From Acidovorax radicis (GTDB lineage Bacteria > Pseudomonadota > Gammaproteobacteria > Burkholderiales > Burkholderiaceae_C), in assembly GCF_020510705.1 (NCBI RefSeq), contig NZ_CP075184.1, positions 4,612,501-4,676,500 on the forward strand: a stretch of 64,000 nt of DNA. The letters run 5' to 3'. Shown here piece after piece: positions 1 to 64,000 of the stretch. Numbering within the stretch: the stretch's first letter is position 1; the number at the start of each line of letters is the position of its first letter. Made by a program: the position numbers and the translations under genes. The notes beneath the pieces are model-generated. The model saw nothing but the letters and a program-made list of their open reading frames with translations, made no database searches and was not told the DNA's origin.

Positions 1-848
1 GCCTCGGAGCCCATACACATGGCTGCGGTGATGGCGCTGAAATTCAGAGCGAACGCCCCAAAGGGCGCCAGGACAAGCGTTGCCAACCCCGTCAGCGTGA
101 TGAGCCGTGATATCGGCAGGTCGTAGCCCGAAGCCCGGATGACGGCGACACCGGGCAAATTCTGCGATGCCATGGTGACCACAAACAACGGAATGGCCAG
201 ACTGACGGTGGCCGCCACGCTGAACTGCGGAGCGGTAAAGACCGGCATGGCCAGCTCCAGCTGCACGGCAGACCACGCCATCTGGCCCTGAACAGCCACA
301 AAAGCGACAGCCACTGCCAGTGTGAGGACGACGGCATACCGAGCAGCCAGTCGCCGGCTGAGCAGATAGACCATCAACATGACAAGCACCAGCGGCAGAG
401 CCGTCTGGGCAGCTGCGAAGGACTGCAACCCAAAGCGGGCCAGCACGCCGGCCAGCAGGGCGGCGGCGATTTCCATCGGGATGCGGCTCATCACGCGCTC
501 GAACCAGCGGGTCAGTCCGGCCAGCGTGATGAACGCGGCGCTGACCATGAACGCGCCAATGGCTTCGCCCATGCTGAAACCACCGGCCAGGCCCGCCGTC
601 GCCAACACGGCCGCGCCCGGCGTGGACCACGCCACCATGACCGGTTTGCGCAAAACAAGGGATGGCACCAGCGAACACAACCCCATGCCCAAGCCCAGCG
701 CCCACATCCACGAGGTGATCTGCGCTGGCGTTGCACCGAATGCTTGCGCCGCTTGAAACACAATGGCCACGGAACTGGTGAAACCCACCAACACCGCCAC
801 GAAACCTGCCACAAAGGTGGACAGACTCAGGTCTTTGAAAAATTGCAT
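1..848 (-). CDS. benE: Benzoate/H+ symporter family (BenE) membrane protein, partial at window edge
   Basis: This is a polytopic inner-membrane transporter of the BenE (benzoate membrane transport) family, expected to import benzoate or a related aromatic acid with protons. About 282 residues are visible from an ATG at 846-848, and the gene runs off the left edge. The N-terminus (MQFFKDLSLSTFVAGFVAVL) and the following alternation of hydrophobic helices with short Gly/Pro-rich loops, including GFSMGEAIGAFMVSAAFITL near residue 90, fit the family. It lies downstream of kup on the same strand, separated by 142 bp that hold a palindromic repeat. No benzoate catabolic gene is visible, so the substrate is inferred from family membership only. 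Confidence 0.85.
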   Translation of the reverse strand, partial: MQFFKDLSLSTFVAGFVAVLVGFTSSVAIVFQAAQAFGATPAQITSWMWALGLGMGLCSLVPSLVLRKPVMVAWSTPGAAVLATAGLAGGFSMGEAIGAFMVSAAFITLAGLTRWFERVMSRIPMEIAAALLAGVLARFGLQSFAAAQTALPLVLVMLMVYLLSRRLAARYAVVLTLAVAVAFVAVQGQMAWSAVQLELAMPVFTAPQFSVAATVSLAIPLFVVTMASQNLPGVAVIRASGYDLPISRLITLTGLATLVLAPFGAFALNFSAITAAMCMGSE

Positions 849-919
849 GGGCCGGATTTTGGCATCGCACCTGCTGCATCGGCCCATGGATTGGGCACCA
901 AGCGCCCGGGGTCTCAATA

Positions 920-979
920 AATTTGCTATATTATTTATAGCTGCTAGCGCTTACCCATCAAGCGCCGGGTGCCAAAAAT
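920..979. repeat. CTAG-type palindromic repeat, intergenic copy 1
   Basis: This copy of a palindromic repeat lies between kup and benE. It shows TATAGCTGCTAGCGCTTA followed by CATCAAGCGC, which are the two arms of the core CTAGCGCTT / AAGCGCTAG; the right arm is decayed after AAGCGC. Other copies in the window are at 8695, 9521, 13293, 15751, 25911, 27546, 29425, 44064 and 44421. Confidence 0.75.
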
Positions 980-990
980 GCTTGAAATCA

Positions 991-2859
991 TCAGATCTCG
1001 ATCTTGGAACCCAACTCCACCACGGCATTGTTCGGAAGGTGCAAAAAGTCTGCCGCTCCGCTGGCGTTGTGGTGCATCTGGGCGAACAGTTTTTCGCGCC
1101 AGGGCGCCATGCCACTGCCAATGCTCGGAATGACGGTGTCGCGTGACAGGAAATAGCTGGTGGTCATGGGTTCAAGCTCGCAGCCGCGACCACGCAACAG
1201 TTCCAGCGCGCGGGGCACGTCGGGGTCGTTCTTGAAGCCGTAGTGAATGACCACTTGCCAGCAGTCGTGTCCGAGCGGTTGGACCTGTAACCGCTTGTCC
1301 AACCCGATCCAGGGCGTCTCGTGGTTGTGCACCGTGACAAACAGATTTTGCTGGTGCAGCACCTTGTTGTGTTTGAGGTTGTGCAGCAATGCGTTGGGCA
1401 CCGAGCCGGTCTCTGCGGTCAGAAAAACCGCCGTGCCATCCACACGTGTCGGCGGGCTGATGAAGACGGACTCCAGGAAGTCCTTCAGATCAATGGCATC
1501 GGCGCGCAGCTTGCTATTGAGCAGCCTGCGGCCTTCCTTCCACGTCATCATGAGCGAGAACACGATGCCGCCGATCATGAGCGGGAACCAGCCGCCCTGG
1601 AACAGCTTGAGCAGGTTGGAGGTGAAAAATGCCAGATCAACCACAAAGAAGCAGCCCGTGGCGGCAATACACAACACAAGCGGATAGTGCCACCCATAAC
1701 GGATGACAAAAAACGTCAGGATGGTGGTGATCAGCATGTCAAGCGTGACGGCAATGCCGTAGGCCGCCGCCAGATTGCTGGACGTGCGGAACGTCACCAC
1801 AGCCAGCACGATGGCAACAAACAGCCCCCAGTTAACCAGTGGCATATATATCTGCCCGGTGTCGCGCACACTGGTGTGCTGGATGTTCAGGCGGGGCAGG
1901 TAACCCAGCTGAATCACCTGTTTGGTCACGCTGAACGCCCCCGTGATCAGCGCCTGCGATGCGATCACCGTGGCCATGGTGGCCATGATGACCAGGGGCA
2001 CGAGCGCCCAATCGGGCGCCATCATGTAAAACGGATTCTTGACGGCTTCGGGCCGGGCCAGCAGCAGCGCCCCTTGCCCAAAATAATTGAGCGTGAGCGA
2101 GGGCATCGCCACCCCAAACCATGCCAGGCGGATAGGCCGCTTGCCGAAGTGGCCAAGGTCTGCGTACAGCGCTTCAGCCCCCGTGACGCACAACACCACG
2201 GCGCCAAGAATGATGAAGCTGACACCGGGGTTGAACCAGATGAACTTGGCAGCATGGTGCGGGCTCAGTGCCCACAGAATTTCTGGGTGCCCGACGATGT
2301 GCGACACACCAAGCAGCGCAATAGTGATGAACCATGCAAGGGTAATGGGGCCAAAGAATTTGCCGATGCCCCCTGTTCCCCGCTTTTGCACCACAAACAG
2401 GCAAAACAGTACCACCAGGGTGATGGGTATCACGTACTGCTTGAAATGGGGAGATACCACCTCCAGCCCTTCCACAGCGGACAAGACTGAAATGGCGGGG
2501 GTGATGACGCCGTCGCCGTAAAAAAGCGAGGTGCCGAAGATGCCAATCCCCAGCAGCCAACCGCGCAGCCGGGGCTTTTCTTTGACGGCCTGCGACGCCA
2601 GGGCCAGCATCGCAATCAGGCCACCTTCGCCGTTGTTGTCTGCACGCAGCACCAACACCACGTACTTCAGCGACACGATGATCGTGAGCGTCCAGAAAAA
2701 AATCGAGAGGATGCCGTAAATGTTGGTGGGTGTGAACGGCACATGGCCTGATCCGAACACTTCCTTGACGGCATACAGCACGCTGGTGCCGATATCGCCA
2801 TACACAACACCGATGGCTCCCAGCGTGAGCGCCGCGAGCGATGACTTGGAGCTTTGCAC
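991..2859 (-). CDS. kup: Low-affinity potassium transporter Kup
   Basis: Kup is a K+/H+ symporter of the inner membrane (KUP/HAK/KT family). The 622-residue product has the usual length. The N-terminal signature [20 protein letters not shown] lies near residues 13-32, followed by about twelve membrane segments and a soluble C-terminal domain from about residue 450. [14 protein letters not shown] near residue 115 and the family's GTG and [14 protein letters not shown] motifs are visible. The ATG at 2857-2859 is the natural start because it directly precedes the conserved N-terminus. gshA lies upstream on the same strand, 166 bp away, and trkH/trkA follow farther upstream, making this a K+ uptake neighbourhood. 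Confidence 0.97.
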
Positions 2860-3025
2860 TGACCACCCCCGCGCAGTGTGCTGGGCGGGGTTCCGTTACT
2901 TTTGGGAACGCTATTGTGCGCTCACGCCCCCCGCACGATTGGAGGGAAATTACTATGTTGCACCGCAACAACTGCGCTTGGCAAGCCACCCCGGGCGTGG
3001 CAGGCGCGCCACGCCCCAAAACGGA

Positions 3026-4321
3026 TCAGTCGTACACCTCGGCATCGGGGTTGGTGGCTTCGAGCTCGTAACTGGCCGCCAGCATGGCAAGGCGGGCCAC
3101 CACACCATACATATAAAACCGGTTCGGGCCACTCACACCGGGCCGCACGCCCGGCTGGGGCATGTGCGTGCTGTGCTCGAAGGCCAGCGGCACAAAACTG
3201 GCGCCCGGGGCGTTGAGGTTTTCGTCATCGCCACGCTCGGCATGCATGCGATAAAACCCACCCACCACGTAGCGATCCATCATGTAGACCACCGGCTCGG
3301 CCACGGCCTCGTGCACGCGCTCCTGGGTGAGCACACCTTCCTGGATGATGAGATCGTGGACCGGCTGGCCGTCTTTGATGACAGCCATCTTGTTGCGGGT
3401 CTTACGGTTCGCGGCGTCCAGCTCCTTGGCGTCGCGCACGGTCATGATGCCCATGCCGTAGGTGCCGTTGTTGGCTTTTACGATCACGAACGGCTTTTCG
3501 TTAATGCCGTATTCCTTGTATTTGCGGCGCACCTTGGTCAGCACCGCGTCCACCGTGGTCTGCAGCTTGTCCATGCCTGTGCCTTCAGTGAAGTCCACTT
3601 CATCGCACTGGCTATACAGGGGGTTGATGAGCCAGGGGTCGATGCCCAGCATCTTGCCAAAGCGCTTGGCCACTTCTTCATAGTTCTTGAAGTGGGTGCT
3701 TTTGCGGCGCACCGTCCAGCCGGCGTGCAACGGGGGCAACAAGTACTGCTCGTGAATATCTTCGAGAATCCCGGGAGGCCCTGCCGAGAGATCGTTATTG
3801 AGCAAGATGGTGCAGGGATCAAAATCCTTGAGCCCCAGGCGGCGCTTGGTGCGCACCACCGGTTCGAGCGTGACCGAATCGCCGTTGGGCAGGTCGATGC
3901 GCGTTGGCTTTTTGATGTCGGGGCTGATCGATCCCACACGCACATTCAGACCCGCCATGTTGAAGATGCGCTGCAGCTGCACCACATTGGACAGGTAGAA
4001 GGTGTTGCGCGTGTGGTTCTCCGGGATGATCAGCAGATTGCGCGCCTCAGGGCAGATCTTCTCGATGGCCGCCATGGCGGCCTGCACGGCCAGGGGAAGC
4101 ATCTCTTTGGTGAGATTGTTCCAACCGCCCGGGAACAGGTTGGTGTCTACCGGCGCCAGCTTGAACCCTGCGTTGCGGATGTCCACCGAGGTATAGAACG
4201 GCGGCGTGTGCTCCATCCACTCCAGGCGAAACCAGCGCTCGATGGCGGGCATCGAGTCCAGAATGCGCTGTTCGAGTTCGTTGATCGGCCCCGTGAGGGC
4301 CGTGATGAGATGCGGAACCAT
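3026..4321 (-). CDS. gshA: Glutamate-cysteine ligase, ATP-grasp (betaproteobacterial) type
   Basis: The gene encodes the first enzyme of glutathione synthesis, joining glutamate and cysteine with ATP in the cytoplasm. The 431-residue product belongs to the glutamate-cysteine ligase type first described from Acidithiobacillus and common in Burkholderiales; it is unrelated in sequence to the E. coli enzyme. Conserved stretches include PVDTNLFPGGWNNL near residue 55, LIIPENHTRNTFYL and VKANNGTYGMGIMTV near residue 280. I chose the ATG at 4319-4321 (MVPHLITALTGP); an AAGGG ribosome-binding site lies 7 nt upstream and the longer frame adds a non-conserved 21-residue tail. gshB is not in the window. 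kup lies downstream on the same strand. Confidence 0.93.
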   Translation of the reverse strand: MVPHLITALTGPINELEQRILDSMPAIERWFRLEWMEHTPPFYTSVDIRNAGFKLAPVDTNLFPGGWNNLTKEMLPLAVQAAMAAIEKICPEARNLLIIPENHTRNTFYLSNVVQLQRIFNMAGLNVRVGSISPDIKKPTRIDLPNGDSVTLEPVVRTKRRLGLKDFDPCTILLNNDLSAGPPGILEDIHEQYLLPPLHAGWTVRRKSTHFKNYEEVAKRFGKMLGIDPWLINPLYSQCDEVDFTEGTGMDKLQTTVDAVLTKVRRKYKEYGINEKPFVIVKANNGTYGMGIMTVRDAKELDAANRKTRNKMAVIKDGQPVHDLIIQEGVLTQERVHEAVAEPVVYMMDRYVVGGFYRMHAERGDDENLNAPGASFVPLAFEHSTHMPQPGVRPGVSGPNRFYMYGVVARLAMLAASYELEATNPDAEVYD

Positions 4322-4417
4322 GAAGAGCCCTTGGGAAGCGGTTGCGGTGAATTGTAGGGATGTGGGGCCGTGCCCGGATTTCACAAGCTGACGGCCGCCA
4401 CCACGCTAGCGAGCAGG

Positions 4418-5884
4418 TTACCGCCGCCAAAATGCCGGCGTCAACAGCGCCAGGAAACTCAGTATCTCCAGCCGCCCGAGCAACATCCCCAGCGTACATA
4501 CCCAGATCTGGAAATCGGTCAAGACCGCGTAAGCGGACGCAGGCCCCACACTCCCCAACCCAGGCCCGGCGCAATTGACGCTGGCCAGAACCACCGAAAA
4601 TGCGGTCACCGGGTCAAGGTCTGTGAGCAGCATCACCATGCTGAGCCCAAAAATCGTGCCTCCATAAACCAGCATGAACGCGAGCACCGAAAAAATCACG
4701 CGGTTGTCCACAACGGCGTCACCCAGGCGCACGGGCTGCACAACACGGGGGTGCACCAGCCGACTCATCTCCCGGCGCGCCTGCTTGACGAGAATCAGCA
4801 TGCGCACCATCTTGATGCCGCCGCCCGTCGAGCCAGCGCTGGTGGCAACCCCTGACAGCAGCAACATGAACACCGGTGCAAACACGGGCCAGGCCAGGTA
4901 GTCGGTCGTGGCGTATCCCGTGGTGGTGGCCAGCGAGATCACATTGAACATGCCATAGCGCAAAGCGTCCAGCAGGCCATAAACGCCTTTGATCCACAAC
5001 AAGACCGCCACCAGCAAGCCGCCGCCTATCAATGCCATCAGCGTGGCGCGCACCTCGGGGTCGCGCCAGAAGCCGCCCCAGTCGCCCTTGCGCAGCGCGA
5101 CAAAGTACAACGCAAAATTGCAACTGGCCGCCAGCATGAAGCCCATGCAGATCGCCTCCAACAACGGCGACTGAAAATAGCCAAAACTCTGATCGTGGGA
5201 CGACAGCCCACCCAGGCTCACCGTGGTGAACATGTGCATGAGCGCGTCCAGCGGCTCCATGCCCGCAACCCAAAAGGCCACCCCGCACAGCGCCGAGAAA
5301 ACGGCATACACGCCCCACAAACCCTTGGCAGTCCCGGTCATGCGGGGCGTGAGTTTGGTGTCTTTCACCGGGCCTGCCGCTTCGGCCCTGAAAAGCTGGC
5401 TGCCGCCCACGCCCAACAAAGGCAGCACGGCCACCGCCAAAATCAGGATGCCCATGCCCCCCATCCACTGCAGGAACGTGCGCCACACATTGATCGACAC
5501 GGGCAGGCTGTCGAGCCCGCTCAACACCGTCGACCCCGTGGTGGTGAGCCCCGAAACGGCCTCGAAATACGCGTGCGTGAAGGACATGGGCCGCCCGATG
5601 TCATGCCCCGCCAGCATCAGCGGGATCGCGGCCGACAGCGGAAACAACGTCCACACCAACGACACCAGCATCACGCCATGGCGGGGCTGCAGCTCTTGCC
5701 TGAAAAGCCGCAACCGCCACCAGAGCCAGGCGCCCGCCGTCAACGTGGCCCCCATCGCCACCAGGTACACCCGCCAAACCCCGTCTTGGGTCCACAGCGA
5801 CACCAATAGGGGCAACCCCATGGACAGCGAAAAGACCATGGTCAGAATGCCCAGCACACGCAGCACAGGAAACAGATCCACCAT
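4418..5884 (-). CDS. trkH: Potassium uptake channel subunit TrkH
   Basis: TrkH is the membrane pore of the Trk K+ uptake system. It works with the cytoplasmic NAD(H)/nucleotide-binding subunit TrkA, encoded just upstream (trkA stop to trkH start 16 bp). The 488 residues contain repeated M1-P-M2 units; the selectivity-filter regions are visible at SGLTTTGSTVL near residue 110, TVSLGGLSSHD near 220 and ATSAGSTGGGIKMVRM near 350. The C-terminal LASVNCAGPGLGSVGP forms the fourth filter. Length and motifs are normal for TrkH/TrkG. The gene order trkA-trkH on one transcript fits their joint function. Confidence 0.96.
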   Translation of the reverse strand: MVDLFPVLRVLGILTMVFSLSMGLPLLVSLWTQDGVWRVYLVAMGATLTAGAWLWWRLRLFRQELQPRHGVMLVSLVWTLFPLSAAIPLMLAGHDIGRPMSFTHAYFEAVSGLTTTGSTVLSGLDSLPVSINVWRTFLQWMGGMGILILAVAVLPLLGVGGSQLFRAEAAGPVKDTKLTPRMTGTAKGLWGVYAVFSALCGVAFWVAGMEPLDALMHMFTTVSLGGLSSHDQSFGYFQSPLLEAICMGFMLAASCNFALYFVALRKGDWGGFWRDPEVRATLMALIGGGLLVAVLLWIKGVYGLLDALRYGMFNVISLATTTGYATTDYLAWPVFAPVFMLLLSGVATSAGSTGGGIKMVRMLILVKQARREMSRLVHPRVVQPVRLGDAVVDNRVIFSVLAFMLVYGGTIFGLSMVMLLTDLDPVTAFSVVLASVNCAGPGLGSVGPASAYAVLTDFQIWVCTLGMLLGRLEILSFLALLTPAFWRR

Positions 5885-5900
5885 GGTGTGCAGGCCAGAC

Positions 5901-7382
5901 TTAAAAGAACGTCGCGCTCACGCGAAAAAGCTTTTCCACATCGCGCACAAGCCGCTTGTGCGGCAGGAAGAACACCACGTGATCGTTGCTTTCGATCACG
6001 GTCGTGCTGCGCGGGATGATCACCTGCGGATCCCCCTGCGCGGACGCAGGCGCGTTCGCGGCCACGGCCGCAGTGGTTTTGTCCACCAGATCGGGCACCC
6101 CCCGCACGATCAAGCCCATGTGCACATCGCGCGGCAAGTGCAGGTCGCACACCTGGCGCCCCACCACCCGCGAGCTTTTGCGGTCGCCGCGCGCCACGAT
6201 CTCCAGCGCCTCGGCCACACCGCGGCGCAGGCTGTGCACCGCTTGCACGTCGCCCTGGCGCACGTAAGCCAGCAACTCACCGAGCATGGCCTGCGCGGGC
6301 GACAGCGCAATGTCGATCTGCGTGCCGTGCATCAGGTCGGCGTAGCTGCGACGGTTGATGAGGGCCAGCACCCGTCGCGCGCCCATGCGCTTGGCCAACA
6401 GGCAGGACATGATGTTGTCTTCATCGTCGTCGGTGAGCGCGAGGAACAGGTCCACCTCTTCGATGCCTTCGTCCCCCAGCAGGTCTTCGTCGGTGGCATC
6501 GCCCTGCAACACCAACACCTCGGACGGCAGCACCGATGCCAGCTCCACACACCGCTGCGCATCACTCTCGATGATCTTGATATGAAACCGCCCGGCCGTC
6601 TGGCTGAGCTGGCGCGCCAGGCGCAGGCCCACCCTTCCACCGCCAGCCACCATGATGCGCCGCACAGGATGCGCGGGCTGGGACTGGGGCCGGTGCAAAG
6701 CCGCGAGCACCCCGGCGACATGCTCATGCGCCGCCAGGACAAACACCTCGTCACCGGGTTCGATGCGCGTGTTGCCATCGCAGGCCACAAAACGATCGGG
6801 CTCATCCGGGAACCGCCGGTAGATGGCCACCATGCGCATGGCCATCTCGGGGTTGGCATCACGCAGCTCGCCAATCGAGTGGTTCACCATGGGCGCGCCG
6901 ACACGTGCGCGCACCGCCACCAGGCACGCGCGCCCTCCGGCAAACATGCGCACCTGCATGGCTTCGGGGTATTCGATGAGTTTGCCGATATAGCGCGTGA
7001 GCGACTCTTCGGGGCAAATGATGCGACTCACCGCAAAACCGTCCGGCCCCGTCAGGCGCTCATCCAGCGCAAACCCCGACGAGCGCACGCGCGCGATGCG
7101 TGTGGGTATGTTGAAGACAAGCTGCGCGATCTTGCAGCACACCAGATTGGTTTCGTCCTGCGCGGCGCAGGCGATGAGCAGGTCGGTGTCGTGGGCACCC
7201 GCCTCGGCCAGCACGGCGGGCTCGGTGCCGCTGCCCACCACTCCGCGCAGATCGAACCGCGACTCCAGGTCCCGCAGGCGGGCGGCATCGGTGTCGATGA
7301 CGGTGATGTCATTGCGCTCCGACGCGAGGCTGTCGGCCACGCTCTGGCCCACACGGCCCGCACCAAGAATAATGATTTTCAC
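5901..7382 (-). CDS. trkA: Trk system potassium uptake protein TrkA
   Basis: TrkA is the peripheral regulatory subunit of Trk K+ uptake. It has a duplicated RCK arrangement: an N-terminal Rossmann domain beginning MKIIILGAGRVGQSVAD and a second one near residue 240 beginning [17 protein letters not shown], each followed by an RCK_C domain. At 493 residues it is somewhat longer than the usual ~458; the extra residues include an Ala/Pro-rich stretch (AAVAANAPASAQGD) in the last RCK_C domain, probably a surface loop. The ATG at 7380-7382 directly precedes the first nucleotide-binding motif. It is the first gene of a trkA-trkH unit. Confidence 0.96.
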   Translation of the reverse strand: MKIIILGAGRVGQSVADSLASERNDITVIDTDAARLRDLESRFDLRGVVGSGTEPAVLAEAGAHDTDLLIACAAQDETNLVCCKIAQLVFNIPTRIARVRSSGFALDERLTGPDGFAVSRIICPEESLTRYIGKLIEYPEAMQVRMFAGGRACLVAVRARVGAPMVNHSIGELRDANPEMAMRMVAIYRRFPDEPDRFVACDGNTRIEPGDEVFVLAAHEHVAGVLAALHRPQSQPAHPVRRIMVAGGGRVGLRLARQLSQTAGRFHIKIIESDAQRCVELASVLPSEVLVLQGDATDEDLLGDEGIEEVDLFLALTDDDEDNIMSCLLAKRMGARRVLALINRRSYADLMHGTQIDIALSPAQAMLGELLAYVRQGDVQAVHSLRRGVAEALEIVARGDRKSSRVVGRQVCDLHLPRDVHMGLIVRGVPDLVDKTTAAVAANAPASAQGDPQVIIPRSTTVIESNDHVVFFLPHKRLVRDVEKLFRVSATFF

Positions 7383-7512
7383 GCTGAAATGATCAACACA
7401 GGGTGCCGGGGCGTCAATGGGAGCAAGCCCGCTTGTTGTGCCCGAGCCAGCTTGTCATGCCCGCCCGCAAACCCACTGCGGTGGCCGTGCCCCGCTCCGG
7501 CAGCCGACTGCA

Positions 7513-8793
7513 TCAGGCGCGCACTTCACCTTCACCCAGCACCACGTACTTGAGCGAGGTGAGGCCCTCGATGCCCACCGGGCCACGCGCGTGGAACTTG
7601 TCGGTGCTGATGCCAATTTCTGCCCCCAGCCCAAATTCAAAGCCGTCGGCAAAGCGCGTGCTGGCGTTCACCATCACGCTGGCCGAGTCCACCTCGCGCA
7701 GGAACTGCTGGGCGTGCATGTGGTCGCGCGTCAGGATGGCATCGGTGTGGTGGCTGGAATAGTGGTTGATGTGCGCAATGGCCTCATCCACGCCCGCCAC
7801 CACCTTCACGCTGATGATGGGGGCCAGGTATTCCTCGCTCCAGTCCTGCTCCGTCGCGGCGACCAATTTGGCACCCGCCACCGATTGCAGAATCGCCAAC
7901 GACTCGGGGCAGCCGCGCATCTCCACGCCCTTGGCGGCATACACCGCGCCGATCTGGGGCAAAAACGCGGCCGCCACGCCGCGCGCTACCAGCAGGCCTT
8001 CGCTTGCGTTGCAGGGGCTGTATTTGTGGGTCTTGGCGTTGTCGGCCACCTTCACGGCCATGGCGATGTCGCAGGGGTCGTCCACATAGGTGTGGCAGTT
8101 GCCGTCCAGGTGCTTGATGACGGGCACCTTGGCATCGCGGCTGATGCGCTCGATCAGCCCCTTGCCGCCGCGGGGGATGATCACATCCACAAACTGGGGC
8201 ATGGCAATGAGCTGGCCCACGGCCTCGCGGTCGGTGGTCTGCACCAGCTGCACCGCGTCTTGCGGCAGGCCCGCCTCGGCCAGCGCCTGCTGCACCAGCT
8301 TGGCGAGGGCCCGGTTGGAATCAATGGCCTCGGAGCCGCCGCGCAAGATGCAGGCGTTGCCGCTCTTGATGCTGAGGCTGGCGGCCTCGATGGTGACGTT
8401 GGGGCGGCTCTCGTAAATCATGCCAAACACGCCAATCGGCACCCGCATCTGCCCCACGCGGATGCCGCTGGGCTGCTGCTTCATGCCAATGATCTCGCCA
8501 ATCACATCGGCCATTGCGGCCAGTTGCTCGCAGCCCTGGGCGCAGGTCTCCAGCACCTTGGGGGTGAGCTTCAAACGGTCCACCATCGGCTCGGCCAAAC
8601 CCGCAGCGCGCGCGCGCTCCAGATCGCGGGCGTTGTCCACCTGCAGCGCCTCGGTCTGCTCGCGCAGCAAACGGGCCAGGGCCAGCAATGCTTTGTTTTT
8701 GATAGCTGCCGGCGCTTTCGCCATCAGCGCAGAGGCCGTTTTTGCCTGGAGACCGAGGGTGTGCGTGTATTCAGCGACATTGAGGGCGTTCAT
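7513..8793 (-). CDS. proA: Gamma-glutamyl phosphate reductase ProA
   Basis: ProA makes glutamate-5-semialdehyde from gamma-glutamyl phosphate with NADPH, the second step of proline synthesis. The 426 residues fit the family; visible landmarks are [16 protein letters not shown] near residue 120, RGGSEAI near 150, [14 protein letters not shown] near 225 and the catalytic-cysteine region [13 protein letters not shown] near 260. The ATG at 8791-8793 ([14 protein letters not shown]) is preferred over one eight codons upstream because it matches the family N-terminus. Codons 17-33 carry sequence resembling the palindromic repeat found elsewhere in the window, without changing the apparent length. 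proB is not here. Confidence 0.96.
8695..8745. repeat. CTAG-type palindromic repeat, decayed copy inside proA
   Basis: The bases TTTTTGATAGCTGCCGGCGC at the left and AGCGCAGAGGCCGTTTTTG at the right match the outer arms and flanks of the intergenic copies. The copy lies in the proA frame (codons 17-33) and is read in the same orientation and phase as the purK copy. The central CTAG is lost in both arms. Alignment from memory with ProA N-termini suggests no length change, so chance similarity or a compositional effect cannot be excluded. Confidence 0.5.
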
Positions 8794-8859
8794 CCTGCGA
8801 TTTTGCCGCAGTTGCATTTACCCTTGCGGCCTGCCCCTGTTGCACACCACCGCACCACC

Positions 8860-9144
8860 ATGACCGACACCGCATCCACCCAGCTCACCACCCTGGCCCA
8901 AGCCCTGCAAGCCTTTGAACGCGGCGACCACACCGCCGCCACCCTGAGCACCCTGGCCCGCCAGCAATCCACCCTGCTCGCCGCCCTGCCCCCGCGCTAC
9001 AGCGACGTGCTGCTGAATCTGCTGGACCGACTGGAATCCAGCGCATTGTTCTCGGAAGAAAGCTGCTCGTTCAGCCAGAAGGACTTGGTAGCAAACCTGA
9101 CGATGTGGGTAGAAAAAGCCCAAGGCACGTTAACCGCCAGCTGA
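8860..9144 (+). CDS. Small hypothetical protein
   Basis: This 94-residue protein is divergent from proA (66 bp between starts). I do not recognise the family. It begins MTDTASTQLTTLAQALQ and is predicted to be largely helical, with heptad-like Leu spacing (TLAQALQAF, TLARQQSTLLAAL, DVLLNLLDRL) and a single cysteine near the middle. There is no signal peptide or membrane segment, so it is probably cytoplasmic. The codon use resembles the neighbours, with third-position G/C strongly preferred in the first half. The ATG at 8860-8862 was chosen because the longer frame upstream is antisense to proA. Confidence 0.6.
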   Translation: MTDTASTQLTTLAQALQAFERGDHTAATLSTLARQQSTLLAALPPRYSDVLLNLLDRLESSALFSEESCSFSQKDLVANLTMWVEKAQGTLTAS

Positions 9145-9217
9145 CACCCTAGGGCCGAGCGCAGCAATGGCCCGAATGGATGTTCGGCTGTTCGGATGCC
9201 CACCCCCTGCCTACGGC

Positions 9218-9339
9218 GGGGCGGTTGCGGGGCGACACGCGCGTCGGAGCGCGCGTGTTTCGTGATCTGACTCGCCGTGGCTGTCCGAGCGGCGCGCGCA
9301 GCGCAAAGCGAGTTCCACGGCGCACCCCGCAACCGCCCC
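9218..9339. repeat. 122-bp nested palindromic (cruciform-forming) element
   Basis: Outer arms at 9218-9232 (GGGGCGGTTGCGGGG) and 9325-9339 (CCCCGCAACCGCCCC) are perfectly complementary over 15 bp. Inside, 9235-9243 (ACACGCGCG) pairs perfectly with 9250-9258 across a 6-nt loop, and further CCGTGG/CCACGG or ACTCGC/GCGAGT pairs are possible in the second half. No coding potential is apparent. I have a general memory of similar G/C-rich elements between genes in Comamonadaceae, but no named family. Confidence 0.65.
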
Positions 9340-9403
9340 GACGCAGGTTTGCCCCTTCGCTCCGCGAAGGGGTCGCAGACTGGGGGTCGCCTTTTTTTTG
9401 CTT

Positions 9404-9431
9404 ACTTTCTTTTGGCGAAGCAAAAGAAAGT
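9404..9431. repeat. Perfect 11-bp hairpin (ACTTTCTTTTG / CAAAAGAAAGT)
   Basis: ACTTTCTTTTG at 9404-9414 pairs perfectly with CAAAAGAAAGT at 9421-9431 across GCGAAG. A run of eight T lies just before it (9392-9399). It sits between two converging genes and could help end transcription in either direction, but it looks like a dispersed repeat rather than a classical terminator. Confidence 0.6.
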
Positions 9432-9458
9432 TACTGCGCCGCCGGGCGCACTCCCCGG

Positions 9459-9483
9459 TTTCGACAAGCCCAGCCCGAACGGG
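9459..9483 (+). repeat. TTCGACA-type short repeat, copy 1
   Basis: The 24 bases at 9460-9483 match the reverse complement of 43986-44009 at 22 positions; the shared pieces are TTCGACA and CAGCCCGAACGGG. This is a REP-like intergenic element. Its function is unknown. Confidence 0.6.
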
Positions 9484-9520
9484 CGGGGGTGCGACAGGGG
9501 GAGGAAAGCTTAGGCAATCA

Positions 9521-9573
9521 CTACCAATTTCATAGCTGCTAGCGCTTATTCCACAAGCGCAAGCGGCCAAAAC
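9521..9573. repeat. CTAG-type palindromic repeat, intergenic copy
   Basis: The sequence shows ATAGCTGCTAGCGCTTATT and then CAAGCGCAAGCGGCCAAAA, the two arms of the common core. It lies at the 3' end of the FAD oxidoreductase gene. Confidence 0.75.
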
Positions 9574-9577
9574 CCCC

Positions 9578-10945
9578 TCAAACCTCCGCCCGCCCCAACC
9601 ACTTCTCCCGCGCAATATAAGCCCGCACCCCCAGCCCCATGAACGGCTGCGGCGGCATGCGCGTCGGCCCACCCAACGCCAAGGCATGGGCCAGCAAGGG
9701 GTGGTCCTGCCCCAGCGCCAAATCCGCCGCCAACGCCCCCAGCGCAGTGAACTTCACCACCCCCGCCCCATTGCACCCGGCGACGCCATGCACCTGCGGC
9801 GCCAGCCGCCCCCAGCGCGGCGCGCCATTGCGGGTGATGGCAATCGAGCCTTCCCAAAAATGCTCCAACGCCACATCGGCCAGCTGCGGAAAACGCGCAG
9901 CAAACACGGCCGCATGCTCACGCCGCACCCGCTCGCGCACCGCTGGGCTGACGCGGAAATGCGGCGCGTATTCAAAGCCCTGGCGCACCAGAATGCGGTG
10001 GTCGTCCGTGTAGCGCAGCGTGGCCCCCATCACGGCGCTGGCGGGCGTCACGCCCCAGCCCTCGGGGGCGCCCAGGCGGCTGCGCTGCTCGGGCGTGAGC
10101 GGGGCCGTGAGCGACCCAAAGGTGACCAGCGGAAACGTCTCCGCCCCCCAGGCGCTGCCAAACAACCCCAGCTGCTGCGCAAAACCATTGGCCGCCAGCA
10201 ATAACTGCGGCGCACGCACGCTGCCCTGCGGCGTGTGGGCCACCACCTTGCCGCCTGACCAATCCAGCCGCTGCACCGGCGTTTGCTCGTGCAGGGTGAC
10301 GTTGTCGGGCAGCGCATCGGCCAGGCCCCGGCACAGTGCGGCGGGGTTGAGCAGCACGGTGCCCGGCGTGTAGAGCCCGGCGGCAAAGTAGCGGGTGCCC
10401 AGGCGCGCGGCCAAGGCGTTGCGGTCCAGCAGCTCGTGCGGTGCACCCAGGGCGCGCAGCTCCTGAACATGGCGCTGCAGCGTGCGCTCGGCGGCGGGCG
10501 ATACGGCGCAGTGGTACTTGCCTGCACGCCGCCATTGGCAGTCGATGCGGTGCTGCGCCACCAGCCGCTCCAAGTCGGTCATGCCCGCCGTGAGCAAGGC
10601 CTGGTAGTGCGCGGCCTGGCGCAGTTCTTCGAGCGAACTGCCGATGTTGTGCGGCACATCGATGGCAAAGCCCGAGTTGCGGCCCGAGGCGTTGTTGCCC
10701 ACGGTGCCAGCGTCCACCAGCACGATGTGGGCGTGGGGGCTCAGCTCGGCCAGGCGGCGCGCGGCGGCCAGGCCCGCAAAGCCCGCGCCCAGCACCAACC
10801 AGTCGGCCGCCACATCGCCCTGCAGCGCAGGGCGCGGCGTGCGCGAGGGCAGGATGGCGGACCAGCCGTTGGTGGCGTCGTCGTTGGGCAAGCGCAATGG
10901 CATGGAGCCCTGCGGCGACCGCAGGGAGGCATCAGCGCCCGCCAT
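9578..10945 (-). CDS. FAD-dependent amine/amino-acid oxidoreductase (DAO family)
   Basis: The 455-residue product is a DAO-family FAD enzyme of the type that oxidises amino acids or amines (compare OrdL/PuuB-like proteins). The dinucleotide-binding motif WLVLGAGFAGLAAARRLAEL lies near residues 47-66 and is followed by an acidic-end strand (HIVLVDAG) and the flavin-contacting NASGRNSGFAID. Near the C-terminus GVAGCNGAGVVKFTALG is the second FAD contact. The ATG at 10943-10945 overlaps the holA stop by one base, which suggests translational coupling. An arginase gene lies on the other side of holA, so a role in arginine or polyamine breakdown is possible but is an inference from position only. 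Confidence 0.85.
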   Translation of the reverse strand: MAGADASLRSPQGSMPLRLPNDDATNGWSAILPSRTPRPALQGDVAADWLVLGAGFAGLAAARRLAELSPHAHIVLVDAGTVGNNASGRNSGFAIDVPHNIGSSLEELRQAAHYQALLTAGMTDLERLVAQHRIDCQWRRAGKYHCAVSPAAERTLQRHVQELRALGAPHELLDRNALAARLGTRYFAAGLYTPGTVLLNPAALCRGLADALPDNVTLHEQTPVQRLDWSGGKVVAHTPQGSVRAPQLLLAANGFAQQLGLFGSAWGAETFPLVTFGSLTAPLTPEQRSRLGAPEGWGVTPASAVMGATLRYTDDHRILVRQGFEYAPHFRVSPAVRERVRREHAAVFAARFPQLADVALEHFWEGSIAITRNGAPRWGRLAPQVHGVAGCNGAGVVKFTALGALAADLALGQDHPLLAHALALGGPTRMPPQPFMGLGVRAYIAREKWLGRAEV

Positions 10946-12000
10946 CACCGTGCCGCGCTGGTCAGGCGGCACAGCTGAAAGGCCAGGCGCTGCAGGGCCT
11001 GCCAGCCGTCTTGCGGCCAATCGGGCTGCTTGAGGCCTTTGACGATGCCATCCACCGTGTGGGCCGATTGCAGCAGGCGCGCCAGGGCGGCGTCGCTGGC
11101 CTTGGGCAGGATGCGTTCAAACAGCCGCTCCTTGGGGCCCCAGATGCGGTTTTCGCGCAGCGCCATGGGCAGGGGGCGGCCGGCGTTCATGGCGTCTTTC
11201 ACGCGCTTGAGGGCCCGGATGTCTTCGGCCAGCGCCCAGTGCACCAGCACTTCGGCCTCGCCCTCGGCCTGCAGGCCGTCGAGCATGCGCTGCACGCGAG
11301 CCGTCTGCCCGGCCAGCACCGATTCGGACAGCTTGAACACGTCGTAGCGCGCCACGTTGAGCACGGCGGCTTCGACCTGGGCCTGGGTCAGTTCACCCGC
11401 GGGGTGCAGCAAGGCCAGTTTCTGGATCTCCTGGTGCGCGGCCAGCAAGTTGCCTTCCACGCGATCGGCAAAGAACTGCAGGGTGCGCTGGCCTTCTTCG
11501 CCCGCCACCACGCGCTGGCCCTGCGCGGCCAGGCGCTGGGCAATCCACTGCGGCAGCATGCCGCGCTCGATGGGGTCGATCTGGATGGAGATGCCCTGCG
11601 CTTCCAGCGCGGCGAACCAGGCCCCGGTGCGGGTGGCCTTGTCCAGGCGCGGCAGCATCACCAGCGTGAGCGTGCTGTCATTGCCCCGGGCGGATTCGGC
11701 AATCTGCTGCAACGCCACGCTGCCGTCCTTGCCGGGCTTGCCCGAGGGGATGCGGATCTCGACGATCTGCTTGTCGGCAAACAGGCTTAAAGACCCGCCT
11801 GCGGCCAGCACGGCGCTCCAGTCAAAGTGGGCACCGGCCACGGTGTAGCTGCTGCGCTCGGTATAGCCCTGGGCGCGGGCGGTGGCACGGATGGCGTCTG
11901 CGGCCTCTTGCTGCAATAGCGGTTCATCGCCATGCAAAACATACAGGGATGACAAGGCCCGCTGAAGGTGGGTCGAAAGTTGGGCCAGGGCGACTTGCAT
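10945..12000 (-). CDS. holA: DNA polymerase III delta subunit HolA
   Basis: HolA is the clamp-loader subunit that opens the beta sliding clamp during replication. The 351-residue product begins MQVALAQLSTHLQRALSSLY, with the typical VLHGDEPLLQQEAADAIR motif near residue 20 and a C-terminal helical domain with ALRENRIWGPKERLFERIL. I chose the ATG at 11998-12000; the longer frame adds a non-conserved Cys/Arg-rich extension. In Burkholderiales holA usually follows leuS-lptE directly; here it is separated from lptE by an arginase gene on the other strand and an IS element, so it needs its own promoter. Confidence 0.93.
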   Translation of the reverse strand: MQVALAQLSTHLQRALSSLYVLHGDEPLLQQEAADAIRATARAQGYTERSSYTVAGAHFDWSAVLAAGGSLSLFADKQIVEIRIPSGKPGKDGSVALQQIAESARGNDSTLTLVMLPRLDKATRTGAWFAALEAQGISIQIDPIERGMLPQWIAQRLAAQGQRVVAGEEGQRTLQFFADRVEGNLLAAHQEIQKLALLHPAGELTQAQVEAAVLNVARYDVFKLSESVLAGQTARVQRMLDGLQAEGEAEVLVHWALAEDIRALKRVKDAMNAGRPLPMALRENRIWGPKERLFERILPKASDAALARLLQSAHTVDGIVKGLKQPDWPQDGWQALQRLAFQLCRLTSAAR

Positions 12001-12301
12001 GGGACAAAGTTTATCGCCTCGCTGGCACACACACCGGTATCTGCACGGGGTATTGAGAAAGACCACGCAGAGCAAGCTCTGGCGCAGCGGCCCAACCGGT
12101 CAACCACGCGAATCGTCAGCCCAGGCCTGCAGTTTGCGCAGTCCCTATCCACAGCCATGCAGGTGTGCACCTTTTCTTTGGCGCCCATGCCAAGCAAAAT
12201 CCGGCAGCGGCACCCAGGGTGCATCTGCTTTTTCACCGAGCACTCCGAGCCGTCGGGCCCGCTTCCATCCTGCCAGGCGACTTCCAACCCATTGCATCCC
12301 C
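12001..12301. other. 301-bp divergent intergenic region between holA and the arginase gene
   Basis: It must hold both promoters, since holA reads left and the arginase gene reads right. I cannot pick a convincing -35/-10 pair for either. One DnaA-box-like CTATCCACA occurs at 12147-12155, but it is alone. No ribosome-binding site of good strength precedes the arginase ATG. Confidence 0.5.
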
Positions 12302-13258
12302 ATGACACTTGCCAACGCCCCCCACGCCACGCCCACCATCTGCCTCATTGGCGCCCCCACCGACGTCGGTGCCGGCACGCGAGGCGCCTCCATGGGGCCC
12401 GAAGCGCTGCGGGTCGCGGGCCTGCAAACGGCGCTGGAAAGCCACGGCCTGCAGGTGATGGACCACGGCAACCTCAGCGGGCCAGCCAACCCCTGGCAAG
12501 CCCCTGAAGCTGGCTACCGCCACCTGCCCGAGGTGGTGGAATGGAACCAGCGGGTGTTCGATGCGGTGTATGCCGAGCTGCAACAGGGCCACTTGCCCAT
12601 CTTGCTGGGCGGCGACCACTGCCTGGGACTGGGCAGCGTCAGCGCCGTGGCACGCCATTGCGCCGAGGTCGGCAAGAAACTGCGCGTGCTGTGGCTCGAT
12701 GCCCATGCCGACTTCAACACCAGCGCACTGACCCCCAGCGGCAATGTGCACGGTATGCCCGTGGCCTGCCTATGCGGCTTTGGCCCTGCAGAGCTCACCC
12801 AACTGGCGCAGATGCCCGGCGGTGGCCCGGCGTTGCACCCCTCGCAAATCCGCCAGATCGGCATCCGCAGCGTGGACGAAGGCGAAAAACGCTTCGTGCA
12901 CGAGCAAGGCCTCGAAGTCTTCGACATGCGCTTTATCGACGAGGTGGGCATGCGCCAGGTCATGGAGCAGGCGCTGGCCGGGCTCGATGCCCACACCCAT
13001 CTGCACGTGAGCTTTGATGTGGATTTTCTCGACCCGGACATCGCACCCGGCGTGGGCACCACGGTGCCCGGCGGCCCCACCTACCGCGAGGCCCAACTCT
13101 GTATGGAGATGATTGCCGACAGCGGCCGCCTCGCCTCGCTCGACATCGTGGAGCTGAACCCCGCGCTGGATGTGCGCAACCGCACCGCCGCGCTGGCGGT
13201 GGACCTGGTGGAGTCGCTCTTTGGCAAAAGCACGCTGATGCGGGCACGCCCCGTGTGA
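12302..13258 (+). CDS. rocF: Arginase (ureohydrolase family)
   Basis: Arginase splits arginine into ornithine and urea and needs two Mn2+ ions. The 318-residue product has all metal-binding motifs: GGDHCLGLGS near residue 102, WLDAHADFNT near 131-140 and SFDVDFLDPDIAPGVGT near 238-254. The start MTLANAPHATPTICLIGAPTDVG matches the arginase fold beginning at the first beta strand. It reads opposite to its neighbours and stands between holA and the IS element, inside what is normally the leuS-lptE-holA cluster. Agmatinase is the main alternative, but the N-terminal VGAGTRGASMGPEALR favours arginase. Confidence 0.9.
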   Translation: MTLANAPHATPTICLIGAPTDVGAGTRGASMGPEALRVAGLQTALESHGLQVMDHGNLSGPANPWQAPEAGYRHLPEVVEWNQRVFDAVYAELQQGHLPILLGGDHCLGLGSVSAVARHCAEVGKKLRVLWLDAHADFNTSALTPSGNVHGMPVACLCGFGPAELTQLAQMPGGGPALHPSQIRQIGIRSVDEGEKRFVHEQGLEVFDMRFIDEVGMRQVMEQALAGLDAHTHLHVSFDVDFLDPDIAPGVGTTVPGGPTYREAQLCMEMIADSGRLASLDIVELNPALDVRNRTAALAVDLVESLFGKSTLMRARPV

Positions 13259-13292
13259 AGGCAGAACAGCCCAGCACACCGATCACCACCAC

Positions 13293-13340
13293 AATTACTA
13301 TCAAATAGATAGCTGTCAGCGCTTATTTATAAATCGCTAG
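13293..13340. repeat. CTAG-type palindromic repeat, left part, broken by the IS element
   Basis: ACTATCAAATAGATAGCTGT CAGCGCTTATTTATAAATCGCTAG reads as the left side of the repeat, ending in the CTAG at 13337-13340. The continuation AGAGCCTATT resumes at 14530 after the second CTAG. The element therefore supplied the insertion site for the IS. Confidence 0.75.
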
Positions 13341-14527
13341 GGAAGCTCTTCACGAATCGGTTCTGGCTATGTCACAGCGATGCCTGAACTAAAACAGCAC
13401 TCGCTTTGAGTAATGAGGCGTGCGCAGCGCACCCAGCAGGCGTTTGGCGAGGGCCATTGCCCCTATATCGGAGGCTTTACGCCCCCTGCACGCGCACCTG
13501 CCCCATGCAGGCCAGCAACTTGTGCCTTGCCATCCACAGATTGCCCAGCGCAAACAGCGTGACGATCTGCGCCGTGTTCTTCATGAGCCCCCGGTAGCGC
13601 ACCTTCACGTACCCGAACTGCTGCTTGAGCACCCGAAACGGGTGCTCCACCTTGGCCCGGATGCTGGCCTTGGTGCGTTCAAGTTGGTCGATCAGCGCAT
13701 CCACAGGCTTGTTTTTGTCCAAAGCCCGGCGCAACCCCGGGCGCATGGCTACATGCCAGCGCACGTTCTTGTTGGCATCGGGCCGCTTGTCCACTCCTTG
13801 GTAGCCCGCATCGCCAAAGGCATCCGTTTCTTGCCCGTGCAGCAGGCTGTTGGCTTCTATCACGTCGTTCACATTGCCACTGGTGCCGCGCACGCTGTGC
13901 ACCAGGCCTGAATCCGCATCCACGCCAATGTGAGCCTTCATGCCAAAGTACCACTCGTTGCCCTTCTTGCTTTGATGCATCTCGGGGTCTCGTGCCTTGC
14001 CTTCATTCTTGGTGGACGTCGGCGCCGCAATCAGCGTGGCATCCACCACCGTGCCTGCTTTGAGTTGCAGCCCTTTGGCTTGCAGCAGGGCATTGACCGT
14101 AGCGAGGATCTGATCGGCCAGTTTGTGGCGCTCCAGCAGATGCCGAAAACGCAGGATGCTCGATTCACTGGGAATGTGTTCGTCCCAGTGAGACAGGCCG
14201 GCAAAGTCCCGAAAGGCTGGCACGTCGTGCAGTGCCTCTTCCATGGCTGGGTCGCTAAGCTTGAACCACTGCTGCATGAAATGGATACGCAGCAGGGTCT
14301 GCACCGCAAAGGGCTGCTGGCCCCGGCGTCCGATCTCTGGGGCGTAGGGCTCAATGAGCGAGACCAACTCGGCCCAGGGCACCACCAACTCCATCGCATC
14401 AAGGAACTCGCGCTTGCGTGTGCGCTTGGTGGTATTGCTCAGGCCCAGGCTGCTTTGCTTCATGGCCTTATTGTCTCGGCTTCAAGCCTTCGTAAGCACA
14501 TTACGCAGGGATTTGTGCAGAGAATCC
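13341..14527 (-). mobile_element. Complete IS5-family insertion sequence (1187 bp)
   Basis: Terminal inverted repeats are at 13341-13358 (GGAAGCTCTTCACGAATC) and 14510-14527 (reverse complement GGATTCTCTGCACAAATC), 14 of 18 bases matching. CTAG is found on both flanks (13337-13340 and 14528-14531) and is the 4-bp target duplication expected for the IS5 subgroup. The element carries one intact transposase gene, so it may be active. It sits in a copy of the CTAG-type palindromic repeat. I cannot name the IS from memory. Confidence 0.9.
13477..14463 (-). CDS. IS5-family transposase
   Basis: The 328-residue product is a DDE transposase of the IS5 family. The N-terminal region (LVSLIEPYAPEIGRRGQQP) and LLRIHFMQQWFKLSDPAMEEAL are typical of the family's DUF772 domain. 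The catalytic residues appear as TVVDATLIAAP near residue 140, GDAGYQG near 220 and the C-terminal signature YVKVRYRGLMKN after VEHPFRVLKQQFG. No frameshift or internal stop is seen, so the enzyme looks complete. Transcription is leftward, away from lptE. Confidence 0.95.
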   Translation of the reverse strand: MKQSSLGLSNTTKRTRKREFLDAMELVVPWAELVSLIEPYAPEIGRRGQQPFAVQTLLRIHFMQQWFKLSDPAMEEALHDVPAFRDFAGLSHWDEHIPSESSILRFRHLLERHKLADQILATVNALLQAKGLQLKAGTVVDATLIAAPTSTKNEGKARDPEMHQSKKGNEWYFGMKAHIGVDADSGLVHSVRGTSGNVNDVIEANSLLHGQETDAFGDAGYQGVDKRPDANKNVRWHVAMRPGLRRALDKNKPVDALIDQLERTKASIRAKVEHPFRVLKQQFGYVKVRYRGLMKNTAQIVTLFALGNLWMARHKLLACMGQVRVQGA

Positions 14528-14721
14528 CTAGAGCCTATTCTTCCCAAATAAATCGCCGCCAACATGCCGGCGGCAGCCGTGCCCCAGCGGGGTGGGATCA
14601 AGGCAACGGCGTCGCAACCATTCCCCAAGCGACCTTGCAGGCACTGCGGCTGGCCGGGCCATGCGCGCAAGGCTCAGCCGCGCTGCATCCACGCTCACCG
14701 CCAGAGTGTGCCCACCGAGAA

Positions 14722-15231
14722 TTACGGCGCCAACTTGGCCACGGCAAGCCGCCGCAGCAATTGCTGCACGATGTCGGTGCGCATCGTGCGGTACAAGAGC
14801 GCTTCTTCGGCTTCTTTGGCCAGGGCGATGGTTTCGTTGTAGCTGATGTCGCGCTCCTGCAGGATCTCCGTCTCGGGGATGAGCTCCACCCCGGTGGGGG
14901 TGCGCAGGCGAAACTTCACGCGCAGGCGCAGCTGCAGTTCGCGCACCTGGCCCGAGGCGTTGAGCCCCACCACCACGCGCTCTTGCTGCTCCTGAATCAG
15001 ATCCATGATGGTCTGCGCGGTGGTCATGGTGGCCGGGTCGCGCAGCACCCGCAGTTTGCTGGTGGAGCCTTCGAGCGTGCGCTGCAGCTCACGCGCCAGC
15101 AGCGAGGTGGTGGGCGCGGCAATGTAGAGCGACTCAAATGCGAACTCCGGCACACCACGCAGGCGAAAACCGCAGGCAGACAAAAGAGCCACAGGGGCCA
15201 GGGACAGCAGGGTGCGCCGGTGCATGATCAC
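14722..15231 (-). CDS. lptE: LPS-assembly lipoprotein LptE
   Basis: LptE is the outer-membrane lipoprotein that plugs the LptD barrel and helps place lipopolysaccharide on the cell surface. The 169-residue product has a lipoprotein signal with lipobox LLSAC followed by GFRLRG, a hallmark of LptE. The GTG at 15229-15231 overlaps the leuS stop codon by four bases, which suggests coupling; an ATG two codons downstream is an alternative. The gene is the last of a leuS-lptE unit; the normally following holA is displaced 2.7 kb away. Confidence 0.9.
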
Positions 15232-17921
15232 ACCACCACGTTCACAAGACGGCCGGGCACCACGATCACGCGTTTAGGCGCTGCGCCTGCTGCATGGGAG
15301 GTGAACGCCTCGCTGGCCAGGGCCATACGCTCGATCTCGGCCTTGTCAGCCTGCGCAGGCACCTGAATGGAACCACGCAGCTTGCCGTTGACCTGCAGCA
15401 TCAGTTCGATCTCGTCTTGCACCAGCGCGCCGGCATCGACCTTCGGCCAGGCCGCGTCAAGCAGGTCACCGAGGTGGTCTGCATAGCCCAGCTCGCTCCA
15501 CAGGCTGTGCGCCACGTGCGGTGTGGCGGGGTAGAGCACGCGCAGCAGGATGCCGAAGCCTTCGATGAGGGCCACTTGCGCGCCCGCTGTGTCGGTGGCT
15601 TTGAAGTCTTCCAGCGCGTTGATCATCTTCATCGCGCCCGAGACCACGGTGTTGTACTGCATGCGCTGGTAGTCGTAGTCCACCTGCTTGAGCACGTTGT
15701 GGATCTCGAGGCGCAAGGCCTTGGCCTCTTTGCCAAAATCCACATCTTTCAGGGCGCTAGCGCTTATTACGCTTGCGTTAGTAGCTCCCATATCCATAGC
15801 ACAGAGTTTGACGCCAAAGTTCCATACACGGCGCAGGAAGCGGTAGCTGCCTTCCACCGCCGCATCGTTCCACTCCAGCGTGGCCTCGGGCGGGGCGGTG
15901 AACATGGTGTACAGGCGGGCGGTGTCGGCGCCGTACTTCTCGATCAGGTCCTGCGGGTCCACGCCGTTGTTCTTGGACTTGGACATGGTGCCCACGCCCT
16001 CATAGTCAATGGGCGTGCCCACGGGCAACATGCCGTCGCCGCTGGTGGCTTCGTTCTTCAGCTTGGCGCCGATGATCTTGCCGCCTTCATCGAGCACATG
16101 CTCCACATCGTGCGGCCAGAAGTAGTCCTTGCCGCCCTTGGCGGTGCGGCGGCTGTAGATGTGGTTGAGTACCATGCCCTGCGTGAGCAGCTTGGTGAAG
16201 GGCTCGTCGACCTTGACCAAACCGAGATCGCGCATCACCTTGGTCCAGAAGCGGGCGTACAGCAGGTGCAGGATGGCGTGCTCGATGCCGCCGATGTACT
16301 GGTCCATCGGCATCCAGTAATCCGCGCCGCCAGCCACCATCGCGTCGGCATTCTTGGGGTCGCAATACCGCATGAAGTACCACGAGCTGTCCACGAAGGT
16401 ATCCATGGTGTCCGTCTCGCGGCGCGCGGCCTTGCCGCACACGGGGCATGTCACGCCGGCATGAAAGCCCTCGTGTTTGTGCAGCGGGTTACCGGACCCG
16501 TCGGGCACGCAGTCGGTGGGCAGCACCACGGGCAGGTCTTTTTCAGGCACCGGCACGGCGCCGTGCTCGTCGCAATGGATGATGGGGATAGGCGTGCCCC
16601 AGTAGCGCTGGCGCGACACGCCCCAGTCGCGCAACCGCCAGGTGGTCTTGAGCTCGCCCAGGCCCTTTTCGCCCAGCGCATGCGCCACCGCAGCCACCGC
16701 ATCCTTATAGGGCAGACCGCTGAAACTGTCGGAGTTGACGGTGACGCCACGCTGCTTGTCGCCGTACCAGTCGTTCCACTGGTGGTAATCGAAGGTCTCC
16801 CCATCGACCAGCACCACCTGTTTGATGTCGATGCCGTACTTGAGGGCAAACGCAAAGTCACGTTCGTCGTGCGCGGGCACGCCCATCACGGCGCCGTCGC
16901 CATAGCCCATCAGCACATAGTTGCCGACCCACACCTGCACCTTTTCGCCAGTGAGCGGGTGGGTGACGAACAAGCCCGTGGGCACACCCTTCTTTTCTTG
17001 CGTGGCCAGCTCGGCCTCGGTGGTGCCACCGCTCTTGCATTCTTCGATGAAGGCGGCGAGCTGCGGGTTGGTTTTGGCGGCGTGGGCGGCCAAGGGGTGC
17101 TCGGGCGCCACGGCGCAGAAGGTCACGCCCATGATGGTGTCGGCACGCGTGGTGAACACGTACATCTTGCCGTCGCCAATCAGCGCACCGTCGTCACCAC
17201 GAATGTCATGGGGGAACGCAAAGCGCACGCCTTCACTCTTGCCGATCCAGTTTTCCTGCATCAGCTTCACGCGCTCGGGCCAGCCGGGCAGCTTGTCACC
17301 GGTGACGAAGTCGAGCAGCTCTTCAGCGTAGTCGGTGATCTTGAGGTAATAGCCGGGGATCTCGCGCTTTTCCACGGTGGCGCCGGTGCGCCAGCCCTTG
17401 CCGTCAATCACCTGCTCGTTGGCCAGCACCGTCTGGTCCACCGGATCCCAGTTCACGACCTGGGTCTTGCGGTAGGCAATGCCTTTTTCCAGCATCTTGA
17501 GGAACAGCCACTGGTTCCACTTGTAGTACGTGGGGTCGCAGGTGGCGACTTCGCGGCTCCAGTCGATGGCCAGGCCCATGGCCTGCATCTGCTTTTTCAT
17601 GTACGCGATGTTTTCGTACGTCCACTTCGCGGGTGGCACGCCATTCTTCAGCGCCGCGTTTTCGGCGGGCAGGCCAAACGCATCCCAGCCCATGGGCATC
17701 AACACGTTGTGGCCGTTCATGCGCAGGTAACGCGTGAGCATGTCGTTGATGGTGTAGTTGCGCACATGGCCCATGTGCAGCTTGCCGCTGGGGTAGGGCA
17801 GCATCGAGCAGGCGTAGAACTTCTTCTTGTTCGCGTCTTCCGTCACGCGGTAGGCGTCGGTGGCGGTCCAGTGGTCGTGCGCTGCGCGTTCGACGTCTTG
17901 GGGAGAATATTTGTCTTGCAT
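15228..17921 (-). CDS. leuS: Leucyl-tRNA synthetase
   Basis: LeuS charges tRNA-Leu with leucine. The 897-residue product begins [18 protein letters not shown] and carries the HIGH-type motif [12 protein letters not shown] near residues 40-51, the editing domain in the middle and the KMSKS loop as [13 protein letters not shown]. The ATG at 17919-17921 was chosen because the frame upstream is not conserved. Around codons 708-724 the DNA contains a full CTAG-type palindromic repeat read in frame as part of a variable stretch of the C-terminal domain ([14 protein letters not shown]). exbD lies 148 bp upstream, and lptE overlaps the stop. Confidence 0.97.
15751..15800. repeat. CTAG-type palindromic repeat inside leuS
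   Basis: The plus strand reads GGCGCTAGCGCTTATTACGC followed by TTGCGTTAGTAGC. The left arm is perfect; the right arm has two changes. It occupies leuS codons 708-724 in frame, on the same orientation and reading phase as the copies in ybbN and mtnN, so that the core AGCGCT is read as Ser-Ala. Confidence 0.75.
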
Positions 17922-18069
17922 GGGAACTCGGAGGTGACAGAAGTGGGCAGCCGCAGGGCTGCGCTGCGCAGATTCTAGGCGGTCGTGCGCCCCAGCCCGC
18001 GTGGTACTGGCACCAAACCCCAGGCCAAAGGGTGCCCCCTGCCGGGCGCATGGCGCATTCCGCGCAAGA

Positions 18070-18519
18070 TCAGGGTGTTTTGGAGGCTGCGGCAGGCGCA
18101 CCCGCTGCCGGCGGTTCTGCCACAAAACCGATGCGCTGCAACCCGGCCAACTGGGCCGCCCCCATGACTTCCACCACACGCCCATACGGCACGGCTGCAT
18201 CGGCCCGCAGCTGCACTTCGGTGTCTGGCCGCTCGGCGCCAATGCGTTGCAACCGCTCGACCAACGCGGCCTGCGCCAGCGGCTGGTCGTCCAGATAGGC
18301 TTGCCCCGACGCATCGACCACCAGCGTGACAAACTGCGGCGCCGCACCCGGCGTGGCACCCTCGGTGCGCGGCAAATCGAGCCGGATCGAACTGGCCAGC
18401 AACGGCGCCGTGAGGATGAAGATGACCACCAGCACCAGCATCACATCCACCAGCGGCGTCATGTTGATGTCGCTCATGGGCTGGGGGCCCGAGGTGCGTT
18501 CAAGGCGTCCGAAGGCCAT
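18070..18519 (-). CDS. exbD: ExbD/TolR-family biopolymer transport protein
   Basis: The 149-residue product has a short cytoplasmic N-terminus ([20 protein letters not shown] near residues 15-34), one membrane helix and a periplasmic domain, which is the ExbD/TolR plan. The Asp in the PLVDVMLVL segment is the conserved proton-path residue. It follows exbB by 17 bp and should form the energy-transducing complex with it, driven by proton motive force. A TonB or TolA partner is not in the window, so the choice between Exb and Tol roles is open, although linkage with dapB and leuS rather than pal/tolB favours ExbD. Confidence 0.88.
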
Positions 18520-18536
18520 GTGGGCGTCTCGGCGGT

Positions 18537-19256
18537 TCAGTCCGGGCGCGAGGCCTGAGGCTGCGGCTCCAGCGGTGTGGTGTGCACGGACTGGTTTTGG
18601 GTGTCGATGAGCAGTTCGCGTAGATCGCGCGCAAAACCCTCCAGGTCGGCTTCAATCCGCCCCAGCAACCGGCCGAACACGTTGTAGGCCAACACGGCGG
18701 GGATGGCCACCGCCAGCCCGGCTGCGGTCATGACCAGCGCCTCGCCGACGGGCCCGGACACACGGTCAATGGTGATCTGCCCGGCCCCTGCCATGGCCGT
18801 GAGCGCGTGGTAGATGCCCCACACCGTGCCGAGCAGCCCCACAAAGGGGGCCGTGGAGCCCACCGTAGCCAACAGGACCTGGCCAAATTGCAGGCGTCCC
18901 AGCACACCGTGCAAGGCATCGCGCAGCACCCGCGTGAGCCGCTGCGACAGGCTGCCTGCTGTCGCCAAAGAGCCCAGTGGGCCGGAGCCGGATGAATTCG
19001 CTATCAAATTTGCAGCATCCACCAAAGGCAGCACCAGCGCCTCGCGGTCAAAAGACCGCAAACGCTGGGCAGCCACTTCCAGCGAGGGCGCCTGCCAGAA
19101 CGCGGCCGTGCAACGCGCCACATCGGCGCTGGCGCGGTGCATGAGCCGCTGCTTCCAGACGATCACCACCCAGCTCGCGACGGACATGGCCAAAAGGACC
19201 AGCGCCGTGCTCTGGGTGACCATATCGCCCTGGCGCCACCAGTGCAGAGCATCCAT
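18537..19256 (-). CDS. exbB: ExbB/TolQ/MotA-family proton channel protein
   Basis: The 239-residue product is the multi-helix partner of ExbD. It has a first membrane helix at residues 13-33 and two more around STAPFVGLLGTVWGIYHAL (near residue 134) and LVMTAAGLAVAIPAVLAYN (near 174), which carry the family's conserved Thr and Gly residues. dapB lies 14 bp upstream and exbD 17 bp downstream, so these are probably co-transcribed. A short stretch near 19000 (GCTATCAAATTTGCAGC) resembles one outer arm of the palindromic repeat, but the core is missing. Confidence 0.9.
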   Translation of the reverse strand: MDALHWWRQGDMVTQSTALVLLAMSVASWVVIVWKQRLMHRASADVARCTAAFWQAPSLEVAAQRLRSFDREALVLPLVDAANLIANSSGSGPLGSLATAGSLSQRLTRVLRDALHGVLGRLQFGQVLLATVGSTAPFVGLLGTVWGIYHALTAMAGAGQITIDRVSGPVGEALVMTAAGLAVAIPAVLAYNVFGRLLGRIEADLEGFARDLRELLIDTQNQSVHTTPLEPQPQASRPD

Positions 19257-19270
19257 GGTGAACGGTTTGG

Positions 19271-20110
19271 CTAGTTCAAACCCAGCACATCGAACATATC
19301 GAACATGCCTGTGGTGTGTTGGGTCAGAAACCGCACGGCGCGCAGACTGCCCTGTGCATAACCCGACCGGTTGGACGACTTGTGCGATATCTCGATGCGC
19401 TCGCCCACGCCGGCAAACAGCACCGTGTGGTCACCCACGATGTCGCCCCCGCGGATGGCGGCGAAACCAATGCTCGACGGATCACGCTCGCCCGTCACCC
19501 CTTCGCGGGAGAAAACGGCACATTCCTTGAGATTGCGGCCCATGGCCTCGGCAATGACCTCGCCCATTTTGAGTGCGGTGCCCGATGGCGCATCCACCTT
19601 ATGGCGGTGGTGGGCTTCAATGATTTCGATGTCATAGCCCTCAGACAGCGCCTTGGCGGCCATCTGCAGCAGCTTGAGCGTGACGTTCACGCCCACACTC
19701 ATATTGGGGGCCATCACGATGGCGGTACGTGTGGCAAAGGCCGCAATCTCGGCCTTCTGCTCATCGCTGAACCCCGTGGTGCCGACGACAGCCTTCACGC
19801 CACGTTCCGCACACACAGCCAGGTGGGCCAGCGTGCCTTCGGGCCGCGTGAAATCAATCAGTACGTCGGCATTTTTGAGGCCCGTGCCGATGTCGGCCGT
19901 GATGGCAACACCGCTGGCGTGACCCAGAAAAGCCGTGGCGTCGGAGCCAACGGCAGGGCTCGCCGCAACGTCCAGCGCGCCCGCCAGCACGCAGTCATCG
20001 CTGGCGCGGATCGCCTCGATCAACATGCGGCCCATGCGGCCTGAAGCCCCTGCGACGGCCACACGGCAGGGAGTGGAAATGGTGGCAGCGGGCGAAGAGG
20101 TCCCTGTCAT
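19271..20110 (-). CDS. dapB: 4-hydroxy-tetrahydrodipicolinate reductase DapB
   Basis: DapB reduces hydroxytetrahydrodipicolinate with NAD(P)H in the lysine and meso-diaminopimelate pathway. The 279-residue product has the nucleotide-binding motif [18 protein letters not shown] at residues 17-34, the central [10 protein letters not shown] and [10 protein letters not shown] motifs, and the substrate-binding signature [20 protein letters not shown]. All are intact. It lies 60 bp downstream of bamE and 14 bp upstream of exbB, in one leftward unit. Confidence 0.97.
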
Positions 20111-20170
20111 GAAAATCCTGTCGGGTTGGAATGCAGCACACGAAGGCGGTGTGCCGCGATAACGCCGGGC

Positions 20171-20731
20171 TCAGCGCGATGGCGCTTCGAGCGGCGGATA
20201 ACTGGAAGGCAAGGGCACCGAAGGGGCCTTTGGCGCTGAAGCAGCGGGCTTCGGAGGCGCGGGGTATTTGCTCAATTGATCGGGCGTGGCTTCCAGCACA
20301 GGAACCTTGGGCTTGTCGCCGTGTGCACCGAGCGTGGCCACGAATTCTGTCTCTGTAGGCATTTCATCGCCCTCAGAGCGGTCCAGCACGTCGCCCTTGA
20401 AGAACACGGTCAACTTGCGGGTCTGAATCTCTTCGCCGGCACGCTTGAGCGTGAACACGTATTCCCAGCGGTCCGCGTGGAACAGACTCGTGACCAGGGG
20501 CGTGCCCAGAATTTCGCGCACCTGTTGGCGGCTCATGCCAGGCTGCAAGGCCTGTACCTGTTCACGCGACACAAAATTGCCCTGCACCACATCCACCTTG
20601 TAAGGTTTTACGATGCCGGCAATGCGATTGCTTGCGCCATTGAGGCTGCTGCAGCCGGCCAGGGCAGCCATGCTGGCGCCGATCAGAAACACCAGGCCCA
20701 GGCGGGCACTGCAACGGGCTTTATCGGGCAT
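20171..20731 (-). CDS. bamE: Outer-membrane assembly lipoprotein BamE
   Basis: BamE (SmpA/OmlA) is a small lipoprotein of the BAM complex that inserts beta-barrel proteins in the outer membrane. The 186-residue product has a lipoprotein signal with lipobox ALAGC, the conserved PYKVDVVQGNFV and the core LQPGMSRQQVREILGTPLV. A Pro/Ser/Ala-rich tail of about 60 residues follows the domain and makes the protein longer than E. coli BamE (113 residues), which is common in Burkholderiales. The ATG at 20729-20731 was chosen by the signal peptide. fur is divergent, 91 bp away, a conserved arrangement. Confidence 0.93.
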   Translation of the reverse strand: MPDKARCSARLGLVFLIGASMAALAGCSSLNGASNRIAGIVKPYKVDVVQGNFVSREQVQALQPGMSRQQVREILGTPLVTSLFHADRWEYVFTLKRAGEEIQTRKLTVFFKGDVLDRSEGDEMPTETEFVATLGAHGDKPKVPVLEATPDQLSKYPAPPKPAASAPKAPSVPLPSSYPPLEAPSR

Positions 20732-20822
20732 GGATAAAAGGGCTGAGGATATGATCTGCCCATTGTAGCGGCTGCCCCCCAAGACCTTGTGGCGGAGGCC
20801 TTCATCCATCAAAGAGGACGCC

Positions 20823-21239
20823 ATGACCAATATCGACGAGCTCAAAAGCACCGGGCTCAAGGCCACGTTGCCTCGCCTCAAGATCCTAGAGATCTTCCAG
20901 AAAGGCGCCCAGCGCCACATGACGGCTGAAGATGTTTTTCGTGTGCTGCTGGAAGATCGCTCGGACATTGGCCTGGCCACCGTGTACCGCGTGCTCACGC
21001 AGTTCGAGCAGGCCGGCATTCTGATTCGCAGCAACTTTGAAAGCGGCAAGGCCGTCTACGAGCTCAATGAGGGCCAGCACCACGACCACTTCGTCTGCAC
21101 ATCGTGTGGCAAGGTGGAAGAGTTTTACGACCCCGAAATTGAAAAGCGCCAGCAGACCGTTGCAAAAGCCAAAGGCTGGGTGGTGCAAGACCACACGATG
21201 GCCTTGTATGGACAATGCGCGAGTTGCGCTCAGAAATAA
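20823..21239 (+). CDS. fur: Ferric uptake regulator Fur
   Basis: Fur is the iron-responsive repressor. The 138-residue product has the winged-helix part ([40 protein letters not shown]) and the metal-binding half with [16 protein letters not shown] and the C-terminal CASC pair. The ATG at 20823-20825 follows an AGAGGAC ribosome-binding site. It is divergent from bamE and convergent with hprK. Confidence 0.97.
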
Positions 21240-21274
21240 AAAGCAAAAAGGAATCGGCAGAAGCAAAAACCCGC

Positions 21275-21302
21275 CGGACGGTCCACACGCTCAGACCGTC
21301 CG
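21275..21302. terminator. Perfect 9-bp hairpin between fur and hprK
   Basis: CGGACGGTC at 21275-21283 pairs perfectly with GACCGTCCG at 21294-21302 across a 10-nt loop. It lies between the converging ends of fur and hprK. No T tract follows on either strand, so a classical intrinsic terminator is uncertain. Confidence 0.5.
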
Positions 21303-21332
21303 CCACCACATCCCTTGAAGGGGCGTGGGACC

Positions 21333-22289
21333 TCAGTGGCCGGTATCGCGCTCCATGGCGCGGCGATGCCGCTCCACGAACTCCTGATAGGTATCGATGC
21401 CCCGCAGCTGCAAGATGGTGTTGCGCACAGCGGCCTCTACCAGCACCGCGATGTTGCGGCCCGCCACCACCTGAATCACCACCTTGAGGACCGGCACACC
21501 CAACACGTCCTGCGTGAGGGGTTCGTAAGGCAGGCGCTCGTAGTCGCGCTCCAGCGTTTCCTTGCGCACCAGGTGCACGATGAGTTTGAGCCGCATCTTG
21601 CGGCGCACCGCAGTCTCGCCAAAGATGGCACGGATATCGAGCAGACCGATGCCACGCACTTCCAGCAGGTTCTGCAGCAGGTCGGGGCATTTGCCTTCTA
21701 TGGTGGTCTGGTTGATGCGAAACAGGTCCACCGCATCGTCCGCCACCAGCCCCTGCCCCCGCGAAATGAGCTCCAGCCCCAGTTCACTCTTGCCCAGGCC
21801 CGATTCACCGGTGATCATCACCCCCAAGCCCAGGATGTCCATGAACACACCGTGCATCGTGGTGCGGTCGGCAAAATGTTTGGACAGATAGGCGCGCAAC
21901 ACGTCGATGACAAACGCCGCCGATTCGTGTGTCGAAAACATCGGAATCTGCGCGCGTTCACACATGGACACGAGCTCGTCGGGCGCCGTCTGGCTGTCGG
22001 CCAGCACCAGCACCGGGGGCTCCAGCGTCACGATGCGCGAAATGCGGCGTTTGCAGTCGTCAGCAGACGCATTGCTCAAATAGGCAATTTCGCGCTCGCC
22101 CAGAATCTGCACACGATAGGGGTGGATGTAATTGAGGTAACCGACAAGATCAGCACCGGACCGCGCCGAGCGCACGGCCACTTCATCAAAACGCCGCTCG
22201 GAAGCCCCCAGCCCTGCCACCCATTCCCATTTCAGCAGGCCGCGAAATTCCTCAAACAGGACATCGGCACTGACAAAATTGGGTTTCAC
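21333..22289 (-). CDS. hprK: HPr kinase/phosphorylase HprK
   Basis: HprK phosphorylates and dephosphorylates the seryl site of HPr, the phosphocarrier of the phosphotransferase system. The 318-residue product has the Walker A motif GESGLGKS at residues 161-168 and the HPrK/P signature [15 protein letters not shown] at 210-224. In beta- and alphaproteobacteria it accompanies the nitrogen PTS rather than sugar uptake. It is 37 bp downstream of ptsN on the same strand. The usual downstream neighbour rapZ is absent; fur lies there instead. Confidence 0.97.
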
Positions 22290-22326
22290 GGCAGACCAGC
22301 GAAATGGCTAAGGCGCGCGCGACCGA

Positions 22327-22794
22327 TCAGGCAGCCTGCGTAGACTGCCAGCCTGCGATCATGCCGTGCAGCGCTTGGGCATCGGCGCATGCCTTGAGCT
22401 TCTCGCGCAAGGCCGAATCGCTGAGCAGCTCGGCAATTTCGGAGAGTATCTCGAGGTGCTTTTGCGTGGCTGCCTCGGGCACCAGCAAAAAGATCAGAAG
22501 GCCTACGGGCTGCTCGTCAGGCGCGTCAAAACCAATCGGGTTCAGCAACTGAAACACAGCTGCCATCGGAGCCTTGAGCCCCTTGATGCGCCCATGGGGA
22601 ATGGCGACCCCATGACCCAAACCCGTAGAACCCAGGCGTTCACGCGCAAACAGACTGTCTGTAATCAGTGCGCGCGCGAGTCCGTGTTGGCTTTCGAACA
22701 GCAGCCCCGCTTCTTCAAAAGCGCGCTTCTTGCTGGTGGCGTCCACGCTCACAAGAACTTGAGCGGGGGGCAGGATGGAGGAAAGTCGGTTCAT
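22327..22794 (-). CDS. ptsN: Nitrogen-PTS EIIA protein PtsN
   Basis: PtsN is the EIIA component of the regulatory nitrogen phosphotransferase system, which in other bacteria controls K+ transport and nitrogen metabolism. The 155-residue product carries the phosphorylated histidine in HGVAIPHGRI (His67). The ATG at 22792-22794 (MNRLSSILPP) was chosen over one five codons upstream. An apparent terminator lies between hpf and this gene, so it may have its own promoter in the 112-bp gap. The nearby Trk genes (about 15 kb away) are known PtsN targets in E. coli, but nothing in the sequence shows such a link. Confidence 0.95.
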   Translation of the reverse strand: MNRLSSILPPAQVLVSVDATSKKRAFEEAGLLFESQHGLARALITDSLFARERLGSTGLGHGVAIPHGRIKGLKAPMAAVFQLLNPIGFDAPDEQPVGLLIFLLVPEAATQKHLEILSEIAELLSDSALREKLKACADAQALHGMIAGWQSTQAA

Positions 22795-22854
22795 GGTCAA
22801 GGGTAACAATTATGCACATATTGGCAAAAACCCTGAGCACTGCGCACCGGGCAA

Positions 22855-22878
22855 CAAAAAAACCGCCCAAAAGGGCGG
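22855..22878 (-). terminator. Intrinsic terminator after hpf
   Basis: On the minus strand CCGCCC, a TTTT loop and GGGCGG are followed by a run of T (the A run at 22855-22862 on the plus strand). It stands 28 bp after the hpf stop and before ptsN. Confidence 0.85.
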
Positions 22879-22906
22879 CCTCGGTGCCAGGCTCTGGGCC
22901 GACGCA

Positions 22907-23242
22907 TCAAGCCTGGAGTTCGCGCTTGGCGGTTTCGTGATGGTGATCTTGCAGACGGTCCTTGTGCCGCACTACCTGACGGTCCATTTTATCGACCAAC
23001 TCGTCCACCGCTGCATACAAATCGGCATGGGCGCTTTCGGCGAACAGATCACTGCCTTTGACGTGAATATTGCATTCGGCGCGTTGCCTCTTCTCCTTTT
23101 CCTTTTGTTTCTCTACCGTCAGCAGCACCTTGACATCGACAACCTGGTCAAAGTGGCGGGTGATCCGATCAAGCTTGGTAGTAACGTAGCTGCGCAATGC
23201 GGGGGTGACTTCGAGGTGGTGACCACTGATCGTCAAGTTCAT
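22907..23242 (-). CDS. hpf: Ribosome hibernation-promoting factor (HPF/RaiA family)
   Basis: HPF binds the ribosome in stationary phase and holds it inactive. The 111-residue product is the short, single-domain form. It begins [20 protein letters not shown], typical of the family, and has the [21 protein letters not shown] helix. The ATG at 23240-23242 has an AGGAGA ribosome-binding site about 7 nt upstream. rpoN, which precedes hpf in most Proteobacteria, is not upstream here. Confidence 0.95.
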
Positions 23243-23729
23243 AAAAAAAGTCTCCTTTGGCTCTCGGTGGAAGAAACGCCGCCCTGGATCAGAGGAGCGG
23301 CAGGGGGAACTTGAATGCATCCGTTGACGTGAGTTCACTATGCCCCTGTGCCCACCTAAAAGCAATCTCATACCGGTTCCCTCGGCTGGGTTATCGCGCC
23401 CGAAGTGCCAAGCGCTCCAAAAGCGCGCACAATGATTCGGTTAAGCGGTTGGCGCTTCCAGAATCTGTACGAACCGCCCACTCGGTGCCCAGCGGGGTTG
23501 CAGGGTGGTCTCCGTGGGGTGCCGGCTCTTTCCGGGTACGCCGCCAGCCGCCCGATACGCGACGCCGCAGACTGCAAAGCGCAAGACAGCAGCCCGGCTT
23601 GGCTCACGCAGGCACCAACACCCGCCCCGCGCGTAAAATCCACTGGCTGCGCGGACGCTTCGCCCAGCACTCGTTTCCTCTCCTCCTTCGGACTGCCCCT
23701 GGCGGATATCGACCGCCTTCACCGACACC
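23243..23729. other. 487-bp divergent intergenic region between hpf and purC
   Basis: It must contain the promoters of hpf (leftward) and purC (rightward). For hpf a sigma-54-like site can be written on the minus strand: GG at 23409-23408 and GC at 23397-23396 with ten bases between, the first block reading TGGCACT. For purC an extended -10-like GCGTAAAAT lies near 23630-23638, about 92 bp before the ATG. I see no gene or clear RNA structure. Confidence 0.4.
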
Positions 23730-24653
23730 ATGACCCAGCCCAGCTCCAACGCCCTGCACACCTCTGCACTGACCTCGCTGCCTCTGCTGGCACGCGGCAA
23801 GGTGCGCGACAACTACGCCGTGGGCAACGACCGCATTCTGATGGTGGCCAGCGACCGCCTTTCTGCCTTTGATGTGATCATGGGCGAGCCTATTCCCGGC
23901 AAAGGCGAGTTGCTCACGCAGATGGCGCTGTTCTGGTTCGACAAGCTTGGCCACCTCTGCCCCAACCACCTGACCGGCGACGCCCCGGAGAGTGTGGTGA
24001 GCCCCGCCGAAGCCGCGCAGATTCGCGGCCGCTCGATGCTGGTGCAACGCCTGCAGCCCATCCCCGTAGAGGCCGTGGTACGTGGCTATCTGGCCGGCAG
24101 CGGCTGGAAGGAATACCAGGAGTCGCGATCGGTCTGCGGGGTGCCGCTGCCCGAGGGCCTGACCAACGCCGCCAAGTTGCCCGAGCCCATCTACACACCT
24201 GCCGCCAAAGCGGCCATGGGTGAACACGACGAGAACATCACCTTTGAACGCACGGTGGAAATGATCGGCCCAGACCTGGCCACCCGCATCCGCGATCTGA
24301 GCATCGCCATCTACAAGGCGGCCGCCGAGATCGCACTCACCAAGGGAATGATCATTGCCGACACCAAGTTCGAATTTGGTCTGGCGCCCGACGGCACGCT
24401 GGTGCTGATGGATGAAGTGCTGACCCCCGATAGCTCGCGCTACTGGCCCGTGGAAGGCTACGAGGCCGCCTTCGCCACAGGCGAGAACCCTCCCAGCTAC
24501 GACAAGCAGTTCGTGCGCGACTGGCTGGAGCAGGCCAAGGTCAACGGCAAGCCCTGGGACAAAACAGCGCCCGCACCCCGCTTGCCACAGGATGTGATCG
24601 AAAAAACCGCCGCCAAATACCAAGAAGCGCTGGATCGCCTGACCGCTTCGTAA
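23730..24653 (+). CDS. purC: SAICAR synthetase PurC
   Basis: PurC joins aspartate to CAIR with ATP in purine synthesis. The 307-residue product is the longer form common in Burkholderiales and yeasts. It has [31 protein letters not shown] near the N-terminus, [17 protein letters not shown] near residue 115 and the C-terminal [24 protein letters not shown]. In related genomes purC directly precedes purE and purK; here four other genes lie between them. Confidence 0.97.
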
Positions 24654-24702
24654 ACCAGGGACTGGACGCAGTGGCCTGGCTGCTGCGTTCACGAACAGGA
24701 AG

Positions 24703-25617
24703 TCAGCGCAGGGGGGCCTCTTGCGCCTCAAAACGCAACAGCGTTTCTCCATCGGCGCCCTTCAATTGCAGTTGCGTATCCTGCTGCCGAAAGCCCACCA
24801 CCGCTGTCAAGGCCTCGAAAAACCGTGTTTCCATGGCGCCGTTTGGCAGGCACAAGGTGATGTTGGAGACCAGTCGGTCCACACGCAACCGTGAGCCCTG
24901 CACTGCGTAGTCGGCCAGGAAGCGGTTACATCCGCCCGAGCCGGTGATACGCGTCACACCACCTTCATCGGGTTGGAAAACCACGAACGGCACCACCCCA
25001 CCGTCACGCGGGCGCGGCACATGCTGGTCCCCCACGTCGACAAGCCGCCAATGGGTCAACGTCAATGGCACCCCGGCATCCGCCGTGGCCGATTGCGGTG
25101 GTGGCCTTTCAAGCCACAGGTCCACATGGCGAAAGGCCGCCTCCTGCGGCACGGCATAACGCTTGTTGCTGGCCAGCATCAAGCGGCCGTCCAGCGTGAC
25201 GGTCGCACGCACTTCATATCGGCCCTTGGCCACAAATCGCACCGAGGGGTAAGGGATCCACACCGCATACGGCGGGTTGCCGGCAGACTCGCGGCGCTGG
25301 CGCCCCAGCACCACCGGGGGCAGATCAGGGTTGGTCACATCCAGCAATGTGGCCTCGAAGACAACATCCGGCGGCAACCGGATGCGCTCGCGCGCCAACG
25401 CCACACCAGAGACGGCCGCATCGGGCGCGGGCGGGCGGTTGGCGCAGCCCACCAGCTGGCCACACAGCAGCACGGCCACCAGCGGCAGCCGCCAATGTGC
25501 GCACAGCCCTGCGCAGCGGCGCTGCGCGGGCGATCCGGTCAGTGCCGCAGGGACAAGGTTCAAAGGGACAGGCGCAGAAAGCGCAGGAGGTGCAGGCAAC
25601 GCAGGCAGGCCTCTCAC
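24703..25617 (-). CDS. Lipoprotein with YbaY and META (HslJ-like) domains
   Basis: The 304-residue product has a long N-terminal region and a lipoprotein signal near residues 43-62 (PLVAVLLCGQLVGC, with lipobox QLVGC). After it comes a YbaY-type domain (VFEATLLDVTNPDLPPVVLG; YEVRATVTLDGRLMLASN) and then a META domain (ITGSGGCNRFLADYAVQG; SNITLCLPNG). No ATG fits well; I chose GTG at 25615-25617, which has an AGGGGG ribosome-binding site just upstream and starts 14 bp after the ybbN stop. A start nearer the signal peptide is also possible. META/HslJ proteins are linked to heat or antibiotic stress in E. coli; the function here is unknown. Confidence 0.75.
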   Translation of the reverse strand: MRGLPALPAPPALSAPVPLNLVPAALTGSPAQRRCAGLCAHWRLPLVAVLLCGQLVGCANRPPAPDAAVSGVALARERIRLPPDVVFEATLLDVTNPDLPPVVLGRQRRESAGNPPYAVWIPYPSVRFVAKGRYEVRATVTLDGRLMLASNKRYAVPQEAAFRHVDLWLERPPPQSATADAGVPLTLTHWRLVDVGDQHVPRPRDGGVVPFVVFQPDEGGVTRITGSGGCNRFLADYAVQGSRLRVDRLVSNITLCLPNGAMETRFFEALTAVVGFRQQDTQLQLKGADGETLLRFEAQEAPLR

Positions 25618-25631
25618 CCCGTCACCCCCTG

Positions 25632-26540
25632 TCAGCTCAGCACCACGCTCGACAGGCGACGGCGGTAGGTGGCGACCACCGGGTCTTCCGGCGGGATCTG
25701 GCCTTCTGCCACCTTGGGTTTGGGCTTGTCGATGATTTCGAGGATGGCCACATAGGTCTTGCGCGCAGCCTCTTCGCCCCAAGCCTTGTCGCGCATGAGG
25801 ATTTCAAGGAGTTCATCCATGGCATCCGTCCAGCGCTGGCCCGCCATGAGCCAGCGCGCGCGGGCATAGCGGGTGCCAAAGTCACGTTTGTTGGCTGCAA
25901 TTTTTGCATCAAATACGGCTTCAGCGCTTTCACTATAAGCGCTAACAGCTACGAAATCAATAGCATCCATCCAGGCCTTCAACGCCCCCAGGCGGCGCGA
26001 GGCCAGGGCTTTGGCGATCACCGGGGCAAAGGCCACTTTGGCATCGTCCTCACGGCCGAGCTGCAGCAGCAGCTTGACGTAGTCAAAACGTGCATCGTCG
26101 TTGGAGGGATCGGTGACCACGGCGTGCTGCAGCTTTTCCAGCGCAGTGGTGGTGTCGCCATCGGCCAACGCCTCCAGGGCCTGTTCTTCCTCGGCGTTGG
26201 CCTCCAGCACGTCGGCCGTGGGCACATGTTTGTCGAGAAACTCGCGCACCTGGCCTTCGGGCAGCGCTCCCATGAAACCATCCACAGGTTGGCCGTTCAT
26301 GAGCAGCACACAGGTAGGGATGCTGCGGATGCCGAACATGCCCGCCAGCTGCTGCTCTTGGTCGGAGTCGATCTTCACCAGCTTGAAGCGGCCTTCGTAG
26401 GCAACCTCCAACTTCTCCAGCACCGGGCCCAGCGACTTGCAGGGGCCACACCAGGGCGCCCAAAAATCCACCAGCACAGGCACGTCGGTAGAGGCGGCGA
26501 TCACCTCGGCTTCAAAATTTTCTATGGTGACATCGATCAT
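25632..26540 (-). CDS. ybbN: Thioredoxin-like co-chaperone with tetratricopeptide repeats (YbbN/CnoX family)
   Basis: The 302-residue product has an N-terminal thioredoxin domain with the active site WAPWCGPCK (Cys31, Cys34) and a helical C-terminal half with tetratricopeptide-like repeats. The family includes E. coli CnoX, which hands oxidised proteins to chaperones. The CGPC pair is intact, so redox activity is possible. The ATG at 26538-26540 precedes IDVTIENFEAEV, the normal start. Codons 193-210 hold a CTAG-type palindromic repeat read in frame (DFVAVSAYSESAEAVF) in the linker between helices. The lipoprotein gene follows by 14 bp. Confidence 0.93.
   Translation of the reverse strand: MIDVTIENFEAEVIAASTDVPVLVDFWAPWCGPCKSLGPVLEKLEVAYEGRFKLVKIDSDQEQQLAGMFGIRSIPTCVLLMNGQPVDGFMGALPEGQVREFLDKHVPTADVLEANAEEEQALEALADGDTTTALEKLQHAVVTDPSNDDARFDYVKLLLQLGREDDAKVAFAPVIAKALASRRLGALKAWMDAIDFVAVSAYSESAEAVFDAKIAANKRDFGTRYARARWLMAGQRWTDAMDELLEILMRDKAWGEEAARKTYVAILEIIDKPKPKVAEGQIPPEDPVVATYRRRLSSVVLS
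25911..25964. repeat. CTAG-type palindromic repeat inside ybbN
   Basis: The plus strand shows GGCTTCAGCGCTTTCACT and ATAAGCGCTAACAGCTACG, followed by AAATCAATAGC. Both arms match intergenic copies, including the outer AGCT and ATAG flanks. The copy is read on the minus strand in the ybbN frame, in the same phase as the leuS and mtnN copies. Confidence 0.8.
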
Positions 26541-26899
26541 GTTCAGTCCCGGTGGTGCGGCGTGAGGCGCGAGGCGCCACACGCCAATCAATGGATCAGC
26601 CCGTTGGTCATCATGGATGAATCAGGCCGTACCGCAACGCAGGCGGCCGGGTGGCCACCACGGTTGTGGCGCAGGTTCAGCGCGGATTCTCCAGCAATTT
26701 CATCACCCTGCGTGGTGCGGGTGTGTAGGCGATGGCCCCGGATTCCCCGCGCGCAGGCCCACGCTAGCGCAGCGTGCGCAGCGTGCGCGGCAGCGCGCGG
26801 GTGCGCCGGCTGTAGTAGCCGGTTAACACCCGCCTCGGCCACACGGCCACCACAATGGCAACGCACCGTTTTCCCTCACAACCACACCAGGAGACACAC
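26541..26899. other. 359-bp divergent intergenic region between ybbN and the DJ-1/PfpI gene
   Basis: It holds the promoters of two divergent genes, but no clear -35/-10 pair. A tandem GCGCAGCGT repeat occurs near 26765-26786 within a C/G-rich stretch. A frame on the minus strand at 26588-26866 looks open, but its composition is that of shadow frames and it lacks a ribosome-binding site; I do not call it. Confidence 0.4.
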
Positions 26900-27481
26900 A
26901 TGGCAGGCAAAAAAATTCTGATGATCTGCGGCGACTATTGCGAGGACTATGAAACCATGGTCCCGTTCCAGGCGCTGATGGCGGTAGGCCACACCGTGCA
27001 TGCGGTGTGCCCCGACAAAAAGGCGGGTGACCATATCAAGACGGCCATTCACGACTTTGAGGGCGCACAGACCTACAGCGAAAAACCCGGGCACAACTTC
27101 ACGCTCAATGCCAGTTTCGACGAGGTCAAGCCCGAGCACTACGACGCGCTGGTCATTCCCGGCGGCCGGGGCCCCGAATACCTGCGCAACAACGCCGCCG
27201 TGTGCGCCGCCGTGCGGCATTTCTTTGACACAAACAAACCGGTGGCAGCCGTCTGCCATGGCGCGCAGTTGCTGGCGGGCGCGGGCGTGCTCAAGGGCCG
27301 CACCTGCTCGGCATACCCCGCCTGCCGTGTGGAGGTGGAGATGGCCGGCGGCCACTATGCCGACATCCCCGTGGACCAGGCCCACACCGAAGGCAATCTG
27401 GTCAGCGCCCCCGCCTGGCCCGCCCATCCCGCGTGGATCGCGCAGTTCCTTGCCTTGCTTGGAACACGCATACAGCTTTAA
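26900..27481 (+). CDS. DJ-1/PfpI family protein
   Basis: The 193-residue product belongs to the DJ-1/PfpI superfamily (class I glutamine amidotransferase-like fold). The nucleophile elbow [15 protein letters not shown] near residue 117 contains the reactive cysteine followed by His, and the acidic residue in DYCEDYE near the N-terminus fits the usual Glu position. Members act as proteases, glyoxalases or deglycases; the sequence does not decide which. The ATG at 26900-26902 follows CAGGAG by 6 nt. It is divergent from ybbN. Confidence 0.88.
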
Positions 27482-27545
27482 ACCCTCCGCCCGGTAGCGC
27501 CAGCGCCGACCCTGGCGCTGTGACACACAAAAGTGGGTAAAAACA

Positions 27546-27595
27546 GCATGCAGCGCTTACTGGACAAGCGCTACAAGCTATCATTTTTGATAAAA
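27546..27595. repeat. CTAG-type palindromic repeat, intergenic copy
   Basis: GCAGCGCTTACTGGACAAGC and GCTACAAGCTATCATTTTTG carry the two arms, with CTAG changed in both. It lies between the DJ-1/PfpI gene and the ribbon-helix-helix gene. Confidence 0.7.
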
Positions 27596-27661
27596 GCACC
27601 CCGGACTTGACGCTTGAGCGCCCGGCCCCCACCATGGGAGCCCCCTCCAGAAAGCCCCGCC

Positions 27662-28042
27662 ATGTGCCAAGTTTTCGTCAGCGCCGACCCACAGCTGTAT
27701 GCCTACCGGGCCCGCTCGGTGCGGCTGCACGGTGTGGCGACCAGCATTCGGCTGGAGAACCTGTTCTGGCAGGTGCTGGAGGAAATTGCCACCCGCGATG
27801 GCTACACCGTGCCCCAGCTGTGCACCAAGCTGTATGACGAACTGGTCGCCGAGCGCGGCGCGGTGGACAACTTCACTTCGTTCCTGCGCGTGTGCTGCAC
27901 CCGCTACCTTGCACTGCAGCTGTCAGGGGACATTTCGCAGGACACACACGTCCCGATCCGCGCCATCATCGCGCCACACGCGCGCCCACCCCTGCACCCG
28001 TCCACGCATGTCGCGGCACCAACGGGTGCGGTGAGGCACTGA
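27662..28042 (+). CDS. Ribbon-helix-helix domain protein
   Basis: The 126-residue product has a ribbon-helix-helix domain of the type found in small predicted DNA-binding proteins (RHH_4 family): [20 protein letters not shown], then [22 protein letters not shown] and [17 protein letters not shown]. It is likely a dimeric regulator, but its targets are unknown. The first 15 residues and the last 35 (His/Pro-rich) are not part of the domain. The ATG at 27662-27664 is the first in this frame after the conserved region's upstream boundary. Confidence 0.8.
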
Positions 28043-28167
28043 CAACCCCACCGTTGGGCTCACCGCCACCGGGCGCAACAACCCGCATGCCCGCAGCAAA
28101 AGTAAAATCGCGGGTTCTATCCAAAGTGGTGCCGCTGGCCAAGCCGTCGGCGCTACCACCCCACACC

Positions 28168-28659
28168 ATGAAACCCATCCAGATCGGCGTGGTCATGGGT
28201 TCCAGCAGCGACTGGGACACCATGCAGCATGCAGTGCAGATTCTTGAACAGTTCGGCATCGCCCACGAGGCCCGCGTGGTCTCGGCCCACCGCATGCCCG
28301 ACGACATGTTTGCCTACGCCGAGGCCGCCGCCGGCCGGGGCCTGAAGGCCATCATCGCGGGCGCTGGCGGCGCCGCCCACCTGCCCGGCATGATCGCCGC
28401 CAAAACCCCCGTGCCCGTGCTCGGCGTGCCGGTGGCCAGCCGCCACCTGCAGGGCGTGGATTCGCTGCACTCCATCGTGCAGATGCCCAAGGGCATCCCC
28501 GTGGCCACGTTTGCCATTGGCACGGCGGGCGCAGCCAATGCCGCCCTGTTTGCCGTGGCCCTGCTCGCCAACGAAAGCCCCGAACTGCGCCAGCGGCTTG
28601 AAGCCTTCCGCGCCGAGCAGACGGAAGTGGCCCGCAATATGACCTTGCCACCTGCATGA
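28168..28659 (+). CDS. purE: N5-carboxyaminoimidazole ribonucleotide mutase PurE
   Basis: PurE moves the carboxyl group of N5-CAIR to give CAIR in purine synthesis, working after PurK. The 163-residue class I enzyme has the motif [12 protein letters not shown] at residues 8-19, [15 protein letters not shown] near 39 and [15 protein letters not shown] near 66. Gene purK follows after 79 bp, which contain a G/C-rich repeat-like sequence. Confidence 0.97.
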
Positions 28660-28663
28660 ACAA

Positions 28664-28735
28664 GACCCCCACGCTCCACCGCTGCGCGGGTCGCTGCCCC
28701 CCGAGGGTGCCGCTTTTTCATCTTGGGGCGGCCCG
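28664..28735. repeat. G/C-rich repeat-like spacer between purE and purK
   Basis: The spacer reads CCCCCACGCTCCACCGCTGC and then GCGGGTCGCTGCCCCCCGAG. This kind of sequence is familiar from intergenic regions in Acidovorax-like genomes, and a looser relative follows corA at 43818-43880. Whether it acts on purK expression cannot be told. Confidence 0.4.
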
Positions 28736-28738
28736 GCG

Positions 28739-29911
28739 ATGAAAAAATTCACCGATCAACCCCTTCTGCCCGGTAGCACGCTGGGCGTGCTCGGCGGTGG
28801 CCAGTTGGGCCGCATGTTTGTGCACCAGGCCCAGGCCATGGGCTATTTCACCGCCGTGCTCGACGCCGACCCCACCAGCCCCGCCGGGCTGGTGAGCCAT
28901 CACCACATCCAGACGGGCTACGAAGACCCGCAAGGCCTGGCCGAGCTGGCCCGCCTGTCGGACGCAGTGACCACCGAGTTCGAGAACGTGCCCGCCGCTG
29001 CACTGGCCACGCTGGCCGCGCAGCGCCCCGTGTCGCCAGCGGCCAGCGCCGTGTCTGTGGCGCAAGACCGAGCGCGGGAAAAGGCCCACTTTGTGGCCTG
29101 CGGCGTGCCTTGCGCGCCGTATGCCGTGGTCGAAACCGCCGAGCAGCTGGCTGCCGTTTCAGCCGATCTGCTCCCCGGCATCCTCAAGACCGCCCGCATG
29201 GGCTATGACGGCAAGGGCCAGGCGCGTGTGAAGGCGCCCGCCGAGCTGGCCGCCGCCTGGGATTCCGTGGGCCAAGTGCCCTGCGTGCTGGAGAAGATGC
29301 TGCCCCTGCAGCTCGAATGCTCCGTCATCGTGGCGCGCAGTGCCGATGGCGCCATGGTGCACCTGCCCGTGCAGCGCAACCTGCACCGCGACGGCATCCT
29401 GGCCGTGACCGAGGTTTATGAAGGAAATTTGCCTCTAGCGCTTGCTACACAAGCGGTAGCCGCTGCGAAATCTGTAGCAGAAGGCCTGCAATACGTGGGC
29501 GTGCTGTGCGTGGAATTCTTCGTGCTGCAGGACGGCAGCCTGGTGGTCAACGAGATCGCCCCGCGCCCGCACAACAGTGGCCACTACAGCCAGAACGCCT
29601 GCGACGTGTCGCAGTTCGAGCTGCAGGTGCGCACCATGGCTCGCCTGCCGCTGACGCAGCCGCGCCAGCACAGCCCCGCAGTCATGCTCAACCTGTTGGG
29701 CGACCTGTGGTTTGCGCATGGCGATGCCGAGCAGACACCCCCCTGGGCCGAGGTGCTGGCCCTGCCCGGCACCCACCTGCACCTGTACGGCAAGCGCGAG
29801 GCCAAGCGCGGCCGCAAGATGGGCCACCTCAACGTGACCGGTTCCACGCCCGATGGCGTGCGCGCCATCGCCCTGCGCGCTGCCGCGCTGCTTGGCATTG
29901 CCCCGTTTTGA
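28739..29911 (+). CDS. purK: N5-carboxyaminoimidazole ribonucleotide synthase PurK
   Basis: PurK, an ATP-grasp enzyme, carboxylates AIR with bicarbonate. The 390-residue product starts MKKFTDQPLLPGSTLGVLGG and has GQLGRMFVHQAQAMGY, KTARMGYDGKGQARV near residue 150, CVEFFVLQDGSLVVNEIAPR near 260 and HNSGHYSQNACDVSQFE. Codons 229-248 carry a CTAG-type palindromic repeat read in frame (NLPLALATQAVAAAKSVA) just before the conserved GLQYVGVLCVEFF. Length appears unchanged. tsaC follows after 13 bp. Confidence 0.97.
   Translation: MKKFTDQPLLPGSTLGVLGGGQLGRMFVHQAQAMGYFTAVLDADPTSPAGLVSHHHIQTGYEDPQGLAELARLSDAVTTEFENVPAAALATLAAQRPVSPAASAVSVAQDRAREKAHFVACGVPCAPYAVVETAEQLAAVSADLLPGILKTARMGYDGKGQARVKAPAELAAAWDSVGQVPCVLEKMLPLQLECSVIVARSADGAMVHLPVQRNLHRDGILAVTEVYEGNLPLALATQAVAAAKSVAEGLQYVGVLCVEFFVLQDGSLVVNEIAPRPHNSGHYSQNACDVSQFELQVRTMARLPLTQPRQHSPAVMLNLLGDLWFAHGDAEQTPPWAEVLALPGTHLHLYGKREAKRGRKMGHLNVTGSTPDGVRAIALRAAALLGIAPF
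29425..29480. repeat. CTAG-type palindromic repeat inside purK
   Basis: GCCTCTAGCGCTTGCTACAC and AAGCGGTAGCCGCTGCGAAA are the two arms with their flanks. The left CTAGCGCTT is perfect. The phase (CTA GCG CTT, Leu-Ala-Leu) differs from that in leuS, ybbN and mtnN because the repeat lies in the other orientation. Confidence 0.8.
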
Positions 29912-29924
29912 AGGCCGCAGTGAC

Positions 29925-30941
29925 ATGATCCTGGATGGAAATGACCCTGCGGCCATCGCCGCCGCTGCCCACGCCGTGCGCGCCGGTGCCCTGTTGGGGT
30001 TGCCCACCGAAACCGTGTACGGCCTGGCCGCCGATGCCAGCAGTGATGCGGCGGTGGCGCAGATCTTTGCCGCCAAGGGCCGCCCCAGCGACCACCCACT
30101 GATCGTGCACGTGGCCAGCGCAGAAGGCATCGCGCACTTCGCCAGCGAGGTGCCGGATTTTGCGCAGAAGCTGGTGGATGCGTATTGGCCCGGTCCCCTC
30201 ACCCTTATCCTGCCGCGTCTGCCGGGGGTGGCAGGCGCCGCCACGGGCGGCCAGGACAGCGTGGGGCTGCGCTGCCCCGCCCACCCCGTGGCGCAGGCGC
30301 TGCTGCGGGCCTGCGCGGCGCCGGGCGACGAGGCAACCCAGGGCGGGCCGCCCGTATGGGGCGTGGCCGCTCCCAGCGCCAACCGTTTTGGCCGGGTGAG
30401 CCCCACCACCGCACAGCATGTGCAAGACGAGCTGGGAGCCGACCTGTTGGTGCTCGATGGCGGCCCCTGCGCCGTCGGTATTGAAAGCACCATCGTGGAC
30501 TGCACACGCGGTGTGCCAGTGCTGCTGCGCCCAGGCGCCGTCACGCGCGAGCAGATTGAGGCGGCGTGTGGCATCAAGCCCCTGTCCAAGGAGGACCTGC
30601 CCGCACTCACCCCCCGCGCCTCCGGCACCCTTGAAGCCCACTACGCGCCCCATGCCAAGGTCCGCCTCATGGACGCCAAGGCGCTGCAAACCGGCCTGGA
30701 TCTACTGGGAAGCGACGCCGCCCACATCGCGGTATATGCCCGCGTGGTGCTGCGATCGAAATCCCCCCGGTTGGTGATACGCCGCATGCCCGACGACGCT
30801 GCCGCCACGGCGCAGCAGCTTTTTGCGGTATTGCGCGGCTTCGATGATGAGCGGGTGAAACTGATCTGGATCGAGACCCCGCCCCCCAGCCCCGAATGGG
30901 AGGGCGTGCGTGACCGTCTCCAACGTGCGGCAGCCGCGTGA
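29925..30941 (+). CDS. tsaC: Threonylcarbamoyl-AMP synthase (Sua5/YwlC type)
   Basis: The enzyme makes threonylcarbamoyl-AMP from threonine, bicarbonate and ATP for the t6A modification of tRNA. The 338-residue product is the two-domain Sua5 form: an N-terminal YrdC domain with GLPTETVYGLAADA, AKGRPSDHPLIVHV and APSANRFGRVSPTTA, and a C-terminal Sua5 domain from about residue 235. The ATG at 29925-29927 (MILDGNDPAAIAAA) is 13 bp after the purK stop. tsaB, the partner for the second step, is 9.6 kb downstream. Confidence 0.95.
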   Translation: MILDGNDPAAIAAAAHAVRAGALLGLPTETVYGLAADASSDAAVAQIFAAKGRPSDHPLIVHVASAEGIAHFASEVPDFAQKLVDAYWPGPLTLILPRLPGVAGAATGGQDSVGLRCPAHPVAQALLRACAAPGDEATQGGPPVWGVAAPSANRFGRVSPTTAQHVQDELGADLLVLDGGPCAVGIESTIVDCTRGVPVLLRPGAVTREQIEAACGIKPLSKEDLPALTPRASGTLEAHYAPHAKVRLMDAKALQTGLDLLGSDAAHIAVYARVVLRSKSPRLVIRRMPDDAAATAQQLFAVLRGFDDERVKLIWIETPPPSPEWEGVRDRLQRAAAA

Positions 30942-31173
30942 CGGCATGACAGCGTGCCGAGTGACTCGCATCACGCCTTTGTCCCCAGGGGACGCCACCA
31001 ACGCGCAGGAGCGCAGCGGGGCGGGCTTTGCCCCGTGTCCGCGGGCCTGGGCTGCAAGGGGCAACGCACAATGCCCCCAGAATCCTCTCGCGGCTCACGG
31101 GCAGGCAACCGTGGCGCTTTACATGCGTTGACGTTGCGTCGTTAAACTACCCCTCACTTTTCTGGAGAAATAC

Positions 31174-32130
31174 ATGGCAGCAAATTGGATGCGCCGCACC
31201 GTTCTGGTCGCCGCATGTGCGTCGGCCGCGTTGCTTGCGGCTTGCGGTTCAAGCACCACCGAATCGGCCATCACGCCAACGCGTTTTATCGCGTTCGGTG
31301 ATGCCAACAGCGATGTGGGGCAAAACGGCTCGCGCTACACGGTCAACGACGGCAGCGTGAACAACTGGACGCTGCAGATCGCGGCCAAATATGACAAGTC
31401 TTTGACGGCGGCATCAGCTGGTGGAACGAGTTATGCAGTGGGCAATGCCCGCATCAAGGCCAAGCCCGACGCCGCAGGCAAAACCAGCACCCTCACCCTC
31501 ACCGAACAGATCGATAGCTTTTTGGCCAGCGGCGGCAGCTTTGGCGCCAGCGATGTGGTGTTCATGAGCGGCGGCGTGAGTGACGTGATCGCAGGCACGG
31601 CAGCCGTGCAGGCCGGCACCCAGACCGAAGCCGCGATGGTGGCGGCCTCCCGCCAGGCGGGCGAAGACATGGCCGCACAAGTCAAACGTCTGGTGGACGC
31701 GGGCGCCAAATACGTGGTACTGACCGGCACTTACGACCTAAGCAAAACACCCTGGGCCAAGTCCATCGGACGGGAATCCCTGCTGACCAACGCGAGCAGC
31801 CGCTTCAATGAAGGCCTGCTGGTGGGCATCGTGGACCTGGGTGCCAACGTGCTCTACGTGGACTCGGCTTACTATGTGAACCTGTACACCAGCTCACCCG
31901 GTAGCTACGGCTTCGAAGACGCTACCACGGCCGTGTGTACGTCGGTGGATGCCACCAATGGCATTGGCATCGGTGCAGGCCAGGTGAACTCGGCCTTGTG
32001 CAATACCTCCACGCTGCTGTCCGGGGCCAACCAGGACAAATACACTTTCGCTGACTCTGTCTACCTGTCGCCTTCGGCCCAGCGCCAGTTTGGCACCTAT
32101 GCCTACGACCGCTTGCGCGCGCGCTGGTAA
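31174..32130 (+). CDS. SGNH/GDSL-family lipoprotein lacking catalytic residues
   Basis: The 318-residue product has a lipoprotein signal (lipobox LLAAC, Cys24) and the overall plan of a GDSL esterase: FGDxxSDVG near residues 41-49, NDG, a GG.xSD block near 133-137 and a DxxH-type block near the end. The catalytic residues are changed: block I reads GDANSD, with Ala44 in place of the nucleophile Ser; block III reads GGVSD, Ser136 in place of Asn; block V reads DSVY, Tyr297 in place of His. Only Asp294 remains. It is probably a binding protein or pseudoenzyme. The reading frame is intact. It follows a CTGGAGAAA ribosome-binding site and converges with ompW. An intact paralogue lies at 32902-34044. 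Confidence 0.8.
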   Translation: MAANWMRRTVLVAACASAALLAACGSSTTESAITPTRFIAFGDANSDVGQNGSRYTVNDGSVNNWTLQIAAKYDKSLTAASAGGTSYAVGNARIKAKPDAAGKTSTLTLTEQIDSFLASGGSFGASDVVFMSGGVSDVIAGTAAVQAGTQTEAAMVAASRQAGEDMAAQVKRLVDAGAKYVVLTGTYDLSKTPWAKSIGRESLLTNASSRFNEGLLVGIVDLGANVLYVDSAYYVNLYTSSPGSYGFEDATTAVCTSVDATNGIGIGAGQVNSALCNTSTLLSGANQDKYTFADSVYLSPSAQRQFGTYAYDRLRARW

Positions 32131-32150
32131 ATTTGCAGCCTGCGCAGCAC

Positions 32151-32180
32151 AAAAAAACCGACCCGCAGGTCGGTTTTTTT
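32151..32180. terminator. Bidirectional intrinsic terminator
   Basis: A 7-bp stem, ACCGACC (32157-32163) and GGTCGGT (32168-32174), with a CGCA loop, is preceded by seven A (32151-32157) and followed by a run of T. It serves both the GDSL-like gene from the left and ompW from the right. Confidence 0.92.
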
Positions 32181-32199
32181 ATGCCCGAGAGCACCAGGC

Positions 32200-32871
32200 T
32201 CAGAAGCGGTAGCCGATGCCCACGGCAAACACGTTGGGGTTGAGTTTGATGTTGATCGACTGCCCCGACGACAGGTGTGTGGTGGTCTTCAAGAAGCTCT
32301 TGTAATAGGCCGCGTCCACGAACCAGCGCTCGTTGAAGTTCCAGACAAAACCCACCTGAGGCGTCAGCCCCCACTTGTTGTCGATCGAAGCCGTGGTCGG
32401 GTTGGCGGGGTTGCCACCTGTGACCCCTGTCAGCGCAGCCGTCGAGCGGTTCTTGAAGAACCGGCTGTACGTCACCCCCAGCCCCAGGTAAGGGCGAAAC
32501 TTGGCATTGGCTTCACCAAACCGGTACTGAGCAAACAGCGTGGCAGGTATCACTTTGGTCTCGCCGAGTTTGCCCGTACCGGCAATGGCGCCGTCGCCAT
32601 AAAAGTCGTGCTTGAACGGCAGGCCAACAGGCAGATCCAGCGCCCAGTTATCGGTCACCATGTAGTTCAACCCGCCGGTCAAGGCACTGGCTGAGCCGAC
32701 ATCCACGGTAGTGCCCGGAAAGCTGGGCGTGGACAGGTAACCGCTGCTCACCTGTGGAGCAATGTGGGTTACACCGGCGCGCGCACTGAACGTGCCCGCG
32801 ACCTGTGCACTGGCGCTGGCGCCCACCAGCAGGGTGGCAACGGCGAGGCCGATCTTGGGGAAATGGTGCAT
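32200..32871 (-). CDS. ompW: OmpW-family outer-membrane protein
   Basis: The 223-residue product has a signal peptide (MHHFPKIGLAVATLLVGASA, cleaved near ASA-QV at residue 22) and the eight-stranded OmpW barrel plan. Typical signatures include VTDNWALDLPVGLPF, PYLGLGVTYSRFF and the C-terminal strand ending NPNVFAVGIGYRF with terminal Phe. OmpW proteins carry small hydrophobic molecules across the outer membrane; here it stands between two GDSL-type lipoprotein genes. Confidence 0.93.
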   Translation of the reverse strand: MHHFPKIGLAVATLLVGASASAQVAGTFSARAGVTHIAPQVSSGYLSTPSFPGTTVDVGSASALTGGLNYMVTDNWALDLPVGLPFKHDFYGDGAIAGTGKLGETKVIPATLFAQYRFGEANAKFRPYLGLGVTYSRFFKNRSTAALTGVTGGNPANPTTASIDNKWGLTPQVGFVWNFNERWFVDAAYYKSFLKTTTHLSSGQSINIKLNPNVFAVGIGYRF

Positions 32872-32901
32872 GAGAGTTCCTTGAGGGGGTTCTGCAGGGG
32901 C

Positions 32902-34044
32902 TCAGAGCCAGCCCGCCTGGGACAACGAGCGCGAGACCAACTGCCCCATCAACTGGTGTACGTAAGGCGCGGGATGAAAGCCATCGGAAAACCCGTAGAA
33001 CTTCCACCAGTCAGCGCCGCCGGTCACACCTGCAGGCGGTGCAGCCGACAAGGCGGCAGCGGTGCAGGCGGGAAAGGTGTAGGTAGGCAGCCCATCGCTA
33101 CCTCGCCCGGTGACAGGGCAAAGCGGGGTGGTGGCATTGGCGATTTCGTACTGGGCGGGATGGTCCGCCTGGTCTTTGGATGACGCGTTGAAGTCAACGA
33201 TGGCCACGCGGCTGTCACCGGCAAAACTCGCCGCCAACTGCGTGTTGAACGCCTGGATCCACGCATCAAACACAACCACCGCCTGCGCACCGGCTGCAGC
33301 GCCTTGTGCGGCAGTGATGGAGCCCAACACCAGCTTGAAGCGCGGCGTTTTCAATATGTCCGGCACGTTCAGGACCGCGACGCGTGTGGCGCCCTTGTCC
33401 AGCGCATTGGCCTTGATCGTGACGGCAAACTGGGCGGCCAGCGTCTTCATGTAGGCGCCCCCCGCCTGTGCAAGACCTGTGGAGCCGGCAGCCAGCGCGG
33501 CGCTGACGGTGGCGGCGTCCAGCACGGTGCCCAGCACGGTTTTGTAGGCCACGCCGCCATCGCTGGCCGCTTTGAGATACGCACCGATCAAATCGGCGGC
33601 ATCGTTGGCACCCCCATCCACCAAAAGCAGGTCAGAGGCCACGTAGCCTGCAGTACCGGCATCCTTGAGCTGCTGCGTGATCGACACCGGCGACGTAGGC
33701 GCGGAGAAGTTGTTGATGCGTCCGCCACCCACTGCATAGTTGGTGCAACCTGCCTTGTTGGCAAAGTTGACGTTATCGGCTGACGCGTAATGTGCGCACA
33801 GCGTCTGGCTATAGCTGGCAGCCACACGGTCGACCCACAAAGCAGTGGCGCCCGTCCCGGTAGGAGCCGCGCCTTGTACCGTGAACTTGTAGCCAAACGT
33901 GCCGCTGTCGGCCAGACTGTCGCCCACTACCTTGACGCTTTTGATCGGGGCCAAGGGAGTGGTGTCAGCCCCTCCACCACCGCACCCCGCCAGCAACGCC
34001 GCAGCCGCCAGCGAAACCCACAATGCCTTGCGCTGAAAATTCAT
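32902..34044 (-). CDS. SGNH/GDSL hydrolase lipoprotein, catalytic residues intact
   Basis: The 380-residue product has a lipoprotein signal with lipobox LLAGC (Cys21), and the SGNH catalytic blocks: GDSLADSG (Ser43), GGANDAAD (Asn147) and DGFHPAP (Asp354, His357). The fold and the lipid anchor suggest a surface or periplasmic ester hydrolase; the substrate is unknown. A 26-bp palindrome of operator type lies 25 bp upstream of the ATG. ompW follows on the same strand after 30 bp, so both may be co-transcribed. Confidence 0.9.
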   Translation of the reverse strand: MNFQRKALWVSLAAAALLAGCGGGGADTTPLAPIKSVKVVGDSLADSGTFGYKFTVQGAAPTGTGATALWVDRVAASYSQTLCAHYASADNVNFANKAGCTNYAVGGGRINNFSAPTSPVSITQQLKDAGTAGYVASDLLLVDGGANDAADLIGAYLKAASDGGVAYKTVLGTVLDAATVSAALAAGSTGLAQAGGAYMKTLAAQFAVTIKANALDKGATRVAVLNVPDILKTPRFKLVLGSITAAQGAAAGAQAVVVFDAWIQAFNTQLAASFAGDSRVAIVDFNASSKDQADHPAQYEIANATTPLCPVTGRGSDGLPTYTFPACTAAALSAAPPAGVTGGADWWKFYGFSDGFHPAPYVHQLMGQLVSRSLSQAGWL

Positions 34045-34068
34045 CCGTATTACTCCTGCAATATTCTT

Positions 34069-34094
34069 AAAAATAGAACGACCGTTCTATTTTT
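34069..34094. promoter_or_regulatory. Perfect 26-bp palindrome, operator-like, upstream of the GDSL hydrolase gene
   Basis: AAAAATAGAACG (34069-34080) and CGTTCTATTTTT (34083-34094) are perfect inverted repeats around AC. The centre AGAACGACCGTTCT resembles the dyad sites of TetR-family repressors, and it sits 25-50 bp before the gene start. It is very similar in design to AGCACGATCGTGCT upstream of fadD. A hairpin terminator for the gene at 34205 is the alternative, but a 2-nt loop is too small for a stable hairpin. Confidence 0.65.
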
Positions 34095-34204
34095 CAGCGA
34101 TTGTATGCGGGAACGCCAAAGCGCCTCACCGGGATAACACCGATGAGGCTTGGATCGCGGCCTTTCTATCAACCGCGCGGGATGTCAGGCGTCGGGTTCT
34201 GCGT

Positions 34205-35503
34205 CTATTTGACCGCGTCAAAAACAGCGCGTGCCGCTACATGGCAAAACGGTGGTTCGTAGGCGCCGTGGTAGCTGCCGTAATAGGTCGCAAAGGCCGC
34301 CGAGGTGGGATCCGTGGGGGCCTTGCCGCCCGGCCCGTATGTCGCCTGCACCGCTGCGTCCACATCCACCGTCGTGACGTTGGTCACACCACGGTTGTCA
34401 AAGTCGGCCTTCATCACAGCCAGGTGCACTGCGGGTGGCACCGTAGGGTCGCCAGCGCCGCCACACAACATCACGCGCGCCTTGGGCGTCCACCCCAGAA
34501 GATCGTTCTTTTTGGCGGCCAGATACAGCGGGTTGCTCGAACTGGTTTGCGCACCCGCAAGAAACGCGGGCTGAAACAACGCATCGCGAGCCTGGTTGGG
34601 GGTTCCGCCCGGCAAGGCACCTGTGGTCACCAGCGTGGTGTAGTTCAGTGTGGGGCTGGGCAGCAGGTTCTCGATATAGGTCGCATAGGGCGGTTTGAAA
34701 GCATCGTTGACGTTCGCATAAACGTTGCCGTAGGTCTTCTGCCAGGCCGTGACCAGATAGGGCACAAAGAACTGCACGCCTGCAATGGCATCGGGAATAC
34801 GCAGCGAACCCGACAGGTTGTACGGCCCCGCCAGATGGGCGCCCGCCACCACGTTGAACTCCGATCCGTAATCGCGCTCCGCAGCGCGCTGCGCCGCCAT
34901 GGACGAGTGACCCCCTTGCGAATAGCCGGTGAACATGATCTTGCCCGACAGGTTCGCCCCCACAGTGCCGGCCGCGTTGCGTGCCGCGCGCACCGAGTCA
35001 ATGACCGAAGTGGCTTCAGAGTCTGCGTGCAGATAAGGATGGTAGGCATAGCCGGATTTGGCAAAACCCAGATAGTCAGTGGCCACCACGGCGTAGCCCT
35101 GGGCTGCGTACATGGCCGCCAGCAGGAACGTTTCACTGTCTTGAGGATTCGCGAGGGTATGCGGCTTTTGAACGTCCGTCCCCTTCGCATAGGCCACCAA
35201 CGCCGCAGCACCGCTGCAGCTCCCGCCGGGTACGAGCATCACGCCGGACGCATTGGTTTTTTCTCCCTCTTTCGCGCCCACGGTCGCATAGTTCAGCGCC
35301 ACCACCTTCACATCACACTTTGCTTTTCCGGTGAGCGCCTGCAATCCGCTGCTGGCCGTGGCTGCGTCAATCTGCGCGGTGGTCAGTGTGGCCAAGGTCG
35401 CTGGTGGGTCGATCAATGCACCACGCTCGGGGCCGTCGGAGCCTCCGCAGGCAACAAGCAGCAACGCGGCAGCAGCCACACAGCTCAGGCGAAAATAAGT
35501 CAT
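34205..35503 (-). CDS. Alpha/beta-hydrolase lipoprotein (secreted lipase/esterase-like)
   Basis: The 432-residue product begins MTYFRLSCVAAAALLLVACG (lipobox LLVAC, Cys19). It has the alpha/beta-hydrolase elbow GYSQGGH (Ser195), preceded by ATDYLGFAKSGYAYHPYL, and a later GGAGDPTVPP that may supply the acid; the histidine may lie in the C-terminal FCHVAAR or HGAYEPPF. It is probably an outer-membrane or periplasmic lipase or esterase. The ATG at 35501-35503 was chosen by the signal peptide. It is the fourth envelope protein of a local group with two GDSL proteins and OmpW. Confidence 0.85.
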   Translation of the reverse strand: MTYFRLSCVAAAALLLVACGGSDGPERGALIDPPATLATLTTAQIDAATASSGLQALTGKAKCDVKVVALNYATVGAKEGEKTNASGVMLVPGGSCSGAAALVAYAKGTDVQKPHTLANPQDSETFLLAAMYAAQGYAVVATDYLGFAKSGYAYHPYLHADSEATSVIDSVRAARNAAGTVGANLSGKIMFTGYSQGGHSSMAAQRAAERDYGSEFNVVAGAHLAGPYNLSGSLRIPDAIAGVQFFVPYLVTAWQKTYGNVYANVNDAFKPPYATYIENLLPSPTLNYTTLVTTGALPGGTPNQARDALFQPAFLAGAQTSSSNPLYLAAKKNDLLGWTPKARVMLCGGAGDPTVPPAVHLAVMKADFDNRGVTNVTTVDVDAAVQATYGPGGKAPTDPTSAAFATYYGSYHGAYEPPFCHVAARAVFDAVK

Positions 35504-35636
35504 GGATGGATACCTCAGGACAGTAAAGAACGACGCATCCTGCTCGCACCTGCGCTGCAGCATCCATTGGGGATAACGCGTGAATCCCGCGCTCCCAGAC
35601 ACGTAGGCGACAGCGGCAGCCCCACCCGCCTCTCGC

Positions 35637-35906
35637 TCAATCCCTGGGGCGCGTTCGGTAGCGCAGCTTCATGGTCAATATGGTGCCCGCGAGCGTCAGG
35701 GTGATCGCATTGGCCACCACGATGGGCCATGCCGCCAATGCCAGGCCATACAACAGCCACAGCGCCACGCCGGCTGTGAACACGCTGTACATCCCCAGAG
35801 AGATACCGCTCACGTCCCGCGTGCGAAAGGTGTGCAGCGCCTGGGGCACGAAACTGCAGGTGGTCAGCGCTGCGGCCAGATAGCCGATGAGTTCGGAGGT
35901 TTGCAT
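35637..35906 (-). CDS. SemiSWEET-type sugar transporter
   Basis: The 89-residue product has three membrane helices and the PQ-loop motif CSFVPQALHTFRTRDVSGIS at residues 17-36, which define bacterial SemiSWEET (MtN3/saliva) transporters; these dimerise to let sugars through. A second conserved stretch is YSVFTAGVALWLLYGLAL. The ATG at 35904-35906 gives the expected size. It lies 58 bp downstream of dacB, same strand. Substrate not predictable. Confidence 0.88.
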   Translation of the reverse strand: MQTSELIGYLAAALTTCSFVPQALHTFRTRDVSGISLGMYSVFTAGVALWLLYGLALAAWPIVVANAITLTLAGTILTMKLRYRTRPRD

Positions 35907-35964
35907 AGAGGGCGTGCGGGCACAAAAAGTATTCCGGGCGCGGCCGGGCTGCTGCCTGGATGAT

Positions 35965-37437
35965 TCACTGGTCGCGTGCGGCCCAGTCGATAAGGCTGTC
36001 GAGCACGGGCCGCGCGGCGGCCGCGTTGGCGTGGTTGACGATGGCCACCAGCACGTAGCGGCGGCCGCTGGCAGCATCCACATAACCCGCCACCGCCATG
36101 ACGTCGCGCAGGCTACCTGTTTTGAGGTGGGCCATGCCAGCGCGGCTCTGGCTGCGACGAAGGGTTCCGTCCACCCCCGAAATCGGCAGCGACGCCATCA
36201 GCTCCGGCATCACCGACGACCCCCAGGCCACCTGCAACATGCGCGCCAGCGCCTGCGCTGTGACGCGTGCGTCGCGGCTGAGCCCGGCACCGTTGTCGGT
36301 CTGCGGCACATCGGCGCCACCCATCCGCGACTGCCACCACTGGCGCAGCGCCGCACGGGCACCATCAAAAGTGGCCACTCCGTTCTTTTGGAGCGCCATC
36401 GTCAGGAACACCTGCTGCGCCATGACGTTGTTGCTGTACTTGTTCACGTCGCGCACCACTTCCGACAATGTGGGCGAAGTGAACACAAACACGGGCTTGA
36501 GGCCTGCCGGCACCTTACCGTCACGAACGCGGCCCGTGAGTTTTCCGCCCAACTCACGCCACATGCCCTCCACCACCCGCGCCGCAAAGCCGTTGGGGTC
36601 TGCTGCGGCAGCGGGCCACACCCGCTCGCCACAAGCGGCCGGATAGACGCCTTGAAATGTCACCTTCACCGGGTCAGCCAGCTGCGCCCGCAGGGCGCCG
36701 CGCCAGTCACCGCAGCCAGCGCCCTGCGCCGCCAACGCCACGCTGGCCTGGCGCTGCACACCGGACAGGGGCGGGTCATATTGAATGCGCGCCACACCTG
36801 CGGCCACATCTGGCACAAACGTCATCACCGACGACTTGTAGTTGAGCAGCAGCGCGTCCGGCGACGCGTTGTACGGCCGCAGGGGTTCGCCGTCAAAAAG
36901 TGCCGGATCTTGGTCGGGCACATCGAAGGCCGAGCGGTCCAGAACGATGTCTCCCACGATGACCTGAATCCCCTGCCCTTGCAAGCGCCGCATCAGCAGC
37001 CACAAACGCTCCATGACCATCTTGGGGTCGCCCTGTCCCTGGATGTAGACATTGCCACGCAGGCTGCCGTCCTGCACCGAGCCCTCCACAAAAACGGGGG
37101 TGTTCCATACATAAGCAGGGCCCAGTTGGTCCAGTGCAGCGTAAGTGGTCACCAGCTTCATGACCGAGGCGGGGTTGACAGGCACCTGTGCGCGGTGCGA
37201 CAGGCGTGGGGCTGTTCGCTCAGTGCCCTGGGCGTCGATCACGAGCACACTGAGCGCCTCGCGCGGCAGGCGGGCGCGGGCCAGCGCGGCCTCGACCTCC
37301 GGCGGCAGGGCCACCGGGGCGGCCACCGCGGGCTGGGCCTGGGAATCCTGCCATCCGGCACTGCACGCCAGCAGCACCGCACCGCCCAGCCATGCGAGCA
37401 CCTGGCGGCGGCCCGTGTTGAATCGCGTCGTCTTCAT
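35965..37437 (-). CDS. dacB: D-alanyl-D-alanine carboxypeptidase/endopeptidase (PBP4 type)
   Basis: DacB trims peptidoglycan cross-links in the periplasm. The 490-residue product has an N-terminal signal (a lipoprotein-like LLACS is visible near residue 25) and the three motifs of the PBP4 family: SVMK at residues 91-94, YSNN near 330 and HLKTGSLRD near 440. All catalytic residues (Ser91, Lys94) are present. The reading frame is complete and of normal length. The 213-bp gap to the divergent chemoreceptor gene holds its promoter. Confidence 0.94.
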   Translation of the reverse strand: MKTTRFNTGRRQVLAWLGGAVLLACSAGWQDSQAQPAVAAPVALPPEVEAALARARLPREALSVLVIDAQGTERTAPRLSHRAQVPVNPASVMKLVTTYAALDQLGPAYVWNTPVFVEGSVQDGSLRGNVYIQGQGDPKMVMERLWLLMRRLQGQGIQVIVGDIVLDRSAFDVPDQDPALFDGEPLRPYNASPDALLLNYKSSVMTFVPDVAAGVARIQYDPPLSGVQRQASVALAAQGAGCGDWRGALRAQLADPVKVTFQGVYPAACGERVWPAAAADPNGFAARVVEGMWRELGGKLTGRVRDGKVPAGLKPVFVFTSPTLSEVVRDVNKYSNNVMAQQVFLTMALQKNGVATFDGARAALRQWWQSRMGGADVPQTDNGAGLSRDARVTAQALARMLQVAWGSSVMPELMASLPISGVDGTLRRSQSRAGMAHLKTGSLRDVMAVAGYVDAASGRRYVLVAIVNHANAAAARPVLDSLIDWAARDQ

Positions 37438-37650
37438 GCGAGGAGTCTAGACCAGCACCACGATCGATCTGTGTGGCGCGAGCGCCACCGCGGCGCCGTG
37501 ATGGCGCATGGAATGATCCCTACATGACATCCGTATTTACACTACGCAACAGATTCGGAGCATCAGGCTGGAGGCATCCATGTTCACCGCCTTTTCAGCA
37601 ACAGTCTTCTCAACCCAAAAAATCTCCAATCTCCATACAGCAGGGTGTCT

Positions 37651-39432
37651 ATGAGTCAACTTTCAAATATCTCCGTCGCCAAGCGCCTAGCGCTTGGATT
37701 CGCACTGGTGCTGCTGCTCTCCATGGGCGTGATCGGCGTGAGCATCTCGCGCCTGAACGCCCTGGCGGCCGCAACAGAAGAGATGGTTCAGAACCCCATC
37801 AAGACAGAGCGACTGGTCAGCGACTGGGCTCGCAACCTGCGCACTGGCATCACGCGCACGGCGGCCGTCGCGCGCAGCAGCGATCCTTCCCTGGCAGACT
37901 TTTTTGCCGAAGACAGCAAGGCATCGTCCAAAAGCTCGGGAGAGCTGCAAAAGGCTGTCGAAGCGCTGATGTATCTGGATTCAGAAAAGAGGATCTTTCA
38001 GGAGATCGGCGCCCTGCGTTCTCTGTACCTGAAGAATCGCGACACGATCTTTGCCCTCAAAAAGGAAGGCAAAGTGGACGAGGCCAACAGCCTCCTCGAA
38101 AAACAGTTCATGCCCGATGCCAACAACTACGCGGCCAAGATGGATGAATTGCTGCGTGCGCAACGCGATCAGGTTGACGAACTGGGGCGCGCCATCCAGG
38201 CCAACCGCAAGTCCAGCAGCCAGCTGCTAATGGCACTGGGCGTACTCAGCATTTTTCTTGGCGGGCTCTTTTCATGGGTTTTGGCGAACTCAGTCACCAA
38301 GCCGCTGGCGCAGGCGTCGGACGTTGCCAAACGCGTGGCAGCGGGTGACCTGACCGCCCGGATCCCTGCGTATGGCAAGGACGAGGTCGGTGAACTGATG
38401 TCTTCGCTGGAACTCATGCAGACGAGCCTGGCGACTGTGGTGAACAACGTGCGCAGTGGCTCCGAGTCGGTTTCCAACGCCAGCGCTGAGATCGCCCAGG
38501 GCAACAGCGACCTGAGCGCCCGCACCGAACACCAGGCCAGCGCGCTGGAACAAACGGCGGCCAGCATGGAAGAGCTCAATTCAGCCGTCCGTAACAACGC
38601 CGACAATGCGCGCCAGGCCAACCAGCTTGCGTTGACGGCGTCGAATGTCGCTGTTCAGGGCGGTGCCGTGGTGGGAGAAGTGGTCGAGACCATGAAAGGC
38701 ATCAACGACGCCAGCCGCAAGATCAGCGACATCATCAGCGTCATTGACGGCATTGCCTTTCAGACCAACATTCTCGCGCTCAATGCCGCAGTGGAAGCGG
38801 CCCGGGCGGGGGAACAAGGCCGGGGCTTTGCAGTGGTTGCGTCAGAAGTTCGCAGCTTGGCTGGTCGCAGCGCGGAAGCAGCCAAGGAGATAAAGAACCT
38901 CATCAGCGCCAGCGTGGAGCGGGTAGAACACGGAACCGCACTGGTGGACAAGGCCGGAAACACCATGACGGAGGTCGTGAGCAGCATTCGCCGGGTGACG
39001 GACATCATGGGCGAAATAAGTGCCGCCAGCAACGAACAGAGTGCAGGTGTTGCGCAAGTCGGCGAAGCCGTGACATCGATGGACCAAGCCACACAACAAA
39101 ATGCGGCGCTGGTAGAGGAAATGGCCGCAGCGGCCAGCAGCCTCAGAAGCCAGGCCCACGACCTGGTGCAGGTGGTGGCCATCTTCAAGCTGACGGCCGA
39201 CCAAACCCAGGCGCCGGGCGCCTATTCCAGGCCTGCCGCCCCCAAGAAGCTCGCGCCTTCGCCAGCCGCACCGGCATCCAAGTCTGTCGCAAAGACCTCG
39301 ACCGCCCAGACCGTGTCCGCCAAGGTGCCCTTTTCTCCACCCAAGGCGGCACGGCCAGCCTTGGCGGCAGCGCCCAAGGTCCAAAGCCGCCCGTCCAACA
39401 CCGGAAATGACGAGGATTGGGAGTCCTTCTGA
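37651..39432 (+). CDS. Methyl-accepting chemotaxis protein with a C-terminal docking peptide
   Basis: The 593-residue receptor has an N-terminal membrane helix (residues 12-34), a periplasmic four-helix ligand domain (about 35-187), a second helix near 188-210, a HAMP domain and a long cytoplasmic coiled coil with the hairpin tip [20 protein letters not shown] and [20 protein letters not shown]. After the methyl-accepting part comes an Ala/Pro/Lys-rich linker and a tail ending DWESF, which matches the xWxxF pentapeptide that tethers CheR and CheB. The ATG at 37651-37653 is preferred to the GTG two codons before it. The ligand is unknown. Confidence 0.94.
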
Positions 39433-39547
39433 GTTTTGACCGGTCTCGCTCAGCGGGAGGTGCGCCGCAGCTACAGATGCCGGGGTGTCCATTGCGGGCT
39501 TACCCCGGCGAATGAGCCTCGCTGCGGCGCCGCCCGATAATCCCACG

Positions 39548-40543
39548 ATGCGTTTTTCTCCTCGCGCCATCGGCCTGCTGGCGGCGGTTGTCACTGTCAT
39601 CATCTGGACGGGCTTCATCGTCATCGCCCGCGCCTCGGCCCAGCGCACGCTCACCCCGTTCGACATTGCCCTGCTGCGTATCATCGGCGCCAGCCTGGTG
39701 CTGCTGCCGTGGGGCTGGTGGATGGTGCGGCGGCGCAAGGCCTCACAGGGCGCGCAGGCGGCTGCATACAGCCTGCTGGGCATCTCCCCCCTGCCATTAC
39801 GCACCACCACACTGCTGGGCACGTTTGGCGGGCTGCTCTACGCGCTGCTGGCCTATTCGGGGTTCTTTCATGCGCCCGCTACGCATGCGGCGGTGCTCAT
39901 GCCCGGCAGCCTATCGCTGTGGACCACGCTGCTCGCTGCAGTAGTGCTGCGCGACTACATCACCCCGCTGCGTGCGGCCGGGCTGGCGCTGATCGTGGCG
40001 GGTGACTTGCTGGTGGGAGGGCGCAGCCTGCTGGCCGCATTTTCTGGTGGCGATGTATGGAAGGGCGATGCGCTCTTCATGCTGGCCGCATCGTGCTGGG
40101 CCACCTACAGCGTGCTGGCGCGGCGCCATGCCGTTGACGCCGTACAGGCCACCATAGCCATCACCACCTTTGCCTGCATGGTGTATGTGCCCGCCTATGC
40201 GCTACTGGTGGCGCTGGGCGCAGTCAACAGCCACCTGGGCATCGCGCCGTGGAACGAGATCGTCTTTCAGCTGGTGTTCCAGGGTGGGGGCTCGGTGGTG
40301 ATCTCGGGCATCAGCTTTACGCGCATGATCCAGCACTTCGGCCCCGTGCGGTCGACCATGATCACCGCACTGGTGCCCGGGCTCTCGGCCATGGGTGCCG
40401 TCGTTTTTCTGGACGAGCCCATGTACTGGAACCTGTTCGCCGGGCTGCTGCTGGTCACCGCCGGTATCCTGCTGGGCGTGTTGCGCAAAAGCCAGGGTGC
40501 AGCGCCCGCCGTCCCTGCGGTGCCTGCAGGGCCGCCCTCGTAA
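39548..40543 (+). CDS. EamA/DMT-family membrane transporter
   Basis: The 331-residue product has about ten membrane helices in two EamA repeats: one from residue 5 to about 150 and the second from about 170. The start MRFSPRAIGLLAAVVTVIIW is typical of drug/metabolite transporters. Members export amino acids or small metabolites; no substrate can be named. tsaB follows after 17 bp. The ATG at 39548-39550 begins the first hydrophobic helix with a short polar lead. Confidence 0.9.
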   Translation: MRFSPRAIGLLAAVVTVIIWTGFIVIARASAQRTLTPFDIALLRIIGASLVLLPWGWWMVRRRKASQGAQAAAYSLLGISPLPLRTTTLLGTFGGLLYALLAYSGFFHAPATHAAVLMPGSLSLWTTLLAAVVLRDYITPLRAAGLALIVAGDLLVGGRSLLAAFSGGDVWKGDALFMLAASCWATYSVLARRHAVDAVQATIAITTFACMVYVPAYALLVALGAVNSHLGIAPWNEIVFQLVFQGGGSVVISGISFTRMIQHFGPVRSTMITALVPGLSAMGAVVFLDEPMYWNLFAGLLLVTAGILLGVLRKSQGAAPAVPAVPAGPPS

Positions 40544-40560
40544 CCATCTCCCACTGTCCC

Positions 40561-41274
40561 ATGAATCTGCTCGCCTTTGATACCAGTACCGACACGCTCT
40601 CGATCGCCGTGCAACACGGCGATGCCGTGGTGCAGCACACCGGTCCGGGCGGGCCGCAGGCGTCGGCCAGCATGATTCCCGAGGTGCGCCGCCTGCTCGC
40701 GCTGGCGGGGCTGTCGTTCGACACGCTGGACGCCATCGTGTTCGGGCGCGGCCCGGGGTCCTTCACCGGCCTGCGCACCGCGTGTGCGGTGGCGCAGGGG
40801 CTGGCGTTTGGCGCCCGCGGCGGCCTGGGCGTGCCCGTGCTGCCGGTGGACACCCTGCTCGCCCTGGCCGAAGAAGCCCGCCAGCAACACGGCTGCACGC
40901 AGGTGGTGGCCGTGCTGGATGCGCGCATGGACGAGGTCTACCACGCGCGCTGCGAGTGGCTGGGCAGCGACGTCGGCTGGCAGGCCGATGGCGACTTTGG
41001 CCTGGGCGCACCCGAAACGGTGCTGGCCCCCGCCGGGTGGACCGTGGCGGGCAACGCACGCGCGCCCTACGGTGATCGTTTGGCACCCGCCGCCCACCAC
41101 GTGGTGGCGCTGCCCACCGCCACGGCCCTGCTGCGCCTGGCGCCCGCCCTGCTGGCCGCTGGCGGCGGCATGCCCGCCAGCGAGGCACTGCCCCGCTATA
41201 TCCGCGATAAAGTGGCACAAACCACGGCCGAACGCGCCGCCCTGCGCGCCAACCCGCCCACAGCCCAACCCTGA
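40561..41274 (+). CDS. tsaB: tRNA threonylcarbamoyladenosine biosynthesis protein TsaB
   Basis: TsaB is the scaffold protein that with TsaD and TsaE transfers threonylcarbamoyl to A37 of tRNAs. The 237-residue product starts MNLLAFDTSTDTLSIAVQHG (actin-like fold) and has FGRGPGSFTGLRTACAVAQGLA near residue 60. rimI follows after 5 bp, as in most Proteobacteria. The Sua5-type tsaC is 9.6 kb upstream in the window. Confidence 0.96.
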   Translation: MNLLAFDTSTDTLSIAVQHGDAVVQHTGPGGPQASASMIPEVRRLLALAGLSFDTLDAIVFGRGPGSFTGLRTACAVAQGLAFGARGGLGVPVLPVDTLLALAEEARQQHGCTQVVAVLDARMDEVYHARCEWLGSDVGWQADGDFGLGAPETVLAPAGWTVAGNARAPYGDRLAPAAHHVVALPTATALLRLAPALLAAGGGMPASEALPRYIRDKVAQTTAERAALRANPPTAQP

Positions 41275-41279
41275 CCAGC

Positions 41280-41774
41280 ATGAGCGCCTTACCCACGTCC
41301 CCTGACAGCGATGCACTGAATTCGCGGCCCGAAGCGCGCTTTGAAGCGCTCACGCTCGCACAGCTTGATGCCGTGCTGGCGGTGGAGCAACGCGCCTACA
41401 CCCACCCGTGGACGCGGGGCAATTTCACCGATGCCATGGCCTCAGGCTACCAGGCGCAGTTGCTGATGGCGGACGATCATCTGCTCGGTTATTTTGTGGC
41501 CATGATGGGGGTGGAGGAAGTGCACCTGCTCAACCTCACCGTCAACCCGGACTACCAGCGCCAGGGCTGGGCACGGGTGCTGCTCGATGCCTTGGCCCTG
41601 TGGTCCCGGGGCCGCAGCGCACAGTGGCTCTGGCTGGAAGTGCGCGCCAGCAACCAGCGCGCCCAAGACATCTATCTGACCCACGGCTTTCACCGCGTGG
41701 GCGAACGCAAACGCTATTACCCCGCCGAACACGGCCAGCGTGAAGACGCCGTGGTCATGAGCCTGGCGCTCTGA
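41280..41774 (+). CDS. rimI: Ribosomal protein S18 alanine N-acetyltransferase RimI
   Basis: RimI acetylates the N-terminus of ribosomal protein S18. The 164-residue GNAT-fold product has EVHLLNLTVNPDYQRQGWAR (acetyl-CoA binding, QRQGWA) and LEVRASNQRAQDIYLTHGF. Both are typical for RimI. The ATG at 41280-41282 is 5 bp after tsaB, probably translated by coupling. A degenerate glycosylase-like gene follows by 41 bp. Confidence 0.94.
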   Translation: MSALPTSPDSDALNSRPEARFEALTLAQLDAVLAVEQRAYTHPWTRGNFTDAMASGYQAQLLMADDHLLGYFVAMMGVEEVHLLNLTVNPDYQRQGWARVLLDALALWSRGRSAQWLWLEVRASNQRAQDIYLTHGFHRVGERKRYYPAEHGQREDAVVMSLAL

Positions 41775-41815
41775 CACAAGCGCCCCACCTGCCACCCCAA
41801 CACGTCCCTGCCTGT

Positions 41816-42628
41816 ATGAGCCTTCACCTCGATGCGCGGCAACGCGCCATGCTGCAAGAAATGGGCGTCACCGTATGGGCCCCTGCAGAACCGACTGCAA
41901 ACGCAACCACAACCGCAATCGCCCCCGTAGCAGACCCCGCCGCACGCCCGACGGATGCCCGCACGGCGCCCGGCCATTCCCAAGTGCCGCCGCCCATGCC
42001 GGTGGCCACCAACGCTCGTCCGCCCTCAGCAATCCCCGCGCCCCCTACGGCGCGCGCCGCAGCGGCAGCGCCCCGCGCGCGCGCGCCCACACCGGCTGCG
42101 CCTGCGGCTGGCCAGGTCATGCCAGCGCTGAAGCTGCATGCGCCTCAGGCGCTTTACCCCACGGCAGATCCGGCCAAGACACCCGCCGAGCTCGGTGGGG
42201 GCTGGTTGATCGTGACCGAAAGCGTGAACGCGTCCGAACCACTGCAAGGTGACGCCGGACGGCTGCTGGACAACATGCTGCGCGCCATGCGCCTGCACCA
42301 ACACCCACGCGTATTTGTTGCCGCACTGGAACGCGCGTTGCCCGGCGGTGAAGCCGATGACGCCATTGCCACCACGTTGACCGATGTCGTGCAGTCGCTG
42401 CAGCCTGCCATGGTGCTGGTGCTGGGCCACATCGCCGCGCGTGTGGCGCTGAGCCGCACCGAGCCCCTGGGCCGCCTGCGCGCCGGGCCCCATGCGCTGG
42501 CCGGATGTCCCGCCGTGGTGACGTACGACCCGGCTTTCCTGCTGCGCTCCCAGGACGCCAAGGCCGCCGCGTGGGCCGATCTGTGCCACGCGCTGGCCCT
42601 GGTGCGCGCAGCCTGCGCGGGCACCTGA
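41816..42628 (+). CDS. Uracil-DNA-glycosylase-like protein, catalytic motifs degenerate
   Basis: The 270-residue product has an N-terminal helix, an Ala/Pro-rich linker (residues 25-120) and a domain resembling family 4/5 uracil-DNA glycosylases, which often follows rimI in Burkholderiales. Where active enzymes have GEAPG, this one reads TESVN (residues 134-138), then EPLQGDAGRLLDNMLRAM; where they have a His in TYHP..LLR, this one reads TYDPAFLLR (Asp238). The four Fe-S cysteines of family 4 are also absent; only Cys231 and Cys259 appear near the end of the domain. The fold is probably retained but the activity lost. Frame intact; function unknown. Confidence 0.75.
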   Translation: MSLHLDARQRAMLQEMGVTVWAPAEPTANATTTAIAPVADPAARPTDARTAPGHSQVPPPMPVATNARPPSAIPAPPTARAAAAAPRARAPTPAAPAAGQVMPALKLHAPQALYPTADPAKTPAELGGGWLIVTESVNASEPLQGDAGRLLDNMLRAMRLHQHPRVFVAALERALPGGEADDAIATTLTDVVQSLQPAMVLVLGHIAARVALSRTEPLGRLRAGPHALAGCPAVVTYDPAFLLRSQDAKAAAWADLCHALALVRAACAGT

Positions 42629-42731
42629 GGCCAAGAACGTGTTCACGATCCAAGGGCTGAGACGTCTTGTGCAATGACATAATCCGCCCTTTGCTGACAG
42701 CTTAATTTGACGGAGACAGCTCCTTGGAAAC

Positions 42732-42782
42732 CTACCCGAGTTGGTAGCTTTCGGCTCCCCGGCCTGCCGTGGGGTTGAAAGC
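42732..42782 (+). promoter_or_regulatory. Structured leader RNA upstream of corA (two abutting hairpins)
   Basis: Within the 201-bp gap before corA, CTACC (42732-42736) pairs with GGTAG (42743-42747) around CGAGTT. Right after it CTTTC (42748-42752) pairs with GAAAG (42777-42781) and CCCC (42757-42760) with GGGG (42771-42774). The two stems could stack. They end 47 nt before the ATG. Known Mg2+ leaders or riboswitches that I remember do not match, so this is a candidate for an unrecognised control element. Confidence 0.5.
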
Positions 42783-42829
42783 ACCCCGCCCCCCGCACTG
42801 CAGACGCCACCAACCAAGGGAGTGAGTCC

Positions 42830-43816
42830 ATGCTCAACATCTTTTCGCTTGCCAACGGCCGGCTGTTCCAGGAAGAAATCGAGTCCCTGGAGGAGCTGAC
42901 CCGGTTCCAGCCCATCTGGGTGGACCTGGAAGCCCCCACGCTCGAAGAAAAGCGCTGGATCAAGCAGCACTACGGCCTGTCCATCCCCGAGGATGCGATG
43001 GATGAAGACATCGAGGAATCCGCCCGCTTCTACGAAGAAGACAACGGCGAGCTGCACATCCGCAGCGACTTTCTGATCGATGACGACGAAGACCCCCGCT
43101 CGGTGCGCGTGGCCTTCATCCTGAACCAGCACAACACCAACCTCAAGAGCCGGGGCGTGCTGTTCTCTATCCACGATGAAGACGTGCCGGTGTTCCGGCT
43201 GCTGCGCATGCGTGCCCGGCGCGCGCCGGGGCTCATCGAAGACGCCAAGGAAGTGCTGCTCAAGCTGTTCGACGCCGACGCGGAATATTCGGCCGACACG
43301 CTTGAGCGCATCTATGACGAGCTGGAAAAGGTGAGCACGCAGGTGCTGGCCGGCGACGTGACCGACGCCCGAGCAGGAGAAGTGCTGGCGGCCATCGCAC
43401 GCCAGGAAGACTTGAACGGCCGCATCCGCCGCAATGTGATGGATACGCGCCGCGCCGTGAGCTTCATGATGCGCAGCAAGATGCTCAACGCCGAGCAGTT
43501 CGAGGAAGCACGCCAGATCCTGCGCGACATCGAATCGCTGGACAACCACACCGCCTTTCTGTTCGACAAGATCAACTTCCTGATGGACGCCACGGTCGGT
43601 TTTATCAACATCAACCAGAACAAGATCATCAAGATCTTCTCGGTGGCCAGCGTGGCCCTGCTGCCGCCCACGCTGATCGCCAGCGTCTATGGCATGAACT
43701 TCAAGTTCATGCCCGAGCTCGACTGGTCCCTGGGCTACCCGTACGCGCTGGCGCTGATGGTGGCCAGCGCGCTGGGGCCTATGTGGTACTTCCGCAAGCG
43801 CGGTTGGTTGAAGTAG
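42830..43816 (+). CDS. corA: Magnesium/cobalt transporter CorA
   Basis: CorA is a pentameric Mg2+ channel of the inner membrane. The 328-residue product has a long soluble funnel and, near the C-terminus, two helices with the signature YGMNFKFMPELDW (residues 287-299), which includes the GMN filter. The C-terminus ends with RKRGWLK, typical of the family. The ATG at 42830-42832 has AGGGAGTG upstream. A structured leader precedes it and a G/C-rich hairpin follows the stop by 24 bp. Confidence 0.96.
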   Translation: MLNIFSLANGRLFQEEIESLEELTRFQPIWVDLEAPTLEEKRWIKQHYGLSIPEDAMDEDIEESARFYEEDNGELHIRSDFLIDDDEDPRSVRVAFILNQHNTNLKSRGVLFSIHDEDVPVFRLLRMRARRAPGLIEDAKEVLLKLFDADAEYSADTLERIYDELEKVSTQVLAGDVTDARAGEVLAAIARQEDLNGRIRRNVMDTRRAVSFMMRSKMLNAEQFEEARQILRDIESLDNHTAFLFDKINFLMDATVGFININQNKIIKIFSVASVALLPPTLIASVYGMNFKFMPELDWSLGYPYALALMVASALGPMWYFRKRGWLK

Positions 43817-43817
43817 C

Positions 43818-43880
43818 CCCCCCTGTGGCGCTGCGCGCCGTCCCCCCCGAGGGGGGACGCCTCCAGCGGCCCGGCAGAGC
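43818..43880. repeat. G/C-rich repeat-like sequence after corA, with a perfect hairpin
   Basis: GTCCCCCC (43840-43847) pairs with GGGGGGAC (43851-43858) across CGA. It may help end corA transcription, but no T tract follows. The composition is like the purE-purK spacer. Confidence 0.45.
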
Positions 43881-43985
43881 CGGTTCCGCGGTGGCGCTGG
43901 TATTGGGCGCGCGCCGGTTTCATGGTGCAGTGGTCGAACTTGTAGCCGCTGACGCTATGGCAGATCCCAGGAATCCGAGCCCCTG

Positions 43986-44009
43986 CCCGTTCGGGCTGAG
44001 CGTGTCGAA
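43986..44009 (-). repeat. TTCGACA-type short repeat, copy 2
   Basis: The reverse complement of this 24-bp sequence matches 9460-9483 at 22 positions. It lies between corA and mtnN, which converge. Confidence 0.6.
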
Positions 44010-44063
44010 GCCTTGGGCAAGGCTGGTGATGGGTTCGGCGGCTGTCTCTGCGCAAAAAATGAG

Positions 44064-44120
44064 TCAAATCTGGCTCTAGCGCTTATCCATCAAGCGCTAG
44101 CGGCTATAAATTTGATAGTT
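44064..44120. repeat. CTAG-type palindromic repeat overlapping the 3' end of mtnN
   Basis: CTCTAGCGCTTATCCATCAA and GCGCTAGCGGCTATAAATTT hold two near-perfect arms. The mtnN stop codon and its last five codons lie in the right flank (44104-44120). This is the most regular copy in the window. Confidence 0.85.
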
Positions 44121-44856
44121 TCTGCAGAAATGCCAGCACCATGTGCTCCGCGTAGCGGCTGGCCACCGTCTGCACGAACAAGGGGAAGTCCACGTGCGCC
44201 GCGTCGTCGGCGCGGTCTGAGATGGTTCTGACGGCGGCAAAAGGCACACCATAGTCCAGGCAGACCTGGGCCACGGCAGCGCCTTCCATCTCCACCGCCA
44301 GCACCTCATGCCCGGCGGCACGCAGGTCTTGGCGCAGGCGATCAGACTCCCGCGCGGCCGACACAAACCGGTCGCCGCTGACAACCAGGCCGTGGTGCAC
44401 ACGCGCCGCGGGGTAATTCAAGTCAAAATGGCCTCTAGCGCTTGATACACAAGCGCCAGCAGCTTCCAAAAGATGAGCAGATAGGTGCGCATCGCATGCC
44501 AGGCGAGCGCGCGCATACCCCGGCAGCTCCCAGCGCGCAAACAGCGGCGAGGCGTCCATGTCGTGCTGCAGATAGTCTTGCGCCACCACCACATCGCCCA
44601 CCTGCACCCCTTCGCCCACACCGCCCGCCACGCCCGTGAACACGATGGCGGCAGCGCCAAAGTGCTCCACCAGCGCCGTGGCCGTGGTGGCCGCTGCCAC
44701 CTTGCCAATGCCCGACAGCGCCAGCACCACCGGCTGGCCGTGCAGCATGCCGCGCGTGAAAGTGCGCCCCGCGCGTGCCACCTGTTCGGGGTGCTGCAGA
44801 TGGGCCACCAGGCCCGATTGTTCTTCGGGCAGGGCGCTGAGGATGGCGAAGGTCAT
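44104..44856 (-). CDS. mtnN: 5'-methylthioadenosine/S-adenosylhomocysteine nucleosidase
   Basis: MtnN (Pfs) splits methylthioadenosine and S-adenosylhomocysteine, recycling by-products of methylation, polyamine and autoinducer-2 synthesis. The 250-residue product starts MTFAILSALPEEQSGLVAHL; it has GIGKVAAATTATALVEHFGA, VAGGVGEGVQVGDVVVA and the catalytic region VEMEGAAVAQVCLDYGVPF with RTISDRAD. Codons 129-146 (AAGACVSSARGHF) are a CTAG-type repeat read in frame, and the last codons and stop lie in a second copy. The C-terminus KLSNL is therefore repeat-derived. It is separated from dppA by a terminator. Confidence 0.94.
   Translation of the reverse strand: MTFAILSALPEEQSGLVAHLQHPEQVARAGRTFTRGMLHGQPVVLALSGIGKVAAATTATALVEHFGAAAIVFTGVAGGVGEGVQVGDVVVAQDYLQHDMDASPLFARWELPGYARARLACDAHLSAHLLEAAGACVSSARGHFDLNYPAARVHHGLVVSGDRFVSAARESDRLRQDLRAAGHEVLAVEMEGAAVAQVCLDYGVPFAAVRTISDRADDAAHVDFPLFVQTVASRYAEHMVLAFLQKLSNL
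44421..44471. repeat. CTAG-type palindromic repeat inside mtnN
   Basis: GGCCTCTAGCGCTTGATACA and AAGCGCCAGCAGCTTCCAAA are the arms with flanks. The left arm is perfect. It lies 300 bp from the copy at the mtnN stop and is read on the minus strand in the same phase as the leuS and ybbN copies. Confidence 0.8.
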
Positions 44857-44873
44857 GGCAAAAAGGGGCAGTC

Positions 44874-44910
44874 AAAAATAAAAAACCCTGGGCCATCTCG
44901 GGCACCAGGG
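44874..44910 (-). terminator. Intrinsic terminator of the dpp operon
   Basis: On the minus strand CCCTGG (44910-44905) pairs with CCAGGG (44891-44886), followed by a T-rich run (the A-rich tract at 44874-44885). It lies 69 bp after the dppA stop and just before the mtnN start. Confidence 0.85.
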
Positions 44911-44978
44911 CAGGGTCACGGCTCCAGGCACCCGCAGCGCATGAAAGCCGTGACGGCAAAGCGGCCGCAGCCGTCGTT

Positions 44979-46592
44979 TTACTTCAGATCGACGCCATAG
45001 AAGTTGTGCCGCCCAAACGGGCTGAGCTTGAAGTCCACCACTTCCTTGCGCACGGGCTTCAATTGCACGGCGTGCGCAATGGTGAACCAGGGCGCCTGCT
45101 CCTTGAAGATCACCTGGGCTTGCTCATACAGCTTGGCGCGTTCGGCCTGGCTGGTCACCGTCTTGGCCTTGACCACCAGGTCTTCATACGGCTGGTAGCA
45201 GAACTTGGCAATGTTGCTGCCGCTCTTGGACTCTGCCGATGCGCAGCCCAGCAGGGTGTACAGGAAGTTATCCGGGTCGCCGTTGTCGCCCGTCCAGCCG
45301 AGCATGCCCATCTGGTGCTCGCCTTCCTGCATGCGCTTGCGGTATTCGCCCCATTCAAACGACTTGATCTCGGCCTTGACGCCGATCTTGGCGAGATCTG
45401 CCTGCATCAGCTCGGCGATGCGCTTGGCGTTGGGGTTGTAGGGGCGTTGTACGGGCATGGCCCACAGGTCGGTCGTCAAGCCGTTGGGGTAACCGGCCTC
45501 GGCCAGCAGCTTCTTGGCGGCGGCGGGGTCAAACGGGTCGTCCTTGACGGCGTCGTTGTAAGACCACATGGTCGGCGGGATCGGGTTCTTGGCGGCAATG
45601 CCGGTGGAGAGGTAGACACCGTCGATGATCGCCTTCTTGTCGATCGCCATGTTGATCGCCCTGCGCACGCGCACGTCGTCAAACGGCTTCTTCTTGGTGT
45701 TGTAGGCCATGTAGCCCACATTCAGGCCGGGCTGCTCCAGCAGCTGGATGTTGGGGTCTTTGCGAATGGCCTCCAGGTCGGCCGGGTTCGGGTAAGGCAT
45801 GACATGGCACTCGCCCTTTTGCAGCTTGGCCCAGCGCACGGAGGCATCGGGCGTGATGGCATACACCAGGTCATCCAGCTTGGCCTTGCCGCCCCAGTAG
45901 GGGGCAAAGGCCTTGTAGCGGATGACGGCGTCCTTCTGGTACTGCACCAGGTAGAACGGGCCGGTGCCGATGGGGTCCTGGTCGATCTTCTCGGGTGTGC
46001 CGGCCTTGAGCATGGCATCGGCATATTCCTTGGACTGCACGGCGGCATAGGGCATCGCCAGGTTGGCCAGGAAAGGGGCCTCGGGCTTGTTGAGCGTGAT
46101 CTTGACCGTGAGGTCATTCACCTTCACCACCGACACCAACAGCTTGGGCATGCCCATGTCGTTGAAGTACGAGTGGTTGGGGCTGGTGACCTTGAAGTAC
46201 GGGTTGTCTTCCTTCCACTGGCGTTCGAACATGAACAACACGTCGTCGGCATTCATGTCGCGCGTGGGTTTGAAGCCCTTGTTGGTGTTGTGCCACTTCA
46301 CGCCCTTGCGCAGGTGGAAGGTGTACTCCTTGCCATCGGCCGACACGTCCCAGCGCTCTGCCAGGCCGGGCACGACTTTGGTGCCGCCGCGTTCGAATTC
46401 AACCAGGCGGTTGTAGATGGGCTCGTTGCCATCGAACGAAGTGCCGGTGGTGTTGACCCCTGGGTAGAAGTTCTCCGGGCTGCCTTCAGAGCAATACACC
46501 AGGGTCTTGGCCGACGCGGCGCCAGCGGCCAACATCACGGGCAGGGCCAACGCGGCCAGAGCGAGTCGCTTGCGCGAGCGGATGTGTTTCAT
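44979..46592 (-). CDS. dppA: Dipeptide ABC transporter substrate-binding protein DppA
   Basis: DppA is the periplasmic binding protein for dipeptides. The 537-residue product has a signal peptide ending AGAASAK near residue 29, and the family motifs [37 protein letters not shown] (in two parts) and [14 protein letters not shown]. The ATG at 46590-46592 has an AAGGAG ribosome-binding site; a GTG one codon upstream is less likely. It is the last gene of the operon, 23 bp after dppF, whereas in E. coli dppA is the first. A terminator follows. Confidence 0.93.
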
Positions 46593-46615
46593 CACAGATC
46601 TCCTTCAGGTTGAAA

Positions 46616-47677
46616 TCAGGCCACCGAGGTCGGCAGCGCGCCAGGCGACGCCGGGCGGGTCGCCGGCGCCAAAAACTCTTCCGCATAGTGGCAGGCCACC
46701 AGCCGCTCGTCCACCGGGCGCTGCAGCGGCCGTTCGGCCCGGCAGCGGTCGGTGGCGTAGGCGCAGCGCGTGGAAAACACGCAGCCTGGGGGCGGGTTCA
46801 GGGGCGAAGGCAGTTCACCCTTGAGCACCATGCGCTCACGCCGCTGGCCGTCCGGCCCCACCAGCCCGGGTGTCGAGGCAAGCAAGGCCTGGGTGTAGGG
46901 GTGCAGCGGCTGCGCAAAAATCTTGTCCTTGGGGCCCTGCTCCACCGCGTGGCCCAGGTACATCACCAGCACGTCATGGGCGATGTGGCGCACCACAGCC
47001 AGGTCGTGCGAGATGAACAGGTAGGCCAGGCCCAGGTCACGCTGCAAATCCGCCAGCAGGTTCAGCACCTGGGCCTGGATGGACACATCCAGCGCAGACA
47101 CGGGCTCGTCGGCCACCACGAGCTTCGGGCTCAGCATGAGGGCACGTGCAATGGCAATGCGCTGGCGCTGGCCGCCCGAGAACATGTGGGGGTAGCGGTC
47201 GGCGTATTCGGGGCGCAGACCCACCTGGGCCAGCATGGCGCGGGCGCGCTCGCGGCGTTCGGCCTTGGGCAACTGGGTGTTGATGGTCAGCGGGTCTTCG
47301 AGCGCGGCGCTGATTTTCTTGCGCGGGTTCAGCGAGCCATAGGGGTTCTGGAACACCAGCTGCACGGTCTTGCGCAGGGCGCGCCGTTCGTGCGCCGTGG
47401 CGTGGGTGACGTCCGTGCCATCGAGCATTAGCGTGCCTGCGGCCGGTGTCTCGATCAACGAGACCATGCGCGCCAGGGTGGATTTGCCGCAGCCCGACTC
47501 TCCCACCACCGCCAGCGTCTGCCCCGCGCGCACCACAAACGACACACCGCCCACGGCCTGCAGCTGGGCCGACGGGCGGAACATGCCGCGATGGATGGCA
47601 TACACCTGGCGCAGATCGGTAGCCTGCACGACGATGCGGTCTGGCGCCTGGTTCACGGCAGTACCCGGCGCGCTCAT
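46616..47677 (-). CDS. dppF: Dipeptide ABC transporter ATP-binding protein DppF
   Basis: DppF is the second ATPase of the dipeptide importer. The 353-residue product has Walker [10 protein letters not shown], the signature [15 protein letters not shown] and the Walker [15 protein letters not shown]. The C-terminal oligopeptide/dipeptide ABC domain includes [18 protein letters not shown]. Its start codon overlaps the dppD stop (ATGA), which suggests coupled translation. Confidence 0.94.
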
Positions 47678-48705
47678 GCCGCCACCTCCTGCATCAGCCG
47701 CCCATCCGCCTGGATGCGTGCAACGCGATCTGCGTCGCCCAGCGGGTAATGGCAGCGCACGCGCGCGTCCGGCTCAACGCCGGGCGCGGGCAGCAACCCA
47801 GGGCGCTGGGCCTGGCAGCGTGTGGTGGCGTAGGCGCAGCGCGGTGTGAAAAGGCAGCCGCTGGGCCGGTCGTACAGGCCAGGCACTACGCCCGCAATGG
47901 TGGCCAGACGCCCATTGGCCGCCGCCTGTTCGGGCATGGCCGCCAGCAAGGCTTCGGTATAGGGGTGTTGGGGCGCAACAAACAGCTGCGCCACCTTGCG
48001 CTGCTCGACCATCTGGCCGGCATACATCACCGCCACGCGCTGCGCCATCTCTTGCACCACACCCATGTTGTGCGTAATCAGCACCAGCGCCATGCCGCGG
48101 TCTTTCTGCAGGGTGCGCAGCAGATCCAGAATCTGCGCCTGGATGGTCACATCCAACGCGGTGGTGGGTTCGTCTGCAATCAACAGGCGCGGGTTGCAGG
48201 CAATGGCCATGGCGATCATCACGCGCTGGTTCATGCCGCCCGACATCTGGTGCGGGTAGTCGTTCAGGCGCGAACTGGCGGCCGGGATACCCACCTGCTC
48301 CAGCAGCTCGGTGGCGCGTTTACGTGCACTGGCCTTGTCCATCTTCAGGTGCAGGCGCAGCACTTCCATCAGCTGAAAGCCGATGGTGAAGCACGGGTTC
48401 AGGCTGGTCGTCGGGTCCTGAAAAATCATGGCCACGTCCTTGCCCACCAGGGAGCGGCGCTGGGGGTCGGACAGGCCCAGCAGGTCGTTCCCCGCAAAAC
48501 GCAGCCGGTCGGCGCTGACACGGCCCGGGTAGCCAATCAATCCCATCAGCGCCATCATAGTGACGCTTTTCCCGGAACCCGACTCCCCGACGATGCCCAG
48601 CACTTCACCTTCGTCAAGTTGCAGGCTGACGCCGTCCACGGCGTGCATTACCGCGCCCTGGGTGGGAAACTCCACGCGGAGGTTGTCTATCTCAAGCAAT
48701 GCCAT
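47674..48705 (-). CDS. dppD: Dipeptide ABC transporter ATP-binding protein DppD
   Basis: DppD is the first ATPase of the importer. The 343-residue product has [18 protein letters not shown] (Walker A), [18 protein letters not shown] (signature) and [16 protein letters not shown] (Walker B). The C-terminal cysteine-bearing motif [17 protein letters not shown] is characteristic of Dpp/Opp ATPases. The ATG at 48703-48705 ([13 protein letters not shown]) was chosen by family N-terminus; it is 7 bp after dppC. Confidence 0.94.
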
Positions 48706-48712
48706 GGCTGCC

Positions 48713-49615
48713 TTATCGTTTGAGCTTGGGGTCCAGCGCATCACGCAAGCCATCCCCGAGCAAATTGAATGCCAGCACTGCCAACACGATCATCAGACCC
48801 GGCAGTGTGACCACCCACCAGGCGCGCATGACAAACTCGCGCGCGTCGGCCAGCATGGTCCCCCACTCAGGGGAAGGCGGCTGGGCGCCCAGGCCGAGAA
48901 AGCCCAGCGCTGCGGCATCGAGAATAGCCGTGGACACACCCAGCGATGCCTGCACGATGAGCGGCGCGGCGCAGTTGGGCAGCACCTCCCGGAACATCAG
49001 GCGCAGCGTGCCGGCACCGCTGATGCGCGCCGCCGTCACGTAGTCTTTGGATACCTCGGTGATGACGGCCGCACGCGTGATGCGCACATAGTGCGGCAGC
49101 ACCACCACGGCCACGGCCAGCATCGCGTTGATGAGGCCAGGGCCCAGAATCGCCACGATCACGATCGCCAGCAGCAGGCTGGGCAGCGTGAGGATGATGT
49201 CCATCATGCGCATGATGGCGATCTCGATGATGCCGCGGTAAAACCCGGCGATCAGCCCCAGCGTGACGCCAACCGCCAGAGCGATCAGCACCACCACCGC
49301 GCCAATCGAGAGCGACAGCCGCGAGCCATACATCAGCCGAGAGAGTATGTCGCGGCCGATGGCATCGGTGCCCAGCAGATGGGTAGTGCTACCGCCCTCT
49401 TGCCAGAATGGCGGCCGCAAGAAAGCCGCGCTGTTGGTGTCGTACGGAGGGTGCGGAGCAAGCCAGGGGGCCAACGCCGCCAGCACGAGCAGCAGACACA
49501 CCACAACAAGTCCAAACACGGCGCCTTTGTTGGCCGAGAACGCTTGCCAGAAAGCCCGCAGCGGGCCGGGGGGCACGGGCGCCACAGCACCCACAGCCAA
49601 AGTGTTGGAAGCCAT
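48713..49615 (-). CDS. dppC: Dipeptide ABC transporter permease DppC
   Basis: DppC is one of two membrane subunits. The 300-residue product has a first helix near residues 36-56, the [21 protein letters not shown] motif near residue 90 (in two parts) and the permease EAA loop around [19 protein letters not shown]. The gene lies between dppB (11 bp) and dppD (7 bp). Confidence 0.93.
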
Positions 49616-49626
49616 TAGAAAACCCT

Positions 49627-50637
49627 TCAGTGGCCCACGCGAATGCGCGGGTTGATGATGCCGTAGGTCACATCGACGAGCAGGTTGACTACCATCACCA
49701 CGGTGCCCAACAGCAGCATGCCGCCTTGCAGCACGGGGTAGTCACGTCGATTGATGGCTTCAATCAGCCATTTGCCGACACCGGGCCAGGAAAAAATGGT
49801 TTCGGTCAGGATCGCCCCCGTAAACAGCACCCCCACCTGCAGCCCAATCACCGTGACCACAGGAATGAGGGCGTTGCGCAGCGCGTGCAGCGCCACGATG
49901 CGAAAACCCGATAGGCCCTTGGCACGGGCGGTGCGGATGTAGTCCTCGCCCAGCACTTCCAGCATGGCCGAGCGCGTCATGCGCGCCACCACGGCCAGCG
50001 GGTTGGTGCCAAGCACGATGGCTGGCAGGATAAGGTGCTTGAGTGCCGAGAAAAACGCCTCGGTTTCACCGGCCATCAGCGTATCGATCAGGATGAACCC
50101 GGTGACGGGCTCGACGTAGAACATCACGTCCAGGCGCCCGGACACCGGCGTCCACCCCAGATTGACCGAGAAGAACATGATGAGCAGCAAGCCCCACCAG
50201 AAAATCGGCATCGAGTACCCCGTGAGCGATACCGTCATGACGCCGTGGTCAAACCAGGAATTGCGCTTGACCGCCGCGATGATGCCCGCCGGAATGCCGA
50301 GCAACAGCGCAAACAAAATGGCACACACCGCAAGTTCGATGGTTGCGGGGAAAAGGGCCATGAACTCGTCGAGCACCGGCACCTGGGTGATGATGGACTT
50401 ACCCAGATCGCCTTGCAGCACGCGCCCGATGTACACGCCATATTGCGTGAGCACGGGCTTGTCGAGGCCGTACTCCACCAGCAGTGCGGCGTGGCGCGCG
50501 GCATCAATACCGCGCTCGCCAGCCATGGTTTCAATGGGGTCGCCCGGCACCAGGCGTATCAAAAAAAACGCCAGCAAGGTCATTCCGAAAAAGGTAGGAA
50601 TGAGCAAGCTGACGCGAGTCAGTAGGAATCGCAACAT
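49627..50637 (-). CDS. dppB: Dipeptide ABC transporter permease DppB
   Basis: DppB is the other permease and the first gene of the operon. The 336-residue product begins MLRFLLTRVSLLIPTFFGMT and has FFLIRLVPGDPIETMAGERG, PIFWWGLLLIMFFSVNLGW and the EAA-loop region LRNALIPVVTVIGLQVGVL. The ATG at 50635-50637 is preferred to one six codons upstream. fadD lies upstream on the same strand with a 133-bp gap containing a 7-bp hairpin (50709-50733). Confidence 0.93.
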   Translation of the reverse strand: MLRFLLTRVSLLIPTFFGMTLLAFFLIRLVPGDPIETMAGERGIDAARHAALLVEYGLDKPVLTQYGVYIGRVLQGDLGKSIITQVPVLDEFMALFPATIELAVCAILFALLLGIPAGIIAAVKRNSWFDHGVMTVSLTGYSMPIFWWGLLLIMFFSVNLGWTPVSGRLDVMFYVEPVTGFILIDTLMAGETEAFFSALKHLILPAIVLGTNPLAVVARMTRSAMLEVLGEDYIRTARAKGLSGFRIVALHALRNALIPVVTVIGLQVGVLFTGAILTETIFSWPGVGKWLIEAINRRDYPVLQGGMLLLGTVVMVVNLLVDVTYGIINPRIRVGH

Positions 50638-50770
50638 CGCGGGATGATGCCCCAAAAAACCAATTCCCCTTTGCTAGGGTATTACCTACTGGACGGTAAA
50701 TTCATCGGGTCTGCGTCATGTCATGGCGCAGACTGCGCGTGCAACACCGGGCGCTCCAACGACCGCAGCG

Positions 50771-52450
50771 TTATTTCTTGTCGCGCAACTCGCGCCGCAG
50801 AATTTTGCCCACGGGGGTCTTGGGCAATTCGGTGCGAAACTCAATCACACGGGGCTGCTTGTAGCCCGTGAGCTCTGCACGGCAAAACTCTTTGACTTGC
50901 GCCTCGGTCAGCGCGGGGTCTTTTTTCACAATGACCAGCTTGACGGCTTCGCCTGTTTTTTCGTCAGGCACGCCCACCACCGCACATTCGAGTACACCGG
51001 GGCAGTTGGCCACTACTTCTTCGACCTCGTTGGGGTACACGTTAAAACCGCTGACCAGCACCATGTCCTTTTTGCGGTCGACGATCTTGAAGTAGCCGCG
51101 TTCGTCCATCACGCCGATGTCGCCAGATTTGAAGTACCCATCGTCCGTCATGACCTTGGCGGTTTCATCCGGGCGTTGCCAATAGCCCGCCATCACCTGT
51201 GGGCCCTTGATGGCGATCTCGCCAGGCTGACCCAGCGTGGTGACCTCGTGGCCGTCGTCGTCCAGCAACTTCAGGCGGGTGCTCGGTAGCGGCACACCGA
51301 TGGTGCCGGTGTATTCGGTGGCAGTCATGGGGTTGCAGCTGACGGTGGGGCTGGTTTCGGACAACCCATAGCCCTCGCAAATAGGGCAGCCCGTCTTCTC
51401 CAGCCACAGCTTGGCCACAGCGCCCTGTACGGCCATGCCACCACCCACCGACGCCTTGAGGTGGCTCCAGTTGACGGTGTTGAAATCCGGGTGATTGACC
51501 AGCCCGTTGAACAAGGTGTTCACCGCCGGAAAGCTATGGAAGGTGTGTTTGGACAACTCCTTGAGCACTGCGGGCAGGTCACGGGGATTGGGGATCAGGA
51601 TGGTCTTGCCGCCCGTCCGCATGGACAGCATCATGTTCACGGTGAACGCGAAGATGTGATACAGCGGCAATGCGCAGATGCTGGTGGGCTGCTCGCCCGC
51701 TGGCACTTTCTTCATCACGGGCTCGTTCCAGGCCTCGGACTGCAGCACGTTGGCAATCACGTTGCGGTGCAACAGCACCGCGCCCTTGCTGACGCCGGTG
51801 GTGCCACCGGTATATTGCAACAACGCAATGTCGTCAGGCTTGATGTCGGGCCGCTTGAGCGTGCCGCGTGCGCCTTGGGCCACCGCCTGATTGAAGCGCA
51901 CGGCACCCGGCAGGTTGTAGGCAGGCACCATCTTCTTGACGTTGCGCACCACATAGTTGACCACCGCGCCCTTGAGCACGCCCAGTTGGTCGCCCATGGC
52001 GCAAAGCACCACATGTTTGACCGGGGTGTGGCCGATGCAGTGCTCCAGGGTGGTCGCAAAATTCTCGATGATGACGATGGCCTTGGCGCCTGAATCCTTG
52101 AGCTGATGCTCCAGCTCACGTGGCGTGTACAGCGGGTTTACGTTCACCACCACAAACCCCGCACGCAACACTGAGGCCACCACCACAGGGTACTGTGGCA
52201 CGTTGGGCATCATGATGGCTACGCGGTCACCCTTGACCAGCCCCAGCCCCTGCAGGTACGCCGCAAACGCATTGCTGAGCGCATCGGTCTGGCCAAAGGT
52301 GATGTCTTTGCCCATAAAACTGTAGGCAACGCGGTCGGCGTACTTTTTGAACGCCTCTTCCATCAAGGCCACCAGCGAGGTGTATTGCGTAGGGTCAATG
52401 TCAGCAGGGACGCCTTGCGGATAGGCGGACAGCCACGGGCGGTCGGTCAT
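50771..52450 (-). CDS. fadD: Long-chain fatty-acid CoA ligase FadD
   Basis: FadD activates long-chain fatty acids to acyl-CoA with ATP, for breakdown by beta-oxidation. The 559-residue product has the AMP-binding motif LLQYTGGTTGVSKGAVLLH near residue 207, VCEGYGLSETSP-like ICEGYGLSETSPTVSCNP near 355, GDIGVMDERGYFKIVDRKKD near 425 and LPKTPVGKILRRELRDK at the C-terminus. The ATG at 52448-52450 follows GAGGAGACAA. A perfect 14-bp palindrome 57 bp upstream looks like an operator. Confidence 0.95.
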   Translation of the reverse strand: MTDRPWLSAYPQGVPADIDPTQYTSLVALMEEAFKKYADRVAYSFMGKDITFGQTDALSNAFAAYLQGLGLVKGDRVAIMMPNVPQYPVVVASVLRAGFVVVNVNPLYTPRELEHQLKDSGAKAIVIIENFATTLEHCIGHTPVKHVVLCAMGDQLGVLKGAVVNYVVRNVKKMVPAYNLPGAVRFNQAVAQGARGTLKRPDIKPDDIALLQYTGGTTGVSKGAVLLHRNVIANVLQSEAWNEPVMKKVPAGEQPTSICALPLYHIFAFTVNMMLSMRTGGKTILIPNPRDLPAVLKELSKHTFHSFPAVNTLFNGLVNHPDFNTVNWSHLKASVGGGMAVQGAVAKLWLEKTGCPICEGYGLSETSPTVSCNPMTATEYTGTIGVPLPSTRLKLLDDDGHEVTTLGQPGEIAIKGPQVMAGYWQRPDETAKVMTDDGYFKSGDIGVMDERGYFKIVDRKKDMVLVSGFNVYPNEVEEVVANCPGVLECAVVGVPDEKTGEAVKLVIVKKDPALTEAQVKEFCRAELTGYKQPRVIEFRTELPKTPVGKILRRELRDKK

Positions 52451-52506
52451 TCTCGTTGTCTCCTCATAAGTATTGTTGGGGCCATGAAAATCGCGCTGGA
52501 TTTTTC

Positions 52507-52520
52507 AGCACGATCGTGCT
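52507..52520. promoter_or_regulatory. Perfect 14-bp palindrome (AGCACGATCGTGCT) upstream of fadD
   Basis: The palindrome lies 57-70 bp before the fadD ATG. Its plan (AG-C-ACG-NN-CGT-G-CT) is the same as the AGAACGACCGTTCT centre before the GDSL hydrolase gene. TetR-type regulators of fatty-acid breakdown in Betaproteobacteria bind dyads of about this size; no regulator gene is in the window. Confidence 0.6.
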
Positions 52521-52544
52521 TTTATTTTGAAGGAATTATGCCCC

Positions 52545-53966
52545 TCAGCCCTTGAGCGCGGTCAGCACTTCGTCGAGCATTTTCTTGGCATCGCCGAACA
52601 ACATGCGGTTGTTGTCTTTGTAGAACAGGGGGTTGTCCACCCCCGCATAGCCAGAAGCCATGGAACGCTTCATCACAATCGAGGTCTTGGCCTTCCATAC
52701 TTCGAGCACCGGCATGCCGGCGATGGGGCTGGACGGATCATCGAGGGCGCTGGGGTTCACGATGTCGTTGGCCCCAATGACCATGGCCACGTCGGTATCG
52801 GGGAAGTCCGCATTGATCTCGTCCATCTCCATCACGATGTCGTACGGCACCTTGGCCTCGGCCAGTAGCACGTTCATGTGACCAGGCATGCGGCCCGCCA
52901 CCGGGTGGATGGCAAAGCGCACATTCACGCCCTTTTCGCGCAGGGTCTTGGTGATCTCGTACACCGTATGCTGGGCCTGTGCCACTGCCATACCGTAGCC
53001 GGGCACGATGATGACGCTCTTGGCGTCGCGCAGCAGCTCGGCCGTCTCGGCAGAGCCAACAGGCACCACCTCGCCTTGCGGCTGTGCCTGTTCTCCGGGT
53101 TGGCCCTTCTTGGCAGGCGTGCCAGCCCCCGAACCAAACCCCCCCGCGATCACGCTGATGAAATTGCGGTTCATCGCGTTGCACATGATGTAGGAGAGGA
53201 TGGCGCCCGAAGAGCCCACCAGCGCGCCCGTGACAATGAGCAGGTCGTTGGAGAGCATGAAGCCCGTGGCCGCAGCCGCCCAGCCCGAGTAGCTGTTGAG
53301 CATGGACACGACCACCGGCATGTCTGCGCCACCAATGGCCATCACCATGTGGATGCCGAACAGCAGGGCGATCACCGTCATCACGACCAGCGGCAGCATG
53401 CCCTGCTCCACCGTTTCGGCGCGCAGAAACTCACGACCGAACCAGATCACCACCAGCAGGCCAGCCAGGTTGAGCCAGTGGCGGCCGGGCAGCAACAGCG
53501 GCTTGCCGCCGATCTTGCCGTTGAGCTTGCCGAAGGCGATGAGCGAGCCCGAAAAAGTGACGGCACCGATCAGGATGCCGACGTAGATTTCCACCTCGTG
53601 GATGGTTTTTTCCACGCCTTGCAAAGGGATTGAGCTATCGACGTAACTGGCAAAACCCACCAGGCAGGCCGCCAAACCCACCAGGCTGTGCATGAGAGCG
53701 ACCAGCTCGGGCATCTGGGTCATCTTGACGACCTTGGCGGCATACAGACCGATGCCACCACCGATCACCAGCGCGCCGACGATCCAGGCCATGCCCGACG
53801 GGCTGACGCGTGGGCCGAACACCGTGGCCAGCACGGCCAGCGCCATGCCGACCATGCCGAACAGGTTGCCGCGGCGCGAGGTTTCAGGGTTGGAGAGCCC
53901 GCCCAGGCTCAGGATGAAAAGAATGGCCGCACCGAGATAGGCGACGGCGGCGAGACTTTGGGACAT
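52545..53966 (-). CDS. pntB: NAD(P) transhydrogenase beta subunit PntB
   Basis: PntB carries most of the membrane domain and the NADP(H)-binding domain III of the proton-pumping transhydrogenase. The 473-residue product has about nine membrane helices up to residue 270 and domain III with [18 protein letters not shown] near residue 318, [20 protein letters not shown] and [20 protein letters not shown]. All fit the family. It follows pntA by 34 bp. Confidence 0.96.
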
Positions 53967-54000
53967 GTTCTGTGCTCCTCGTTGTTCTTATCGTTGTTAT

Positions 54001-55602
54001 TTATTTGCGGAACATGGCGAGCATGCGGCGCGTGACCGCAAAGCCACCGAACATGTTGATGGCCGTGAGCACGGTGGCGGCAAAGGCCAGCCAGAGAATC
54101 AGCCCGGCCGGGCGCCCGTTCAGGCTCGCGTCGGGCGGCGCGATCTGCACCAGTGCGCCGATGGCGATGATGCTGGAGATGGCGTTGGTCACGCTCATCA
54201 GCGGCGTGTGCAATGCGGGGGTGACGTTCCACACCACCATGTAGCCGATGAAGCAGGCCAGCACGAACACCGTGAAATGTCCCAGGAAGGCCACAGGCGC
54301 GTGGGCACCAATGGCCCAGAACAGCACAGCCATCACGGCAAAGACGATGGTCAGCGTCTTTGCCGACATGGGGGCGCCCGGACCATGGCTGGACTTCTTC
54401 ACGGCCACGGGGGCCGCCGCTGCCTTGGGTGCTGGTGCCGAAGCTTGCTTGAGTGGCGGGGCGGGCCAGGTGATCGCGCCGCCCTTGACCACGGTGAGTC
54501 CGCGGATCGCGTCGTCTTCCATATTGACCACGGCCACGCCATCCTTGGCCTTGCACAGCTCTTCGGTCAGCCGCAGCAGGTTGGTGGCGTACAGCGTGGA
54601 CGACTGCTTGGCCAGACGCGAGGCCAGATCGGTGTAGCCAACAATGGTCACGCCATGGCGCACCACGGCCTGCCCAGGCACGGTTAGCTCACAGTTGCCG
54701 CCCTGCTCGGCGGCCATATCCACAATCACGCTGCCGGGCTTCATGCTCTGCACCATCTCGGTCGTGATGAGTTTGGGGGCGGGCTTGCCGGGGATCAGCG
54801 CGGTGGTGATGATGATGTCGGCGTCCTTGGCCTGCTCCGCATACATCTTGCGCTGCGCGGCCTGGAAGCCTTCGCTCATGACCTTCGCGTAGCCGCCACC
54901 GCCTGAGCCTTCTTCCTCGTAATCCACTTTGACAAACTCGCCGCCCAGCGACTTGACCTGGTCGGCCACCTCGGCGCGCGTGTCGTTGGCGCGCACGATG
55001 GCGCCCAGGTTGGCAGCGGTGCCGATGGCGGCCAAGCCTGCCACGCCGGCACCCGCGATGAACACCTTGGCAGGCGGCACTTTGCCCGCCGCCGTGATCT
55101 GGCCGTTGAAGAAACGACCAAAGGCGTTGGCCGCTTCAATGACAGCGCGGTAGCCGCTGACGCCAGCGGTGGACGTGAGCGCGTCCATCTTCTGGGCGCG
55201 CGAGAGCGTGCGTGGCAGGCAATCAATGGCCAGCACGGTGGCCTTGCGGGCCGCCAGTTGCTGCATCAGCTCAGGGTGCTGGGCGGGCCAGATGAAATCA
55301 ATGAGCGTTGTGCCCTCGCGCATCAGTGCCACCTCGTCGCTGCTCGGCGGGCGCACCTTGAAGACGATATCTGATGCTGCCCACAACGCGGCAGCGTCGC
55401 CAACGATCTGAGCCCCTGCAGCACGGTAGGCGTCATCGCTGAAATTGGCGTCATCCCCGGCCCCCGATTCCACCGTGACAGAGAAGCCCAGTTTGATCAG
55501 TTTCTCCACCACATCGGGCACTGTGGCCACGCGCTTTTCGCCAGGGAAGATTTCCCGCGGCACACCGATACGCTGCGGCTGCGGAACTGGGCTTGTCTGC
55601 AT
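54001..55602 (-). CDS. pntA: NAD(P) transhydrogenase alpha subunit PntA
   Basis: PntA holds the NAD(H)-binding domain I and part of the membrane domain. The 533-residue product is the fused form like that of E. coli (alpha1 and alpha2 not split). The start ([20 protein letters not shown]) and [21 protein letters not shown] near residue 180 mark domain I; the C-terminal 130 residues contain three to four membrane helices. It is the first gene of pntA-pntB. The beginning [10 protein letters not shown] is the ATG at 55600-55602. Confidence 0.95.
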
Positions 55603-55665
55603 GAGAGGTCTCCTCGAGTTTGTAATCGTTATGCAAGGCCGCCAGGCAAAGGGGACTTGCGTGCG

Positions 55666-56385
55666 CTAGGGGACAGGCACGGCGAACGGGAACGGCGGCA
55701 AGGCCAAGTGGCCGTCCATCATGCCGACGCTCAGACGCGCAGCCTCGGCCAAGTCATGCCCCCATTGCAATGCTGGTCGACCTGCCACCAGGAACTCTTC
55801 GTTGTTGCGACTAGTGGGTCGCAACAGCCGCTGGTCTACCAGCGCATCCACCACGACCCAGGCACCCGATGGGGTGGCATAGCGGTAGCTCAGATAGGAG
55901 TAAGGCTGGTTCAACGCGATCTGGCGACCCGTCAGCCATTGAACAAGGTCCGGCCGGTTTTTTTCAAGCCACTGGGCGCTACTCCCCCAGCGCTTGAGGC
56001 GAAGACAGTCCGCGCGCACGGGGCTGCCCGCAGCGGTATCCTCCACCGTGACATCCTGTTGGGCCGGGCAATAGCCCACCACCCCTGGCGGGGTTCCGGT
56101 CAGGGCGCCGGTGCGGTTTGTCTGCACGCGCAGCACCGCTATCCACTCACCCCGCGCTCCATGCAGGCCCACGGCGCGGGTTTGCAACGCCATAGGGCCT
56201 CCGGGGCCGGGCATCGCCTCTTCGGAGGTACCCAGGTCTTGCCAGTTCCCTGGCGGCAGCACCAAACGCGCGCGGCCCACGGAATATTCCGCCTGGGACG
56301 GGGTCGTCAAAGGCGCGCACGCAGCCATCAACACGGCCACGGCACAGGGCAACAGACACCGGAACTTAGAAATCATCAGAGTCAT
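55666..56385 (-). CDS. Hypothetical lipoprotein
   Basis: I do not recognise the family. The 239-residue product has a lipoprotein signal (KFRCLLPCAVAVLMAAC, lipobox LMAAC near residue 22) and no other membrane segment. The mature part has two more Cys (YCPAQQD and ADCLRLKRWG) and a repeated aromatic pattern (YSYLSYRYATPSGAW). It is probably an outer-membrane or periplasmic lipoprotein. Starts at 56383-56385 or 56374-56376 are both possible. It follows pntA's upstream side and stands alone, leftward. Confidence 0.7.
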   Translation of the reverse strand: MTLMISKFRCLLPCAVAVLMAACAPLTTPSQAEYSVGRARLVLPPGNWQDLGTSEEAMPGPGGPMALQTRAVGLHGARGEWIAVLRVQTNRTGALTGTPPGVVGYCPAQQDVTVEDTAAGSPVRADCLRLKRWGSSAQWLEKNRPDLVQWLTGRQIALNQPYSYLSYRYATPSGAWVVVDALVDQRLLRPTSRNNEEFLVAGRPALQWGHDLAEAARLSVGMMDGHLALPPFPFAVPVP

Positions 56386-56636
56386 AAAGAAAGGTTCATA
56401 CGGATTCGCGTTCACTCATCCCATTGCGTTCGGGCGGGGCTTTTCGCAGCCCTTTGCAGCGCGTCGACAAAGCCCGGCGTGACCGGTTTGGTAGGTGTGG
56501 ACGGCGACTTGGTATCAGACACTTCACACGGCGCCTGCTCCGGGCAAGCTGACCATGAGCTTACATGAAGAAATTCTTGTCACTGTCGCGCTTGCTGGAT
56601 GTAGACCGAACTCTCCAACCAGCGCGAACTCTTTGC

Positions 56637-56676
56637 TCCAAAAAAAAGCCCGACTGCACAACAGCGGGCTTTTTTT
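56637..56676 (-). terminator. Intrinsic terminator after fba
   Basis: AGCCCG (56647-56652) pairs with CGGGCT (56665-56670), with an inner CTG/CAG extension. Runs of A before it and T after it make it work in both directions. It is 17 bp after the fba stop. Confidence 0.9.
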
Positions 56677-56692
56677 GGCACCGGAGCGGGGC

Positions 56693-57757
56693 TCAGTTCA
56701 CCACTTGTGCCAGGGCACCCGTAGCGTATTGGGACGCCATCACCTGCAGGGTGTACCCCTTGACCTTGGAACCCTGGCCTTCGCAACCAAACTCCAGGTA
56801 GCGCTGTTTGCACACCTGCTTGGCGGCTTCACGGGCGGGCTTGAGCCACTCGCGGGCATCGAACTTGTCGGGGTTTTCAAACAGAAACTTGCGCACAGCA
56901 CCGGTCATGGCAAGGCGGATATCCGTGTCGATATTGATCTTGCGCACACCGTGCTTAATCGCTTCCTGGATTTCCTCGACAGGCACGCCGTAGGTTTCCT
57001 TCATCTTGCCACCGTACTGGTTGATGATGGCCAGCAACTCGGCAGGCACAGACGAAGAACCGTGCATCACCAGGTGGGTATTGGGAATGCGCTGGTGGAT
57101 TTCCTTGACGCGGCTGATGGCCAGGATGTCGCCTGTGGGCTTGCGGCTGAACTTGTAAGCGCCGTGGCTGGTGCCAATGGCGATCGCCAGGGCATCGAGC
57201 TGGGTGGCCTTGACGAACACTGCGGCTTCTTCGGGGTCCGTGAGCATCTGGCTGTGGTCAAGCTTGCCAACGGCGCCCACGCCGTCTTCCTCGCCCGCTT
57301 CACCGGTTTCCAGATTGCCAAGGCAACCGAGCTCCCCTTCGACGGTAACGCCCACCTTGTGGGCCATGTCCACCACCTTGCGCGTCACATCCACGTTGTA
57401 CTCAAAAGACGCCGGGGTTTTGCCGTCTTCCATCAGCGAGCCATCCATCATCACCGAGCCAAAGCCCAGGTCAATAGCGCCCTGACACACCTTGGGCGAG
57501 CTCCCGTGGTCCTGGTGCATTACAAGAGGGATATGGGGAAAGGCTTCGACCGCCGCCTGGATCAAATGCTTGATGAAAGCCTCCCCCGCGTACTTGCGTG
57601 CGCCCGCACTGGCCTGCAGGATCACCGGGGCGCCCACTTCATCTGCAGCGGCCATCACAGCCTGCACCTGCTCCAGGTTGTTGACGTTGAAGGCAGGAAT
57701 GCCATAGCCGTTGCTGGCAGCATGGTCGAGCAGTTCGCGCATCGAAACGAGGGGCAT
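56693..57757 (-). CDS. fba: Fructose-bisphosphate aldolase class II
   Basis: The enzyme splits fructose-1,6-bisphosphate in glycolysis and works in reverse in gluconeogenesis or the Calvin cycle. The 354-residue product is the class II type of Calvin-cycle operons and Betaproteobacteria. The zinc site is in [11 protein letters not shown] near residue 77, and other motifs include [12 protein letters not shown] and [14 protein letters not shown]. In related genomes fba lies next to pyk and purC; here a two-component system and two phosphatases separate it from pyk and purC is far away. Confidence 0.96.
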
Positions 57758-57835
57758 GGTCGTAGGGTCCGTTCAGGTTGAGGAAGGCGCTTGAGGCCAG
57801 GCATTGCGGTGGTAACCGCTTGGTAACCCGAAATT

Positions 57836-59224
57836 TTAACCGGGGCTCGCGGCGGGGATATGCGGCAAATCCAACCGAAAACAGGTGGTAAAGGGCGCAG
57901 GCGCGGGCGCCACACCAAACTGCCCCCCGTGAACCTCGGCCACACGGCGCAGGATCTCATGCCCCAGATGCAGGCTATCCACCGCATGTCCCTTGGCGCT
58001 CCCGGCGCCATCTTCGGGGCGGCGGCCACCGTCGTCGCACACTTGCAACCAGGCATCACCTTGTTCTGAAGCCCCCAGCTGCACGGCAATATGGGTGCCA
58101 TGCGGGGTGTGTTTGAGGGCGTTCTCCACCAGATTGCATAGCGCGATATCGAGCAGCACCGGATGGCCCATGACCACCAGAGCCGGCGGCGCCACCAACG
58201 CAATATCGTCGCCACGCTGCCAGGCGGCTTGGGCATAGTCGGCACACACACGCTGCGCCAAGGCACACAGGTCCATGGACGACTTGGCTTCGTGCAGCTC
58301 AGCCCGGCTGGCCCGGGCCAAGGCCAGCAACTGGTTGAGCACATGGCCGGCCCTGAGCGCGTCTTGCCCAATACGCGCAAGCGCCTGTGCCCGGCCCTGC
58401 TCATCGAGTTCTCCCGCCAAAGCGCTGGCTTGCAAGGCGATGGAGGACAACGGGGTGCGCAGCTCGTGGGCGACCTCGTTGGCCAGTCGGCGCTCACGCA
58501 CCATCGCCGCCTGCTGGCGGTCGAGCAGGGTATTGATCGATGCCACCACCGATTCAAATTCATTCCAGGCATGGCGCGAGGCCAGGCGTTGCGTGCTAGT
58601 AGGGTCGAGTGCCGCCACGTCAGAGGAAAGGGCATACAGCGGCCGCAACCCGCGCCGCAGCGCCAATCCGAGCGCAAGCGACACCACGGGCAGCAGCCAC
58701 AAGCCGGGTTCAATCATCTGGTCTGCGATGTCCTTCGCCAGTTGGTCGCGCTCTTGCAGCTGCAGCATCACCATGATCTTGCGGTCATGCGCGACATCCC
58801 ACCGAGAAAAGCTACGCCATGCCACGTGATCCGGGCCCAGGGTCAAGGTATCAAACCCCTCCGCCGAAGAAAACACGGGCGCGACGGATGTGCCATGCAG
58901 CGAAAGCAGCTGCCCCTGGGCATCCCACTGCGCGACACTGATGGACTGCTGGTAATCATGCGCCTTGAGCCATGGCGTAGCCGTCCGCTGAGTCCCCTGC
59001 GCGCCATCGACAATTTCGGTCGCCCGCAGGTTGAGCAGCAGCTCCGACGCGCTGGCCAGATACCCATCGGTGAATTCGTCGGCCTCATGTACGCCTGTCT
59101 GATACCCGATGAACACGAAGCTACCCCACACCAGCACAAGGGCGCCCAACGACCACAACAACAACCGGCGTGTAAGGGACGGGCGGCGTGAAATCGCATC
59201 CAAGCCCATCGTCGCGGCATTCAT
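57836..59224 (-). CDS. Sensor histidine kinase (PmrB/QseC-like)
   Basis: The 462-residue product has two membrane helices (about residues 19-41 and 172-192), a periplasmic sensor part of the two-component sensor-kinase N-terminal type in between, and a kinase core. The H-box is VAHELRTPLSS with His253; a divergent ATP-binding part follows (NLVENALKHTPHG and VCDDGGRRP). The start overlaps the response-regulator stop by four bases (ATGA). The stimulus is unknown; similarity to PmrB/QseC is by plan and context. Confidence 0.9.
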   Translation of the reverse strand: MNAATMGLDAISRRPSLTRRLLLWSLGALVLVWGSFVFIGYQTGVHEADEFTDGYLASASELLLNLRATEIVDGAQGTQRTATPWLKAHDYQQSISVAQWDAQGQLLSLHGTSVAPVFSSAEGFDTLTLGPDHVAWRSFSRWDVAHDRKIMVMLQLQERDQLAKDIADQMIEPGLWLLPVVSLALGLALRRGLRPLYALSSDVAALDPTSTQRLASRHAWNEFESVVASINTLLDRQQAAMVRERRLANEVAHELRTPLSSIALQASALAGELDEQGRAQALARIGQDALRAGHVLNQLLALARASRAELHEAKSSMDLCALAQRVCADYAQAAWQRGDDIALVAPPALVVMGHPVLLDIALCNLVENALKHTPHGTHIAVQLGASEQGDAWLQVCDDGGRRPEDGAGSAKGHAVDSLHLGHEILRRVAEVHGGQFGVAPAPAPFTTCFRLDLPHIPAASPG

Positions 59225-59925
59225 GCGGGCAGATCCTGCGGCATGAAATAGCCCACGCCACGCATGGTCTGTATGCAGGCGCTCCCCAGCTTGCGGCGCA
59301 GGTGGTGGATATGAACCTCTACCGCGTTGCTTTCTATGGCCGCGTCCCAGCTGTACAAGCGCTCTTCGATCTGCTGGCGCGACAACACCCGTCCGCGGGC
59401 CTCCAGAAGCACCAACAATACAGAAAACTCGCGGGGCGACATATCGACGGGCCGGCCCTGCACACGGACCGTGCGTGCGGCCGGGTCCACTTCGATGTCG
59501 GCGTAGCGGATGGTGGGCGCCGCGCGGCCTGCCGCTCGCCGCAGCAAGGCGCGCAACCGGGCGTCGAGTTCATCCACATCAAACGGCTTGGCCAGGTAGT
59601 CATCAGCGCCCTGATCAAGCCCCGCAATGCGCTGGTGCACCTGGTCACGCGCCGTGACGATGAGCACGGGGATCGACGGGTCCGGCAGTGCCTGCGGCTG
59701 ACCGCTACCAGGCACCGGGCTCGAGCGCAAACGCCGCAGCAATTCACTGCCGTCACCGTCAGCCAGCCCCAGATCCAGCAGCACAGCATCAAATCGCTCC
59801 ATCCGCAGAGCACTCCACGCGCTGGCGATGCCATCGGCCATGTCCACCGCATAGCCCCGCTGCTGCAGGTTGGCGCGCAACCCTGAGGCAATGCCCACAT
59901 CGTCTTCGACCACGAGTATTCGCAT
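59221..59925 (-). CDS. OmpR-family response regulator (PmrA/QseB-like)
   Basis: The 234-residue product has a receiver domain (MRILVVEDDVGIASGL, phospho-acceptor Asp51 in VLLDLGLADGDG) and a winged-helix DNA-binding domain ending RGVGYFMPQD. The receiver has an extra loop of about 12 residues (SPVPGSGQPQALPDPS) between beta3 and beta4. The ATG at 59923-59925 begins the receiver. A PmrA-like direct repeat lies 40 bp upstream, pointing toward this gene. The kinase gene overlaps its stop. Confidence 0.93.
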   Translation of the reverse strand: MRILVVEDDVGIASGLRANLQQRGYAVDMADGIASAWSALRMERFDAVLLDLGLADGDGSELLRRLRSSPVPGSGQPQALPDPSIPVLIVTARDQVHQRIAGLDQGADDYLAKPFDVDELDARLRALLRRAAGRAAPTIRYADIEVDPAARTVRVQGRPVDMSPREFSVLLVLLEARGRVLSRQQIEERLYSWDAAIESNAVEVHIHHLRRKLGSACIQTMRGVGYFMPQDLPA

Positions 59926-59964
59926 CCGGCCATTGTCGCAGCGCCGCCCCATCAACAGACCATG

Positions 59965-59981
59965 ATTAAGACAGTGTTAAG
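59965..59981 (-). promoter_or_regulatory. PmrA-like direct repeat (CTTAA-N6 period) between the two-component system and PAP2 genes
   Basis: On the minus strand the sequence is CTTAAC-ACTGT-CTTAAT, two half-sites 11 bp apart, which agrees with the known PmrA box (YTTAAK-N5-YTTAAK). It lies 40 bp before the response-regulator ATG and 24 bp before the ATG of the first PAP2 gene. It is a candidate for autoregulation and for control of both phosphatases. Confidence 0.65.
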
Positions 59982-60004
59982 TACATATCCCTATCGTGCG
60001 CGTC

Positions 60005-60754
60005 ATGCAGCCTACTTCGCCCCCCCTTACGCCACCCACCGCCCGCCGCCGCCCCTTTCTTTTGTGGACCCTCGGGGCGCTGGCCTGTGTGGTGGCCTGG
60101 GATGCCATCGGGAAGGATCTGGCGCTGGCCCACGCCTTTGGCTCGTCTGACGGCTTCCCCCTGCGGGACCAATGGTTCTTTGTCCACGTCCTGCATGAAG
60201 GCGCCCGCCGTCTGGGCTGGGTGCTGGTCACGCTGCTGGCCCTTGGCGTCTGGTGGCCCAAAGGTTTTCTGCGCCGCATTGACGCACACGAGCGCCTACA
60301 GATGGCCGTAAGCGCCCTGCTGGCACTTGCCGTGGTCAGCATCACCAAGAATCTGAGCACCACCAGCTGCCCCTGGGACCTGGCGGAATTTGGCGGTGTG
60401 GCACGCCACGTTTCCCATTGGGCCCTGGGTGTGCTGGACGGTGGCGGCGGTCGGTGTTTTCCCGCTGGCCATGCGTCCGCAGGGTTTGCCTTTTTGGGTG
60501 GGTACTTCGCGCTGCGCCGCAAGGCGCCAACGGCCGCACGCTGGTGGCTGGCGGGATCGCTGCTGGCCGGGTTCGTGTTGGGGGGCTCACAACAGATGCG
60601 CGGCGCCCATTTCATGAGCCATACGCTGTGGACGGGCTGGTTGTGCTGGACCACCGGGTGGCTGTGTGACCTGGCAGCACACGCGCTGCCCCCCCGATTT
60701 AGCGCCGCTGCGAACACGACGCCGCCCGCACAGGCGCCCCATGTTTCCCCTTGA
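60005..60754 (+). CDS. PAP2-superfamily membrane phosphatase, CPWDL type
   Basis: The 249-residue product has six membrane helices and the variant PAP2 motifs of a distinct bacterial subfamily: KNLSTTSCPWDL near residue 115, CFPAGHASAGF near 150 and QQMRGAHFMSHTLW near 195. Enzymes of the superfamily remove phosphate from lipids such as undecaprenyl diphosphate or lipid A. No good ribosome-binding site is seen; GTG at 59996 or ATG at 60005 could start it. A second PAP2 gene overlaps its 3' end by 14 bp. Confidence 0.85.
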   Translation: MQPTSPPLTPPTARRRPFLLWTLGALACVVAWDAIGKDLALAHAFGSSDGFPLRDQWFFVHVLHEGARRLGWVLVTLLALGVWWPKGFLRRIDAHERLQMAVSALLALAVVSITKNLSTTSCPWDLAEFGGVARHVSHWALGVLDGGGGRCFPAGHASAGFAFLGGYFALRRKAPTAARWWLAGSLLAGFVLGGSQQMRGAHFMSHTLWTGWLCWTTGWLCDLAAHALPPRFSAAANTTPPAQAPHVSP

Positions 60755-61343
60755 TCTCACGCTGTTCTACGCAGTCAACGCAGATGCGGCAACGTCACCC
60801 GCCGTGGTGACCGCGGCTCAGTGGGTGTCGCAGCAGCTGCCCATCGTGCTGGGCGGTGTGCTGGCGGGCAGTTGGCTGGCCGGCACGGCCGCGCAGCGGC
60901 GAGAACTGGCCATGGCACTGGTGGCCATGGCCCTGGCATGGGTGGGCGTACAGCTTCTGCGGCGGGGTTTTCCGCTCCCTCGGCCCGCACAACTGGGCAT
61001 CGGTGTGCAATGGATCGACCATGCCGCGCGGGCGGGCTTTCCGAGCATGCACGCGGCTGGGGCCTTTGCGCTGGCTGCAGCCTTGACCATCGGAAGAGCG
61101 ACCCCCACCCGCAGACTCTCCCTGCTGGCGTGGGTGGCATGGGCTGCGGCCATTGCACTGGCTTGGAGCCGTGTGTGCCTCGGGGTTCACTTCCCGTCCG
61201 ATGTGCTGGCGGGAGCGATCACCGGATTGCTTTGTGCATGGGGCGCCCATGCCATGGCACAACGGGCGCAGCGCCCTAGCTGGCCACGCAGATTTTCAGC
61301 ATATTGGTCCCACCGGGGGCTCCCATGGGCTCGCCACAGGTGA
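60741..61343 (+). CDS. PAP2-superfamily membrane phosphatase, classical motifs
   Basis: The 200-residue product has about five membrane helices and nearly canonical PAP2 motifs: LRRGFPLPRP near residue 75, GFPSMHAAGAF near 98 (PSMH for PSGH), and SRVCLGVHFPSDVLAG near 145. It is similar in plan to undecaprenyl-pyrophosphate phosphatases of the BcrC type. The start overlaps the upstream PAP2 gene by 14 bp. The 3' end overlaps the converging pyk gene by 68 bp, and the last residues (rich in Arg and Trp) are antisense to the pyk C-terminus. Confidence 0.85.
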   Translation: MFPLDLTLFYAVNADAATSPAVVTAAQWVSQQLPIVLGGVLAGSWLAGTAAQRRELAMALVAMALAWVGVQLLRRGFPLPRPAQLGIGVQWIDHAARAGFPSMHAAGAFALAAALTIGRATPTRRLSLLAWVAWAAAIALAWSRVCLGVHFPSDVLAGAITGLLCAWGAHAMAQRAQRPSWPRRFSAYWSHRGLPWARHR

Positions 61344-62712
61344 TGGCGTAAACATCGCCCTTCTGCACGATGTTGCGGATCTTGAGATGGCGCTCGGCCT
61401 GTTCCAGAGCGGTGTCGCGGTCAGCGCTGGTGTCCATGAGCAAAGGGCGCACGTTGCGGTACATGGCCATCTTGCGCTGTGTGGAAACCTTGGGCGTGAG
61501 CGCATAGATCGGGATATCGATGCCGTGCCGGCTCATCCACAATGCGGTGGAGCCACTGTCGGTCATGGCCACAATGGCCTTGGCGCCCAAGTGGTGCGCC
61601 GTGAATAGCGCGCCCATGGCAATGGACTGGTCGATGCGCCCAAAGGTCTGGCCTGTGAAATCCGCATCGAGATGGTGGTCCTCGGCAGCCTCGGCGGCAG
61701 CGCAGATGGTGGCCATTTCCTCCACCGTTTCAAGCGGGTAACGGCCGGCAGCCGTCTCGGCGCTCAGCATCACGGCGTCGGTGCCGTCCAGCACGGCGTT
61801 GGCCACATCGCTCACCTCGGCCCGCGTGGGCACGGGGTTGGTGATCATGCTTTCCATCATCTGCGTGGCGGTGATGACGACCTTGTCCAGCTCGCGCGCC
61901 ATGCGGATCATCTTCTTTTGCAGTGCGGGCACCGCTGCGTTGCCCACTTCCACCGCCAGATCGCCACGCGCCACCATGATGCCGTCGCTCACGCGCAGGA
62001 TGGCTTCGAGGTGCGGGATGGCCTCGGCACGCTCGATCTTGGCGATCAGGCCCGGCTTATGGCGGTACTCGGACGCGGCCACGTTGCACAGCTGGCGCGC
62101 CATTTCCATGTCGGTCGCGTTCTTGGGAAAGCTCACCGCCACATAGTCGGCCTGAAAGCTCATCGCCGTGCGGATGTCCTCCATGTCCTTGGCCGTGAGG
62201 GCCGGTGCCGTGAGGCCCCCACCCTTCTTGTTGATGCCCTTGTTGTTGGACAGCTCGCCACCCACCTTGACGGTGGTGTGCACCTCTTCGCCGCGCACGG
62301 CATCCACCGTGAGCACGATCAACCCGTCATTGAGCAGCAGCAGGTCGCCCGCCTTCACGTCGCGTGGCAGCTCCTTGTAGTCGAGCCCCACACCTTCGAT
62401 GTCGCCCAGTTCGGTGCGCGATGCATCCAACACAAACTTGGCGCCCGGCTCCAGCTGCACCTTGCCCTCAGCAAATTTGCCCACGCGGATCTTCGGCCCC
62501 TGCAGGTCGGCCATGATGGCCACCTCGCGGCCTGCGCGCTGGGCGGCGGCACGCACGGTGGCGGCGCGGTCGATGTGGTCCTGCGCCTTGCCGTGGCTGA
62601 AGTTCAGCCGCACCACGTTCACGCCCGCGCGGATCATGGCCTCCAGCAGCGCCGGGTCACTGGATGCAGGGCCCAGGGTGGCAACAATCTTGGTGGCGCG
62701 GCGGGTAGGCAT
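61276..62712 (-). CDS. pyk: Pyruvate kinase
   Basis: Pyruvate kinase makes pyruvate and ATP from phosphoenolpyruvate. The 478-residue product begins MPTRRATKIVATLGPASSDP and has VNVVRLNFSHG near residue 40, MVARGDLAVEVG and VVITATQMMESMITNPVPTRAE (in two parts). The ATG at 62710-62712 is preferred to one 19 codons upstream. The 3' end overlaps the second PAP2 gene. Confidence 0.97.
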   Translation of the reverse strand: MPTRRATKIVATLGPASSDPALLEAMIRAGVNVVRLNFSHGKAQDHIDRAATVRAAAQRAGREVAIMADLQGPKIRVGKFAEGKVQLEPGAKFVLDASRTELGDIEGVGLDYKELPRDVKAGDLLLLNDGLIVLTVDAVRGEEVHTTVKVGGELSNNKGINKKGGGLTAPALTAKDMEDIRTAMSFQADYVAVSFPKNATDMEMARQLCNVAASEYRHKPGLIAKIERAEAIPHLEAILRVSDGIMVARGDLAVEVGNAAVPALQKKMIRMARELDKVVITATQMMESMITNPVPTRAEVSDVANAVLDGTDAVMLSAETAAGRYPLETVEEMATICAAAEAAEDHHLDADFTGQTFGRIDQSIAMGALFTAHHLGAKAIVAMTDSGSTALWMSRHGIDIPIYALTPKVSTQRKMAMYRNVRPLLMDTSADRDTALEQAERHLKIRNIVQKGDVYAITCGEPMGAPGGTNMLKICVAS

Positions 62713-62823
62713 GGGTTTGTCTCTTTCTCTCGTTCGTTGGAGTGGATGTAATCGAGTTTCAATTCTCACACGAAGCGGTTACAGGCGAGTTACCCTTGCA
62801 TCCGCCCTGTGGCCCGGGGCCCA

Positions 62824-63609
62824 TCAGAGCAACGGGTACGACAACAGATGCGCCAGTACATGGGCAACGATTGCCGCCTCCAGACCATGGCGCGCATAGA
62901 GCCAGCCCGCCACCAAGCCAAAGGCCGTATTGCCCACCAGTACGAATACCACGACGGGCACCGTCAACGCGCCCGCCAGCGCCTGCGCAGCAGGCAGATG
63001 CCACAGCGCAAACAGCAGCGCACTGAGCAGCACCGCCACAGCCACCAGCACCTTGCCCGACTGGCCCTGACCGCGCTGCACCACGCGCCAGCCCAGCCAC
63101 AGCAGCAGCGTCATCACGCCCCAGCGCACCAGCAGCTCTTCGGTAATGCCGCCATACAGCAGCTTGACCACCAGCGGCATGGCGCTGGCAGGGTCCGACG
63201 GCTGGAGCGCTGCGGGCGCCACCTGGGACAGCACCCACAACCACGCGGCACCCACCACACCGCCCACGATGCCAGGCAGGGACTGGACACGCAGCGCGGG
63301 GCCGATGGGCTGGCCGACCAGCCAGGAAGACACCACGGGCGCCCGCAGGCCCACGCGGGGCGCCAGCCACACGCCCACCGCCACAGCCAGCGCCAACAGC
63401 ACGGCCGTCTGCAGCCCGCTGAGCAGCACCACCGCCCAGAGCGGCAACGGCAGCAGCGCCTCGTTGGCCTTCAACGGTGGCAGCAGCGCCCACACCACCG
63501 CCACCACGCCGGGCATGCCCAGCAACCACAGCGTGCCGCCCAGTCGCCACTTCGCGGGTTGCGCTGGAGCGTGCGCCGCCTCTGCCCCGACAACGTTGTC
63601 CATGGCCAT
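62824..63609 (-). CDS. CPBP-family intramembrane metalloprotease
   Basis: The 261-residue product has about seven membrane helices and the CPBP (Abi/Rce1-like) motifs: GGITEELLVRWGVM near residue 155 (EExxxR), LLFALWHLPAA near 200 (the FxxxH-type motif) and NTAFGLVAGWLYARHGLEAA near 228, followed by a further His in IVAHVLAH. Substrates are unknown. It follows pepP by 14 bp on the same strand. pyk lies 111 bp downstream. Confidence 0.88.
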   Translation of the reverse strand: MAMDNVVGAEAAHAPAQPAKWRLGGTLWLLGMPGVVAVVWALLPPLKANEALLPLPLWAVVLLSGLQTAVLLALAVAVGVWLAPRVGLRAPVVSSWLVGQPIGPALRVQSLPGIVGGVVGAAWLWVLSQVAPAALQPSDPASAMPLVVKLLYGGITEELLVRWGVMTLLLWLGWRVVQRGQGQSGKVLVAVAVLLSALLFALWHLPAAQALAGALTVPVVVFVLVGNTAFGLVAGWLYARHGLEAAIVAHVLAHLLSYPLL

Positions 63610-63623
63610 GGATTTGCCCGCGT

Positions 63624-64000
63624 TCAGGCGCGCATCAACGCTTCGATCTCGTCGGCCTTCACGGGCACGCCCCGCGTGATCAGCTCACACCCTGTGGCCG
63701 TGACGATGGCATCGTCTTCAATGCGGATGCCGATGTTGTGGAACTGCTCGGGCACGCCCTCGGCGGGGCGCACATAGATGCCCGGCTCGATGGTCAGCAC
63801 CATGCCGGGCCGCAGCACGCGGCTGGGGCGGTTGGTGATGGTCTCGCCCGAAAGCGGATCCTTGCTCTCGCTGGCCTGGCCTGCCTCGCCAGGCTCTACA
63901 TAGCTGCCACAGTCGTGTACGTCCATGCCCAGCCAATGGCTGGTGCGGTGCATGTAGAACTGGAAGTACGCGCGCTTGTCGATCACGTCCTGCGCCGACC
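63624..64000 (-). CDS. pepP: Xaa-Pro aminopeptidase (M24 family), 3' part
   Basis: Only the C-terminal ~125 residues are visible; the gene runs off the right edge. HRTSHWLGMDVHDCG, LRPGMVLTIEPGIYV and GIRIEDDAIVTATG contain metal-binding residues (His in SHWLGMDVHD, Glu in TIEPG and IRIED) of aminopeptidase P. It removes an N-terminal residue next to proline. The CPBP protease gene follows 14 bp downstream. Confidence 0.92.
   Translation of the reverse strand, partial: SAQDVIDKRAYFQFYMHRTSHWLGMDVHDCGSYVEPGEAGQASESKDPLSGETITNRPSRVLRPGMVLTIEPGIYVRPAEGVPEQFHNIGIRIEDDAIVTATGCELITRGVPVKADEIEALMRA

Follow-up and report, generated by a model that had tools for sequence, protein, structure and literature searches.

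Known DNA-uptake sequences have cores of 9-12 bp, with the USS extended further, REPINs are inserted, hairpin-dependent and extragenic, and Rickettsia palindromic elements lengthen their host proteins. Sequence-specific uptake has been described in two bacterial families, and in the parts of these papers that concern us the DUS and USS are proposed to originate by point mutation in pre-existing sequence, not by insertion (PMC1939737, PMC3630211); a portion of a further paper argues that recombination, and not point mutation, produced many young neisserial DUS (PMC2397512). For environmental bacteria, species-specific transformation has been reported with no known signal (PMC4212676).

Spaced motif pairs that match parts of the motif treated here have been given for Acidovorax ebreus (GCTTAT(N)5AAGCG, 114 copies, 5 in genes) and Polaromonas naphthalenivorans (ATAGCT(N)22CAAAAG, 125 copies, 18 in genes); the bare motif is already in print there, and the relevant part of that paper presents the pairs as of unknown role, with no in-frame, dialect or orthologue analysis (PMC5217627). 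Among the literature matches listed, these pairs were the only earlier account of the motif or of uptake sequences in this group. The listed papers containing the motif words look unrelated, judged by title, and a paper on a GTAG/CGTC repeat contained none of the Comamonadaceae terms searched for in it. The betaproteobacterial repeat BRE likewise has some copies in coding sequences, but as described in the part of its report considered, it is 75-91 bp long with a mean of 69% GC and is set apart by composition alone (PMC3110155).

The window, a 64,000-nt stretch of the Acidovorax radicis genome, contains ten copies of our motif. With REP/REPIN sequences and their RAYTs it shares a palindrome, hundreds of copies and a Y1/RAYT-like gene in the genome, but it differs from them in lacking an insertion gap, in pairing very little, in being uncorrelated with the transposase gene, and in having 52 of the 221 copies in the genome sample within genes. 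Like the Rickettsia elements, it is a palindromic repeat in frame inside proteins; theirs lengthen the proteins, whereas purK and proA are unchanged here, with mtnN and leuS ambiguous. Compared with DUS and USS, it is far longer (~65 bp, where a short core of 9-12 bp would be expected), is palindromic in some dialects, is sparser than the sequences in Neisseriaceae at about one per ~7 kb, and is known from sequence alone. What it has in common with them is strong over-representation, many copies in and between genes and, as far as the parts of the two papers go, dialects around an invariant trinucleotide (CTG in DUS, AGC in our motif), absence from some genomes of the family, and even spacing (PMC3630211, PMC1939737).

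The motif and its placement

A sequence-only reading of the window had claimed ten copies of a ~50-bp element. All ten are real (43.7-78.2 bits), but the length was wrong, as the information content of the motif extends over ~65 bp: a left part (TTGCTAT..ATAGC), a core (GCTAGCGCTT-N7-AAGCGCTAG) and a right part (GGCC followed by an A/T tract). With up to three mismatches, the core pattern matches nine of the ten listed sites and nothing in 100 dinucleotide shuffles; the tenth, at 8695 in proA, was picked up by the final weight matrix. The arrangement of the five in-frame copies described in that reading, with leuS, ybbN and mtnN on one strand (phase 1) and purK and proA on the opposite one (phase 0), was recovered (Table 1).

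Table 1. Motif copies and motif-bearing genes in the window
Feature	Position	Strand	Context or product	Score or basis of name
Motif copy	922..988	+	directly past 3' end of kup	75.6 bits
Motif copy	8687..8753	+	within proA, antisense, phase 0, near N-terminus	43.7 bits
Motif copy	9517..9583	+	3' edge of - strand oxidoreductase gene ending at 9578	69.7 bits
Motif copy	13294..13360	+	intergenic, between + strand gene and IS5-type transposase gene (IS5 by NCBIfam)	51.7 bits
Motif copy	15735..15801	-	within leuS, sense, phase 1	49.2 bits
Motif copy	25899..25965	-	within ybbN, sense, phase 1	72.0 bits
Motif copy	27528..27594	-	intergenic	53.9 bits
Motif copy	29413..29479	-	within purK, antisense, phase 0	57.8 bits
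Motif copy	44054..44120	-	mtnN 3' end	78.2 bits
Motif copy	44413..44479	-	within mtnN, sense, phase 1	68.9 bits
proA	7513..8817	-	glutamate-5-semialdehyde dehydrogenase	NCBIfam
leuS	15228..17978	-	leucine--tRNA ligase	NCBIfam
ybbN	25632..26591	-	ybbN-type thioredoxin-domain protein	name from sequence-only reading; domain match
purK	28739..29911	+		NCBIfam
mtnN	44104..44856	-	MTA/SAH nucleosidase	NCBIfam

The strong genome-wide excess that the same reading had named as support is present. In a sample of 1,605,154 bases (32% of the genome, 10,000 of these N), 220 copies exceeded 16 bits, against 0 in the control, which was the same sequence reversed and not complemented. Extrapolation from this 1.605-Mb sample gives ~685 copies per genome, and a looser pattern applied to the whole genome gave 1075 matches versus 259 in its control. 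The AGC at positions -17..-15 is present in 414 of 415 copies, and the loop columns carry 0.1-0.6 bits, the neighbouring arm columns 1.1-1.8 bits.

Copies are enriched intergenically (0.71 vs 0.038 per kb), with 39 of them in 38.6 kb of convergent gaps and 15 in 48.5 kb of divergent gaps, and over 545 kb their spacing is evener than random (0.9% of random sets were equally even). Inside genes, the two main phases held 20 and 19 copies and two others 2 and 1, where stop-free shares led us to expect 15.8 and 12.4, and 12.9 and 8.2, respectively (chi-square 40, 5 df, with small expectations in two cells), and stop codons account for only part of this clustering. The motif also inverts codon usage: in purK of 17 motif-bearing genomes GC3 is 0.32 inside the motif versus 0.86 outside, and in 17 motif-free genomes 0.77 inside the site versus 0.82 outside, both sets being hand-picked from 81. 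Four-fold sites of purK showed no excess of identity among motif-bearing genomes (0.56 inside the site, 0.63 outside).

Dialects and distribution in the family

Around its constant AGC core, the motif is spelled in species-specific dialects. When the dialect models were trained on non-genic copies alone, 13 of 13 and 13 of 14 orthologous in-gene pairs differed toward the dialect of their own genome; the figures for non-genic pairs (23 of 25 and 21 of 22) are circular, as the models had been trained on these very copies. The fit is not uniform, in that 8 of 19 genic copies of a second genome, G038, still fit the A. radicis dialect better, and 16 of 52 genic copies of A. radicis fit the dialect of a third genome, G004, at least as well. 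Positions are conserved: 40 of 79 A. radicis copies could be mapped to G038, which has 14 of the 15 in genes and 22 of the 25 outside them. The sequence-only reading had counted identical nucleotides in distant genera against its proposal, and this was encountered in part, as purK sites are high-scoring in Simplicispira, Giesbergeria, Rhodoferax, Polaromonas and others. The purK site is old and conserved, and its spelling varies with lineage. One genome, L078, has 4 motif copies, yet its purK scores -46.

Among 260 genomes of the family, at least 10 matches were found in 42, 1-9 in 26 and none in 192 (hand count, with both strands summed so that a single site may count twice), and contrasts between motif-rich and motif-free genomes occur inside single genera. 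In a survey of the order that covered 300 genomes, the motif was essentially confined to this family. The A. radicis consensus matched none of 50,697 phage records and 3 of 72,556 plasmid records; zeros here and in the survey may hide other dialects, because pattern and consensus are those of this genome. Competence genes are too common to discriminate, with ComEC in 257 of the 260 genomes and a ComP_DUS-type pilin domain in 250, our genome included. All 42 motif-rich genomes have this domain and the 10 genomes lacking it have 0 matches, but the association is weak because nearly all genomes have the domain.

Such a distribution could also be produced by an intracellular protein that organises or regulates DNA (nucleoid-associated, segregation or repair), with selection keeping each copy and dialects tracking the protein. 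The sharply position-specific columns, the near-invariant AGC, the little arm pairing, the even spacing, the intergenic enrichment and the many-or-none distribution would all suit the binding site of such a protein. However, selection would then be required at each of ~685 sites, some of which alter essential proteins, and a comparison of the chromosome halves in the sample revealed neither a clear strand bias nor an obvious gradient of the kind that segregation or terminus systems have, which weakens the case for a strand-biased chromosome site. We regard a protein site of this kind as rather unlikely, though it deserves to be kept in mind.

Overwriting, copying or insertion

The proposal that existing sequence was overwritten without insertion is supported, because orthologue and outgroup comparisons keep length. 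This is clearest at purK and proA, where, as at orthologous sites, an origin in place by substitution like that of DUS and USS is seen; mtnN and partly leuS remain ambiguous, as both are longer than their PDB relatives. The purK alignment has no gap at 79 of 80 family loci (the remaining one is +4), and PurK length stays within 3 residues in 23 motif-free genomes from other families of the order, whose purK sites score -42 or lower (no gap in 6, one residue fewer in 14, three fewer in 1 and three more in 2). ProA aligns without gap to PDB 4ghk, and in 25 motif-free outgroup genomes its whole match length, which is not a local alignment, differs from that of the query by -5 to +1 residues. The claim about outgroup length, from which the polarity of change is inferred, rests on the motif-free genomes and not on the PDB chains, of which 4izo, 4e4t and 4ghk are presumably Burkholderia proteins. 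LeuS has 6 residues more than PDB 6q89 at the site; leuS is without gap in 30 loci taken from 47 genomes of the genus, our own included, and longer in 0 of 30 family genomes picked by label. MtnN exceeds PDB 3eei by about 12 residues at its site, and MtnN of L125 from the same genus is of equal length and motif-free by eye. For the 37-residue stretch of ybbN, homologues have 32-43 residues, and apparently motif-free ones reach equal length (by eye).

Among three genomes, a copy was scored as absent in 21 of 239 directional comparisons (19 distinct sites). A gap of ~65 bp (60-85 bp shorter) was sought in these 21 and found in 0, which rules against mobile insertion; in the genic cases the length change was 0 in 10 of 11, and no clean empty site of the MITE or REPIN kind was seen in the three genomes. 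The copies do not look like inserted elements. The likeness to Rickettsia palindromic elements suggested by the sequence-only reading was not borne out either, given that there is no empty-site gap, that the copies do not form a family of recent duplicates, and that the palindrome is not clearly paired or conserved across species.

Gap-free overwriting and dialects could also result if copies acted on one another by ectopic gene conversion or single-strand recombineering, which would leave length unchanged and might be aided by a RAYT-like Y1 transposase. The genome has one such gene, whose 3' end bears a motif copy, and similar copies are in excess of shuffles (nearest-neighbour identity 48.9 vs 46.6 of 68, maximum 60 vs 52). 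Yet copied tracts should homogenise the loop like the arms, which its low information content does not reflect, and among the 12 closest pairs listed, two share a flank whereas the rest lie in unrelated flanks with at most 55 of 68 matching. The Y1/RAYT-like gene is found in 249 of the 260 family genomes with or without motif, and had no match at E 1e-25 in the motif-bearing G564 (105 matches) and G553 (13), which argues against a dependence on it. Conversion between copies is improbable.

More doubtful still is the idea that a palindromic repeat was inserted long ago in an ancestor of the Comamonadaceae and that erosion accounts for all later differences. The sharing of the purK site by many genera and the longer MtnN and LeuS would fit, but the idea is contradicted for PurK and ProA by the length kept in motif-free outgroups, the motif is essentially limited to one family of the order, and concerted genic dialects cannot come from erosion.

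Arm covariation is nearly nil in 221 copies, with stem pairs barely above the expectation for independent columns; the largest excess is at -11/+11 (0.61 vs 0.55, z 2.5), in genic copies at -9/+9 (z 2.1), so that compensatory maintenance of a hairpin, a trait of REP/REPIN, was not found. For columns more than 8 apart, the correlation exceeds z 4 in 26 of 1617 pairs. The palindrome looks incidental, because the arms barely covary and one species' consensus, that of G038, has lost it. A role in transcripts, as an RNA hairpin or terminator-like element, for which the palindrome and the surplus in convergent over divergent gaps would speak, is weakened by this near-absent pairing, by the non-palindromic G038 consensus, by in-gene copies that are both sense and antisense and by an Rfam search that gave no family at gathering score, and can hardly be entertained.

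A candidate uptake signal

What may well lie behind these observations is a trans-acting, sequence-specific process by which dispersed sites are rewritten through substitution; the likeliest candidate is a long DNA-uptake sequence under molecular drive. Rewriting by substitution is suggested because there is no insertion signature, positions are conserved, dialects are concerted even in genes, arm pairing is slight and the spread is many-or-none; the role in uptake is one that we infer. Such a process would use base substitution to build and keep a ~65-bp recognition motif at genomic positions that are scattered and long-lived. DNA with a better match would enter more readily during natural transformation and recombine over the homologous locus, so that molecular drive would spread the alleles with better matches, in the manner of Neisseria DUS and Pasteurellaceae USS. 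If the reader were lost or altered, copies would decay or adopt a new dialect, and the motif would be found in proteins at segments that tolerate being recoded into it, such as alanine/serine-rich ones.

Acidovorax temperans and A. facilis are naturally transformable, A. temperans with same-species DNA only, two of four Acidovorax species tested gave no transformants, and Verminephrobacter takes up DNA selectively and in a pilus-dependent way (PMC4212676). A lack of homology may instead account for the barrier between Acidovorax species.

We tentatively propose, as a possibility short of an even chance, that the Comamonadaceae possess a previously unrecognised, multi-part self-recognition code of ~65 bp with dialects, several times as long as known uptake cores, which would be driven strongly enough to recode essential proteins alongside intergenic copies; bacteria would then have evolved sequence-specific uptake, or a drive equivalent to it, independently once more. 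If this is true, the uptake motif would explain the species-specific transformation barrier (PMC4212676), and would offer a fresh test of molecular drive versus selection in the spread of uptake sequences. It would also show that essential proteins can be rewritten together with changes in the spelling of DNA at other genomic sites, and would call for caution when selection is inferred from the codons or residues of motif-bearing genes.

Copies of the motif and their placement

Nine of the ten copies that the sequence-only reading had listed in the window match the core with three mismatches or fewer (shuffled sequence gave no match), and the tenth, in proA, was found by the final weight matrix. 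The repeat itself stands, but its length of about 50 bp had to be corrected, the conserved part spanning about 65 bp, roughly TTGCTATtAAATTgATAGCTGCTAGCGCTTattgaAtAAGCGCTAGAGGCCaaTTT. The A. radicis genome is a single contig of 4,995,154 bases, of which 1,605,154 (32%; 10,000 of them N) were examined: the window, 60 stretches of 20 kb spaced along the genome, and additional sequence that fills the region 4.45-4.995 Mb. With a 77-column matrix, this sample holds 220 copies above 16 bits and its reversed sequence none.

Placement was counted for 221 copies above 14 bits, using a simple purpose-written gene caller that overlooks some genes (the copy at 348305 of the region, counted as intergenic, sits in a reading frame by eye). 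Genes contain 52 copies (49 of them entirely) and gene edges 41; of the rest, 73 lie between co-oriented genes, 39 in convergent and 15 in divergent gaps, and one has no assignment. Copies number 0.71 per kb outside genes versus 0.038 inside. As had been anticipated, in-gene copies cluster in two main phases, same strand phase 1 (20) and opposite strand phase 0 (19), with 13 in the others. Stop codons account for only part of this clustering: two further phases, although mostly open, are avoided as well, a hint that tolerance by the protein also plays a part.

The motif is unlikely to act as a hairpin: stem columns pair in the 221 copies about as often as independent columns predict (largest excess 0.61 versus 0.55 expected, z 2.5, at -11/+11) and the consensus of the family genome G038 is no longer palindromic. 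Loop columns avoid pairing. The 7-base loop (columns -3 to +3) occurs in both orientations relative to the flanks, as ATCCATC and GATGGAT, its mirrored columns being strongly correlated. All A. radicis copies (221/221) have AGC at -17 to -15, as do 60/60 in G038, 54/55 in a second family genome, G004, and 79/79 copies in the loci L005-L080; the matrix favours AGC, yet a typical copy minus one AGC base would still pass the threshold.

Distribution in the family and the purK site

Among 260 family genomes, 42 have at least ten pattern matches, 26 one to nine and 192 none (counted by hand, with the sum checked against a tally of 68 genomes with matches), with contrasts inside genera such as 191 (G494) versus 0 (G560). 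A draw of 300 genomes of the order gave nine with a match, five of the nine family members drawn and four others (1 to 4 matches).

Of 80 named purK loci, 25 carry two or more copies, three carry one and 52 none; since the purK site itself counts as one copy, only the 25 are informative. The site scores at least 16.8 in 24 of these, the exception being locus L078 (-46), and 8.0 or less in the 52 copy-free loci. In two hand-chosen sets of 17 genomes, purK GC3 is 0.32 inside the site versus 0.86 outside where the motif is present, and 0.77 versus 0.82 where it is absent; a higher four-fold-site identity inside the purK site than outside was not found. The closest named PurK relatives are from Acidovorax (92% in Acidovorax sp. 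GW101-3H11). One contig (L079), filed as Hymenobacter frigidus, a member of the Bacteroidota, has a Comamonadaceae-type purK and is perhaps from a contaminated assembly. At another locus (L020) PurK matches the query at 88% identity but YbbN at just 51%, a pattern that replacement of ybbN by a copy from a different lineage would give.

Probable substitution at conserved sites and genome-specific dialects

By the A. radicis matrix, the compared regions hold 79 copies in A. radicis (545 kb), 53 in G038 and 52 in G004 (400 kb each). A copy was scored absent in 21 of 239 mapped directional comparisons (19 distinct sites). Length was unchanged in 10 of the 11 genic cases, the other losing 12 bases in a low-complexity stretch. 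Changes in the ten non-genic cases ranged from -305 to +852, and four of these sites are 101 to 305 bases shorter, so that there the copy may have gone with a deletion. The sequence-only reading had likened the copies to Rickettsia palindromic elements, though without clear insertion. No sign of insertion was seen: none of the 21 comparisons among the three genomes showed a loss of 60-85 bases.

The same reading had judged that the proteins do not look longer at these places, and this is borne out for purK, proA and, within the genus, leuS. The purK site is gap-free in 79 of 80 family loci (L078 is four residues longer). Of 25 motif-free outgroup genomes from other families of the order, 23 yielded a PurK: six gap-free, 14 one residue shorter, one three shorter and two three longer, every site scoring -42 or lower. 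ProA has no gap at the site against PDB 4ghk; its full match in those 25 genomes, judged from coordinates, ranges from 5 residues below the query length to 1 above it. LeuS shows no gap in the 30 loci retrieved from among 47 genus genomes (A. radicis included; about ten motif-free by eye). In a further set of 30 genomes picked by handle, 27 of them new, it is never longer, and it is two residues shorter in G581 and four in G515 and G576. However, LeuS has 6 residues more at the site than PDB 6q89 and MtnN about 12 more than PDB 3eei, so an old insertion may underlie these two; the mtnN comparison displays 30 rows, one a 30%-identity paralogue (L130) and one truncated (L129). These caveats concern two of five genes, and the outgroup lengths support rewriting by substitution.

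Several core columns of G038 and G004 differ from A. radicis (smallest p values 3e-25 and 1e-23); re-estimated matrices find 60 and 55 copies, and none in reversed sequence. Dialect models were trained solely on copies called non-genic (169 in A. radicis, 34 in G038, 37 in G004). In orthologous in-gene pairs the A. radicis copy is the more A. radicis-like in 13/13 (against G004) and 13/14 (against G038), the exception, proA, hardly shifting. Non-genic orthologous pairs follow the dialects too (23/25 and 21/22), a circular figure because those copies had served for training. Taken singly, in-gene copies are less clearly assigned: the A. radicis dialect fits A. radicis copies better than that of G004 in 36/52 and of G038 in 48/52, and still fits better in 2/15 copies of G004 and 8/19 of G038.

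A probable trans-acting process and a possible role in DNA uptake

Apart from a residue of similarity, the copies look almost as if each had been drawn independently from a preference matrix. Among the 12 closest pairs shown, flanks are shared in two and unrelated in the rest. The two sharing pairs (10806 and 11549 of locus L143; near 4851162 and 4973773 in A. radicis), alike on one side only, may be explained by a local duplication and by a right half held in common together with a further repeat. In the window, at 46616-48753, two adjacent minus-strand reading frames, perhaps paralogous transporter ATPases, share a 70-base repeat (76% identical).

The copies keep their positions, change only by substitution, follow the same dialect inside and between genes, and are missing as a set from some lineages. 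These features argue for a trans-acting, sequence-specific process, which would keep and respell the sites. As for candidate readers, A. radicis has a ComP_DUS-type pilin domain and a RAYT-like Y1-type transposase gene. Homologues of this transposase gene occur in 249 of the 260 family genomes, and ComEC and ComP-type pilins are likewise present almost throughout the family; gene content therefore fails to identify the reader.

Position of the Y1-type transposase gene
Feature	Coordinates	Strand	Remark
Y1-type transposase gene, 233 aa, single	L262:1126-1824; G000:C1:4074998-4075696	-	62.7-bit motif copy at 3' end

The known process bearing such marks, and the one that may be at work, is natural transformation with uptake bias, as described in PMC1939737 and PMC3630211; PMC2397512 puts stress on recombination. 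PMC4212676 reports natural competence for Acidovorax temperans (only with same-species DNA) and A. facilis, no transformants for A. defluvii and A. delafieldii, and selective, pilus-dependent uptake in the related Verminephrobacter. The bare motif is already in print: PMC5217627 describes it in A. ebreus and P. naphthalenivorans as spaced pairs for which it has no explanation. Our literature search, mostly over titles and the opening lines of abstracts, found no account of its in-frame substitution origin, dialects or role. We are confident, short of certainty, that the motif is non-insertional, trans-acting and dialect-forming; that it would serve DNA uptake we put, on this analysis, at about an even chance.
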